64,000 nucleotides of DNA from Imbricaverruca yamaguchii. Its lineage: Eukaryota; Arthropoda; Thecostraca; Neoverrucidae. Location: NCBI GenBank assembly GCA_034440575.1, contig JAOTOL010001659.1, forward strand, positions 4,495,001 through 4,559,000, written 5' to 3'. Made by a program: the position numbers and the translations under genes. The notes under the pieces were generated by a model. That model did not search any database and was not told the DNA's origin. It worked only from the letters and a program-made list of their open reading frames with translations. How positions within the stretch are numbered: the first letter of the stretch is position 1; each line of letters opens with the position of its first letter. Shown piece after piece: positions 1-64,000 of this stretch.

Positions 1-860
1 CTTGGCTATCGGCCGCATGGTGGTTCGTCGAGCTACTTTACACTGATCCATAAGTAGGTGATAGATCACATGGGTTTCTAGCAATGATACAACTGTATGG
101 AATACGAAGTATCAGTATGGGAAGCCCGCGTGGTGGAGCAGGTTGTGGCACGATCTCGTCCACGACAGTGTTCGGCGTGGAACAACTGAAGCTCGAGACG
201 CCTCTAAATTGTATAAAGTTGTCGATTAGTTCAGCTGAGAGCAGGGGAAGAGCTCGGCCTCGCTCCAGATGCCCACCGGCCTCGGACCAGGGGTTGAAAT
301 GTTTAATGACGCGAACCCTGCGAGACCAGACCGCAGCTAGAACTTTCCAAACACCCGTCCAGCCGCAGCGCAGCATGTTTGATGCATTGGCACACCGAGC
401 CGCTGCACGTGGAGCTTCCGCAGCACAGACAGCTCCTTCGAGGGGTATTTCCAGACAGTCTGGGATGCCGAAAACTCCCTTTTGCATTAAACTCCCTATG
501 CTGTAGTTGCGCTCCTTCCTGGTGTTCCCCAGATTAAAACCCATCTGGCCCGTCACAAATCCACCGGGCCTTCGTTCCTGAAGAATATGAGCAGCTCAAC
601 TTCCACGCCACATTGGCCTTCCTCAGTCACCAGGTGGGCAGCAGGATCAGCCGACTCATCCACGAATGCCGCTCCCTCTCCTGGAACACATGCAACACAT
701 GACATTGATTAGGATCCGAACATGAGCAAATCAAGGGTTTGACCAAGCTAAAGATCATGGCTTTAGGTCGTTGTTCAAGCTTAGGGAGCACCGACTATAT
801 ATGCTATATAGCGCCCATGAGTCTGCTTAGCGAATATCTGATGTGGCAACGTGGCTATGT
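1..860. other. No recognised gene; open frames of unknown status
   Basis: Both strands stay open for about 130-170 codons between 38 and 556, and a plus-strand frame runs from about 553 to 692. None has a recognisable domain, signal peptide or matching splice structure. The overlap of open frames on both strands suggests base composition rather than coding. It could be a worn transposon or a distant exon. A protein search of the translated frames would decide. Confidence 0.3.
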
Positions 861-863
861 GCC

Positions 864-1150
864 GATAACGAGCAGATGTTGGTGGGGTTGGTACAAGGGA
901 GAGGTACCAGTGGTGCACAGATAGAAGCCAGATGTAGCTTGTGGTTTGACAAGGAACAGATGTTGATCAGGTTGCTACACGGGAGAGGGACGCCCAATGT
1001 GAGCCAGATGTGGCTGGTGGTCTGACAAGGGGCAGATGTTGATCGGGTTGCTACATGGGAGAGGGACGCCCAACGTGAGCCAGATGTGGCTGGTGATGTG
1101 ACAAGGAGCAGCTATTGATCAGGTTGCTACACGGAAGAGTGACGCTCAAT
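864..1150. repeat. 76-bp tandem repeat, about 3.7 copies
   Basis: The block around CAGATGTTGATC recurs at 957, 1033 and 1109, exactly 76 bp apart, with an older copy starting near 873. Each unit holds GGTTGCTACA and GAGCCAGATGTGGCTGGTG. Copies differ by a few substitutions, and the last one fades out around 1150. Confidence 0.85.
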
Positions 1151-1589
1151 GAAGTGACCGGAAGCCGCCTTTCATTCGTGAACGTGATGCGCACTCGCCG
1201 GGACACCGCCGGACAAACGCAGCGTGACTGATTACAGTCGTCCAGTTTGGAAATGAACACTGCACGTTATCCATCCGGACTCGATCGCATCTCGCCGTGT
1301 GCGTTGCCGGTGCCGCGCGTGGCGGTGGTGCGCACGCACCCCGACCGGAGCGCAGCGAACACTTTCGACGGCGACGCGCCGTGAACAAGCGTCGGGTCAG
1401 GGCTGCGGGTCGGGGGTTACCGGGCCCGCGCCCGCCCGCATCAGCTGTCATCGCCCCCGTACCTACGTCGATGTCGCCGCTGTGCACCTTTCCGATTTTG
1501 CGTCATCTATCATGTATCGACGGCGACGCAGTGCTTCCTGTGGTCGTCCGTCCATGACAGCCTTCAACCGTCTGCCTGTGCTCGTCCTC

Positions 1590-1868
1590 CGCTGACCATC
1601 TACCTGTGACCGTCTATCTTTGACAATATGCCTGTGACCATCTGCCTGTGCCCGTCTACCTGTGACCGTCTACCTGTGACCGTCTACCTGTGACCGTCTA
1701 CCTGTGACCGTCTACCTGTGACAGTCTGCCTGTGACCGTCTGCCTGTGACCATCTGCCTGTGACCGTCTACCTGTGACCATCTACCTGTGACCATCTACC
1801 TGCGACCATGTACATGTGACTGTGACCATCAGCATGTGACCATCTACCTGTGGTCGTTTCCCTGTGAC
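1590..1868. repeat. 14-bp minisatellite (GACCGTCTACCTGT)
   Basis: About 19 head-to-tail copies of a 14-mer of the form GACCRTCTRCCTGT. The central copies (1665-1725) are nearly identical and both ends are degraded, as expected for an array renewed at its centre. Confidence 0.9.
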
Positions 1869-2522
1869 TACACGCGACCGTGCATGACCGTGTATCTCCA
1901 ATATTTCGTATTCTTTCCTTTCTGAAAATGGTTTGTGCTATTGCTATGTCAAGTGGGAGTGAAGACACTAGCAGCGACACTGTTGGGGCGTTTCGAGCGA
2001 CACCCCACTGTTGGGATGTGGCGTCTCTCCGTTCCCTTCGACTCCTGGTTCCGCCCCTGGGACCTGGTCCGTGATTGGGACTCGGTGTCGATGACCTCAG
2101 CCCTCATCGCGGCAGCATTAACTCTCCACGTCGACACTCGGGAGGGAGGAGTGGGGACGTACCTCGAGCATGGTAGCCGATACCGTCTGTGTCGGTCAGG
2201 TATGGCGCTGGCGTCAGACCTGCTCCGAATCACTGTTGCCGGGCAGGTTCATGCTGATGTTGCAGGGCAGGTACATTGTCTGCAGGGGCCCGACGCCTCA
2301 GGTTATGTCACGACTTCCAAGGCTGGTGTGCCCCGCATCGCCTGACCCATGTTGGCGCCGACATGGTGTCCTCCGCCGTTGGCGATGGAAGCGGAATAAA
2401 CCATCCAGCGTGGGCGTGGGATCGGAGGTGTTTTACGAAGATGCTTGGCAGTGCTGAAGTAGTTAAATGTGCTCGGATACTACATTTATTATCGTTGTAG
2501 CACGGCTGGAAAAGCAGGCACC

Positions 2523-2553
2523 TACCGCACTTTTGTCATCCAAAAGTGCGGTA
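2523..2553. repeat. Perfect 13-bp inverted repeat with 5-nt loop
   Basis: TACCGCACTTTTG (2523-2535) is followed by TCATC and its exact reverse complement (2541-2553). The core TTTTGTCATCCAAA recurs as direct copies near 2562 and 2587, the last two followed by TACTAACTGG, so a hairpin sits in a small direct-repeat cluster. No function can be assigned. Confidence 0.85.
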
Positions 2554-2744
2554 GATGCATTTTGTCATCCAAAATACTAACTGGACTTTTGTCATCCAAA
2601 TACTAACTGGACAATTATCCTCCGCTTTTATGCTGAAGGTTTGAATGGTGTTTTTGACAAAATATGTACGCAGTGATGACATATATGTACTCAGCTTACC
2701 TTGGTTGTCAAGACCTGCTCACTAACACAATAATGAGGTGATGT

Positions 2745-2800
2745 TAAGTGTGTCGTGTGTCGTGAGTGTGTCGTGAACCAACCAATAAATAAACAAGATG
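2745..2800 (+). mobile_element. SINE family 1 tail fragment
   Basis: The stretch ending GTGTCGTGAACCAACCAATAAATAAACA matches the 3' tail of the complete SINE copies at 21943 and 44595. The tRNA-like head is absent, so this is a 5'-truncated insertion or shared tail. A GTGTGTCGTG motif is duplicated just ahead of it. Confidence 0.7.
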
Positions 2801-2960
2801 TCAAGGTAAAAGTAATCCTGACGGAAGATAATGGCAAGGTAATAGTCAGGCATGACCGAGGTGATACCAAGATAAAAATAATCCCGTCTAGGATAACGCC
2901 AAGGTAAAAGCAATCCTGTCTAGGATTATGGCAATAGTCAGGCTCATGCCTGACTGAGGT
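2795..2960. repeat. Degenerate tandem repeat of about 30-35 bp
   Basis: Four imperfect copies contain a core like CAAGGTAAAAGTAATCCTG followed by a purine-rich stretch. The best copies are at 2798-2830 and 2890-2930. Confidence 0.6.
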
Positions 2961-3619
2961 GCGGCTCAGCTTTTTCTCAGTTTTGTTTGAGTTCTTCCAA
3001 TAATGTGCTGTACACCAACGCCACAAAAACAAAAGAAACATGCATTTGCACAGCGAACTTATCTGTGGCATTGCTACCACTGAAGTCAGGATTAAGTTCC
3101 CAAGATTCTTCTCTTTCTGACGTTACACTTTCCGCAATTCCAGGACAGCAGCTAAATGTTATTAACTCTTCATGACGTGCATATTCGCACGTGAATATGA
3201 ACGTGGCACATGTATCACGTATCTCAGGGATCCTCCGCTTTTACGGCGCCATCCAGCCGTGGCGTTGGCGTTGTCGGCGTTTCGCGAGTTTAAGATAGAG
3301 GTTCCGAACGCAAGCTCGTGCCCATCGACCGTCGTGGCCGCTAATTGCGCTGGTTTCAATCCCAAAGTAATACTGACACACGATTTATGTATTTATTTAT
3401 TTCACGATGCATGCCCTCCCCGTGCGAAGGGAAGCCGATAGCGAGGCCATATCTACGTCCTTGTGTTGCCAATGATCTGAATGTTCAGGCTTTTAAAGTC
3501 ACATTGGCAAACACTGTGACATTTTACAGCACATGCTCAGCATCCAAAAACAGTACGAATTATACAGATCGCTGACCTAACCTTTCAGAAGACACCACGT
3601 GTTTTTATTCATGGTGGGT

Positions 3620-3780
3620 TGGTTGGTTATTGGTTTTACGACACATCGACCGTTCAGTCATGCAGCGTAACCAATCTCTCACGCCGATTGGTCGCGGGCG
3701 AAGAGTAGCGATAGGTGAGACTCGAACCCACAACCTTTTGATTGTGAGACGAGTAATTTACCCCTAGATTACTAGTCTCC
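3620..3780 (-). mobile_element. SINE family 2, complete copy with 14-bp TSD
   Basis: Read on the minus strand, the element begins with a tRNA-like head containing the B-box-like GGGTTCGAGTCTC, continues through a body with CGCGACCAATCGGCGTGAG, and ends with CCAATAACCAACCA. It is bounded by perfect 14-bp target-site duplications TATTCATGGTGGGT at 3606-3619 and 3781-3794, direct evidence of retrotransposition. Its tail resembles that of SINE family 1, so the two may be mobilised by the same LINE (inference). Confidence 0.9.
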
Positions 3781-4664
3781 TATTCATGGTGGGTAAAATT
3801 CAAAACAGACCTCCCTATACTTCAGAGTATCATCTAGTCTTATTGAGCCACAGGATTCCTAACCACCAGTTCCGCGCAATAGACTTACATTGGTCTATCT
3901 AGGGGGCAGATTGTCTGCAGATCGTATCTCTTGCGCTTAGTTGTGTAGCCTTGTGTACGCTGCAAAAGCCTCATACTTCCTGTGATACGTCCTGAAGCTA
4001 ATCCTTCACGGATCCCCGGTATTTCATGACTTTCTGTTATATATCAAGAAGCGTTTTCGGTAGCCCAACGGTATGTGAAGTCACAACGGTCAGGCGTGCA
4101 ATCTTCCATGTGAAGGAACATTGAAGGCAGATAGGCGACTACAAGGCTTTAGAAACGTACCTACCGACATGAGTCCCTGCTCACTAGATCAGCAGCACTT
4201 CCAGATCCGCCTCTATTGCCTGTCCATGACACAGCAGCAGTGATCATATTTTACTTAATATGAGCATTTGGTTACTTTTTATGATCGTCCCTGCAATTTT
4301 TACAACCGATTATGAAATCTTGGTATACAAATCAGTCAGAGTGCATCCCCCATCGTTATTCGCCGTACCGACAGCAGCTCATCGTCCAGAGGGGAGAGAG
4401 GGAGGGTACAGCACAACCTGACGCCGCTACCCATGCGGTGCCTCCTACTGCGACGTAGGGCGAACAGCCGGCCTGTGTGATTCAGCGGAACCCCAAGCCG
4501 CCCCGGTGTCAATCAGCACTCGAAACTGATGTCACCCTTCACTGGTGACCTATGTCAGCCATAACTGGCGATATAGGCGTGCCGCTGCCGGCACGTCAGT
4601 CAGAGCGACCGCGGGCGGCCGAGCCGCTGGCCACACCTGTGACCGCTCGCCGGCATAGTACGCC

Positions 4665-5390
4665 ATGCTGGGCTGGCTGGGGGCCTGTACGCTGGTGGCG
4701 CTGGTCGTCACGCCCGACTTCGCGACCGGATGTGACCTCTGGAAGCCCGGCTCGCTGAAAGAATGCGTGAAGAGCATCCTGGAGAACAGCCGGCCGGCGC
4801 TGCGCGCCAAGTACGACCCGCTGCGCCTGCCCGACTACTCGGGCGGCAACAGCCGCTTCACCTGGTCCTTCTACAACATCTTCATCCACGGCCTGTCGCG
4901 GCTGCGCATCGGCCGGCTGAGCGTGTCGCCGGCGCGCACGCAGCTGGCCGTGCGCTTCTCCGTGTCGTGGCCGCACCTGGTCGGCAAGACGGACGCCAAG
5001 GTGAAGGCGTGCCGGCGCATCCTGTGGAAGCGGCGGTGCGTGGGCGCGCGCGCCCGGCCGGTGATCACGCTGTCGCGGCCGTCGGCGAGCCTGTCCACCC
5101 GGCTGGTGCTGTCGCTGGTCGGCGGCAGCCTGCACGTGCGTCCGTCGGACACGCGCATCACCGTCAGCCTGCCCGGCGTGCACGTGAAGCCCCGCGTGCG
5201 CGGCTTCCTGGGCTTCATCAACCGGATCATCGGCAACCCGGCCAAGAAGATCGCCAACAAGCTGGCGGGCGACTGGTGGCGGAAGAACAAGGTGAAGATA
5301 CAGAATCGCCTGCGGGATCAGCTGAACAGCTTGATCGTCAAGCACTTGAGTAGGGACTTGTCGCGGCTGCTGACCGGTTTTAAGGGCTGA
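4665..5390 (+). CDS. Takeout/JHBP-like secreted lipid-binding protein (TULIP fold)
   Basis: A single uninterrupted exon encodes 241 residues from an ATG to TGA. Residues 1-22 form a hydrophobic signal peptide. C23 and C34 form the N-terminal CX10C pair expected of the arthropod takeout / juvenile-hormone-binding family, followed by a family-like stretch: SILE near 37-40, DPLRLP at 51-56 and IHGLSRLRI at 74-82. The C-terminal half (183-235) is helix-prone and resembles the family's C-terminal helix. Length fits the usual 230-250. By family knowledge it would be secreted and carry a small hydrophobic ligand; the ligand cannot be read from sequence. Oddities are the lack of introns, an Arg-rich chain and two further cysteines (C116, C125). 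The minus-strand frame over the same stretch is a GC-rich shadow. Placement in the family is by recognition only, so another TULIP lineage is possible. Confidence 0.75.
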   Translation: MLGWLGACTLVALVVTPDFATGCDLWKPGSLKECVKSILENSRPALRAKYDPLRLPDYSGGNSRFTWSFYNIFIHGLSRLRIGRLSVSPARTQLAVRFSVSWPHLVGKTDAKVKACRRILWKRRCVGARARPVITLSRPSASLSTRLVLSLVGGSLHVRPSDTRITVSLPGVHVKPRVRGFLGFINRIIGNPAKKIANKLAGDWWRKNKVKIQNRLRDQLNSLIVKHLSRDLSRLLTGFKG

Positions 5391-5780
5391 CGATGATATG
5401 TGTAATCATCTGTGAACAGTGGCGCAGCTGAGACGTTTCCAATGGGGCACCAAAATGTTCGGCGTGCTTTGCGCACACGAAATTAGGATTTTGCTTTGTG
5501 AAAATATCAAAACGGCTTGTTTGATTTTGTGTATTTTTTGTTGTTGAGGAGGGGGTTGTGGATCACATGGCCTCCCTTAGTTGCGCCTTTGTTTGTGAAC
5601 TATTCGTGAACTACCATTTGCAACCGTGAACTATCTGTAAGCCGTTTATAAGCAGGGATCCGCGGCGGCGCGTCGCCGATTGTGACTGCGTGGAAAGTGT
5701 CGCCGCAAAACCCCTTCTCTGAACGAGGGGTGCAAGTAAGGCGGAGATAATCTTGTGCACAAATCCAACACCAAAAATGA

Positions 5781-5786
5781 AATAAA
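5781..5786 (+). terminator. Candidate poly(A) signal for the takeout-like gene
   Basis: AATAAA lies 391 bp after the stop codon, followed by a T-rich stretch (GGTTTCTTTT). It is the first canonical hexamer downstream that I see. Use is inferred. Confidence 0.45.
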
Positions 5787-8700
5787 AGGTTTCTTTTACA
5801 TTGAGGAAAGTGAAACTTCAAATCTTAGAACAACGTAGTTACCTTTCAGTGCGCGAGGGTCGGATCAGATCGCCTTAAAAAATATTTAGAATTGGATTGC
5901 CGACAGTAACCACCAACATGCCGTGCATTATCCAAGAGCGGCGAGAGTGAAGGACCCAGACATTATTGGCGCCGCTAAGGGAGAAAATGTTGAGCACGGT
6001 TCCTGATGGCAGGAAGGAGAAGCCTATTTTGTGAAACATCCAACGAACGTCGCTACAATGCTCTCGCGTCTCCCCGCATTTACTTATTATGGGCGGTGGA
6101 ACTGAGGGCAGGGGCGAATCGAGACGGGCGGCAGGGGAGGATCGAGATTGGGGGAGGAGAATATAAATATCTGATTTCGAAGAAAAAATAACACCTCGAA
6201 TCTCATCACCTAACTTTGGTCGGGTCTCCTAGACAATGTTTGTTCCTCATAAAATGCGTTCAGATTTCGAGGACATCATTTTAGTGCGTAATGTCGACCA
6301 AATGTCGGATTTTTGGGCAGGGGACACGGTCACTGTGGCTCCCCTAATTAAAACCACCACTGACTGAGGGGTCAATGTGCCAATGCCGCCTCTTACAGCG
6401 AAAAGAGGGTCTGACTTCCCGTTGCCGAGCAGTACATACACAGAAGCCTCTGAACACCCGCCACTGAAATTTGAAATCTGGGGAGACCCCTTCCACAAAC
6501 AGTTAAGCTGGAAGAGTAGGTTCCTCAGGAATGGCAGAAGTAGACTCCACTTATTCCTAGAAGGAATGTATGGAGACTCACAAGGTGGGAGATGAGACCC
6601 ATAGGGGAGGTGTGGAGGCCTTCAGAACGCGAGCGATTGTGACGAACACGGGTGAGGTGCTATTCAGGTGAGACGAGGAATTCCCCGAGGCGTGACAGGA
6701 CTGCAATTTGGAAGAGGAGGACCCGAAGCTGGAAAGAATACCACTAGTGTGGAGGAGGATGCTCCTAAGAACTGGATTGGAAGGCTTTGGAATACGGAAT
6801 ATGGCCCTCACGATGCACGAAGATGCACTTAAGAAGAATAAGGAGACCTCCAGGAAATGTGAGGAGCCGCAAAGACGTCAGTGGAGGCCCCTAATTTGGA
6901 GTAGGAGACCGCTAGTAGGGAGGAGTCCACCAGGATGCAAGCGCATGCGCGCAAGATGGGCATAGAAAACTCCCAGCATCTGGATACGGCCTTCAAGACG
7001 TGAGAAGATGTCTCAAATGTAGAGAAGGAGGCCTCTGGATGAAGCAGGGATGCCCGAGAACTTACAGGGGCCCCCCAATACGGGTAGTCATAAAGTTCTG
7101 AGGATTGATAAGGGGCACGCGGAGCTTCTGGGTTATATCTATGAAGGGAAGATATCAGACGAAAAGAAGAGACTGAAGCCCCCTAATCAATGGAATATTC
7201 TGAGATTCAAAGGCACTAACTACCCTATCGTGATTCATGCCAGATTTATTAAACATCACATGTCCAAAGGCCGGTTTTGAATCCACTGCCAGGTCCACCT
7301 GTTATTGGCATACATCCTGATGTATGCCGATAACATGCTTAATCAAGGACACCCGCTAGTACCAAGTACATGGACATATAAGTTTGAATATTACTTTCGG
7401 GGATGTATGGAGGAAGTGCTGTCAATGTAGTACGTGCGGCTCACCCCATAGGATCCCATGTTAAGAGAGCAAAAACTTGGTGGAGGCCAAGGCAAAGATG
7501 GTGGGGCCAAGACCCCACCAAAAGTACAGGAAGCTCCACTCCTGAGTATTCACATTACAGCAGTTGACGAAAAACATCTCCTTAGTTCATCCCCTACGAC
7601 GGTGCCTGAAGCACGCAAACGACATCGCTAATGCTGATTTGGTCATATATAACACATTTCACACACACACAGTGTCACATGTCACTTGGCGAATTACTTG
7701 ACTCTGTTCTTGCAGTAATTAACTCTGGATATTTAACACATCAATCTTCCAAGAAATCTATGTTCAGTATCGACACCACACGTACAACAAATAGTGGAGA
7801 CCGGGCCCAGTGCTGTTGCACGGGATGGTTGATGCAACAGCGTTTAGTCCAAAAGTATGAAGCCGATTGTGATGGCTACCAAACATGTTGGCACTGCTTG
7901 GCTACTGGCGCCTCGCGGCAAAAACGAGCGCAAGTCCTTTTCACGCGTGCCTGTGGAATGGTGACGATGGAGCACATTTTCGGAGCGGACGTATATTTAA
8001 ATGCCTGCGCTTCGCCCACAATTTCTCATTTGTCGCCCACTTACCGACGTTTTAGGTGTCTGTTGTCACTACCATGTTCGCTCAGCTTTGCAACAGTGAA
8101 ATGCCTTTATCGTGTGCCGCCACACTATCCGCAGTGCTGCCTAGCCTGTTGCAGCCTGCACCAGAAAACCCGAGGGGTTAACTGACGCAGCCGGCATTAA
8201 CTTAATCAGCCTGTATCAATATCAGCCCGTATAAGCGTGTTTTTGACTGGTAATGAAATAAGATAGATTGCCTTTTTATGCGAAAATACTGCTTCTTGGA
8301 CACGGCTCGGGGAGTTCGTCGTCAGGCTCAACCACGGCGTCTGTACGTGTCCAGTGCTTCATCTTTATCCTCTTCTTTTCCTTTTCCCTATTTTCTGCTT
8401 ATGCTTGTGTAGTGTTGCATAATTTGACTTCAATCTGACTCAAACTAAATATTAATCAATTTTTTGCAACTGGTTTGCTAAATTCGCAAATGTCATTAAG
8501 GTGTTCGCTAAGACATCTTCAAGATGATCTTAGTCAACATTTTTACGGGCATGTCTGAGCCGACGGAAGAGACGGGAGGAATGAAAACGTGAAACTGTGG
8601 AGGGAACGTTTGCGCCTTCCGTAAATGACATACACCATGAGCTGTAGTCAGCCAGGACTTTAACCAGTATTATTGCGGTTAGCATGAAATATGGACGCTT

Positions 8701-10737
8701 CAGATGGAGTACATTTATACCACCCAAAGACAATATGTATTCAATTTACATCTTATCCGCTTACCCCATCCTCAGTAACAACTTACCCCTATAGCGGGGT
8801 AAGCTCATGAGCCTGTGATTACGTGATGTTTTGCTCTCTGGTGGAAAGTCCAGAGGATGCGACGAAGAAATGATCATCGGGAATGATACTACAAGCCATA
8901 GGCTTGGCACAGGTGTAGCAATTTCCTCGCTAGCCTTCCAAAGTAAGGATTTCCTTTGAGCTTCGCCAAAATTGTATCAACCTAGACCGGGTATCCGCTA
9001 CCATTTGACAGATTGCGCCATCACGTCAACGAATGGCAGCTGAAATCTCCCGTCAATTCAGCCGCGACATACAAATGTCACTCACTCAGCACATGTAATG
9101 TGTCGATATGACATGCAAATCGCATCAATTCTCCAAAGGCCCAATGACATTGCATTGCATCGATCTCGCAGATGCTTGTCGCTCTGCTGCAAAGTGGCGC
9201 ATCACCCAAACGTGCTTGCGAATGTTGCGTAGTCCGCAATAGAGAAGGTTAATGTGGCGCAATTTACACTGCTACAGATCACACACCAACCGTCAAATCT
9301 GGGTTATCTTAAACCCTGCAGTGCGAGGGTGCGAGGAGGGGTCATTTCGTCCCCTCCCGTAAGGATTTCTTGAAAACTTTAATATCGTTGAAATATTTTG
9401 AGTATCTTCTGACAATTCGTGAGCGTAATTGTGTTAACTTTGCTTCCAGTCAGAACATATCGAAACTAGGGCGGGTCTGAGACAAGTCACCACTTTGTTC
9501 AGGTCAGAGTCGCTCCATAGGCGGGCTAGAGTCAGGTCACAACCTCGGCCGGGTTAGAGTCAGGTCACGACCTCTTCCAAAAGGCTCTATGCTATGATAA
9601 CTATCAGGGTAGCAAATATATCGGTGTGTCCCTCCGATATTTAGGATGGGTCGAGCCGCCGCTCCCTGTACCCTTCACACCAGTTCAACCGCTTTTAGAT
9701 CCGATTCGCTAATGATTAGTAAAACATTCGTTTGGTAACGTAAACAACAAATGAACACACAAGTAACAGGAAATCTACCACTGGTTGGTTAGCCAAGCAT
9801 TTCCTTACAAGCACAAATTGAAAATCTCACTAAATTGTATGTGAAGCTGAAAAATAATTGTGACATTTCATTCGCAACTTGCGTCGATAGATTTTGGCGG
9901 CACCCAACCGTCCGGTCCGGCCATTCCACCTTGACCCGGTTCCGATAGACAAACGTGCGACGACACAGCCGCTTCGACGCCCAGACGCTGGCTTCGCGCC
10001 GTACTCCGGATGTATTTGTGCGGGCTCGGCACGAAGACAGCAACAAGCTCGACCGCAAGAGTACATTCGACGAGTTCGCGCACGACCACCGGTCCCGGAG
10101 AGACCACAGCCGTACGGCAGCGTCCAAACAACGCACCCCTCATGACACGCTCACACTCACACACACACGCATTCATACGGAATGTAGACATCCGCCCATG
10201 CGTGCATGGAAACCACTTGGCAATCAGCCAGGCCAGGAGCGGTGTTGAGCGCCTGCAGTCTGGCCGACCGACGTGCGACGCAGCGAGACTACCGCTAAAG
10301 CTGCGCTCGCCTGGCACGACATTTGCCCTGGGAAACCTGGTGACACCTACGCGCACGCACTCGCGCGTGGTACATGTCACGGGCAGTGCACACAGCCTTG
10401 GCGACGATGCCGAGTCCAACACTCAACCGCACAGCATCGCGCTGCCCCCCCACCCCCTGCAGACGTAACGAGCCGGACACGGATGTCGGGCGGGTGCACG
10501 AATCGCACAGAAAACGTGCAATCAATATCGCACAGACAATGCGTGGCCACGGGGACAGCGCAAGGACACGTTCACACACTATGCCTACACACGTGGCTCG
10601 TAATCGGAAACTTTGGCACTGTCAGGCAGAAGGCAGTCATCATGAGCGACGGCGACCCCACGTTCTGCACCATGACGTAAGTGACACTCGCGCACTCGCC
10701 TGTCTGGTCGCCGGGGCTGATTTCAAACCGCTCCGCC
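5787..10737. other. No supportable gene; minor repeats only
   Basis: About 5 kb with no frame that has splice context or a recognisable domain. Open frames at 7050-7280 and 7631-8185 have no family features I know. 6500-7080 is purine-rich with recurrent GGAGRCC motifs. 9480-9580 has three degenerate copies of an about 36-bp unit with AGAGTCAGGTCAC. 9890-10740 is more GC-rich and open in several frames on both strands without a domain. Confidence 0.5.
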
Positions 10738-11735
10738 CGGGCTGAGTGTGAGTACCGACACGGCTGGCGCTGAGTGTGAGAGAGCACAGCTGGGGTGTGA
10801 GTACCGACACGGCTGGGGCCGAGTGTGAGAGAGCACAGCTGGGACTGGGTGTGAGTACCGACACGGCTGGCGCTGAGTGTGAGAGAGCACAGCTGGGACT
10901 GGGTGTGAGTACCGACACGGCTGGCGCTGAGTGTGAGAGAGCACAGCTGGGACTGGGTGTGAGTACCGGCACGGCTGGCGCTGAGTGTGAGAGAGCACAG
11001 CTGGGGTGTGAGTACCGACACGGCTGGCGCTGAGTGTGAGAGAGCACAGCTGGGACTGGGTGTGAGTACCGGCACGGCTGGGGCTGAGTGTGAGAGTGTG
11101 AGAGAGCACAGCTGGGACTGGGTGTGAGTACCGGCACGGCTGGGGCTGAGTGTGAGAGAGCACAGCTGGGGTGTGAGTACCGACACGGCTGTGGCTGAGT
11201 GTGAGAGAGCACAGCTGGGGTGTGAGTACCGACACGGCTGGGGCTGAGTGTGAGAGAGCACAGCTGGGGTGTGAGTACCGACACGGCTGGGGCTGAGTGT
11301 GAGAGAGCTCAGCTGGGACTGGGTGTGAGTACCGACACGGCTGTGGCTGAGTTTGAGAGTGTGAGAGAGCACAGCTGGGGTGTGAGTACCGACACGGCTG
11401 GGGCTGAGTGTGAGAGAGCACAGCTGGGGTGTGAGTACCGACACGGCTGTGGCTGAGTGTGAGAGAGCACAGCTGGGACTGGGTGTGAGTACCGGCACGG
11501 CTGGGGCTGAGTGTGAGAGAGCACAGCTGGGGTGTGAGTACCGACACGGCTGGGGCTGAGTGTGAGAGAGCACAGCTGGGACCGGGTGTGAGTACCGACA
11601 CGGCTGGGGCTGAGTGTGAGAGAGCACAGCTGGGGTGTGAGTACCGACACGGCTGGGGCTGAGTGTGAGAGAGCACAGCTGGGGTGTGAGTACCGACACG
11701 GCTGGGGCTGAGTGTGAGAGAGCACACATGGGGCT
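10738..11735. repeat. 48-54 bp minisatellite, about 20 copies
   Basis: Each unit contains GTGAGTACCGACACGGCTGG, then GCTGAGTGTGAGAGAGCACAGCTGGG. An optional ACTGG insert gives the longer form. Because the unit lacks stop codons in several frames, long artificial reading frames cross it on both strands. It lies beyond the 3' end of the M13 gene; its outer flanks show no recognisable exon. Confidence 0.95.
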
Positions 11736-12235
11736 GACCCCGAATGTTGAATGCGAGTACCAACCTGGCTGTGGTTCAGTGCTCGGACCGATGCAGCCCG
11801 GTTTGAACGCGAGGACCGGTGGAGCCGATTGAGGGCTACTCGACGTAGACAACACTCTTGGAAAGAGGAGCGTCGCTTCGTGTACCAATAGACAAAGGTT
11901 GTGCAAGATTGTGCTAGAGCATTTTCACATCTCCAAAATGTCAGCTGGCAGAATATCTTTTGAACACCCACCATCAGCTCAACTGTCGACTCAAGTCGTG
12001 ACAGACACGCTAATCACACACTGATTACACCAGTTCTCTTGCCGACTCAAGCGATGGAGGCACGCTGGCGACGCCGCTGAAAACGTCTCGGCTCTCCTTC
12101 CGGCCCAGGTCGTACGGACCCGACGGACACGTTGGCGTTGTCTTTGACTCGCAGGTGCAGCGATGCACTCGGTCCGTCCCCATACCCGTTCGTCGACGCA
12201 CTGCCAGTGTGACGTGCGATGCGGGGCGTGGTGTC

Positions 12236-12440
12236 TAGGCTCATCCGGACCCGACACCTGGGGTCTGGGGCTGGGCTCATCCGGACCCGACACCTGGGGT
12301 CTGGGGCTGGGCTCATCCGGACCCGACACCTGGGGTCTGGGGCTGGGCTCATCCGGACCCGACATCTGGGGTCTGGGGCTGGGGCTCATCCGGACCCGAC
12401 ACCTGGGGTCTGGGGCTGGGGCTCATCCGGACCCGACATC
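12236..12440. repeat. 36-bp minisatellite, six copies
   Basis: The unit TCATCCGGACCCGACACCTG plus GGGTCTGGGGCTGGGC starts at 12241, 12277, 12313 and 12349, then twice more with one added G. G-rich on the plus strand. Confidence 0.95.
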
Positions 12441-12659
12441 CATCCCGGCACGTCTCGGCCCGCCTGACGTGTCGGACTACTCCAGCCGGGGTCGGCGCGC
12501 AGTCGTGTAGTAGTGGTCCGCACCGACCCGCCCCAGGTCGGTGTCGTGGAGGCCGCTGTGATCTGAACCGTCCTGACCTGACCCGTCCACCATGGAGTCT
12601 CTTCGGTCGGTCAGGCCGAGAGCCGGACTCTGCAGACGAATCGGACGCTCCTGGTGCCG

Positions 12660-13015
12660 TCGCCGACCACCGCGGTCGTCCACCGCGGTCGTCCACCGTG
12701 GTCGTCCACCGTGGTCGTCGTCGCACGTGCGTCCACCGTGGTCCGGCCCCGTCCCGATCGTCCACTGTCCACCGTGGTCCAGCTCCGTCCCAACCGTCCA
12801 CTGTCCACCGTGGTCCAGCTCCGTCCCGACCGTCCACTGCCCACCGTGGTCCGAACCTGTCCACTGTCCACCGTGGTCCGACCCAGTTCCGATTGCCCAT
12901 ACTGGTCCAGCCCCGTCCAAACCGTCCACTGCGCACCGTGGTCCGACTTCGTCCACTGTTCACCGTGGTCCGACCCTGTCCACTGTCCACCGTGGTCCAC
13001 TGTCCACCGCGTCGG
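12660..13015. repeat. About 36-bp minisatellite abutting the M13 stop codon
   Basis: Variable copies of GTCCACTGTCCACCGTGGTC joined by CC-rich linkers such as CAGCTCCGTCCCAAC. The block comes within about 15 bp of the M13 stop codon, so the 3' UTR would run straight into it. No TTTATT (minus-strand AATAAA) is seen between 10.7 and 13.0 kb. Confidence 0.9.
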
Positions 13016-13026
13016 CCGGACGTGGA

Positions 13027-13129
13027 TCAGACAAAGCCGCCGCACGGGCCGGCTATCACGTGCGCGTGCGTGGCGGTGCAGTTGAACACCTCCCTGAAGG
13101 GCACCGCCTGCTCCACGGTCAGGTCCAGT
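13027..13129 (-). CDS. M13-like gene, coding exon 15 (C-terminus)
   Basis: Acceptor CGTGTTGCAG|A completes AA|A (Lys728). FREVFNC matches neprilysin FSEAFHC (C734). The chain ends PCGGFV and TGA, keeping the last Cys (C746 equivalent) but not the usual C-x-x-W ending. Confidence 0.88.
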
Positions 13130-16100
13130 CTGCAACACGTGTCGGCACGTGTCAGCACGTGGCAGCGTCAGTACGTGCTCTGACATCGTGTGGTGGAGTG
13201 CCGCCTGGCCAGGCCACTAGGACGTGTCACAAGCCGCGGTATGAGGTATGCACCTGGGGCTATCACGGCGGTAGCAGCTCATATCACTGGCTCCAGTGGT
13301 AGTGTGACCATCAATGAACATTTTGCCCGACGCAGTCTAACAGTCAGAGGTAATTAATAACTTAGGAAAAGCGATTCAGGTGCGCTGCGAAAAGTTGGGA
13401 TCATTTAGATACAAAGCAGGAGCACCACCAACTTCGAAACGAAGATGGAATTTGACTTAACTTGACTGGTTGAGCATTTTAGTGCCAAAATCAGAAAATC
13501 ATTCACCAAAAAAAGTTTCTCCACCAGAAAGTTCTGGCTTTTCCAGAAGAAAGGTGTTAGACGAAACAAAACAGGCGTGAGGGAGACAATATCTCGGGAA
13601 TGACATCGGATGTCTGTACTTCGGGGTGATAGGTAACCTTCAAGATCAGATCAAAGTGTCACATTTTTATTTTTAAAAATGAAGACTTCACAATTTGATC
13701 GCTAACGCTTCTTCAACTGCAACAGCTATGCACCTTTTGATTGATAATTTGTGCTCAGGGGCGTGATGACTGCAAGGTCATTTGACGTCCATAGATATGC
13801 ATTTTAAATTAGTATAAAGGTATTTTCGATAGGTTACGGATGTAACGACATATATCGAGCTCCGTGTAAAGCATAAACCACGGGCCAGGTCGGACCAGGT
13901 CAAGGGCTGACCCCGCCTTTGAAACATTGACATAATGTTGCTTAAAATGACTGCCTCCACCCACCTCGGGTAAAACCGAACGATTAAATCGTAGTCAGGG
14001 TCATCTGTGTTCGGTCAAGCTAAATAATGATCATCCGAGGTCAACTTAGAGTCTTAAACAATGATATCAAATAGTCTTGGAATGGTTCAAGAGCAGTGCC
14101 CGAATATCATTGCATCCATCTATTAGCCCACGTGGCATAACATGTGTCACTAGGTCACAATGTCATGCAAAGTTGCGATTATCCACGCTTTAGTTAAAAA
14201 AAGAGTCTGAGGCATTCCTTGTGACATAAGACGTAATGGATCCGCAACCTGACACAACCAAGCGGAACATTTTGCCAAGAGCTCCGAAAACAACGCTCAA
14301 CGGAGTATTGAACATTTCACTGAGTTCTGTTCAGCGGCTCGGAACCCATCGACGACAAACCACAGAGAGGTTGCATCAGCCCCTACCCCTCCGCTGGCGA
14401 GGGTAAAACCTCGAAAAGGATATGTAACCATTCCACGATTATTCTATACTCACTTTCGCTTTCCATCTAATGAAAATGTTGTGAACTCGTCCCAGTGTTC
14501 TTTTTCTTCCGTCTTCTGCTGGCACACGCTCTGAAATAAAACAAACCACGTATGAAACGCGATGTCGCCGCCAAATCGTGGTCGGTCCATTAAGAAAAAC
14601 GCTGGCTGCGCCCATGGTTGCAACTGCCTTGGACACAAATGTGCTTAGTTTCTTTATAGTGTAACTCGACAGGTGTTGAAGTCTTCTTGTTGGGTGACGA
14701 GTATGTGTTATGGAGTTCCGTGGGACCCGATAGACTATGCTGCATAGATATCCATGTTAGTGATGTAGAGATGGTGTAGAGTTCATCAATTGTACAGAAG
14801 CTAAGGAAATCCACAGAATGGCCTCCTCGTCCTCCCCCGACGCGAGATGAGGTCTCCAAGAACACACGTGGCCATGCTGGGTGCCATTGGTTGCAGACAA
14901 TCTTCGCAGCACACACAAGTCCTACCTGACCATAGGCGAGGAAGAAGATTTTCTCGGCGGGCATCGCTTCCAGTCCGGGAAGCTCCTCGTGCCCCACCTC
15001 CTGCAGGTGATTTTCCAACGCCTGAAACATCGGCCAGCACGTGACACGCCGTCCAGCCTGAACACAGCGTGCAAAACCGTGCAGCCGCGGTTCTGTCTGG
15101 GAAACCGCTCAGCTTGGTGCAGTTCGGAAGGGCACGCAGAGCTGGTGCAGGCTGAGAAACTGAGCGGCCCTTGTGCACTCTGGGAAACTGTCCGGTCCTG
15201 GTGCAATCGGCAACACCGTCCGGCACTGATGGAGTCTGGGAAGTCATGCCGTCTTGGTACACCTCGAGGGATCGTCCAACCATGAGGAAGTCACCAGCTT
15301 CCATCATGACATACCTTTTTACGAGAGAACATGTGCTCTCGTAAAACTGGGCAATGCGTTGCCTGGACAACGCATCTGTTCCCTCCACACGGCGTCTAGC
15401 CCCACCTCTGTTCCCTCCACACGGCGTCCAGCCCCATCTCTGTTCCCTCCACACGGCGTCCAGCCTCACCTCTGTTCCCTCCACACAGTGCCCCCGCCTC
15501 TGTTTCCCTCCACACGGCGTCCAGCCCCACCTCTGTTCCCTCCACATGGCGTCCAGCCCCACCCCTGTTCCCTCCACACGGCGTCCAGCCCCACCTCTGT
15601 TCCCTCCACACGGCGTCCAGCCCCACCTCTGTTTCCCTCCACACGGCGTCCAGCCCCACCTCTGTTCCCTCCACACGGCGTCCAGCCTCATCTCTGTTCC
15701 CTCCACACGGCGTCCAGCCCCACCTCTGTTTCCCTCCACACGGCGTCCAGCTCCGCCTCTGTTCCCTCCACACGGCGTCCAGCCCCGCCTCTGTTTCCCT
15801 CCACACAGCGTCCAGCCGCACCTCTGTTCCTCTCCACACAGTGCCCCCATCTCTGTTCCCTCCACACGACGTCCAGCCTCACCTCTGTTCCCCTCCACAC
15901 GGCGTCCAGCCCCACCTCTGTTCCCTCCACACGGCGTCTAGCCTCACCTCTGTTCCCTCCACACGGCGTCCAGCCCCACCTCTGTTCCCTCCACACGGCG
16001 TCCAGCCTCACCTCTGTTTCCCTCCACACGGCGTCTAGCCCCACCTCTGTTCCCTCCACACGGCGTCCAGCCCCACCTCTGTTCCCTCCACACGGCGTCC

Positions 16101-19100
16101 AGCCTCACCTCTGTTCCCTCCACACAGTGCCCCCGCCTCTGTTTCCCTCCACACGGCGTCCAGCCCCGCCTCTGTTTCCCTCCACACAGCGTCCAGCCTC
16201 ACTTCTGTTCCTCTCCACACAGTGCCCCCCACCTCTGTTCCCTCCACATGGCGTCCAGCCTCACCTCTGTTCCCTCCACATGGCGTCCAGCCTCACCTCT
16301 GTTCCCCTCCACACGGCGTCCAGCCCCCCTGCTCCTCTCCACACAGTGCCCCCCGCCTCTGTTCCCTCCACACGGCGTCCAGCCCCACCTCTGTTCCCTC
16401 CACACGGCGTCCAGCCCCACCTCTGTTCCCTCCACATGGCGTCCAGCCTCACCTCCAGCGCTAGTCGGACGGCCAGCACCTGGACGCCGGCAGAGCCGGT
16501 CACCCGGGCCACCCGCTGCGCTGGCACTCCCGACTCGGCCAGTGCCGCCGACACGCACGAGCGGAACGTCTGCTGGTTGTGGCTCATCGTCTGCAGGTCC
16601 TCGCTGGCGTTGCCGCTCCGCGCCAGCAGGTTGGCCGGGTCAATCGACGACAAGATGGCGCCGGCCAACAGAGTTCCCATGCCGCCATATTGAAATTGCC
16701 TGTGGAAGGAGACGCACTGATATGATATGAATACGACGCGTCCTTTGCCGAATTTGTGGTTTTGCAAGTTAAGATATCCTGTCAGGTCAGGGATCTTTGA
16801 CGTAATATGAGGGAACATCGCAAGTCGCCTCTCTCCCCCCCCCCCCTCTCAACAAAAGAATCGCGAGTTATCGGCAATTAGTCTCACTTACTGTACCGAT
16901 GTCATTAATGATGTTTGAAAGAAAGGAAAGTGAGCAATTTTTGCAAAAAAAGACGAAGTCATCTTGGAGGTCACTCAGTGGGCAAAAAGTGTACATTGGA
17001 TGTTAATCGCGAACTGGTGACGTGAAAACACCGGCTGTCCTCTGTTTCTGTTGGCTTTTCTCGCTTGGCAACCTACTCTGGGGGCAATACCTTACATCGC
17101 CCGGTACTGGTAACGGTGACGAAATGTCGTTCATGGGTGATGGTTAACCGCCACAGGACTCGGGCATTATACCACCTTCTGTGGCCCAGGAAGGGGAGAA
17201 GTGTTCCTGCAACACCCCCACCCAGATTTTCGCAGGTACCACGTAAACGGAGGCGGGTTGGCGGGTTCATATTGCCGCACACCTGCAGGTAATCATTGCC
17301 GAACGTTTGGTGCGATACCTGTGGTCAGGTCAGGTCAGGTAAGGTCAAGTATCAACCTGTGACGATTACATAGTGACGGTTCCTCATTTCCCCATTGTAA
17401 GCCGGCAGGTGTGTCGTCAGTACTTCACCACTGTTCTAGAATTAGCTAATCTGTCTGGGATCGCATTGTCGCCGCGCTTGGTTATTTCTAACCTGATGGC
17501 TACAGTATGAAGTGATTTGATTTATTCTAACCTTGTACATTGATCGCTGATATTGTATAAACAACACACCTACTTATCATGAGCCACAAAGTGTTCATCT
17601 TCCGAAAGCACAGCCCCCCCCCCCATACTCCCACCGCGAGACGCTCGGCTGGGCCTGCTCCTATGTATGGTCTTTTTTCCCTCAGTGGCGGAGGACCGGG
17701 AAGGGACAGGCGAAAAGCTGCCTCTCGTCTCCTTCCACTTTGGATGAGAATTTCCCTCAGCCACCCACTCCTGCCCCTACCTCTCAGCCTCTCCTTGAAC
17801 CGCAGCCGTCGGCTTAATGCGTGCATGCTGCCGGCACCCGCACAGGGGTATTTAAAAATGGCGTGTACCTCAACTCTGTGATTCTGTTTCATTATTATAC
17901 CGGAAGTTTGATTGTCGGTGGTAATTGAAAAGAAAACACGACGCATTGATAAAATTGCAACCAGTCTCTACTCCAGGGCGCTTGGCCCGATGGTGCAAAT
18001 CGTGCCTACCAGGTGCGGCGCTATATTCGATGCGAGGGGATTTCCCACGATCCAGCTTGATCCATCAGTAGACAAGAAACTTAACACACAAATACAGACA
18101 AAAATGTTGCAATAAAATGCAAGCCACAAAAGATGATCATGATAAATCGCACCGTCAGCATCCGAAGACTGAAGTACGGTCGGACCAAAGGCTTGCCCTT
18201 GCGGGTGAACCAGCAGAGTGTCTGTGCCGATAGACTCGGAGACAGGTGCGGTGGTCAGGCTTCACACATTATTGTTTTCACCCCTTACTTCAAGCTATCT
18301 CACAACAGTGGGTAGGTGAGGTACACATAACACGTACGGTGGGAAGGTGGGGTACAAGTGTACACCTGACATGCATGGTCAGTAAGAAGGGTACACATGC
18401 AAGCGTACGGTTGGTAGGAGGGGTACACGTGTACACCTACATGCATGGTCAGTATGAAGGGTACACATGCAAGCGTACGGTGGGAAGGTGGGGTACACGT
18501 GTATATGTACGGTGGGTAGGTGGGGTATAAATGTACACGTACGGTGGGTATGTGAGGTATACATGTACATTTGACATGCATGGTGAGTATGTGTGGTACA
18601 CATTTACACGTACGGTGGGTAGGTGGGGTATTTGTTTATTGGTTGGTACACGACACACTTTATGCACATTCACGGCTAATGGCGCCGCCCACACTGTTTC
18701 GCCGGTGGGCCGCGGGATTGGGAAATGCCCTGAGTGGCGCTAGAGTCGAACCCGGGACCTTTGGTACCCATAGCCCGACACCTTAACCACTCGGCCATCC
18801 CCGCCCCGGGGTAGGTGGGGTACACATTTTACGTACAGTGGGTAGTTGGGGCACGCATACATCTCACATGCAAGGTGAGTATGTGTGGTACACATTTACA
18901 CGTACGGTGGATATGTGGGGTCGAAGAGCGGCGGCTGCATCAGCTGGTCGGGTACAACCACGGTGTTCTTCGACTTGCTGTACGCCACCTCAGCGCTGTT
19001 CAGCAGGGGTTCCAGCTCCTGTTCTTGACCTGGAGAAATGAGAGCTGCTCAGTGGAGCATCCAGCCCATGTTCCGGACCTGGAGCATGACTGAGTTCGGC

Positions 19101-22100
19101 GGGGCGCCAGCTCCTGCTCCTAATCTGAGGTATGTGCACTTTTAGCAAGCAATCCATCATCTGCTCCTGACCGGAAGCACGACTAAGTTCAGCGGAGGCT
19201 CCAGCCATTGCTTCTAGCCTGACGCGTACTGGGACGCTTCTGAGTTACTGTTAATCCGCATGATAGGGAATGTTCGAAACTGAGGTTTTTTCGTCCCCAG
19301 CAGCATCGCCTACTGTTGCACGCACTACTGAGCTGCGGACGTGGAACGTAGTCAAGTATTTCTGTCGGCAATATCGCTGAGCTCTCAGACAGATGTGCGC
19401 ACACATTTCAGTAATTAATGACATTTAGCTATCCATCCTCGGCAAATGTGGTTTATTTTTAGAGATATCTCTTGCATCAATGGTTTCACGAATGTTGCGC
19501 TGGCTCTACGTATGCGCTAGGTATAGACTAGTTCGATGGTACTCAGTGGGTGGCTCGGAATATGTAATAAGTGACATGACAACAAACGACAATGACACAT
19601 GTAGCGAGTGGCTCGGCGTATGCAGTGATGTAGTGGGTGGGTCGATGTACGCAATGAGTGACTCGGTGTATGTAGCGAGTGGTTCCATGCATGTGAGTGG
19701 CTCGATGTATGTAATGAGTGGCTCGATGTATGTAATGAGTGGCTCGATGTATGACATGAGTGGCTCGATGTATGACATGAGTGGCTCGATGTATGACATG
19801 AGTGGCTCGATGTATGACATGAGTGGCTCGATGTATGTCATGAGTGGCTCGATGTATGACACGAGTGGCTCGATGTATGACATGAGTGGCTAGATGTGTG
19901 TTGGGCGGCTCGATGTTTGTAGTGAATGGGTCGACGAGTAACGAATGGCGAGCCGCATGGAGTGATTCGAGTACGTAGTGAATTAAGGATTGGAGCAAGT
20001 GAACGGCTCGATGTATGTAGGGTCCAGATGCATGTACTACACTAGCCGTGCAAACATCCGACTATATATCTATCAAAACATCCATGTGCGCATATGCACA
20101 TACCTCGTTAGTAGAGCGCAATGCACGCAAGCTGATGGCTCGAATAATCACGCACAACCCGCATCATTTAAGTGCCTAATCAACATGGTTGAGCGCATGT
20201 GCTGCTATTATTTCTGATGTTCTCACATCATGATTGCAAAGAGGCCTAACCTGGCACAGCGATCAGCTCATGCATTCATCTAACTTCCAGCAGCGATTCG
20301 GACACACCAAGGCTTTAAGCATTGCTGGCAGCCACAAGCCTCCGGCCACATTCAGCTCCCGGTAATGCTCTGCACAAAATTGCCGGCAATTTGAAGCTTA
20401 GCTGCGATCAAACAGGCCATTCAATGCCATACCTGTCCCGGAACGGAAGCGGCGCACAATGGCACCGTTCAGGCTGAATGCCACCCACACGGCTCGGTGT
20501 CGCCCCCTCCCCCCCCCCCCACACAACGGTCGGCTAATCAGCCGCGGCTAAGGCACGCCTTCTGTCCGTCGTTAAGATACCCCAGCTCTATGCATTAGCA
20601 CAACTCAATGGACCGAAGACGCCCGGGGGCGATGCCTCTCTTTAAAATCAGCCCACGTCCGTGTCGAGGCGGACCAGGTTTGTGAATGCTTCAAAAGTAC
20701 TTCCCCGCGCCGCAAATTATGTAGTGTTCATGACCGGTGAAGACGTAGCAAGCACTTTGGCATCCGGACCCATGCAAAAGTCTGTAAGGCATACTAAATC
20801 TTCGTACATTTGCCTCTCATCTTAGCAGACGGAACTTGATGCTCAATGAGTGTAAGGGTTGAAGTTGCTTCAGGTTGCCAATTAGAAGGCACTGCCCCTG
20901 CATTATATGCACCGCCTCTGCAGGCCGTGCTCCTGCACTCAGCACCCTTGGGTTCTGTATTCCTACAGTCAGTACCCCCCCCCCGCGTGTGCATTCCTGC
21001 AGTACAGACGTCAGGTGCTGTGTACAGGACCAAACCCTGGTGTTTACCGCTTATCAGACGTGAGAAAGTGTTCTACAGTATCATTCACTGGCATTTACCA
21101 CGTACCAGGCGCCAGGTACATACCCTGCCGTTCAAGTCACTAACATCTACCACGTACCAGGCGCCAGGTACATACCCTTCCGTTCAAGTCACTAGCATTC
21201 ACCACGTACCAGGCGCCAGGTACATGTTCTGCTGTACCATTCACTAGTATTCACCACGTACCAGGCGCCAGGTACATGGCCTGCTCCACCACGCGCTGAT
21301 GTCGCCGCGCTGCCCGCACGCTGGCGAAGAAGTCGAACCGCAGCACGTCCATGTCGGCGTACACCCTGTCCAGCAGCTTGTCTTCCATCAGCAGCTGCGG
21401 GTAGCCCGCCTGCAGCTGGATCGACGTCACCTGTCCAGCAGCGCCGGCACCGTGACAATGTTGGCAACAGTCGGCAGTGTAGTGACGAGGGGAACATACC
21501 ACATCAAGTTGCAGAAGACAAAGGGCTGGCTGGGTGATGTGAAGTGGGATGGCTGGTTGATGTGGCAAATGTCCTCACTTCTGACGAAGAGATGCCCGAC
21601 TGGATGCCTTATAAATATATCGGTTCTTCAAGACAGCCACTTACGTGTCAATCGCTGCGGATCAAAACGAGTCTTCTAGAACAATCTGGACTGCTACGCG
21701 ATATTAATAGCGCAGCCTATGATACTGAATAACAATACTAACCATCTATTATTGCGACATGGTAATTCTCCCAATGAATTTGTCCAGTTATTTCTAGTCA
21801 TGAACATCTTTTAACAATCCATATCTCCGGGGGATATTTAGGAACCCACAGATGGACCCCGCATTTGCTGGCATAGCTGTGATGTCACAGAGGCCAGGAG
21901 TAGAGTATGGTGAAAACTGTTGCACTTTATACTGTTGTATGTGGGGCGGGGATGGCCGAGTGGTTAAGGTGTCGGGCTATGGGTACCAAAGGTCCCGGGT
22001 TCGACTCTAGCGCCACTCAGGACATTTCCCAATCCCGCGGCCCACCGGCGAAACAGTGTGGGCGGCGCCATTAGCCGTGAATGTGCATAAAGTGTGTCGT

Positions 22101-23196
22101 GAACCAACCAATAAACAAACAAAACAACATACTGTTGTATGTTGTGAAACTTAATAGAAAGCAGTTCAGGCAGTCAAGACTGTCGTCTCACGAGATGCAA
22201 ACAACTTCCTGATAGGCGCTGTTTTTCGCCTAAAAAAACTTAATTTCGGGACGTTGCGTAACATTTCAGGTCGTCAAGGAGAAATTTCGGACCAATTATC
22301 AAACAGTGTATTGTAATCAGGAGAAAAAGGCGCATTTAACTTTATTTCGAAAATTTAAGCACAAAATTGTCGAAAATTTTAGTCCCGAAAAGCTTGAAAC
22401 TTAACTTCCAAATGTTTCAACCATTTCTTCCTCGAATATGGAGATCACACTTAAGAAGTGATTATAAGTAAATTTAGGTTTGAAAAGAAGCAAACGGCTT
22501 GGCCAATAGTTATGATTTTAGTCCACGATGAAGAAAGATGTCATCAAAAAATCAAAACTAAAAAAAAAAAGATATCGTAGTTTTCCTTCTTGCTTTGCGA
22601 TAAGCAATCCCGGACAATTCCGTGCGAAAATGTGTATTCCGGAATGCGTGACACCTTCTTTCAAAATCAAATGGAGGTGATCTTGCTTAGTCAGCCGCAA
22701 GTGAGTGGCCTTCAGTCACTTGACCCAACTGTTAGTTTTATGTCATGCGAAATTGATATGGGACAAATTGTGCACAGTATGGAGCGATTATTAAACTAAG
22801 GGGAAAGGGAAGATTTCCGCCTTCCTCGGCCGGGCGAGGATGAAGTCCTAATTCATACCAACTATTTAATCCATAAAACAGCATAAGAGAGCAATAACAA
22901 TTACACGTGGTTACAACGTTGGCCTTAAAGCCATGGAGACACCTTTTCGAGGTGCAAAAGCACGATCCATTTTATTATCTTCCCACCGCCTAGAAGAATT
23001 TCGTTGCGACGCCACTGCAGATATATAGACGACTCCAGCTGAAAGATTCCACGCCCCCAAAAAAAGTTAAACCATAAAAAAGAAAAAAAAAAAAAACAAC
23101 GTTGGCCTTAAAGACTTGGAGACACCTTTTCGAGGTGCAATAACACGCCCCCTTTTTTTTTCTTCCCCCCCCAAAAAAAATTTTGTGGCCACCTCA

Positions 23197-23246
<50 letters not shown>

Positions 23247-26200
23247 TGCCTTTCCTGCTTCTGAATAGCCGATGACAGGGGCTGCGACACCACCACCAAA
23301 TGCCCCCCCCCCCCTCCCCACATCTGTACAGCCGCCACTCACCCTCGCTGCCTCCCGCCTTCCCAGCATAACTCCACAGGGCCTTCACGACTGTCCCTGT
23401 CTCCACCTCCGTGTTGTTCCCTGCACTTGCATTCTCCAACGTTCTCAGCTCTAACTTCTTCACTTCACACTGGCACCACCTGGGTGGTGTCAGTCTCTAC
23501 CTGGCTGGTGATCCACCTGATGTATGATACTGGCGCATGTGTGGTATGACTCACCTGCTGTATGCTACTGGTGAGGGTGTAATATGCCTCACTTGTTGAT
23601 GACGCTAGTGTAGCTATGGTATGACCCACCTGCTGTATGACACTCGAGGATGTGGTATGACCCACCTGCTGTATGACACTCCTGCGTGTGGTGTGGCCCA
23701 CCTGCTGTATGACACTCCTGCGTGTGGTATGACCCGCCTGCTGTATAACACTTCTGGGTGTGGTATGACCCACCTACTGTATGACACTCCTGGGCGTGGT
23801 GTGACCCACCTGCCGTATGACACTCGAGGGTGTGGTATGGCCCACCTGCTGTATGACACTCCTGGGTGTGGTATGACCCACCTACTGTATGACACTCCTG
23901 GGCGTGGTGTGACCCACCTACTGTATGACACTCCTGGGCGTGGTGTGACCCACCTGCCGTATGACACTCGAGGGTGTGGTATGGCCCACCTGCTGTATGA
24001 CACTCCTGGGTGTGGTATGACCCACCTACTGTATGACACTCCTGGGTGTGGTATGACCCACCTACTGTATGACACTCCTGGGCGTGGTGTGACCCACCTG
24101 CCGTATGACACTCGAGGGTGTGGTAAGGCCCACCTGCTGTATGACACTCGAGGGTGTGGTATGACCCACCTGCTGTATGACACTCCTGCGTGTGGTGTGG
24201 CCCACCTGCCGTATGACACTCGAGGGTGTGGTATGGCCCACCTGCTGTATGACACTCCTGGGTGTGGTATGACCCACCTACTGTATGACACTCCTGGGCG
24301 TGGTGTGACCCACCTACTGTATGACACTCCTGGGCGTGGTGTGACCCACCTGCCGTATGACACTCGAGGGTGTGGTATGACCGACCTGCTGTATGACACT
24401 CCTGGGTGTGGTATGACCCACCTACTGTATGACACTCCTGGGTGTGGTATGACCCACCTACTGTATGACACTCCTGGGCGTGGTGTGACCCACCTGCCGT
24501 ATGACACTCGAGGGTGTGGTATGGCCCACCTGCTGTATGACACTCGAGGGTGTGGTATGACCCACCTGCTGTATGACACTCCTGCGTGTGGTGTGGCCCA
24601 CCTGCTGTATGTCACTCGAGGGTGTGGTATGACCCGCCTGCTGTATACCACTCCTGGGTGTGGTATGACCCACCTGCTGTATGTCACTCGAGGGTGTGGT
24701 ATGACCCGCCTGCTGTATACCACTCCTGGGTGTGGTATGACCCACCTGCTGTATGACACTCGAGGGTGTGGTATGACCCGCATGCTGTATGACACTCCTG
24801 CGTGTGGTGTGACCCACCTGCTGTATGACACTCCTGGGCGTGGTATGACCCACCTGCTGTATGACACTCCTGGGCGTGGTGTGACCCACCTGCTGTATGA
24901 CACTCCTGGGCGTGGTGTGACCCACCTGCTGTATGACACTCGAGGGTGTGGTATGACCCACCTGCTGTATGACACTCCTGGGCGTGGTGTGACCCACCTG
25001 CTGTATGACACTCCTGGGCGTGGTGTGACCCACCTGATGAATGACACTCCTGGGTGTGGTGTGACCCACCTGCTGTATGTCACTCGAGGGTGTGGTATGA
25101 CCCGCCTGCTGTATGACACTCCTGAGCGTGGTGTGACCTACCTGCTGTATGACACTCCTGGGTGTGGTATGACCCACCTGCTGTATACCACTCCTGGGTG
25201 TGGTATTACCCACCTGCTGCACGACGCTGGCGCGGTTGGCATCGTCGATGAAGCGCGTGTAGGTGAGCGTGCCGCCCAGACACTGCGTCAGCGAGCGGAA
25301 CACTGCCTGGACGGCCGACCTGCGCCCTTGGCGGGACTCGACGGACTCGTCTCGCGCCAGCAGCGCGCCGCTGGCCAGCGGGAAAAACTGGCGCGTGATC
25401 CTGGTGCAGGTGAGCCAGTGCGGCGGCTTCCTGACAACACCTGCGACCGTACGACAGCGTACATGTCAGACAATGGGGCGGACTGCTGACAAAACCTGCG
25501 GCCGTACGACAGCGTACGTGTCAGTCAATGGGGCGGACTGCTGACAAAACCTGCAGCCGTACCACAGCGTACATGTCAGACAATGGGGCGGACTGCTGAC
25601 AAAACCTGCGGCCGTACGACAACGTACATGTCAGTCAATGGGGCGGCTTCCCTACAAAACCTGCGGCCGTACGACAACGTACATGTCAGACAATGGGGCG
25701 GACTGCTGACAACACCTGACATGTCAGACAATGTGGCGGACTGCTGACAAAACCTGCGGCCGTACGACAGCGTACATGTCAGACAATAGGGCGGACTGCT
25801 GACAAAACCTGCGGCCGTACAACAACGTACATGTCAGTCAATGGGGCGGACTGCTGACAACACCTGCGACCGTACGACAGCGTACATGTCAGACAATGGG
25901 GCGGCTTCCTGACAACACCTGGGAGGGCCTGTCACGACATACAGCGCACATTTGAGCCATTTGGACTCCCGACTAGCGCCGTGAGAACGTCATTGGCGAC
26001 ATTATGTCACGGTCGAGTGTAATAGAGTCCAATGGTGGCTGGTGAGGTCTTTCAAGGTGGAACGTGGCAAAGTATTATTCAGGTCTGGTCAGATCGGGTG
26101 GAGGAAAGGTTCGTGAGGTTAGATGCCCATGATTATACTCGGCTAAGCCCTGGTTTAGCTTCCCATGAAATTAAAGCGCCTACAATTCTTCAATGAGTAT

Positions 26201-29200
26201 GCACTTGCTCTGATCGCTTACACCCCTACTCAACAATACCACTCGAAAACAAAATTATGGATGAAATAGTCTCAGGTTTTACGAATCCTGAAAGCTTCCA
26301 ACATTCGAAGACAAAATCGGTACAGACAGCGCATAGTTCATCAGTCACTGCCATCTATGAACACTAAAGAGAAGTTCTGGTTTTGGTTCATGTCAGCGCG
26401 CTCCCGATGTGTCGTGGCAAGCAAAGGATCGAAAGCCCAGTCAGGGCCACACAGAGCCGAGAAGAACAACTCAGCCACCACCACCACCACACACAAACTC
26501 AGCGTAACCGTCCCTGCTACCATGATACATACAAACAGCATATCCGACCGCAAGACCACAAACACACGCAACACAAACACAGACAGGACGACCCCCACCT
26601 CACAGCAAAGCACTTCAACGACACACATCATTCACATGACACACATGATACACATGACACTCCCGCCAACACACGCTGGCGCAGAAAGCACCACAGCGCG
26701 ACACACCCAACCACTCGACACAGCCACCTCTCCCACTCCGACAGCGCACAAGACGACAACCACAAACGCCACCTTCACCCACCACCCCCACCCCCACCCC
26801 GTGCACCAGAACTCTCACCACCACCCGCACCGTGCAAACACTCCTCACACCTCAGGACATCACCTGCACCGGGACTCTCACCACCACCCGCACCGTACAA
26901 AGACTCCTCACACCTCAGGACATCACCTGCACCGGGACTCTCACCACCACCCGCACCGTGCAAACACTCCTCACACCTCAGGATATCACCTGCACCGGGA
27001 CTCTCACCACCACCCGCACCGTACAAAGACTCCTCACACCTCAGAGGATCAGAGACGAACTCGGACAGCACAGCAGATCAACAGGCAAGAGACACACAGA
27101 CACCGACACGCAGGGTACCGCCACCACCAAATCCGCTGCAAGCTACAGCAAAAGCGCCACGGAAAAATATAACACGGATCACACACACACAGCAAACTCA
27201 CCGCTCGCGCCAACACCCACAAACCCACCACTCGCGCCAACACCAACACAACAAACCCACCACTCGCGCCAACACCAACACAACAAACCCACCACTTCCC
27301 CAACACCCACAAAGCAAGCCCACTGAGGGCAGCTCGACTTTGGAGGGCACCGTACCGTTGAGCTAGATGGCACTAGCGTCGCCGGCCAGCGGCCGCTGCC
27401 GCGCGCCGTTCGGTCGTTATCGTCGCATTCGGGGATCAATGGTGGTGGATTGGAGTTTAGGGGCGCGTCGACATCAAGGGTCACTTTGCGCCCATAACTA
27501 AATTTTTATCACTCTACGGTGCTGCTATCATATCTTGCTATCTATCTTCACGGGTGGGGGTATATCACGTCAAGGCGAGCTTGTCGAATGAACGTAAAAA
27601 TATTCCCAGACGCCACGACCTCAGAGTCGTTCCCTATAAGCATATGTAAAGAGGAGTCGGTATTCAACCGCCCTAAAATCTGGCGCATTCGTGGATCAAG
27701 AAGTGGAATAAAATGTCATTGGGTGTACCTCATAGGTACTAGTGCGGTATCAGTGTTGTGTGCAAAATTCGCGAATGTGGTAAATTGCATGTATTGGCAG
27801 CTTGATTCACCAAATATCTGTCGATAAAAGCGAAAACCGAGGATTTGGTGGCCGTTTTATCGTGGTGAGGAACATCGGAAACATGGCCATCACCATTACC
27901 CAATTCTCGCTCTTATGGAGATGTATCTGGGGATCCATTATCATACAATTTTGCAATCTTCGTGGGTTTTAATCATGGCACTGATACCGCAATAATACCG
28001 ATACAGTGATAAGAGGTGGTGCATTGATAAGAGTGATAAGCGCTTAAGAGCGCCCCTGTGACATTTTATTCCACTTCTTGAGCGACATATTCGATGATAA
28101 CTACTGAACGCCTGTGCTGTAGCGGCCTGGGTTCCGGCGACGCTAGCGCTATTTAGCTCAGATCCCATTGGTGATACAGCTCCGCTACCTTCATGCCTAC
28201 ATGGCTGGCAAGCCGTGACACGCAAAGAAGGCACTTCCTAAGCTGTAATTCGCACGGCGCTGCCTGAGGAGTTGAATCCCCCCACAAAAAAAACACATTT
28301 CCATGTTATGTTTGGAATCAGCGCACCGAAATGCCCCCAGCAAACTATCACCAGAGCAGAGTTTTCAAAGCAAGTTGGAAAAACTGTCAGCCTACATAAC
28401 TAACGCGGATACCACATTCTTGCCGCCTGCGATATGAACACGAGAGTTCTGGTAGGCGCATGGTATGACAGTGTGGAGAGAACGTTAGTATTACGGTGGC
28501 ATATGATATGGTATATAACGGCGGCATATGATGGAGCTGGACAAACTGACACGCTCGATTCTCCAAGGTATGAATTTTTAGCGATCAACTGCATGACGCC
28601 TAGAACTTTTCCAGTGGTTCACATTTACCTTGATGTGGCCTTTTACATCCATTCCATTATAAATCCACCATTTCGGAGGTGACCGATGGCCCCCCGGTCA
28701 CGCGCTAAGCACGTTCCTGCACTTGGACACAGCACAATATAAAAAGCGGGACAATAAGGCTGCTACCGCCCCTGAGCCGACGCAACGTGTTCCCGTGGAT
28801 GAGGCGGGGCTTCTCACCGGTGAGTTCGGAGCGTGGATGAGGTGGAGCTTCTCACCGGTGAGTTCGGATCGTCCCCGTGGATGAGGTGGGGCTTCTCACC
28901 GGTTAGTTTGGAGCGTTCCCGTGGATGAGGTGGAGTTTCTCACCGGTGAGTTCGGAGCGGGACAAGGCTGTTACCGCCCCCAAGCCGACGCAACGTGTTC
29001 CCGTGGATGAGGTGAGTTTCTCACCGGTGAGTTCGGAGCGGAGCACGTCCAGCACGGCCCGATCGATCTCGGACAGGTACGGGTAGTAGCTGGCGGTCAG
29101 CCGCCACATCAGGTAGGCGTTCATCGAGCTGCAACACGAGGCGTTGACCCCACCTGAGCACAACACTTCACAGCGGCTTCGGCTTCACACAACACTTCAC

Positions 29201-32200
29201 AGCGACTTCACACAACACTTCACAGCGGCCTCGGCTTCACACAAAACTTCAGAGCGGCCTCGGCTTCACACCATACTTCAGAGCGGCCTCGGCTTCACAC
29301 AACATTTCACAGCGGCCTCGGCTTCACACCACACTTCACAGCGGCCTCGGCTTCACACCACACTTCACAGCGGCCTCGTCTTCACAAACACTTCACAGCG
29401 GCCTCGGCTTCACAAACACTTCAGAGCGGCCTCGGCTTCACACGACACTTCACAGCGGCCTCGGCTTCACACAACACTTCAGAGCGGCCTCGGCTTCACA
29501 CAACACTTCACAGTGGCATCACACAACACTTCACAGCGGACTCGTCTTCACACGACACATCACAGCGGCCTCGGCTGTACATAGCACTTCACAGCGGCCT
29601 CGGCTTCACGCAACAATTCACAGCGACCTAGTTGACACATCATACGTCACGGTCACCAACTCCACTCTAAGCAGCAGTTCGTGTCATTGACTAAAATCGG
29701 TCTAGCCAATTAGAACAAGTTTGCAATGACCAGACACCTTCTTGAATAAGTTCACACGACGTTATAGCAAAAACACAAATATACAACGTGCCTGTGTGAT
29801 ATAGTTGGACATGTCGACTAGAGGTGACAGATAGCCGATATTTCAGGACCGAAGCCCGAGCCCGGCCAGTCTGTCATGGCCGGGCCCGACTGGGGGCTTG
29901 GAGCACGGCCAAGAGGCCCTGAAGATGGCCAGGCTTTGTATGCAGACAGGTACTGCATGCGAGTTGGTCAGTCAGCCTACAAAATGTCGGTTGGAAGTCT
30001 GGAAGTCGCTCAAAGAACAACCAAGCAGCCAGCCGGTCTTGAACGGGCGTGATATTTCCCATCTCCAATGTTCAGTATGCTGCAAGGATAGAGACCCACC
30101 TGGTCCTGACCCGAGGGCAATATGTGTCCAATACCTCGGACGTGTCTCACTATCCCACCTGGAGGCTGTAGAGGAGATGATCTTCGAGAGTTCTATGACG
30201 TAAGCGTCATCCGGCAACAGTATTTTAGTATCCATGTTGACCCTAGCCTCCGGATAGACACTCTGCAGGGTGTTTAGCCAATCGACCTGGAAAATAATGT
30301 CCACATTGCAACCCACGTCCGTTGTGCAATCAGACCGCGCACACACAGTCGGCAATCAGCACCCTGTAATTGGGACCAAAACACAACGCTATAGCATCCT
30401 TGAATGAACCTCGAACATATTCGAGATAAGAATACTAAATGCTATCACTTTGGGGGAGGAGTTGGAGCGCGCATTATCTTGTTGACTTCTGATGACAAAC
30501 CAGGAGGCTTATTACAAGATAATAGATCACAATCATCGCCGATACTTTGAGATTACTCCTTTGCTTATCCTACGGCTGTGAACTCCAAATGCAATTGAGG
30601 GCTCGAGCCTTTCAAAAAAAAGAGAAATGAGCTCTTCTCGGTATCTTTGTGAAGAATACAACGCCACAAAACTTCAATACAAAATGCAGAAATAACGCTT
30701 TGTATGTGCTGAAAGAATTGTCTGGGTAACATAGCCGCCGGCACCGGACGGTCTGGTATAGGCGGTTTGTTTTTGGTAGTGCTACCTTTGCAGGCACACA
30801 TCGCATCGTCCCTGCCTCATACCACGCCGACTACGTCACGAGCACCTGCGCAGAGCAAATAAACCGTGCCGGCCCAACGGCCGCCCCAGGTGTCTCTCTC
30901 GGCAAACAGACCTGGATACTCGAGATAAACGACTCCACTTTGCCTTAGAAGTCATTCAAACAAAAGCAAACAGTGGGTGGCATAACGCCGTAATAGCAAT
31001 GCAAGTATGTTCAGTATCTCCTCGTATACCGTCCGCGTAGGCGTTTTCTACAAGAATTGCCAGGACGTGAACAGTAAGATTACCCTTGTCACTGAACAGC
31101 GAATTCATGTAGCGGACTTTGCATCCAGTTGATATTTGCATTCATTGCACTCAGTATCTTAGATAGCTACAATGTTTACCCACTCCACAAAATGTGTCGA
31201 GTTGCATGTCAGATGCTTTACATGCCAGAGCCACTTTCACTAACATCACCAGCTGTGTATTCACACCAAATTTGGTGTGAACAAACCTTTAACAATCTTC
31301 AAACATTACCCTCACACATTCTCTATGTCAACAAGGCATTTAAGTCACTGTCAGCTGACTGCCAGTCAGCTGTTCGTGACTTTGATTTATTGATTATTTG
31401 GGCTTACGGACGCATCAACTGCTACTGGTTATGTAGCGCCCATATCTCACTTTTCACAGCATTCCATTTAGCGACATGCGTCTATCTGTAGAATAGATAT
31501 ACTACGTGTAGCTGAACGGTCGATATATACCGATATTGTCGGCCTGTTTGGACAATCTCCGAGTTGTCACCTAAAACACCACAGTAAGCAGCCTCAGGCA
31601 GACCAGACAGGCTCGCGCTGTCACGGCGCTCATCTGCGACCCGTCGCCGCCCGACGGCCTCCAGCCAGCGGCATCCACCCTCCACGCGCACCGCCACCTA
31701 TCTCTGGCCGACCCTGCTGGTCACTTAAATACTAAATAAGACGTTGTATAATTAATTAAATACATTGTAACAACTTATATATATATATATATATAAATAA
31801 TTTAACAAAATTACCTAAAGGTGTATCACACCAAATTCAGTGTGAATACACACCTTGTGAAGTTAGTGAAATTGGCCTCAGATTGTTATTAAAATGTTGC
31901 ACCGTATATCGTTACATCTAGTGCCCAGAATGCAATTTTATATACATTTGATGGGGCAGTCTTACCGCCCATGCTGAACTTTGCTTCAATGCCATGATAT
32001 GCGCTCGAATTTTTTGTAGGGAAACCAAGAGGATCCGAGATTTACTGATGCATACCCCTTCCTGATGACACAAAATGAGAGCCAAGTCATCGTAGCTGTT
32101 GCTGATTATTCTGCACTTCCGTTCTGCAGATTATCATGTATGATTCCTTCTCAACTTAGATGAAACATTAACCTCTACAAGATACAATCTTGAACTAATC

Positions 32201-35200
32201 AGGAGTCCCGTTGCCCATTACATGAACTATGGCTACATCACGAAAAGTAGGTCTTATTCGCCAATAGATTACGGCACCTGCCACTACCATTTCTTGTTCG
32301 TTTGTTTCTCACATAAAGGCCAGGAAGTATAAGCTGCTTCACCCGCTACGGTTTTATCCCAGACCGCCCACCCTATCCACTGAAGAAAAAAACACAAATA
32401 TTTATACGATTGCGAAGCTGGGCAGATGGCATGCAATGCTATTGGGACCGTAAATGTGGGAATATGACGGGAGTTTTCTATGAAGAGCAGTAGAACCGAG
32501 AAGATTATCTATCATCGTCAGGGCAAGGCACGGAGCATCTAAACATCTTCCATTACTCGTGATGGCAGAAGCGACAGCAATGCAGTTAACCATGAGCATC
32601 CCGAATTTAAAGTGTGCACCTAAACGAGCCACACAAACATAAATGAAAAGGCTTTTCATGTGGGAATGTGGCGGTGATTACCTGCGGCGACTCCTTGCGC
32701 AGCCAGTTGACGGTGACATGGCGCGGCGACCTGGTCGGGTCACGCAAGGTCAGCGGGTCGAGCGACGCCTCCACCAGCCGCTTCTCGTAGTTGAACATAT
32801 TCTCGGCGAAGCGGCTGGCGCGGTCGGTGGTGGCCCCCAGCCGAAGCAGCACGTCCTGTATGAAGCGCTGGTACGTGGTGACCACCTGGCGGCCGACACG
32901 GGAAACAGTGGAGATCGGTCTGCACGGCGGACTTCCGACAGTATCGGACACAATCTCAGCCGAATTTATTCCCCGGACGCGGAGGCTGGGACCCAGAATC
33001 CGGACCCAATAATCCGAACGCCCATTAAGGTGTCTGGAATATTTATGGCGTTTTATGGGAGGGAACGATCTAAAATCCGCCGTGCTCCCCACACTCACAA
33101 GCTGGTGGGCCTGTCGATGCTCGACGGGGCAGCTGACAGAGAGAATAATGTTCAACCGGACAGCTCGCGAAGATAAAAATGCACAACCTGGCAGCTAGCG
33201 GAGAGGACTATGTACAACCGGACACATTGGCCTCCATTGGACGAGGCTTGAGCACGAACCAAGCTTTGACAAAGAAATTATAGCCACGGAGGGTAAACAG
33301 TCACAGTTAGTGATGAAGCAAACATCGCAAGGGTTGATTCATCCAGCACCATTCTAAAATTAGAAATTGTTTTGAACTCGAGCGCAGATTGCGGCGATTC
33401 GATTCCTGCAAAGACAAAAGAAGCTCAATCTCCGATTTCACGTGCTCCTAAATCTTAATTGCTTTCCTGAGTAAACGTACGGCGAACCTCTGAATACGTT
33501 TGACTGCTCATGCGTTGCACACTATCTGATCTCAACCAGCACATAAGATCTGCCGGGAAGAGAGTTGCAACACAACACAGGCCGGCAGCTAGTGCCAGTA
33601 AATGGATGGCAGGCGGCAGTGTGTACGTCATGCGATGCCGAGCTGCCCGAGACGGACTGTTGCTGTGATCGGCAATGCTAATTTTACGTGGACCCGCCCT
33701 GTTGTGCCACATCAAGATATGCAGAGGTGTATTTGGTGTGGTGAGTGCCAAAGCACGACGGAAGACAGCCCGACGAAATTATTGTTGCGACGCAGCTTAA
33801 ATGTGGCAAATATCGGGAAGTTGTGAGCCATCGTACCAGTTAGAAGGCACCAGGTGCGCTACCATGACTTATTGCTGGGAGAGCATATGTCACCGACGGA
33901 TCATGGGAACAGGAGACGGATTGTATGACTGTGACCCCCCCCTCACACCCCTACCCCCAGCAAAAACTCCCACACCAAATATCGTGCACGGTATCGTTGA
34001 AAACGGAAGTGTCATCAGTGTTCTGCTATGTTTACTTACTTATTTTCCTCGCTTCATCTAATCGTCCATAACAGCTACAGTAAACCGCAACAGACGAAGT
34101 CAGAACAGTTGATACGCTCAGGACCTCTATCTTCACTATCAGAATGCATATGCATGAGTATCGATTCAGCCAATTCCTTTGTCACTAACGTTGACTAGGC
34201 GCACGTAGGTCAGAGCACAAACGTGCCGCGCGCACATCCAGCCACAGCATACATATATAAATCAGCCAATCCAGCTTCCAGAGGACCTTGGTCTTTATGA
34301 AGAAATGTGCAGGAAAACGACACTAAAAATGACGCGAAGAAGTTGTTATACTGTTTGTACTGTTTGTTTCAGTGGTGTCGGCTTATCGGGGTGTGGTAGT
34401 TACGGAGCAGTCGTTAGTTAGCGATTGCTATTTTACCGGCTCGTTACTGTCGAGACGTTACCAACTACAAGCCAAAGACAAGGAAAAAAATCATTCGGGC
34501 TGGGATTGCTTCACTGAAAACTTCGACGTCCTAACTAGGATCTCAATGGAGTCGTCTGTGTTCCTTTGCATGTCTTTGAATGAGCTTTCTCTCCCCCATG
34601 TTTGTATTCATTGCTCCCTGAACAATTTCACCTTTAGCATAGAAAACTATTGGATGTGCCATCATGTGCCATCATGTGCCATCATGTGCCATGATGTGCC
34701 ATCATGTGCCACATACGTCTGCACGGCTAGGGAGCGGTGCTGGAATGCCCAACCCCCATGTGCAGCCGACACCATACACCTTATTGCGCTGCATAGTGCA
34801 TACAGCAAGAACCGACTTCACACTGTCTTCGCTCCTCCTATCCGGCGCCGACTCCTTCAGCTTCGACGTGAGGAAACAGTGTTCACCAGCTACGACGAGT
34901 CTGCCTCTGCGGAAGGGTGACGCCCACGGACGCTCGCCCCCTCTCCCCCCCCCCCCACTCCAGACTGTTCCCTCGGAGAGAGCCAGTCGCGTTAGAGCAG
35001 GGCCATAGTCAACAGCGTGTGCAGCCAGATCGTGTATAGTGAACACAGAGAGACTGCGATCTTGTAGTGCATTGAGGACAGACAGTGAGGACTGGGTGTG
35101 GACTGGCACAGTTACGACAGGGGCGAACTACGAGCAGCGGCACTGGCCACTGTTAACGGTGCAGCTTACAGGGTGTCCAGTGTCTAATGTATGCGCGCAC

Positions 35201-38200
35201 GAGCTCGCTCTGGGCGTGTCTAATGACTGTGGTGGCCAACCGCCGCATGCAGACCGCAAAACGCACGTATTGCGCGCGTTGCACGTGTTGCACAGCTACG
35301 TACAGCTATGCACCTGCCTGCGCATACACATACGCACACGAGCGCGCGCACGCATACACGCACAGCTAAGGGACACGGCAGCCACTGGAAGGCGGATAGT
35401 TACGGCGTATCGGAGAAGTTTGTTTCGCAGCGAGAGCAGCGACTGTCTGTGTCGCGTGTCCAGACAGAGTTTGTTAACGTCCATCTTGCCGAATTCCGAG
35501 TATATCGCTCGCAACTGAAATTGTCGGACAGACGCTGAAATTGTCGGACAGAGGCTGTACGCGAGTCGATGCGACCGGGCGCTGTTGGGACCCCGCCCCC
35601 TCGCCCTCATGTATGGTGTACAACAGCAACAATGCCGCCTTAGTTCGTATATGCAATCCAAGTTCCGCCTGACGCTAGGCTGTACGAAACGACGCACATC
35701 TAAACATGTGTGTCTTGTATGCACTTGTATGCACTGTAAGGATCATTTCTCACCACATCGATGCTGATTCGTCTCCTATGCTGCTGAGAATTAAGCCGGG
35801 ACCCACGGAGTTTCCCCATGCTTGACAGTGCCTAAGCTAATAAATGCGCTGCCTGCGAGCGATTTTACATCACTTCACCTGTGGATCTAACTAGACAATG
35901 AGCGGACCTCAGGACCGGCACGTGCCGTGGAGAAGAACTGCCGTCAGCTGATGCCTGTACACTGTACAGGCATCAGCACTGTACAGTGTACAGTGCCAGT
36001 CGCAGAGACGTGCATTGGCCACCACCTTCGTGGAGCGGGGCCACGGCCGTACGAGTCTGACTTGGATCAATTGGTACTTCGGTCCGAGATCAGATGGAAC
36101 ACGTGCTTGGCGAGGAAAACGACTGAAAGAGAAATTGTACTGACTTACATCTGGCATTTATTTTAGGAATCCGGATTGCTAGCGTCCTAGCAGCACAGTC
36201 TTCCGGTTGTCGGTATCTGTAGCTGAAGCAAAATAACCACAGCACCATGTTCCGGCTGCGATACACGAACACATGATTAACGTTTGGCTCTCATGTACTG
36301 TGGCTACGTCAGGAGTGTGTCAAGTGCAATGCTACGCGGCGCCGGGTCTGGGAGGCGCGTGCACTCCTGATCAGACAGGAGCTAAGGATCTGCCTTTCCA
36401 CCGCGGTCCGTTTAATCCGCTCTGGTCACCGTGCTCTGTGCGATGGCCGCTCAGGAGCCAGCTGTGAAATAGCCCTGCGGCTGTCTCGCGCCTCGCCGCG
36501 GGCCGGCTACATACCTGGTCGTCATGGCTACGGAAGTAGAAGCCGCGTTCGGGAAGTCCGACACCGCCTGGCGCCACCTGCGGTCAGTCCGTGGTGAGAT
36601 CAGCGGTCTGGAGGGGGGGCGGAGGGGGAGTCTGGGGCGAGATCAGGGTCGGAGTGGGGGGGCGAAGTGGCCTGGGGTCGGGGGGGGGGGGATCAGCGTC
36701 CTGGGATCGGTGAGATAGGGAGTCAGGGGCGATATCGCGCCTGGGATCGGGGGATGGATCACCGTCTTGGGATCGGGGATGAGATCGGGTGGAGTCGGGG
36801 GCGATATCTGGCCTGGGGTCGGGGGACAGCACTGTTCGCGGTCAGGGGCGCGATCAACGTCCGGAGGTCGGGGGCGAGATCAGCAGCATAAGGTGGGGGG
36901 TGGGGGATTAACGACCTGGAGCTAGCGGCGCACCAATGTCCCAATATTACAGCCATCGGCACCTGGATCATCGAGGGTTTCCCTGGATTCAACAGAACCC
37001 TGGTGATGATCGAATTGGTCTTGCATTAGGATCTCCACCCTCCTCCCAGATAAACAGCAGGCGTCACCACTGAATCAGCACCTCCACCCTTTGTTCCGGT
37101 GCACACGTCTGGCGTTAGTAGCGTCCAGCTGGCAACATTGCTGACATCATACAGTTTTGTACAAATCAAGACCGTATCTCATCCTTTCAGACTCCAGACT
37201 TACTGAACAGATAGTTACTAGAGCAACGTAGCGAGAGCTACCAGTAGCCCTCATTTGATATCTCATTTTGTCATAAGTGAACTCGACATCCTTCTTCTTC
37301 CGCCCAAACCTACACAGCAAAGCTGGAGATCTCTCACCAAGCCAGAGGGTCCAGGTTCTTATTTTCAGATCTATATTTTCAGATTAAATGGGGGAAATTA
37401 CAAATTAGCATACGCATACGCACACGCACACAAACACACAAATAAAACGCACACACTAGCACACAATCTACCTGAAATAGCGTCATTCATACCTGTCAGA
37501 TTCCGCGTGCTCCACCCGTGCAGCTCAACCAGGTAGGTATTCAACTAGGTAGCAACGGTTACCTGGGTGATATTGGCGTCTGTCGGACGGTTACCAGTTT
37601 GACGTCGGTGTCTGTCGGACGGTTACCAGTTTGACGTCGGTGTCGGTCGGATGGTTACCAGTTTGACGTCGGTGTCGGTCGGACGGTTACCAGTTTGACG
37701 TCGGTGTCGGTCGGATGGTTACCAATTTGACGTTGGTGTCGGTCGGTCGGTTACCAGTTTGACGTCGGTGTCGGTCTGACGCTTACCTGGATGATGTTGG
37801 CGTCGGCGCCATGCTGGTGTGGGTCCGGCACCACGCTGACGCGGAAGAAGACGTCGATGTGGTGTTCGGCCTGCAGCTGGCGCACCACCGACTGCGGGTT
37901 CCAAACCTGGCGCTCGAACGAGCCCACCGCGTCGAACCCGCCTGCAACGGAGAAAGTGCAGCCAATGCCGACACCAGGCCAACACCGGCACCAGCTCACG
38001 ACACCCGACCAACACCGGCACCAGCTCACGACACCCAGACCAGCACCGGCACCAGCTCACGACACCAGACCAACACCGGCACCAGCTCACGACACCCAGA
38101 CCAGCACCGGCACCAGCTCACGACACCAGACCAACATCGGCACCAGCTCATGACACCAGGCCAACACCAGTGCCACCTCCCGTTATCACATCAACACCAA

Positions 38201-41200
38201 TATCACCTCCCGTCACCAGCCTTACCAACACTAATGTCGCCTCCGGTCACCAGACCAACACCAATATCGCCTCCGGTCACAAAACCAACACCAATATCGC
38301 CTACAACAGCAGTACATCGACTCCAACAGCAGAAAATATGTCTCTCGTTAGATAGTGATGACTATTACGAACCTCAGTTGGACTCTATCAGTCTACCAAC
38401 GTTGCTCATTCCTTTTTTCTGCGATATATATTAACCTTGAAGAAATCCGCCAACCAGCTACAGCACGCGGCTCGGACAGGGAATTAGAGCACCGACCGCC
38501 GGTTGGGTACCACCAGCAGAAACTACCCGCAACTGGAAATGTCGTATTTCACACGCACGCAGGTTTTCGGCTCATTTCAACGACATCGCGTGCCACAAGT
38601 TGTTGCCACACGCGACTTGAAACACCGCTGGTATTCGAGCTCCGGGATGTGGCCGACCACCACCCCACACCCGATCAGCGGGTGTTTCGCCCGCTGCTGC
38701 GCCAGCAACTAACTGCACGGATGCAGAGCAAGCCAGCAGCATGACTCATGCACGTGTGTGTTGGTAGTGATACCTGCACCGCCCAAGCCCGCGCTGCTGC
38801 CGCTAATGCCTCGCGGTCTCATGTGCCACCGATTGCAACTGAGCCGGCGGAACACGTCGCTATTGGACTATGTGGACTCCACTCCTGTGGACTTTACGCC
38901 CAGAGTCCACATGGGAGGAGTGCAGTGCTGGTGAACTCCAGGTCCACCACCACGCGACGTGGTGGCGATTGGTCGTGCACTCTCGCCGTTGGAAGGCTCA
39001 TCCCAGCTTCATCGGCAAATGAAGGTGGCCGCGGGGTTGTCGCTGCCATTCAGGCGTGGGCTCCGTTACCACGGGGATTTAGGGGGTGGGAGCGGCGCGT
39101 GAATGGCGCATTTGAACCACCCAGCAGTGTGGTGAATCTTTTTTCAGAGTTCCTGATACAGTTTTTCATCGTCCGGCTATGATCTGTGCCTCTCGATCGG
39201 AGTATCAAGCACGATTTCTGCCAACTTCAGTCTTCTTACAAGAACAATTCTTACGAGGAAAATAGCTTGTTTAAACTTTCAGTGGAACTTTTGCTTCATG
39301 GCTGTAGTTTATCATGCAAATATTTGCACATTGTAGAGAGAGCATAATCAGAAGCAAATAAATATACGTAGTTGCATATCCGAAAGGTGTGCTTGAACAA
39401 ATAACGAGCGATACAAATATGTTTCGGAACCCACATATTACCGAAATGGCCTTCACTACCGTGTCTATAAATAATACGTAATTATATAACAATGGTTCCA
39501 TGGTATCGGCACACATAACACTTAGCATAACTCACATAGCTTAGTTCAGACATCTGGAGTCGCATGACTTCACTGGTCAGTTGGTGTGCTTGTTCGGACA
39601 CCATCGACACCACCATTAGCATCACTCCATTCCTGGCTACCCCATTCGAAGACTATTGACGCCACCGTTAGCATCACTCTTTCCTTAAATACCTCATTCT
39701 AACACCAACTACATCCAAACTGGTGATGATAATGCATCACCAGCTTCCTGGCTACCTGGTTCGCAAACTATACTTAACAATGACCAGTGACATGCTATGC
39801 TGTTCTGCTCTGTGCTGCCATATCGATGAATAGAGTAATGCCATCTGAATTGCGGACAACGATCACTCAAATAATGCACCACAGATGACGCAATACTACA
39901 AGCGTATGCTTTTTAATATCTACCGAACGTAGATACTTTAAAAATGGGACATCACGGGTTGGCTTGGGACACCGCAAATCAACCCGCCAAATAGCGCCAC
40001 ATAGCGCCATATAGCGCCACCACACAACTGTACAACATACACCCCGCTTCTACAGGATGGGACACTACAGGCAAAGCCACCATACTACGCGAGGACGCGT
40101 AGTATGGTGATATATTCCGCATTGATCCCAATTTCCGCATTGATCACACAAAATGCACCCACAGCTACCTTCTCACAAACTCTCCATGGCCCATCTGCAA
40201 CACCTGCAAGCGTACCACCAACTATCGAGCATTGCTCAATGCTCCTCCATTGTTCAAATACACATTGCGGCGGCATACATTCGCGTACCATTGCAACATC
40301 CGCAACATTCCCTCCGCTATCTCCAGCATGCCAATTACTCGGTGAATCGCACACCACTGTCTGACTTCTTTTCACTTAAAATTATTCACTTCACACTTGT
40401 AAATCTCGGACAAGAAAGAAAAGAATAAAATCGAACGTCGATGAAAGCATGTTATCGAAACGTTCTCAAAAGGAAAAACGTGACAACAGTGCAAAACATG
40501 AGCAAACGACACAAAAGGCACGGGGAAACGAATAAAAAGAAAAAGAAGGAAAAAAACGAGGTTGATGGAAATCATTTCGAAGCCATGTGCGTAGAATTGC
40601 ATAGCACGACTGTTCTTAATGTAACCTCACCCAGTCCCCGCTCCCAAGCTACCAGCACGGCCGATATGACGGCAAGATGGCAAGCGCCCAGCCGACAAAA
40701 AGGAATAGTTTCGCTGATGCTTAGTTTGAGTGACTCACGAACAACATACGTCCTGGTATGACAATAATGCATACGTGGAATACCCATCGGCGGAGGAACA
40801 CCCATAATTATGAGGGACACTGGGCAGTTATAAGGCCTGTTGTTTTCAGTGAACGCCACAGAATCCATGTTAAATTTCTGGATATAATAAGTGCGCCCGA
40901 TGCGCCCACTTCGTTTCACCGCCAACCGTCATACAATCGTCTGCATTTAACCGATAACAAGTACGGATTTGCCACCAATACCAGGGGAAGGTGCGAGTTT
41001 GAATAGCTGTGACTTAGCTCGATGACTGAGAATGCCCAGAGACATGCCAGTCTGTGGTGGCCACAAAAGCAACCGCCCCATTGGGAGATCACGGCATTCA
41101 CATCCTATCCGCAGCTGATTACGCCATATTCAGTCTAGTTAGTTATTTCAGTTTAAGGGCGCTTCGACCAAAATGCCATATTCAATCTAACGACACTGAG

Positions 41201-44200
41201 CCGCCGATCCGATTACTCTTGCCGTTTCCCTTGATCATTTGCTACAGCTGTCCCCGCTGCAAACATGACACCGGCTCCAATATCACCCGGACATCGGCCA
41301 CAAGATCAGCTCGGCGTCTGTCGCAAGAGCAGCGGGGCACGCGCTGCGGCGTCGGCGGGTCCGCCACCGCATGTCCGAATTCCGTCACACAACATCGGCG
41401 CCTCCCGTCGCAAGAGCGGCCGCGTGTCCGTCACGACACCCGGCGGCGGACGTGACGACGCGTGACGGGCACGTGCGGCCGCCTCGTGGGCGGGCGCGGC
41501 CACGTTAAATCAGGCGCAGCAAACCACCGCGGACGCGGCCGGGCCCGCGGCGCGTCGGTTCCCCGCCGCCGACGTCGGCGGCGCGCGTGACGCGTGACGC
41601 GTTGGCCGCGACGCGCCATCGATCAGCGCGTGGCGGTATCGTCCGGCGCGGTGCCGTCGGAAATAGCGATGACTAAGGCGGAAAGTCGGGCAGCACACAG
41701 ACACGTGTCAGTTGAGCCGGGCAACAGACACACACGTGTCGGTTGAGTCGGGCAACAGACACACACACGTGTCAGTTGAGCCGGGCAGCGGACACACACA
41801 CGTGTCAGCTGTGTCGGGCAGCAGACACACACGTGTCAGCTGAGTCGGGCAACAGACACACACACGTGTCAGTTGAGTCGGGCAACAGACACACACACAC
41901 GTGTCACCTGAGTCGGGCAACAGACACACACAGGTGTCAGCTGAGTCGGGCAACAGACACACACACGTGTCAGTTGAGTCGGACAAGAGACACACACACG
42001 TGTCAGTTGAGTCGGGCAACAGACACACACACGTGTCAGTTGAGTCGGGCAGCGGACACACACACGTGTCAGCTGAGTCGGGCAGCGGATGCACACACAT
42101 GTCAGTTGAGTCTGGCAACGGACACATACGTGTCAGTTGAATCGGGAAACAGACACGCTCGTGTCAGTTGAGTCGGGCAACAGACCGACGCCGGCGATGT
42201 CCGGCGCGAGTGGTTGGTTATTAAACCAGTATAAACCGCTGTGTCATCATACGGTACGACACACGCGACCGTTGAGTTGGACAACAGCACACACGCACGT
42301 CTCATTCGCGCCGATTGGTCGCGGACGAAGAGTAGCGACAGGTGAGACTTTAACCCACAACCTTTCGACTGTGAGTCGGACAAGCAGACTTACCCGTAGA
42401 CTAGTTCGGTCCCCGGCGGTCCGGCGCGAGTGCGCTGTCCACCCACCCATGCTGTTGATGATGGCGACGAGGTTGTTGGCGAGCTCAGAGCGGTCAGGGT
42501 TGGACGCGCGATCCATGCAGCCTCGGTAGAAGGCGTCCAGCTTCCACCTGTAGGAGCGGGACGAGATCTCGTGCGGCAGTGTCGACAGTATCCTCTGGAG
42601 ACGCTGCTCGGCTGTAACCGTCCGATCAGGTCAGGTCAGATGAGACAGTATCCTCTGGAGACGCTGCTCGGCTGTAACCACCCGATCAGGTCAGGTCAGA
42701 TGAGACAGTATCCTCTGGAGACGCTGCTCGGCTGTAACCACCCGATCAGGTCAGGTCAGATGAGACAGTATCCTCTGGAGACGCTGCTCGGCTGTAACCA
42801 CCCGATCAGGTCAGGTCAGATGAGACAGTATCCTCTGGAGACGCTGCTCGGCTGTAACCACCCGATCAGGTCAGGTCAGATGAGACAGTATCCTCTGGAG
42901 ACGCTGCTCGGCTGTAACCACCCGATCAGGTCAGGTCAGATGAGACAGTATCCTTTGGAGACGCTGCTCGGCTGCAACCACCCGATCAGGTCAGGTCAGC
43001 TGAGACAGCATCCTCTGGAGACACTGCTCGGCTGTAACCGTCCGATCAGGTCAGGTCAGATGAGACAGTATCCTCTGGAGACGCTGCTCGGCTGTAACCG
43101 TCCGATCAGGTCAGGTCAGATGAGACGGTATCCTCTGGAGACGCTGCTCGGCTGTAACCGTCCGATCAGGTCAGGTCAGATGAGACAGTATCCTCTGGAG
43201 ACGCTGCTCGGCTGTAACCACCCGATCAGGTCAGGTCAGATGAGACAGCTGTCTGCTGTCTGGCCGGGAGGCCATGCCAGGTCGGATCGGGTCGGGCCAG
43301 ATGTTCATACGAGGTCAGATCAGCACACAAATGTTGAAATCCCGAGCAGACAGCTGAGTACATTGCAACGTATTGTGACCTAATTATTTTGAACATTACC
43401 CAGCACAGTGTTCGAGTTAATGTGTGTGATGTTTAACATTGCCGATACACGGAGGCTGAAATGAGTGAACGCAACATTAAAACTGATCAGTTGAAATGTT
43501 TTGTAGTTTATAGAATACAGCGTAGAATCTAAATATAGACCTACGCTCTGTGCTCCACTTCCTTGCTGAAATGGGTGAATGCAACATCAAAATAGGCTTG
43601 CTGGAATGTGTTGTGGTTCATAGAATGCGGTATGGAATATATATGTATAGGCTTACACTATCTGCGCTTCATTCCCTGCTGACCTGAATGCATCAGCCAC
43701 TCAGTACGTGACCTGAGTAAGGCAGCTGGTTGATGGCTTGTGACCTCAGTGCAGCAGCTGGTATATGACTGGTCTTAGTCCACCAGTTGGTCAGTGGTTC
43801 TGACACAAGTGCAGCAGCTGGTCGGTGACTGACCTGCATACAGCAGCTAATCGATGACTGACCTGAGTACAACAGCTGATCGGTGACTGACCTGAGTACA
43901 ACAGCTGATCGGTGACTGACCTGAGCACAACAGCGGGTCGGTGACTGACCTGAGTACAACAGCTGATCGGTGACTCCCCATTGGCTGTGTATGTCCGGCA
44001 CGGGGTTTTCGCGGAGCCACACGGAGCACGTGTGTTCCCAGAATGAGTCGCACGCCCGGTCATCGCCGCCGGCGATACTTGACTGAAGCTGGAGGCACAT
44101 AGATACACACACATGGTCATTGATGAGGGGTACACACACACACACACACACATACGGTCACTGCTGAGGAACACACAGACAGGCACACACGGTCACTGCT

Positions 44201-47200
44201 GAGGAGTACACAGACACAACACACACACACACAAGATTACTGCTGAGGTCACTGGACGGCTTGACTTATACTCGTATCTCCTACTCGTGATTCGTGGTGG
44301 CATCCCGTTTTATCACGCCTTCGCCATTATGCGTTTCTTGGACAATACATAATTCATCACGATACGGAGATGAAAAGTTCAACACACGTCCGAAAACTCA
44401 CGTTGCTCACGAAAGAAAGCAACGTGAATAACGCGGAGCTACTGCACCGCTGGGGGATGCTGTCGATGGTCTGAAGAACCACCATCAATGGTCACTACCG
44501 CCCACGAAGACCGCGTGCTCGTCGGCGCGTGCGGGGCCACACTGGTGTACGTGTTCGCCACGTGCCGCAGCGAGTCACGCACGTGTTTCACGTGTTTGTT
44601 TGTTTATTGTTTATTGGTTGGTTCACGACACACTTTATGCACACTCACGGCTAATGGCGCCGCCCACACTGTTTCGCCGGTGGGCCGCGGGATTGGGAAA
44701 TGTCCTGAGTGGCGCTAGAGTCGAACCCGGGACCTTTGGTACCTATAGCCCAACACCTTAACCACTCGGCCATCTCCGCCCTTGTTTCACGTGCTTCTGA
44801 GCAGTGTAGTGTCGGCGGCGGCGCAGCACTGGTGCACGTTTGTGCGCCAGAGGCGATTGTGTCTGAAGCGGGGTGACGTCAGCGGCGATCGTCTCGGGCC
44901 GCCGACCAGAAGCGTAGCAGCGACAGGAACAATGGGGGGGGGGGAACTTTCAGGCGGCGCCACTGACTGGGAGCATTTTAAGAGGGTGTACTCCAGTTCC
45001 CTGGGTGGCCGTCTGTTGTATTCAGAGGGGCGCCTTCGGCTGGAACTTTAGGGAGGGGTGCAATCGGACATCCTGCTTTTCCGGTCAGAGGGGTAGCGCC
45101 AAGAAGTGAGGGAGGACTAGACCCCCGCCAAGTACGCCTTCCCGCCGACCGATGCACCGATGCGCGACAAAGCGCGGCGCGGCACGGCCGCAACAAGCAC
45201 CGTATACAGGATCGCAAAGCCGTACATATTAGGTGTGCCCCACTGGATATGAACAGCAGCCGTATTCCGTCGGCCGTTCACCACCTGTGGAAGGTGGATA
45301 TGCTGCCGACTGTAGAGTTACCGCGAAGGAGGAATGTCATTCGGTCATTCGGTCATTCGCTGGCACTGGCGCAAAGGCAGAAGTCATTCGGTCATTCGCA
45401 GGCAGTCATTCGCTTGGTGAGCGTTCAGGCTGAAAATGACAGTCGCTGGACACTTATGAAGATCGTCAATAGTAGGACCTTCACAAAGGCCCCCTCACCG
45501 GGGAAAGCCTGCCTGAAATAAGTGAGATAAATATGGGGTGTCAAGCCCACTTGAAAGATGCTTGGAGATCACGGCTATCTTTGTTTCGAAGTAATCTACT
45601 ACCAACCTGCTGATGGAGGTCTCTTGATGGCCGTCAAAATATCGTAAGCCACTATTCACCGGAGTAATATTCTTACTGCAGACTGCAATGCGAATTTCGC
45701 AGCCATTCTAACAGGAGTAACCATTCGAAAATCGATAGGCAAAGTACGACGTTTGTTGCCATCACCCTAAAACTTAACACACGACTAAAGGACAAAGGTT
45801 CCCAAGGTTCCGGGTTTTCCATTGCCAGCAGACGAATCTTCAATACTAAAATTCAAAGTGCACAGATTCGTACACTTTAATATAGGAACTACCACATATA
45901 CAGATACCTGTTACAAGTACGACGGGATCCCTGGAATGCTGCATAACCTTTGCGCATCAGCTCTGGTCCAGTTAGGTGGGATCAAACATCCACAGCATGA
46001 CCAGTGCGCTGAACAGTCAGTGATGAACACTGCCAGGACAGAAACGCACAAAACAAGACAAGTACGCTAAACAATCAGCCCAGAACACTGACAGACCACA
46101 AACGCACAAATGGCCAGGACACTAGGAAATCAGTGTTGAACACAGGCAGAACACAGACGCACAAAACAAGACTAGCGCGCTGAACAATCAGTGTAGAACA
46201 TTCGCAGAACACAAACGCACACATGGCTGGGGCGCTAAACCATCAGTACGGAACACCGACAGAACATAAATGACCAAAACAAGGCCAGCGCGCTGAACAA
46301 TTAGTGCAACAACATTGGCAGAACACAAACGCGCACATGTATGAGGCGCTAAACCATCACAGTACGGAACACAAATACACATAGCTCTGCAGGGCTTAAT
46401 AAATATAACAACTTCTATCGTCAAATTAACTTTTTCTCAATGAACTCTCCACTTTAAGAGAAAAGATCACAGCTGCAGTCAGTCACAGTCACAGTCGGTC
46501 ACGGTCACAGCCACAGTCGGTCACAGTCACAGTCGGTCACGGTCACAGTCACAGCCACAGTCGGTCACGGTCACAGTCAGTCACGGTCACAGTCAGTCAC
46601 GGTCACAGTCTGTCTCAGTCACAGTCGGTCACAGTCACAGTCGGTCACAGTCACAGTCACAGTTGGTCACAGTCTGTCTCAGTCACAGTCGGTCACAGTC
46701 ACGGTCACAGTCGGTCACAGCCACAGTCGATCACAGTCACATACGCAGTCGGTCACGGCCACAGCCACAGTCGGTGACAGTCACAGTCGGTCACAGTCAC
46801 AGTCGGTCACAGTCACAGTCGGTCACAGTCTGTCTCAGTCACAGTCGGTCACAGTCACAGTCACAGTCGGTCACAGCCACAGTCGATCACAGTCACATAC
46901 GCAGTGGGTCATGGCCACAGCCACAGTCGGTCACAGTCACAGTCGGTCACAGTCACAGTCGGTCACAGTCACAGTCGGTCACAGTCACAGTCACAGTCGG
47001 TCACAGTCTGTCTCAGTCACAGTCACGGTCACAGTCTGTCTCAGTCACAGTCACGGTCACAGTCTGTCTCAGTCACAGTCGGTCACAGTCACGGTCACAG
47101 TCGGTCACAGCCACAGTCGATCACAGTCACATACGCAGTGGGTCATGGCCACAGCCACAGTCGGTCACAGTCACAGTCGGTCACAGTCAGTAGTAGTTGT

Positions 47201-50200
47201 AGTCGGTCACAGTCAGTCAGTCACAGTCACAGTCACAGTAGGTCACAGTCACAGTCGGTCACAGTCAGTAATAGTTGTAGTCGGTCACAGTCAGTCAGTC
47301 AGCCACAGAGCCCTGACGGAGAGCTTTGAGACCCCAATATAACATCTGGCGACCGATTCTGCAGGGCTCACCACCTCTCAGGGGGAGATGGGGTATTCGC
47401 CCCATTTGGCCTCCCTTTCCATACGGCACTGCAAGCAACTCCCCATATATTAAAGTATATTGAGTTCTGTTCCATTGGATCGCGGCGTGAAGTCACACGT
47501 TTTCCTTGCACCCCCACCCCCACCCCACGTTTGAGCCAGCCGGCGATATTGCAGTTGTGGCGGCGGCATGGGCCGTGGTCGTCGCCACAATGGAGGACGG
47601 AGTCCTCCCCTCCCCACCCAAGAGTCGTCAAATTCAGCATGAGGCCTATGGCGTTGCATGAAAAAATCGACTCACAACCCATCGTGTGCATCCCCGCCCC
47701 GTACAAAATCCGTGCCGACTCCCGTGGGCGGAGGCCGGCGACTGTGTCGAAACACTATGAGACTATGTTGAAACACTATAAGACTATGTCAAAACGATCC
47801 GCCGGTGATTAGCAGCGTACCGAGGAAGCCGCCAGGAGCGACACGAGAGGGGAGACCCTGTGGGGTCAGAGCCGTCGTATTCTGACCTACATTGCATCCA
47901 ATCCTGGAGGGTCATTGTCCTACGATCATTTATCTGAATACCATCATATCGGCATCTTTTGCATTCAGGACGGATTAAGATATGCCGTAATATTTACAAG
48001 TGCAGGAAATGTATGTGGGTTTACTGGTTAGATTCCGGTCGTCTGAAGGAAGATGTCAGCACGATAGGCACGTGTGTGTGACAGTGTCCTGAAACTGATC
48101 TTAGTAGAGTGGAGGGGGATGGGCGATATAAAAAATATAACTGATGCAAACAAAACTTTGGAAATGTACACGGATATTGCCTATTGTCGAGCTACCATTT
48201 TTGCCTTTGTTGACGTTAATGATAGTGATGATGTTAGTAGTGTGCTTTATCAGTTGGCAGCGTTCCTGCCGGAGGCCATGAGCGTTTCTAAAGACGCAAA
48301 TCCGACTCCCAGCCGGCAGCAAAAACAAGTGCCACTTAATGACGTCAAAAGGGAAAGTAAGGTAAAATAAGCAATTGACATTATATGCGGACGGATCTCC
48401 ACTCAAACTTCAGATTTTCATGGCTTCCCGTGACATTCCGTAGTTGGCAGACACAATCACTGGCCAACAACAACCTAATGAAAAGGTCAACACGAGGAGA
48501 AAACTACGGATACGAGACACATGTTCCATTCAATTTATTGCACACGTAGATACCAACATTCCAACACAAGCCAACACAGACCACATCTGCGTGTGGTTTA
48601 TACACCACACGCAGATATCGACATTTGCGGGTTTGTTGCAGTTTATTCAACGCCATCGCACGCAGGTACCGGCATAGGTATAACATAGCATGGAGCAAAC
48701 GGTGACCATGCAAGAACCAACACGCCGCAACGTGTTCTTGATATTCAAGACGTTTTCAGCGAACTTAAGTTCACGTAGTTGCCTACTTTCTGGTTAATGC
48801 AGGAGCGGTTGTCAATAAGAGTAATCGCCAACGTTATTAGCATGCGAAAGTATTAGTGTTAGGTCAGTTGCGTGCCTCCTTCGTCGGTTCGACCGTTCAG
48901 CATGTACTCGTGTGTGCAGTGATCATGGATGGTTATTTTCTTGTGTTGAACTTCACGGCATCGTGGGGCGAACCGGTAGATTTGGGAGCACCACGAACAC
49001 TGCGCCTTGCCCGTCTTTTTCCAGACAGTTGTCAGTCGTAGAGCGTATGTGCGATGGCATCATCCTGCCGTCTGGTGTCGTGTGGAGTCTGCTGTGGAGG
49101 TTGTGCATTTGTAGGGAATATTGTTCGTGGATGCTATGGTCCATGGCGGTTGTGGAGCGGATCCAGGAATCATGATCGGAGGGTACTCCTTGTTCTGGTA
49201 GTGCATAATTTATCCGGAGGAGTCACCTTTGCTACTTTGAGAGGTGTCATTGGCTGAAAAGTTCGGAACGTGGGGTGGGGGAGGTGGTGCACTCGGGTGT
49301 TCTCAATGGGCGAATTTTCAAGTCGAAGGGGCGTCACATCTCTATCGAGTGGAGAAGAACACATTTCCCCAGCTTCCCCCCCGATCCGCCACTGTGAAGG
49401 TTGTGGGCGGGCTGAGGACGCTATATGGTCCCCCTGGAACTTTTCAATCTGTAGAGGTTTTGATAGTGTGGTGGTTATGTACTGTGGATGCTACGGTTCG
49501 TGTGAGCATTTTGAATCCATAGAGGCTGTGGTCCGTGGGAGCTATGAGCTGTGGAATTTATGGTGCACCTCCGCGTCGCCACATGTTTGGGATAGTGATG
49601 GGGACGAGAGAGTTCTGGGGTGGATTTTTTCACGGGACGTCATAAGCGTAACGCTAATTTTCACGAACGTCAGGGACTCACGCCCCACGTCCCCCACCGT
49701 GCCATGGCCCATGATTTTAAGGAGCATTGATCTTTAGAATCCGAACTCTGAAATCAGACTTATAATTAATTTTGAAAATCATGGTCCTGTTTTCTCTCGA
49801 ATCATTTCAACTTTTGACATTAAATCATGTGGTATGCACCCTTCCCCAATCCATTTCAGCCCGCCTTGCATTCATGCATTGCCTCCACACCCAATAATTG
49901 TCAAAACTCTACGGCCATGGACAAACTATAGAGCAATTCCTTCATAATCCGACGCATGAGGATAATCTTTTAAAGTTTGTGGCCGAGTGACCAAATGACC
50001 TGACATGTCCCCGAACGGAAACGACCTGGGAGTAGCAGGTTCGGATCCTCGCATTTCCGAAACTTCTCCCGACGGACACACCACTTTTAGGATGGCTGAC
50101 AAACATTATTTTGGTGACATGTGACTAATGAGGAATTCTTAGAAACTTCTGGTCGCGCGGGCTGCAAAACGTATTTGAAGTAATATTATAACACCAAAAC

Positions 50201-53200
50201 ATTCGCCGTCAGATAGATTTGTTCAAGTTCCGTGTACCGTGCAAAATAAAATGTAAGTACCGTGTAAAATAGTCTTACAGCTTCCGCAAAATACAATTCC
50301 GATGCATCACAGCGCATGTTCATGGAGTTCCCAGATGTCTGATGAGAAAAAAATTAGAATTATATGATACAGTGAGGGCTGCTCCACACCTAGGTGATTT
50401 TTTTTATCCGCCCCTGCTTAGTTGGCACATACCACATTCCGTGCGGAAATCACAGGCGTGACGACGTGCAAGCATGGTTGGAGATCCCGGGCGGGTCGGC
50501 GGGGTACGGAACTCACTGGTTTGGTACCCTGCTAATGCTAATCGTCCTTTTATTTTCCCTATTCAATCTGAAAACATGTTCTGTACCCCTTCGCTTGGTG
50601 AGAAATCTCCAGCCTTGCGTGGAAGCCTGAATTTATATGTCACGCATGGGCCCAAGCCTGGATTTATGTGGCGCGCATCGGCCCACCCCGCCCTGTTTGG
50701 TCACCCGTGGAACGTCAACAGCCGGTCTGTTTGCCGAGCGCCTCCGACGTAACCGCCAGCCTCTGCCGCCGCGCCAGCCACCACGGGGCGGGGTCATCGC
50801 AGGGTGCGATTCAGCGCGCCGCGGCCCACCTGACCGACGTACTCTGTCAGCCAGTGTACACGGCGCCCGCCGCCGAGTACACTGGCTGACAGAGCGTCTC
50901 GCGCCGGCCGGCGAGAATGCGGTTGCGGCCGGCGGCCGGCGCCCGTGTCGCCGCCCGGCCGATTCGCGCGTGATTAACGGCGCGCCGCGGAAGCCATCCG
51001 CGGGGACCGAGGGGAGGTCCGGCGCGGTCGGTGTCGGTGGCAGGCAAGCATGTCACTGCCACAGAATGTGGGGAAATACTCCAGCCGTGAATCTACCCCC
51101 ATAATTATTGATTGCCCCCCTAATCAGACCGAAGCATAACCTTTCAGCCTATGGAGGGTTGCTTCCAGAACGCTTGAGTGGCAACACACCCCCCACCACC
51201 ACCCATACCCCACCCAACCCCAGCTCGGCGAGTTTTTTTTTCAGCCGATGATCTCTCCCCGGAGAAAAAAGGTCATGAAAGTATCAATTGCATTCCCCCC
51301 CCCCCAATTAATTTCACAAAGTGGTGGCACCCATGGTGGCAGGATCCTTCACCGATGGGAGATCCTTGGAGGTGGAACACTGACGGAAAGAGGAGCGATC
51401 GGTGTAGGGTTATCACGGTGAGGAGGATCCTTGCATGGTCGCTATGACCAAAGGAGATACACAGACGGAAGGTATGTACATTTCTTTCTTCAAAAGTATG
51501 AAAAGTTTTACCTTCAGTAGGCTTGTCCCATTATTTAAGCGATATGGATTCCATTGCCATTAAAACATTGCGTTGGGGATTTTCCTACAGTTCGACCACA
51601 GAGCATTGGCAAATGTTTCAGTTTTATACATTACTTATTTCGTACCTTGATAACTACACAAAATGTACTTCTTCGACCTGCACCTTTTTCTGAGCCGTCT
51701 CAACGAGTGAGATCGCTTACGGTCGAAATCAAACAACGTACGGTCTGTAGTGCAACAGTTGTGCTCGCTCTGTATCTACGCATGTCGACCTTTTTCAGAC
51801 TATTGGCATTGACGTACACTACAGGCCTTTCACCCGAGTCATCACCGTCATCCCCGGTGTAGAGTCCTATCATGTCAGGCAACTTGCTCCTAGTGTACGT
51901 GAAATAGGCTTGGTCCTTCATAAACTCATCTCGTTTACCCACAGCCATCATGTATCCAAGGCAGAGATGACGTATCTTGATTTTCTGTGATGTCCTTTGC
52001 TTGTCTGTTACTTGGCTTTGTCTCTTCGCGTACTTCAGACCAGCTTCTTTTAGTCTTCAAAGCCAAGAGTTTGGCTACGCATTAATATGGCGGGAAGGAT
52101 TTGCTGGGAAACATTCACCTCTGCCTCACAAACTTCACCAGTTAGTTAGTTATTAGGGCTTTAGGGTGCATCGACTACATTGGTCATGTAGCGCCCACAG
52201 ACTTCACCAGCATCCTCTTTCGTGTTTCTGCGATTTTGACGGCGAGGTATCTTTTCCCATGTGCTCAGGACCTTTTCCTTCTATCACACGCTTAATTACA
52301 GCACAAAAAGTGTTCCTTGCAAGTCCCACTATGATACCATGGTTTTTAATTGGTGACTGGTTTATCCGGATGCTCCATAAGATCGTTGGTCACCTCCCAA
52401 ACTTGTTGACGTGGTACCTGAGACACTTGAGAACTGAAACGGGAATAACGAGAACTGAAACGGGATAAACGGGACGACAATGACGACACGAGCACTGAAC
52501 AATCAGTTCCCTACTGCATTAGTTCCTTTTCATTTGACCCCGCGCGGCACACCGCAGTGTGTCGGGACCATTGGCCAACATTAGCCATTCATGGGTCAAT
52601 GGTCGCAATCACGGAGGTCCCAGCCACACAGACACCCCCGAAGGGCCAGTCAGCCGGACTGCCTGCACAGTGGCAAATTGTTAGTGAAACTGAGTGGAAT
52701 ATGCCACTATCTGAACACTGAATCGACATGCCTCCTAACGAAGTATCGACAGCATCGTGCTTCGTGACGAGTCGCTATGAATTCTCCATATCCAATTTCT
52801 AAGTCTTCTGTTGATAAGTATCACGCTGATACTCACCATTGCAGATTGTGACGCACGAACATCTGTTAGTATAATTATACACGTAGGCAAGATAATTGCC
52901 CATGATGTAGTCTGTTATAGAATATCAGTTGAGAAAGATTGGGATTTGTGTCGCTATCGCTAAAATAGTTACCCATAGATTAGATATCTCAAAACAGTGG
53001 GAAAAGGTGCACGTATGAGCACGCTGTTGAATCAACAGTGTGTTTGCAGATCTTATAAGCTATATCAAATGACATGCTTCCAAGGCCGATTTCGACATCC
53101 TAGTGTACTCGTTTCGTTATCTCGCGCCCGACGAAAAACCATCACTTTAACACCGCGCCCGCATCAGATGAGCTGCCGACGCGGCGGCGTCTCCCGTCGC

Positions 53201-56200
53201 GGCCGACGCCGCCGACGATGACGGATTGACGGCCACGCACGCACCACCGGCCATCGGTCGTCGCCGGCTCGAGGTGCTGACGGCTCGTCTCGCATTCAGC
53301 CCGGCTCAGCAGCCTCGACGCGGTCCGTGCTTGGCACGCGCCTCGCTTCGGATCGCGACCGGGTGAGATTAGCCGAGTAGGTAGAAATTGGAGCCACGGT
53401 TTTAACCCGGTTATTTAACGGGCCTTATGAAGACCAATGAAGAAATAGTTGGTGCGTTATTTGGGCTTCGATGTGTATATTTGGGACCCTAGATAAGAAT
53501 TTTTAAGAATCCGCTAAATTTATTTTTGTGGACACATGGACGAAAAGTTTTGCAAAGCCCCGAGGGATTTTTTTTTGGCGGGGGAGGGGGGCTAGCGCGA
53601 ATATTCTGGGCATAGGCGCGAGTTTTCGGGGCCGCGCTACATTTGTCTGGGGCCTCTCGCGTGAATTTTTTTCGGCCCCGGATATAAATATTCGGCAAGA
53701 GTTTTTTGAGGCCAGGCTACAAGTAAATGGGGCCTCGACGATAATTTTTCACGGCCCGGAAAGGATGTTTAGGGTTCCCAGCACCATTATTCGGGGTCGA
53801 GGCGTAATTTCTATGAACACCGACGAGATTCTGGTTACGACCACCTTTCCGGTTCTTCCCAGTTGTTGTTACTGGCTCCGTTTGCTAAACTAAATTCTGA
53901 CCGAACGCTAAAACGTAAAATTTTGCAACTCGGTGGGAATGTCAATTGTCAAATGTGAAATGATACATTGCTTCGGCAATATTAAAATGCACTAAAGTTT
54001 TATTTTCGGAGACATCAGGCAAAGTATTCAATACATGTAGGTACCAAAATGTTTAATTTCATCGGTTAGATCTACCTTTGCATGATAATATCGCTGGTGG
54101 ATCCAAGAAGAAATGTAGAGGCGGCAACCCTTCATGGCGCATGGCGCATGCAACGTCGGAGCGTTGGTGGTAATATTCGCCCAATGCGGGACACTGCCCT
54201 CTGCTTCACTGCACATCGCTCTCTGTTCCTATTCCAGAGTAAGTAGACAACCCACTCAGTGCAGCGTCCAGTTTACAAAATACGCCAAATTCCAAGTGCA
54301 TGGGTGTAGCCCGTTCAATTTTCAAGTCACGCTCGGTTGCGTGCCAGCAGAACCTGACGTAGACAGCCGTCCAGTGCAATCTCTGTCCGGCGAAACAGAT
54401 CACATCCAGGCTTGGCTGTGATCTGTTCCCCCCTCAGATCAGATCACATCCCCGGTACCGTACCCGGCACCCTGGTCATGGTACGGTACCGGGGAGACCC
54501 GTCCCGTACAGCCTCCGTCCGGCGAAACAAACCAGCACGTGACTCGCATACCAACCGTCTCCGCTCGACGGGGAGCCGGTCCGTTTGAAGAAGCTCGCTG
54601 GAGCGGTGAACGGTACTAAGACGGCACCAGCAGTCGACACATCCCTCCACGTGGCGTCTGACGCAACTCAGGCACACCCAAACCGCCGACGGACTTGCTT
54701 TGTAAACCCTACTGCCGAGGGTGCGGGGACCGGAGAGGGTCAGCGCCATCATCCCTTCAGTTTGGGCGAGATAACACGGGCGTCGGATGCAAACAATGGA
54801 CTTCAAAATCGCTCTCGTCCCCTGCCCACAACTTTGACGAGGTTATCATGCCAGTGTTTACAACTGCCGTACCGGGCTGTCGCCTTATATGCATTTGGAT
54901 GAGTCATTGCCCTCAGTGGTTGATTTTTCCTCATATCTGCTGGATTGCACGCTTAGCCATGTGAAATTGCTTGCCATCTTAGGTGAAGTTTCCTATCTCT
55001 TGGGAGGGAGGAGGGATTCGAGTACCTCCTACGTTTCGTAGAGTCCCTCCAGTGAACCAGTTTCATAAAGGGCCCTATACGTCATGTTTATTTCTAACTC
55101 ACTAGTTTTCGCGCTGCTGCGATCTCCAGATAACTTCTGCGATGGTCCAATTCGCTTACAACTCGTCCGTTTGACGACCTTCTGCGAAACAATCCTGCTG
55201 CCCCTCCATCTCGAACAGGGAAGAGCCGAAGTAAAAATTAGATTCCTTTGGGATGGGAAGGGTATGCATCCTGATTGAGTAAAATTTTCGAAGCGCGGTG
55301 GTTTTCCCAAAGTTGTGGATTTGGGATGTATTCAGGCTCTGGCTGAAATGTTGCAACTATGGCGCTGTTCTAAGATCGGCAGAAACTTAGACAATTTTAA
55401 TGCCATGCCTAGACACAAATATTTACCGACTTGAGCACGGCTTCTTCCTCTTCCCCAGATCCGCCATAGTTAACAGAACCCAAACGTAGCTGGCCCGTTT
55501 CTTTTACGATCTCCGGCCGTGCCACAACCTGGGTACTTCGCATCGTGAAAACCGACCTCACGCCATAAAACAGCGCCAACGATACACATAACCTGTTACT
55601 GTAGCTACAGGCCAAATACACCTAGCTGTGCACAGATACCAGGTGTGAGAAGCACCTTGCAGCCCGTGCAGAGTTGCCGACTGACACCCAGAAACCGACC
55701 GGGCGAGTGCTGTGTACAGGGGCGTAAGAACTCTCCCGAAGTTCGGGGTGTGGGGGAGGGGCGGCAAGAGCTATTTTTATGTCAACTTTTACATGCAACG
55801 CCAACAGGGTTAATGTCCAGTTCGTCCAAAGTTTGAACGCCTACCTCCCTCCCACCCGTTTCCTACGCCCATGGTCGGGTATCGCTGCACGGACGGCTGA
55901 CCGGGCGCTGTCGGGCAGGCGCGGCGTCGCTCCACACTGACCTGAGCGGCGGCTCGCAGACAGTGCGACGTGTTGCAGCGCACACTCGTTTCGACGACGG
56001 GCGGCGGCGGCCACAGGGCGGCCAGCACTATCACCAGCGCCAGCAGCAGCAGCGCCGCGGCGGCCAGCGTGGCCAGCGCCAGCAGCCAGCGCGCCGACAG
56101 GCCCAGCGTCCGGGCGGCCCGGCCGAGGCGGCTCGGCGGCCGCTTGACGTCTGCGCTCGCCGAGTCGTTCAGCATGCTGGCGTTCTCGCGCGGCTCGCTG

Positions 56201-56226
56201 GCGGGCTCTCCGTTCTCGCCGCCCAT
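13027..56226 (-). CDS. Catalytically dead neprilysin-like (M13) type II membrane protein, 15 exons
   Basis: Fifteen exons sum to 2286 nt (761 codons plus stop), and all 14 junction phases match. Residues 1-46 are cytosolic, about 47-72 are a single membrane anchor, and the rest is an M13 ectodomain (human neprilysin has 750 residues). Retained landmarks are C84/C89, C108 and C116 with WLRENPVP, YRGCMD (C173), GGVGLPERGFY, HWLTC (C426), NTVVVPDQLMQPPLF, YGGMG, LPGLE, FNC (C745) and C757. These match the neprilysin disulfide cysteines, except the pair equivalent to human C233-C241. The zinc motif HEXXH is replaced: G601, A602 and S605 stand for His, Glu and His. The third zinc ligand, the NAFY Asn-Ala pair and the substrate-site His/Arg are also lost. 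Expected role, by analogy with inactive arthropod M13 paralogues, is binding or scaffolding, not proteolysis. Intact splice sites and the open frame argue against a pseudogene. Introns are 0.4-11.9 kb and minisatellite-rich. The 5' and 3' UTRs are not defined. Confidence 0.92.
14454..14530 (-). CDS. M13-like gene, coding exon 14
   Basis: Acceptor TTATTTCAG|AGC, phase 0, to CGAAA|GTGAGT, two bases left. SVCQQ holds the Cys equivalent to human C694. TFSLDGKR replaces the M13 DVHSPGNFR, so the transition-state His is lost. Confidence 0.9.
14926..15021 (-). CDS. M13-like gene, coding exon 13
   Basis: Thirty-two codons between TGTTTCAG|GCG and GGTCAG|GTAGGA, phase 0. HEELPGLE and KIFFLAYGQ match neprilysin KLLPGLD and QLFFLNFAQ. 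The HE here is not the zinc motif. Confidence 0.93.
15040..15290. repeat. Degenerate repeat upstream of the exon 13 acceptor
   Basis: Loose copies with CTGGGAAACTG and TGGTGCA motifs, about 45-60 bp apart. The acceptor itself is not contained in it. Confidence 0.5.
15373..16455. repeat. 31-32 bp minisatellite anchored on the exon 12 donor, about 34 copies
   Basis: On the minus strand the unit reads AGAG|GTGAGGCTGGACGCC then GTGTGGAGGGAAC. The real donor GGAG|GTGAGGCTGGACGCC is the first member. Every unit therefore carries a donor-like sequence, and the array fills about three quarters of intron 12. The 31/32-bp period shifts frame, so alternative donors would not stay in frame. Confidence 0.92.
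16453..16699 (-). CDS. M13-like gene, coding exon 12: degenerate zinc-site exon
   Basis: Acceptor CTTCCACAG|G follows the pyrimidine stretch CTCCTTCC. YGGMG (592-596) anchors the alignment; the next twelve positions should hold the zinc signature but read TLLAGAILSSID, so both His and the Glu are gone. C636 is kept. The ENIAD segment with the third zinc ligand is also unrecognisable (VTGSAGVQVLA). N618 is a sequon. Donor CTGGAG|GTGAGG, phase 0. Confidence 0.93.
18305..18910. repeat. 30/60-bp minisatellite anchored on the exon 11 donor
   Basis: On the minus strand the recurring block is CCCACC|GTACGTGTAAATGTG, with a longer form adding TACCACACATACTCACC. The genuine donor CATATCCACC|GTACGTGTAAATGTG is the first copy. 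A SINE (18631-18808) has inserted into the array. Confidence 0.9.
18631..18808 (-). mobile_element. SINE family 1, inserted inside the exon 11 donor array
   Basis: On the minus strand a serine/leucine-tRNA-like head (GATGGCCGAGTGGTTAAGG, later GGGTTCGACTC) is followed by a body with GCGGCCCACCGGCG and a tail of ACCAACCAATAAACAAA. GGGTAGGTGGGGTA flanks it at 18617-18630 and 18809-18822; within an array this could be a target-site duplication or two repeat units. Confidence 0.9.
18906..19029 (-). CDS. M13-like gene, coding exon 11
   Basis: SKSKNTVVVPDQLMQPPLF aligns residue for residue with the M13 block ending FPAGILQPPFF. The NAFY zinc-site neighbour reads EVAY (Glu560-Val561 in place of Asn-Ala). 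Acceptor TTTCTCCAG|GT is preferred over a second AG 11 bp inside, because phase matches G|GT. Donor CCACC|GTACGT leaves two bases. Confidence 0.88.
19010..19220. repeat. Degenerate 57-65 bp repeat at the exon 11 acceptor
   Basis: Three to four worn copies on the minus strand contain TGCTCCAG|GTCCGGAACATGG-like text, similar to the true acceptor TTTCTCCAG|GTCAAGAACAGG. Similarity is moderate, so an acceptor-derived origin is likely but not certain. Confidence 0.55.
19545..19950. repeat. 21-bp minisatellite (GAGTGGCTCGATGTATGACAT)
   Basis: About 18 copies. The centre (19700-19880) is nearly perfect and both ends are divergent. The period is a multiple of three, so artificial open frames cross it on both strands. 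It lies in mid-intron 10, away from any splice site. Confidence 0.95.
21097..21275. repeat. 52-bp tandem repeat containing the exon 10 donor, four copies
   Basis: ACCACGTACCAGGCGCCAGG occurs at 21097, 21149, 21201 and 21253, exactly 52 bp apart. The last is the true exon 10 end plus donor on the minus strand. About 17 exon bases (ATGTACCTGGCGCCTG) are carried in each unit. Confidence 0.95.
21262..21430 (-). CDS. M13-like gene, coding exon 10
   Basis: Acceptor CTGGACAG|GTG, phase 0. GYPQLLMEDKLLDRVY matches the M13 IGYPD-x-x-x-(D/N)-x-x-LD-x-Y element. Donor GCGCCTG|GTACGT, one base left, and this junction recurs in a four-copy 52-bp array. Confidence 0.9.
21943..22128 (+). mobile_element. 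SINE family 1, complete copy with 14-bp TSD
   Basis: The tRNA-like head starts GGGGCGGGGATGGCCGAGTGG, with B-box GGGTTCGACTC. The body holds GTGGGCGGCGCCATTAGCC, and the tail is ACCAACCAATAAACAAACAA. Perfect 14-bp duplications ATACTGTTGTATGT flank it at 21929-21942 and 22129-22142. This is the reference copy for the family here. It sits in intron 9, opposite to the M13 gene. Confidence 0.95.
22910..23245. repeat. About 110-bp direct duplication; second copy homopolymer-rich
   Basis: ACAACGTTGGCCTTAAAG opens copies at about 22913 and 23095, both continuing GGAGACACCTTTTCGAGGTGC. The second copy then turns into runs of C, T and A and ends in a tract of more than 40 A. The pattern looks like a distorted re-read of the first copy. 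Confidence 0.7.
23505..25213. repeat. 36-bp minisatellite anchored on the exon 9 donor, about 47 copies
   Basis: On the minus strand each unit is CAGCAG|GTGGGTCATACC plus ACACCCAGGAGTGTCATA. The true exon 9 donor CAGCAG|GTGGGTAATACC is the first unit. The period is exactly 12 codons and the exon frame stays open through about 20 units (to about 24458). Variants CTCGAG, CCTGGG and CCTGCG mark sub-families arranged in higher-order blocks. Confidence 0.95.
25214..25440 (-). CDS. M13-like gene, coding exon 9
   Basis: Seventy-five codons. HWLTC aligns with neprilysin TWRRC (C410), and SGALLARDE with VGRLYVEAA. Three AGs could serve as acceptor; only GGTCGCAG|GT at 25440 restores the exon 8 phase (G|GT) and keeps the Cys, so it is preferred, although its pyrimidine tract is weak. 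Donor CAGCAG|GTGGGT, phase 0. Both boundaries lie inside tandem arrays. Confidence 0.85.
25441..25925. repeat. 55-bp minisatellite anchored on the exon 9 acceptor, about 9 copies
   Basis: Units start at 25486, 25541, 25596 and so on. On the minus strand each has GTACGGYCGCAG|GTKTTGTCAG, the same acceptor and exon start used by exon 9. The outermost copy (about 25910) also repeats the following exon bases GAAGCCGCC. Confidence 0.92.
26808..27060. repeat. 63-bp tandem repeat, four copies
   Basis: ACCTGCACCGGGACTCTCAC and ACTCCTCACACCTCAGG recur every 63 bp (21 codons). It is embedded in an AC-rich, G-poor stretch (26450-27320) that ends in a loose about 30-bp repeat with AACCCACCACTCGCGCC. It lies in intron 8. 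Confidence 0.9.
27640..28150. repeat. Possible foldback (inverted repeat) element
   Basis: TCAAGAAGTGGAATAAAATGTCA near 27697 has an inverted copy near 28060, and flanking GCGGTATCAGTG also recurs inverted. The arms are imperfect and interrupted. This could be a MITE-like element. Confidence 0.45.
28790..29040. repeat. Repeat containing the exon 8 donor, five copies
   Basis: On the minus strand CGCTCCGAACTCACCG|GTGAGAA recurs at irregular 38, 44, 44 and 81-bp spacing, each with GGATGAGGTGG-type linker (plus strand). The copy at 29025 is the real donor. Confidence 0.88.
29025..29128 (-). CDS. M13-like gene, coding exon 8
   Basis: Acceptor GTGTTGCAG|C, joining AG from exon 7 to make Ser. MNAYLMWRL is the M13 L-x-N-Y-x-x-W-R element. 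Donor CTCACCG|GTGAGA, one base left. This donor and about 16 exon bases recur in the adjoining repeats. Confidence 0.92.
29155..29625. repeat. 29-bp minisatellite near the exon 8 acceptor, about 15 copies
   Basis: The unit is CTTCACACAACACTTCACAG plus CGGCCTCGG. It starts about 30 bp upstream of the exon 8 acceptor and does not include it. Confidence 0.93.
30159..30286 (-). CDS. M13-like gene, coding exon 7
   Basis: Acceptor TATTTTCCAG|GTC, phase 0, to TCCAG|GTGGGA, two bases left over. VDWLNTLQSV and YVIELSKII match the M13 W-L-x-F and Y-L-x-x-L-x-x-(I/L) elements. It is less GC-rich than the other exons. Confidence 0.92.
31190..31900. repeat. Inverted pair of about 80-bp repeats around a 22-bp palindrome
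   Basis: TTCACACCAAATTTGGTGTGAA (31260-31281) is a perfect palindrome. The reverse complement of 31190-31280 matches 31822-31900 at most positions, including GTGTGAATACACA and TTAGTGAAA. The two arms flank about 540 bp with no gene, followed by a short (TA)n. It may be the remains of a DNA transposon. Confidence 0.6.
31385..31455. repeat. Short dispersed repeat (GGTTATGTAGCGCCCAT core)
   Basis: GGGCTTACGGACGCATCAAC through TATGTAGCGCCCAT resembles the short element at 52142-52200 and a stretch near 780-820. No target-site duplication is recognised here. Confidence 0.55.
32682..32885 (-). CDS. M13-like gene, coding exon 6
   Basis: Sixty-eight codons, CGCCAG|GTG to CCGCAG|GTAATC, phase 0 at both ends. 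YQRFIQDVLLRLG and FNYEKRLVEASLDP correspond to the helical Y-x-x-(F/Y)-(I/M) and E-x-x-(L/I)-A segments of M13 domain 1. Confidence 0.93.
32886..36514. other. Intron 5 of the M13-like gene: no internal gene recognised
   Basis: Contains a five-copy 10-bp repeat (GTGCCATCAT) at 34655-34712, a GC/CA-rich stretch at 34.9-35.6 kb open in several frames without domains, and the tandem palindromes at 35947-35996. Confidence 0.6.
35947..35996. repeat. Two overlapping perfect palindromes
   Basis: GCTGATGCCTGTACA-C-TGTACAGGCATCAGC (35947-35977) overlaps GCACTGTACA-G-TGTACAGTGC (35976-35996) by two bases. Each has a one-base centre and they share the core CTGTACA. A cruciform or dyad binding site is possible. 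Confidence 0.9.
36515..36577 (-). CDS. M13-like gene, coding exon 5 (63-nt micro-exon)
   Basis: Only 21 codons, from GACCGCAG|GTG to GACCAG|GTATGT, both phase 0. It encodes GGVGLPERGFYF, the counterpart of the M13 LGLPSRDYY loop. The Cys pair that follows this loop in human neprilysin is missing. Confidence 0.92.
36585..36900. repeat. G-rich degenerate repeat next to the exon 5 acceptor
   Basis: Loose units of about 40 bp with GATCRGCGTCYTGGGATCGG and GGGGGCGATATC. Runs of 6-11 G make G-quadruplexes likely on the plus strand, the template for the gene. Confidence 0.7.
37556..37790. repeat. 32-bp minisatellite derived from the exon 4 donor, about 7 copies
   Basis: On the minus strand the unit is GACGTCAAACTG|GTAACCG then TCCGACCGACACC. 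The distal copy (about 37560) reads GACGCCAATATCACCCAG|GTAACC, close to the exon end GACGCCAACATCATCCAG|GTAAGC, so the array appears to have started from this junction. Confidence 0.85.
37787..37941 (-). CDS. M13-like gene, coding exon 4
   Basis: Acceptor CGTTGCAG|GC, joining exon 3 to give GGFDAVGSF. The exon ends DANIIQ, matching the M13 strand before the LGLP loop. Donor ATCCAG|GTAAGC, phase 0. Confidence 0.93.
37967..38310. repeat. 30-bp minisatellite upstream of the exon 4 acceptor
   Basis: Six good copies of ACCAACACCGGCACCAGCTC plus ACGACACCAG, then diverged copies with ACCAATATCGCCTCCGGTCA. It starts about 26 bp upstream of the acceptor and does not include it. Confidence 0.92.
38311..41690. 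other. Intron 3, gene-poor stretch with a CpG-rich patch
   Basis: No exon of the M13 gene is missing here, because phases join across it. 39.2-40.5 kb is AT-rich; 41270-41640 is very CpG-rich and includes the perfect palindrome CCGCCGACGTCGGCGG. No recognisable domain was seen. Confidence 0.5.
41690..42190. repeat. About 32-bp minisatellite (ACACGTGTCAGTTGAGTCGG)
   Basis: Around 15 copies of ACACACGTGTCAGTTGAGTC plus GGGCAACAGACAC with small length changes in the CA run. It lies 260 bp inside intron 3 from the exon 3 donor, and a SINE has inserted between them. Confidence 0.93.
42213..42418 (-). mobile_element. SINE family 2, complete copy with 14-bp TSD
   Basis: Homologous to the copy at 3620-3780: the minus strand has AAAGGTTGTGGGTTAAAGTC, then CGCGACCAATCGGCG, then an AACCAAC tail. 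GTCCGGCGCGAGTG duplicates flank it at 42199-42212 and 42419-42432. Insertion is only about 30 bp inside intron 3 from the exon 3 donor. Confidence 0.92.
42447..42611 (-). CDS. M13-like gene, coding exon 3
   Basis: Acceptor GGTTACAG|CC, phase matched to exon 2. The exon encodes YRGCMD and ends in INSM-G, equivalent to neprilysin LYRSCIN to YGW. Donor ATGG|GTGGGT. The acceptor and first 28 exon bases are part of an 11-copy 60-bp array. Confidence 0.93.
42592..43245. repeat. 60-bp minisatellite anchored on the exon 3 acceptor, 11 copies
   Basis: Copies are exactly 60 bp apart and almost identical. On the minus strand each has GATCGG(ACG/TGG)GTTACAG|CC followed by the first 28 bases of exon 3. 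In the exon frame each extra unit contains a TGA, so reading through would terminate. The copy nearest the exon is the real acceptor. Confidence 0.97.
43705..43979. repeat. 29-bp minisatellite anchored on the exon 2 donor, about 9 copies
   Basis: On the minus strand the unit is GATCAGCTGTTGTACTCAG|GTCAGTCACC: 19 exon bases plus 10 intron bases. Spacing is 29 bp (43834, 43863, 43892, 43921, 43950). Copies become more diverged with distance from the exon. Confidence 0.95.
43950..44088 (-). CDS. M13-like gene, coding exon 2
   Basis: Acceptor CCTCCAG|CTT, phase 0. The exon carries RACDSFWEHTCSVWLRENP, the M13 block with two structural cysteines and WL-x-x-NP. The donor is TACTCAG|GTCAGT, leaving one base. 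The last 19 exon bases and first 10 intron bases form the 29-bp unit repeated below it. Confidence 0.93.
44100..44245. repeat. CA-rich imperfect repeat beside the exon 2 acceptor
   Basis: Blocks of (CA)n alternate with GGTCAYTGMTGAGGA. It begins about 10 bp upstream of the acceptor. Confidence 0.7.
44595..44782 (-). mobile_element. SINE family 1, complete copy with 11-bp TSD
   Basis: Minus-strand copy of the family described at 21943, with head near 44780 and an (AAAC)n-like tail near 44600. TGTTTCACGTG flanks it at 44584-44594 and 44783-44793. It lies in intron 1. Confidence 0.92.
45970..46390. repeat. Degenerate about 55-bp repeat, six to seven copies
   Basis: GCTGAACAATCAGTGNNGAACA, CAGAACACAAACGCACA and ATGGC blocks recur with variable spacing. 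In intron 1. Confidence 0.75.
46470..47310. repeat. GTCACAGTCGGTCACA minisatellite
   Basis: Short 6-bp (CACAGT) and 10-bp (CACAGTCGGT) modules alternate, with larger blocks (CACAGTCTGTCTCAGT, CATACGCAGT) repeated at long intervals, giving higher-order structure. In intron 1. Confidence 0.93.
48585..48616. repeat. Perfect 13-bp inverted repeat with 6-nt loop
   Basis: ATCTGCGTGTGGT (48585-48597) and ACCACACGCAGAT (48604-48616) pair exactly. Confidence 0.9.
50842..50894. repeat. Perfect 18-bp inverted repeat with 17-nt loop
   Basis: CTCTGTCAGCCAGTGTAC (50842-50859) and its exact complement (50877-50894) enclose a GC-rich loop. It is the longest perfect hairpin noticed in the window. Confidence 0.92.
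51700..52400 (-). pseudogene. Decayed coding remnant of unknown family
   Basis: Minus-strand frames read like real protein but change frame repeatedly: around 52400-52213 (IIVGLARNTFCAVIKRVI), about 52225-52060 (VNVSQQILPAILMRSQ) and 52056-51700 (KIRHLCLGYMMAVGKRDEF, later VVYVNANSLKKVDMRRY). Stops and frameshifts separate them, and a short element (52142-52200) has inserted between the first and the rest. I do not recognise the family; a transposable-element protein is the likeliest source. It lies in intron 1, same strand as the M13 gene. Confidence 0.4.
52142..52200. mobile_element. 59-bp short element with 10-bp TSD
   Basis: GTTAGTTATTAGGGCTTTAG through TGGTCATGTAGCGCCCACAG (52145-52200) is bounded by ACTTCACCAG at 52132-52141 and 52201-52210. 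Its core matches 31385-31455. Probably a 5'-truncated SINE. Confidence 0.75.
52410..55940. other. Intron 1, promoter-side part: no gene recognised
   Basis: 53100-53350 is CpG-rich. 53530-53790 has a degenerate about 50-bp pattern alternating T runs with GGGGCC. 54450-54494 holds a perfect inverted repeat. No domain was found in the open frames. Confidence 0.5.
54450..54494. repeat. Perfect 15-bp inverted repeat with 15-nt loop
   Basis: CCCCGGTACCGTACC (54450-54464) pairs with GGTACGGTACCGGGG (54480-54494). Confidence 0.92.
55942..56226 (-). CDS. M13-like gene, coding exon 1: cytosolic tail, membrane anchor, first Cys pair
   Basis: The start is ATG at 56224-56226; the frame stays open upstream but shows no earlier ATG. 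The 95 codons give a polar, Ser/Glu-rich tail, basic residues just before the anchor (RLGRAARTLGLSAR), an Ala/Leu/Val helix, and CNTSHCLRAAAQ, which matches the neprilysin N-terminal CX4C pair. N85 is a glycosylation sequon. The donor is CAG|GTCAGT, phase 0. Confidence 0.92.
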
Positions 56227-56371
56227 CGCGAGACCGCCCGGCGGCTCGGCTTCACACAGGGCGCAGCCGAACACGCGCACCGATCGCACCCACCCGCACC
56301 AGCGCGGCGAACTGACGCGCTGCCGGCGCCGGCCGGATTACCTGAGATACCGGGCTGATTTGGGGACGCTG

Positions 56372-56379
56372 TGACGTCA
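56372..56379. promoter_or_regulatory. Consensus CRE palindrome upstream of the M13-like gene
   Basis: TGACGTCA lies 146 bp upstream of the ATG of the M13-like gene. It is the full CREB/ATF consensus; a half-site-like TCGTCA follows within 10 bp. Position suits a proximal promoter element, but the transcription start is unknown. Confidence 0.45.
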
Positions 56380-57489
56380 TTGTGTCGTCAGCTTGTGCTG
56401 CCAAATCGTAAAGTCTCTACTTTTGCGGAGTGGCTAGAGGGAGCGGCGGCTTCGAAGTCGCGAGGTGACGGGCGCAGATGCTACAATGGTAGCATGTGAA
56501 CAGATTTTGTGGACAGTTATTGGGAATATTTACGCCAGCGTTTTGTGAAGCTGCACCTGGCGCGTGCCTTGGGTTTGCAAACGTCATACGCCGTCAGACG
56601 TCCGCAGAAGTGTGCACAGCTGTCCGTGCTCAAGGGGTCCGTGCCAATTTGGAGTCGCAATTTACGTCCGTCTGACGTTCGTTCGAAAGTGGAATTTGTC
56701 TCCACTTTTAGTGATGATTCTGTGTACACAATGTATTACAGCTCCGTCACAAATGCACCTCCGACATTCGAGAAGACTCCGGACTTTGGAGGGGCGCCCA
56801 GAACGGCGGGCGACCCCGCAAGGCGCCCCTTTGCCAACGGCGATTTCCAGCGGGCACTCACTGGACACGAGTGCTCGCGATTCCGACTTAGTATCGGAGA
56901 TCGGATCTTCGATACGTATGACGCTGTCATGATTCATGTCTAAAGCTTGTCTAGCAATGGTGTAAATTATGTCCATTTGTCATTGCAAAAGCGGAGGTGG
57001 TGATTCTCTCACAAAAGATCCCTTACTCTGGAGAGCATGGCTTGTCAAAATTAGTGGCGGAGTCAGGATTTGGCCAAGGAGGAGCGTATAATTGTAGTGT
57101 CTCGTGAACTTCGATGCCCAACTGTTTCACGGGCACGGGGATGTAATTCCTTGTCTCAAAATTGTACGGTGTATTGCGGGCCCAATGGGCACTGCTAATG
57201 CCTAGGAAATGCTACGCTAAATAAAGTGTCCCATGGCAGCACACGTATTTCTCACATGCGATCAAGCATGCCGTGTAATTTGTAAGGCTGTGTCAATTTC
57301 TTCATTGGTGGAATCGCATAGATTTTGCTGATATGTCTTATATGTTAGGTAAAAAATGTGTAGCCAGCCTCAGTTTCTCGTGTCCTGTTTCTCTCTACTA
57401 TTTCTCTATTTCTCTTTTTCCTCTCTCTTTTTTTTTTTCTCTCTCTCCCTCTCCTCTCTCCACCTCACTCTATCCGGGGCTCCCCCTTC

Positions 57490-57667
57490 GGGGCGGGGAT
57501 GGCCGAGTGGTTAAGGTGCTGGGCTCTGGGTACCAAAGGTCCCGGTTCGATACTCGCATCGCTCCTCACATTTCCAAATCTCGCGGCCCACCGGCGAAAG
57601 TGTGGGCGGCGCCATTAGCCGTGATCGTGCATACAGTGCGTTGTGAATCACCCAGTAAACAAACAAT
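57490..57667 (+). mobile_element. SINE family 1, older copy in a TC-rich tract
   Basis: The head GGGGATGGCCGAGTGGTTAAGG and body GCGGCCCACCGGCG are clear, but the rest is more diverged than the three intronic copies (GTGCGTTGTGAATCACCCAG tail). It interrupts a pyrimidine-rich CT tract (57360-57720). No clear target-site duplication. Confidence 0.85.
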
Positions 57668-57729
57668 TTCTCTCCACCTCTCTCTCTTTCTCTCTCTCCC
57701 TCTCTCCATAATGCAGGTGGTCGTGAAAC

Positions 57730-60030
57730 CTGTGCGTTTCGGGAGTGAAGGTTATCGCCAATCTCTTCCCCAGCTTTGTAACCTTTCTCGATACGTTTCG
57801 TGGTCATAAATGCCAACTCCATTCCTTTTAACCCTCGTCCGTACATGGGCTGTTGTTGCAACCCCATATATTTTTAACAACAACGAAAGGCCACGATCAT
57901 AGGAGCGCCACCACTTCAGAACATCATGGGACATCCTTTACCAACCTCATGGTCCAAAGCAGCTAAGGATATCGTCTAGGGTCATTGACCTATAACATTA
58001 TAACATGCTAAGTTTAACATGCCCGGCAGTTTTCGCCAACATCGCGAGTTAGCGGCAATCAATCACACTCATTGCCTTCAAATCACCAATGATGGGTGTA
58101 GTAGAATGATGGATAACTCAGCCAACATGCCCGCATAGGTCATTGAGTTGTCTGAAATCGTCCTGGGTCACGGCCCTAACTTGATATCATTTATCATTTT
58201 GTGGAGTTAGGGATTACTGTGGAGTTAATAAGCACACTAATGTTGAATCTGGCGTTTAATTTTACCCGGGAAGCTAGAAAACGGTGTTTTTGGACAGTTT
58301 TGGGAATCCTTTAATATGAGGTCAACACTTTGACCTTTGATGATGTTAGCAAGATAATACTGTAGATAATATGTAATACGGCGTCGTGGACCGCTACACT
58401 CGTCAGGTTTATCGGCCTAAACGAGTGGTAGCCCTTTATACACTTCATTGTCCTGGCAACTGGGCGGGATAGGTGGCTGAGTGTGAGGACTGTTCTGTTG
58501 ATGTCGTTTTATTTTGTGTAAATGAACTCTGTCCCTGAACGAAAGAGGCACCGACTAATTTTAAGCGAGCATCGCCACCACGAGTGTTGATTTCTGAAAA
58601 TTATTGGGAATACATGATGGCAATGTGCATGCCCAAATGGATGGGACGGCATGCTCCATAGGACCTCTAGCTAAAAGTTGAAATTATTTGAGGGCAAAGC
58701 CAGCATTGATAGGCCACTGTCTCTCTCAAAAGTATATATAACAACACCCTTGATCGTGAGATATGCTTCAAAATGACAGATAGCACATGGTCTCAATTAT
58801 TGTGATATTGCATATACTGCAAACTGTAGGCACCTATTGCTAATGTTTTCCTTCTAAATTTCAGTTTATGACGATGAAATGAGAATAGTAATTGCAACCG
58901 TTGTTTCATCCTAGTCTGTGCGCTCGTGGCAAGAATAGTATATGTACCTTTGGAGGAGTAGTTGACCACTCCGTCCGGACGTTGCGTTTAACATGGAGTT
59001 ATGACGTTGAATGGAAATATTAAGATTACAGTGCATCTTGCCGCCCCCACCCCGACACATCCCACCCCATCCACACTTATGTTGACAAATTTCCATCCCA
59101 TGCTTGTGGAAAGCTCATCACAGCAACTTTGCAATCAGAAAGAAGACCCGTAGCAGTTACATTTGCTATTATATAACAAAGTGCACTGCACACAAACTAC
59201 ACAAAATGCTAAAACGGTGCAAGGATTTAAAAAAAAGTATAGGTATGACTGAATCATCTCTCATTTCTACCGACTTGTATTCGTGATGTACTCATCACGA
59301 GGAAGGGCTGTCCACCCATTAAGGCACGTTTTCCACCCCCGCTTCGATAGCGGTGCTATCTAAGCGGAGCTGGAAAGTATTCTTTGGTATTGTTTTCGTA
59401 CAAATCAATGCTTTAATCTACTGTGAAATAACACAATTAAAAATCGTCTCCATAGCTAGAGAGCTTCTTTCTCGGCCTGAGGCCCGCTGTCGGCTCTGAG
59501 CCCCTCTCCATTACCGTGAGCCAAAGCCGACTCCAGGACCCTGCACGTCAGGCTCGGGACTCCCATCTGTCGATTCAGAGACTCTCTTTCACGACTCAGG
59601 ACACTATGCTTCTGTCCTCTTTAAAATTTTGCGTCTCCCCTATCACGTGAGGATCCTACTGCGCGGTTTCAGCCCCCATAGGTTGGTGGCTCTGCATACA
59701 GTGTATCCGCCCTCTCCGACTGCCCGGGATCCTCCCGCGGCTGGGGGTCCTCTGCGTCGGCGTAGTGGCCCTCTTTAGCGACCCAGGGCTTCCTATGTCG
59801 GGGTCATCCTTCCAACTTGTCACCCCGTCTATCGAGAAGGCTTTCATGTTAGCCTAGCTAAGGGTCTTCAACATCTTCCCTAGGGCACTATCGGTTGACT
59901 TGGAATCTCGTGAAATTGGGAGCAATCCCAGCTAATGCCTGTTGTAAACTTATCCAGACACGTCTGCTGGAGCCGCCAGAAAACACTGATTGAAATGGGT
60001 TGCGTCAGTGTTTTTATGTTCGGATGTCTA
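57730..60030. other. Intergenic, no gene recognised
   Basis: AT-rich with many stops. 59460-59870 is locally GC-rich with an open minus-strand frame but no domain. Confidence 0.5.
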
Positions 60031-60043
60031 GCTGTCAACTAAT

Positions 60044-61141
60044 CAGTGGTGGGCACCCGATAACTTGACCCCGACTTCGATAACGATAACTCAACAACAT
60101 TTTTCGAGGACGGTGACTTCGATAACGATAACTCGATAACTTTCGATGACCAAATCGGCTACTTCGATAATGCGATAACGATATCGATCACTTTTGTTAG
60201 CAATTAAAAGGAAAAAATAGTATAAATATTGCTTATTTTAGCTTCTAAATAATATTTTGCCCAATTCTTTCATAAAATACCATTATTACTTAGTTGCCTG
60301 CCCAATATAAGAAAGTCTTAAACAGTAAAAGTGTTGATTTTTTATATAGTAATATATACGAAGCAAACAAACAAAAACTATACACAAGCTAGGAAGGGAC
60401 GTCTTCTTCCTCCTCATCGGGGATTTCGAACTGGAACAGGTGCGCGTTACCCTTCAGCAACAGCAACAGCAACCTCTGAAAGTTCATGAATGTGAGGATG
60501 CTCCTCTTGGGCTTCAAGATGTCCGAGCCCATTGAGAACACCCTCTCCACCGCGGCTGAGCCTGGGATGGCCGTGATGTAGCGCCTGAGCAAGCCCACAA
60601 ACATCTCACTGTAGCGCGCGGGGAAGAGGCTCTCGTCCACGACCTCTGGACATATAAAAAGACATAAAAGATTAGTGCAACTATGAGCCACAAGGGCCCT
60701 TCTTGGTTGCACTCTGTACACTGAACCAGTTGCCCACCAAATCTGTCAATCAGCCCTCCCTGTAATACTAAAAAGCAAGCCCTCTATTGCATAGAATCGG
60801 CACGCTTCGTGTTACTACACATATAGATGCCGTCACGAACCTGAAAAAAAAAACTACGACATCCCGCCGGACGACCACGAGTCGAGCTCCTTGGCCACCC
60901 TGGTGTGGACGGTGCGGCGTGTGAGGGTGGGCTCAGTGGGAAAAAGGTTGGCCAAGACGCCGAAGAAGTTCTCTTCCTGGCTCTCCTTGCTCGAGCCCTC
61001 CCCTCCGCTCCTTGACTCCTCGGCATCATCCAGCTTCTTCCTTACATCCTTAATGATGCGGTCCCTGATGGCGTCGGCCTTAGAACGGTTCATGACCTTC
61101 ATAATTGGCATCCTGAATCCCGGATGCAGGGCTGTGGCCAC
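60044..61141 (-). mobile_element. Decayed hAT-superfamily transposon
   Basis: Minus-strand transposase remnants: 60389-60650 has SAAVERVFSMGSDILKPKR and LLLLLKGNAHLF, the hAT C-terminal dimerisation motif (ER-x-FS ... R). 60854-61141 has ATALHPGFR, the hAT LDPRFK-like element, closed by a stop and an upstream stop. The element end CAGTGGTGGGCACC begins at 60044, a typical hAT terminus, preceded by CAACTAAT as a candidate 8-bp target site. Subterminal GATAACGATAACTCG repeats (60070-60190) resemble transposase-binding repeats. The opposite terminus was not found. Confidence 0.85.
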
Positions 61142-61540
61142 TTATGGTCCACACAGGAGGTCCTCGTCCTGGAAGAGACAGGAGATCGGTAAGAAGGGCG
61201 TCGGTAGCTCAGCGGTTAGGCTGGGCGTCTGGCACGCTAGAAATACGGAGTTCGGTTCCCTGCAATGCCCGCTCTTCCTGCCAGGGTGAGAGGCTGCGAC
61301 GCCATATAGCTGCTGCTGAATCCGTCATAAGGTCGCGATCCATCCATCCATTCAGAGCATAAACATAAAGCCGTAGCTGGTTGCTGATTGAGCTTGATAT
61401 GTACTTATGTTTTGAGCTGGTTGATAGCTTTTGCGACGTCACGCAGTGGCGGAGCTGACGAGCGGTCGTAGTTAGATTTTTTAAGGTTCGTGACGGCATC
61501 TATATGTGTAGTAACACCAAGCGTGCCGATTCTATTCCGC
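60785..61540. repeat. About 75-bp inverted repeat inside the hAT remnant region
   Basis: The reverse complement of 60785-60862 matches 61465-61540, including TTCGTGACGGCATCTATATG and TGTGTAGTAACAC. It encloses the hAT LHPGFR fragment and a tRNA-like sequence. Either a second element is present in both orientations or an inversion duplicated it. Confidence 0.8.
61198..61290 (+). mobile_element. tRNA-like sequence, SINE head (third type)
   Basis: GTCGGTAGCTCAGCGGTTAGG provides an A-box and GAGTTCGGTTCCC a B-box. The arms do not form a convincing cloverleaf, so a tRNA-derived SINE head is preferred over a tRNA gene. Confidence 0.55.
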
Positions 61541-62289
61541 TAAATCTGTTGATTACCATCTAGAGATGAGTACCTCACTTTTGACGTCATTTACCTGTTC
61601 GCGTCACATTCGGCTACGCTTCGGGTGCGAACAGCACTACGGGAACGTAAACGGCCTTGAAGCACGATAAGTGGCCGCTTAGGGGAATGAAGATTACAAG
61701 CTTGGTAAGGCTGGGTTGTTGGCACAAAAGCTTGTCATCAACTCAAAGTATGCATTTTCCAAGGAAATGAACAGTACCATCGTCGTAATTACATTCAGAA
61801 GCGTTTGTGCATATTTGTTGTTATTGTGCTTTAAGGTAGGCTGGTACCTAGACAGTACCGGCATTATTGAAGATCATGGCAACTTGATTTTGTGGATTTT
61901 TCTCGAGTACGATATCATTTAACGTGATTAAAACGATATTGCGATTAATTTTCAATGCAAATTATTATTTTTCAGTCGGCAAAATAATAAGTACATGATA
62001 ATAATAGGCGCATTTGCAACCACACATGTCCAGAACCTTTGATCATGGCTGGAAGCTCCTTGCCATACTGTTAGCATTAATGGCAGCACTAACAATGTTT
62101 ACCGAGATTTTATGGTGTCATGGCAGAAGAGTTTGTGATAATTCTGGTTGTTCTGCTGATAAATTTGGAGATGAAGGTAAAATTTGGTTCTTTGGATTAT
62201 GTAATGAAATGCTTTTTTTATGTAGTTAAAACAATGTAGCCATTCATTTTCTCAACAAATGATTACTTTTAAGTCAATGGTGGTTGATA

Positions 62290-62370
62290 CAAAAGTGGCT
62301 TCCGTGGTGCCATGCAAAGATTCTAGACTTAGAATTGAGGGTTCAGTGTTCGATCCCTGGGCACTGCACA
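62290..62370 (+). mobile_element. tRNA-like sequence, possible SINE head
   Basis: GGCTTCCGTGGTGCCATGCAAAG resembles an A-box region and CAGTGTTCGATCCCTGGGCAC a B-box. Acceptor-stem pairing is poor. Confidence 0.4.
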
Positions 62371-62904
62371 ACTGTTCCAAGAAGGGCACAACCTAGGTAG
62401 GTAGTTGTGGCTCATAGTTGAACTGATCTTTTTATGATGATGTCATAGGCATGACACTGAGTAAATATGCTTCACTATTAATGGTATTTTATGAGTCAGG
62501 TAACTGCAAACAGTTACATACCTAAATTGGATCAACTGGTCATTCCTTATCAGTTTGTACCTTGATGGTGTTAAGCTTTAATGCTTCAAAAAGGAAATGA
62601 TAAAGTTTGTGGCCAAGGAGTACCAGTAAAAAAACAAATACTGGTAGGCCTTGCAACAATTTAAGCAAATAACCTTGCTGGGAAAGACACCATGTTAGAA
62701 AAAAATTATAAGCTTGTCCTAAAAAAATTGATAATTATGTGAAATACTGGAATGGAACCTATGCATGGTGAAGCTAGGCTTACCCTGAATAATGGAGTAC
62801 CTTGCATGTGGCTCCATCAAGGTTGTCTATTGACTTCTGCTCAGTCAAGAATTGAAAAATAACTTACAATCATCTAAGTATATATTAACAATGTGCTCTT
62901 TCAG

Positions 62905-63000
62905 GATACTCAAGATGTTTGGACCAAAAATTAGTGTGGAAACTCCACTTGAAAATAAAGTATTTGAAATAACATATGATGGAAGAGAAATTCCACAGGC
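62905..63000 (+). CDS. Unidentified gene, first visible exon
   Basis: Acceptor CTCTTTCAG at 62904 and donor GC|GTAAGT at 63001 bound a 96-nt exon. Its first ATG in the open frame is 62915, followed by 28 codons (FGPKISVETPLENKVFEITY). It may be the initiating exon, or internal, because the frame is also open for three codons before the ATG. It is AT-rich, unlike the next exon. Family not recognised. Confidence 0.6.
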
Positions 63001-63479
63001 GTAAGTACAGGACCAGCGTGTTTTGCTTGCCATCTGTGTTTGATATCAATTCTTACAAACCAGTCATTCAGTGAACTAAGTCAAAATATTCATAAGACAA
63101 TAAAGGCAAGTTGTGGAACAAATATATATGTAATATTTTTGGTGCCATGTTGAAAATATTTTATAAAGTTATGAACAAGAGCACATAGCATAATGCATGT
63201 TGATTCTGACCAACTGTGCCACATGATTTTTTTCTTCCAAATTTGCAAGTCCCCTTCTGGGACATATTTGACTCGGATGTCCAGCTGTCCTCCATGCTGG
63301 AGAAGACTTGCCTGACCCATGTTACCTGTGTGTTTGGCCACATGCTATGGTGGAGTTCATCATGTGACCTGTGCCAGAGCATGTTGTGTCAAAGCTAACC
63401 AATGGTATCTTCCATCTACAGGTATAATTAAGATGGGCTCCTATGGCTATTCAATTTTATTTAATTATTTAAGTCTTCA

Positions 63480-63885
63480 AGCTTTATAGCTTTAACTTCA
63501 TGACCCATCTGACCTGTGGCATGCCATGTATACTGGAGCTCACCTGTGTGACCTGTGTCAGGCCATCTGTGTCGGTGCTCATCTATGTGACCTGTATTGG
63601 CCATGATCTGTATCAGAACTTACCCATGTGGCCTGTGTCAGCCATGTTCTGTATCAAAACTCGCCCATGTCACATGCGTCGGCCATGTGCTGTATCAAAA
63701 CTCACCCATGTGGCCTGTGTCGGCCATGTTCTGTAGCAGAACTCAGCCATGTGACCCATGTCAGGCCATGTGCTGTATCAAAACCCTCCCACATGACCTG
63801 TGTCGGCCATGTTCTGCACCAAGACTCGCCCGTGTGATCTGCATCAGGCCATGTGCCGTTTCAAAACCCGCCCATGTGTGCTGCG
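63480..63885. repeat. About 40-bp minisatellite leading into an acceptor, about 9 copies
   Basis: Units hold CCATGTGRCCTGTGTCAGGCC and ATGTTCTGTATCAAAACTC. The exon acceptor that ends the block, CCATGTGTGCTGCGCCAG|GCC, is recognisably the last unit. Confidence 0.8.
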
Positions 63886-63889
63886 CCAG

Positions 63890-64000
63890 GCCGCTGTCCA
63901 TGTCGGAGGAGCTGGGCCGGCTGGCCACCAAGATCGACTGGGGTCGCTCGGACGACGCGGACAGCGCCGACGAGACGGCCGATGCGAGCGGCGAGCCCGG
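63890..64000 (+). CDS. Unidentified gene, next exon, cut by the window edge
   Basis: Acceptor CTGCGCCAG|G completes GC|G (Ala) from the previous exon, so the phase matches. The 37 visible codons include PLSMSEELGRLATKIDWGR, then an acidic run (DDADSADETAD). They are very GC-rich and open to the edge. Function unknown. Confidence 0.65.

What the first reader, a model, noticed from the sequence alone, without database searches (positions are those of the whole stretch)
15373..43979. Splice sites of the M13-like gene are built into tandem-repeat units
Seven of 14 donors (exons 2, 4, 8, 9, 10, 11, 12) and two, perhaps three, of 14 acceptors (exons 3, 9, possibly 11) lie inside a minisatellite unit that also carries adjoining exon bases (4-28 nt). 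Introns therefore open or close with many copies of their own junction. Periods differ (29, 31/32, 32, 36, 52, 55, 60 bp), so these are independent events at each site, not one repeat family. Minisatellites are common in this genome, but chance overlap at this rate looks unlikely. Possible explanations (inference) are replication slippage or double-strand-break repair seeded at exon edges, transcription-linked expansion, a route of intron growth, or splice-site redundancy.
Basis: partly seen in the sequence, partly recalled or inferred. Interest (0 to 1): 0.92.

Follow-up and report, generated by a model that had tools for sequence, protein, structure and literature searches.

The report
Barnacle exon edges copied into introns
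In a barnacle gene, nine and probably ten of the 28 predicted exon-intron borders are repeated two to about 45 times inside the neighbouring intron, in most cases with a scrap of coding sequence in every unit; the same is seen in conserved metabolic genes of this genome, and it likely arises by DNA slippage that splicing is predicted to hide, so introns would grow from their exon edges.

Summary
Confirmed, and wider than the finding claims. The window holds a 15-exon barnacle M13 peptidase-like gene (minus strand, 759 aa); a spliced alignment to the Amphibalanus protein reproduces introns 2-14 exactly. Junction copies lie in the junction's own intron at 9 of 28 junctions (7 donors, 2 acceptors) against 4 of 364 tests in other introns; the exon 11 acceptor is a decayed tenth. 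Seven of 28 intron arrays cross a junction; random seeds predict 0.93.

In five other genes of this genome (51 introns) 11 of 102 junctions are duplicated (control 1 of 976), and 10 of 69 arrays cross a junction against 3.0 expected (P 6e-4), or 5.6 under a stricter null (P 0.047). Without ECE, added after a draft look: 6 of 51 against 1.8 (P 0.008) or 3.6 (P 0.14). Units carry codons identical in E. coli, so copying ran from exon to intron. Relatives' proteins show no insert, so the exon-proximal copy is probably the one spliced. Redundancy found no support.

The kind is known ('mirages' in lancelets); a barnacle case is apparently new. Likely: slippage across a junction, silent because splicing keeps the outer copy, then growth into the intron. 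True hotspots are only moderately supported.

The parts
13027..56226 (-). M13 peptidase-like gene, coding span, 15 exons (hi-lo): 56226-55942, 44082-43950, 42611-42447, 37941-37787, 36577-36515, 32885-32682, 30286-30159, 29128-29025, 25440-25214, 21430-21262, 19029-18906, 16699-16453, 15021-14926, 14530-14454, 13129-13027
   Evidence: introns 2-14 reproduced by spliced alignment to P0001
43808..43975 (-). exon 2 donor array, 29 bp unit of which about 26 nt are exon; junction 43950|43949
   Evidence: TRF; 6 further copies, all with GT
42584..43248 (-). exon 3 acceptor array, 11 units of 60 bp with 28 exon nt (AEQRLQRILS); CTGTC at both breakpoints; junction 42611|42612
37578..37787 (-). exon 4 donor array, 32 bp unit; the outermost copy is the most exon-like (16/18)
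28789..29040 (-). exon 8 donor array, 44 bp unit plus a longer unit, 16 exon nt; junction 29025|29024
25431..25921 (-). exon 9 acceptor array, 55 bp unit with homology to up to 37 exon nt (GVVRKPPHWLTCT); outermost copy 31/37
23539..25219 (-). exon 9 donor array, 36 bp unit, 45 further copies, 39-40 with GT
21085..21284 (-). exon 10 donor array, 52 bp unit, about 21 exon nt (YLAPG)
18992..19260 (-). exon 11 acceptor, decayed array with units of about 42-52 bp, up to 38 exon nt; limits approximate
18333..18921 (-). exon 11 donor array, unit about 32 bp, 16 exon nt; interrupted by a SINE-like element at 18631-18807
15375..16455 (-). exon 12 donor array, 32 bp unit starting 3 nt inside the exon (weakest exon share)

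Best explanation
These are junction-spanning minisatellites ('mirages'): short stretches straddling a predicted exon-intron border were tandemly duplicated, likely by slippage between short direct repeats, and are predicted to be harmless because splicing would keep using the copy nearest the exon. The extra copies then sit in the intron, expand and drift there, so the intron grows from its exon edge inward. Shown: the arrays, their position across predicted junctions, exon-to-intron copying, and proteins of relatives without any insert. Inferred: slippage (one array has matching breakpoints), the choice of splice site in RNA, and the growth in time. Minisatellites fill 3-35% of the intron sequence of the genes examined, so such events are frequent; exon edges also appear to seed more of them than their length predicts, by about 1.8 to 3.3 fold in the five other genes.
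For: Own-intron copies at 9 of 28 junctions against 4 of 364 controls. In five other genes 11 of 102 against 1 of 976. Polarity: the PGI intron 8 donor has 10 listed further copies with 29-34 of 34 exon bases, 8 of 10 encoding HNPISGGKHH; GLDC units carry AVYHGP, GMGPIG and GFHAPT, identical in E. coli GcvP (GFHAPT in 7 of 11 acceptor copies); ECE units carry the start of exons for WDMTP and AEEM; M13-like units carry PPHWLTCT-like, PTYP-like and AEQRLQRILS codons. No insert at the array-bearing junctions in Amphibalanus P0001, nor in the JGI protein P0003 (2,026-nt contig) at those it covers, exon 8 onward. The E3 array breakpoints share 5 nt (chance 0.0005). The outermost copy is the most exon-like in 2 arrays (E4, E9 acceptor), the boundary-copy pattern reported for lancelet mirages. 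Exon share of the unit shows no preferred register (10 arrays, KS P 0.42). Crossing arrays: 17 of 96 in six genes against 3.85 expected (P 1e-7) or 7.14 under the strict null (P 4e-4).
Against: No RNA from this species. The NEP2 gene (11 introns, 23 arrays) has no duplicated junction. Under plain coverage, junctions are not more often inside arrays than other intron positions. The strict null leaves the five genes at P 0.047; ECE joined that set after a draft of it had already shown flagged junctions, and without it and MUT the figures are 6 of 51 against 1.84 (P 0.008) or 3.60 (P 0.14). 43 of 93 extra donor copies match U1 at least as well as the used one, so donor strength does not explain why the outer copy would win. 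Breakpoint microhomology was tested formally in one array only. The boundary-copy pattern is absent or tied in the other arrays.
Confidence: 0.78

Rival explanations
1. Tolerance only: seeds fall everywhere at one rate, those inside exons are removed by selection, and junction-straddling ones survive because they are silent; exon edges are not special.
For: Array density in introns is high; random intron positions are in repeats as often as junctions (172 of 670 against 9 of 28); under the strict null the five genes give 10 against 5.6, and three of them 6 against 3.6, P 0.14; NEP2 has none.
Against: Null A gives 10 against 3.0 (P 6e-4) in the five other genes and 17 against 3.85 overall; even the strict null gives 17 against 7.14, P 4e-4, with the window gene included. 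GC matching does not remove the excess in the window gene.
Confidence: 0.4
2. Splice-site redundancy: arrays are kept because extra donors or acceptors back up the real one.
For: 95 of 103 copies found by alignment keep GT or AG; 43 of 93 donor copies match U1 at least as well as the used donor.
Against: GT columns in the largest array are not specially conserved (ranks 11 and 27 of 36). Only 24 of 93 donor copies, 20 of them in the E9 array, and 0 of 22 acceptor copies would keep the frame without a stop; all 10 E3 acceptor copies bring a stop.
Confidence: 0.06
3. Array first, exon later: splice sites moved into older intronic minisatellites, so the exon ends derive from repeats.
For: Array and exon share sequence, which alone has no direction.
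Against: The shared part includes codons for residues identical in E. coli GcvP (AVYHGP, GMGPIG, GFHAPT) and residues invariant among the barnacle rows compared.
Confidence: 0.03
4. Intron birth by tandem genomic duplication: each intron is itself a duplicated exon piece.
For: Tandem duplication is a described source of new introns (PMC4974935, abstract in search listing).
Against: In the window gene the junction copies lie towards the end of the intron that bears that junction, and no junction word of one end was matched at the other; 79% of the intron sequence lies outside arrays.
Confidence: 0.03

Closest known systems
Lancelet (amphioxus) 'mirages': minisatellite-like tandem duplications of exon-intron boundaries in Adh3, globin BflGb6/BflGb9, TnC and PGBD5 (PMC3087553 section 16 read; PMC3902484 one passage and section 16 read; the original 2002 Adh paper is not held)
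   Same: Units span 5' or 3' splice sites and include exon bases; many copies keep AG/GT; unit lengths vary by site; the protein seems undisturbed.
   Different: Barnacle instead of chordate; nine or ten junctions of one gene at once and up to 45 further copies; also in conserved metabolic genes; no RNA or haplotype data here.
Intron gain by tandem genomic duplication (Rogers model; potato RdRp case, PMC4974935, abstract in search listing only)
   Same: Tandem duplication involving splice signals.
   Different: Here existing introns are lengthened at one end; the duplicate does not make up the intron.
Ordinary intronic minisatellites (VNTRs)
   Same: Tandem units of 10-100 bp, drifting and homogenised.
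   Different: The unit includes exon sequence and the splice junction itself.

Membership tests
mirage minisatellites | tandem repeats that span an exon-intron boundary and carry exon bases | tested here: met
   9 of 28 junctions plus one decayed; 11 of 102 in five other genes
mirage minisatellites | both 5' and 3' boundaries can be affected | tested here: met
   7 donors and 2-3 acceptors in the window gene; both kinds among TRF crossings in GLDC, PGI and ECE
mirage minisatellites | many copies keep AG/GT signals | tested here: met
   95 of 103 copies found by alignment
mirage minisatellites | boundary copies excluded from homogenisation | tested here: inconclusive
   outermost copy most exon-like in the E4 and E9 acceptor arrays, tied in E3 and E8, not so in the rest
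mirage minisatellites | normal splicing is not disturbed (RT-PCR) | not testable with these tools
   only indirect: colinear proteins of relatives
mirage minisatellites | length instability between haplotypes or somatic | not tested
   one assembly only
intron gain by tandem genomic duplication | donor-side unit reappears at the acceptor, the intron being one duplicate | tested here: not met
   window gene
introner-like mobile introns | one sequence family shared by many introns | tested here: not met
   4 of 364 cross-intron matches in the window gene and 1 of 976 in five other genes; junction words only

The most novel reading that the evidence does not exclude
Exon edges are preferred birthplaces of minisatellites across barnacle genomes: coding ends are copied again and again into the adjoining intron, so introns grow from their ends inward out of exon sequence. 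This would be a genome-wide process, convergent with lancelets, that leaves rows of ready-made splice sites for new isoforms and shifted exon ends.
Probability: 0.45. Interest if true: 0.78.

Novelty: new member of a known kind. Interest (0 to 1): 0.62.

Why it matters
How introns lengthen, and why splice sites survive next to unstable repeats, are open questions. Here exon ends themselves are the source, at 11 of 102 junctions of five other genes and 9 of 28 of the window gene (P 0.014 for the difference). The link between minisatellite instability and splice junctions, known from lancelets, becomes testable in a second animal phylum. It also warns gene annotators that such introns can offer dozens of near-identical splice sites. 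The E9 donor, whose 36-bp copies keep the frame, predicts isoforms longer by steps of 12 residues.

Tried and rejected
The first array null and later exact versions agree in direction. TRF on the reverse complement gives 27 arrays instead of 28 for the window gene, again 7 crossings. A plain coverage comparison does not show an excess and is reported as evidence against.

Paralog drafts made with the distant protein P0004 were dropped from the pooled count because some 'exons' looked forced inside arrays: C1262 (6 of 28 junctions flagged, 8 array crossings; later replaced by a model from P0125, whose 11 introns all recur with P0126), C1426 (4 of 32; 2 crossings against 1.15), C1242 (4 of 42; 5 against 3.47), C913 (0 of 20, no intron arrays). 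So ECE entered the pool after a first look; the count without it is. For NEP2, P0005 and P0007 agree on the first 10 of 11 introns; the last differs by an alternative last exon. The third intron of the MUT 5' piece was dropped for lack of aligned residues beyond it; MUT was read only in two 5-kb pieces. CTP synthase matches as one open frame. The aconitase search did not complete. Two of the 11 duplicated junctions (GLDC donor 12, MUT donor 4) are at the threshold score of 12.

A possible E2 acceptor copy (score 11, 3.4 kb away) was rejected as not tandem. ARAGORN found no tRNA. One scan of viral contigs gave no match. The copy tally (108 of 117) was entered by hand and partly picked by motifs that require GT, so I use instead. 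In one search my printed split of the GLDC intron 13 acceptor copies was one base off; one search repeats it correctly. The base-composition line was printed before that script stopped.
Full report
What is there. The minus strand of the window carries a 15-exon gene for an M13 peptidase-like protein of 759 residues, one open frame from start to stop with GT-AG introns throughout (Pfam PF05649 and PF01431). By its closest proteins the host is a barnacle: the best full-length relative is from Amphibalanus amphitrite (60%), the next from Pollicipes pollicipes (73% over 61% of the query). The species itself was not determined. The window lies in a 767-Mb assembly. A spliced aligner that I wrote, given the Amphibalanus protein and the stretch from exon 2 on, finds introns 2-14 at exactly the same bases (13 of 13), so the junctions do not rest on my own reading alone.

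The observation. TRF, which knows nothing of exons, places 28 arrays (unit >=10 bp) in the introns; 7 run across a junction into an exon. Random placement of array seeds in the same introns predicts 0.93 (exact P 1.3e-5); matching seeds for GC gives 1.0-1.1 (P 3-6e-5), although exons are GC-rich (65% against 50% in introns outside arrays). Independently, a 28-base word centred on each junction recurs in the junction's own intron at 9 of 28 junctions, against 4 of 364 tests in the gene's other introns. The exon 11 acceptor adds a decayed array with 27/38, 18/24 and 21/32 matching exon bases in three of four listed copies. The E12 and E4 crossings are thin by TRF (3 and 1 exon bases); E4 gains weight from its outermost copy (16/18 exon bases), E12 does not.

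Result against. If one asks only whether a junction lies inside repeated sequence, 9 of 28 is no more than for random intron positions (172 of 670, P 0.51). I prefer the seed null because tandem expansion inserts copies and pushes flanks apart; it cannot spread an array over an exon. The choice of null matters for the word 'hotspot', not for the existence of junction-spanning arrays.

Other genes of the same genome. The finding was picked by a reader, so I tested further genes. With E. coli GcvP, Pgi and ScpA and barnacle NEP2 and ECE proteins I located and modelled GLDC (14 introns), PGI (9), methylmalonyl-CoA mutase (6 introns, two pieces), NEP2 (11) and ECE (11). Of 102 junctions 11 are duplicated in their own intron (control 1 of 976); 10 of 69 arrays cross a junction against 3.0 expected (P 5.9e-4), or 5.6 under a strict null that counts only unique intron sequence and units of at least 40 bp (P 0.047). 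By gene: GLDC 5 of 28 junctions, ECE 3 of 22, PGI 2 of 18, MUT 1 of 12, NEP2 0 of 22; one GLDC and the MUT case are at the threshold score. With the window gene the total is 17 of 96 arrays against 3.85 (P 1e-7) or 7.14 (P 4.5e-4). So the structure recurs in this genome, and the window gene is at its rich end (9 of 28 against 11 of 102, P 0.014).

Direction. PGI intron 8 opens with at least 10 further copies, period 41 bp, each with 29-34 of 34 bases of the exon end, 8 of 10 encoding HNPISGGKHH. GLDC arrays carry AVYHGP, GMGPIG and GFHAPT (the last in 7 of 11 acceptor copies, the other 4 reading GFHALT), and these residues are identical in E. coli GcvP. In the window gene the exon 9 acceptor unit encodes a near copy of GVVRKPPHWLTCT (outermost copy GVVRKPPHCLTCT) and the exon 3 unit AEQRLQRILS, positions that are colinear in the barnacle relatives that cover them. 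Coding sequence was therefore copied into introns, not the reverse.

How it likely works. The exon 3 array (11 units of 60 bp, mean 2.1 differences between units) has CTGTC at both breakpoints, one in the intron and one in the exon; two random breakpoints there share 5 or more bases with chance 0.0005. That is what slippage or microhomology-primed duplication across the junction would leave; only this array was tested so. The exon share of the units runs from 0.09 to 0.90 without preferred register (10 arrays, KS P 0.42), as expected if any short stretch can be the seed. The proteins of relatives run through the array-bearing junctions with no insert, so the copy next to the exon is probably the one used; this is inference, as no RNA of this species was seen. 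Later the array drifts: a SINE-like element with a 99% identical inverted second copy 3.1 kb away has split the exon 11 donor array.

Function. In the 45-copy exon 9 donor array the GT columns are not specially conserved (ranks 11 and 27 of 36), and only 24 of 93 donor copies and 0 of 22 acceptor copies would keep the frame without a stop. I see no sign of selection for spare splice sites. The exon 9 donor is the exception in consequence: with a 36-bp unit, 20 of 45 copies would extend the protein in frame.

What is known. Lancelet genes have the same thing under the name 'mirages': Adh3, two globins, TnC and PGBD5 (PMC3087553 section 16; PMC3902484 one passage and section 16). The mechanism was called unclear there, and intron gain was proposed as a consequence. 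Full-text searches for minisatellites, tandem repeats and splice sites or introns, and for barnacles with minisatellites, tandem repeats or introns showed no report of it in a barnacle or other arthropod in their listings, several of which were capped at 15-20 papers. In the Pollicipes and Balanus improvisus genome papers I saw passages only, which do not mention it. The library is open-access only, so this is not proof of absence.

Verdict. Real, found again in other genes of the same genome, a new member of a known kind, with a moderate case that exon edges seed repeats beyond chance.

Noticed in passing
16453-16699 (exon 12): The M13-like protein lacks HExxH (the zinc motif of active M13 enzymes, recalled), as do its three barnacle-like relatives P0001-P0003; probably an inactive paralog shared by these barnacles. 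The five paralog drafts keep an HExxH.
   Followed up: partly
18631-18807 and 21943-22119: Two 177-nt copies of a SINE-like element (so judged by eye) in opposite orientation, 99% complementary; a similar stretch is visible near 44600-44790. One sits inside the exon 11 donor array.
   Followed up: partly
4665-5390, plus strand: Single open frame weakly like juvenile hormone binding protein (PF06585, E 1e-4, below the curated cut-off).
   Followed up: partly
12667-13008: A GC-rich array begins about 18 bp beyond the stop codon of exon 15: repeats hug the coding end there too, without a splice site.
   Followed up: no
24461-25465, minus strand: The exon 9 donor array, 36-bp unit, stays open in frame with exon 9 for about 250 residues; possible alternative isoforms.
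   Followed up: partly
L009:7148-7477 and 8175-8513 (NEP2 gene, C1424): Two nearby pieces, both matching the M13 C-terminus, look like alternative last exons.
   Followed up: no
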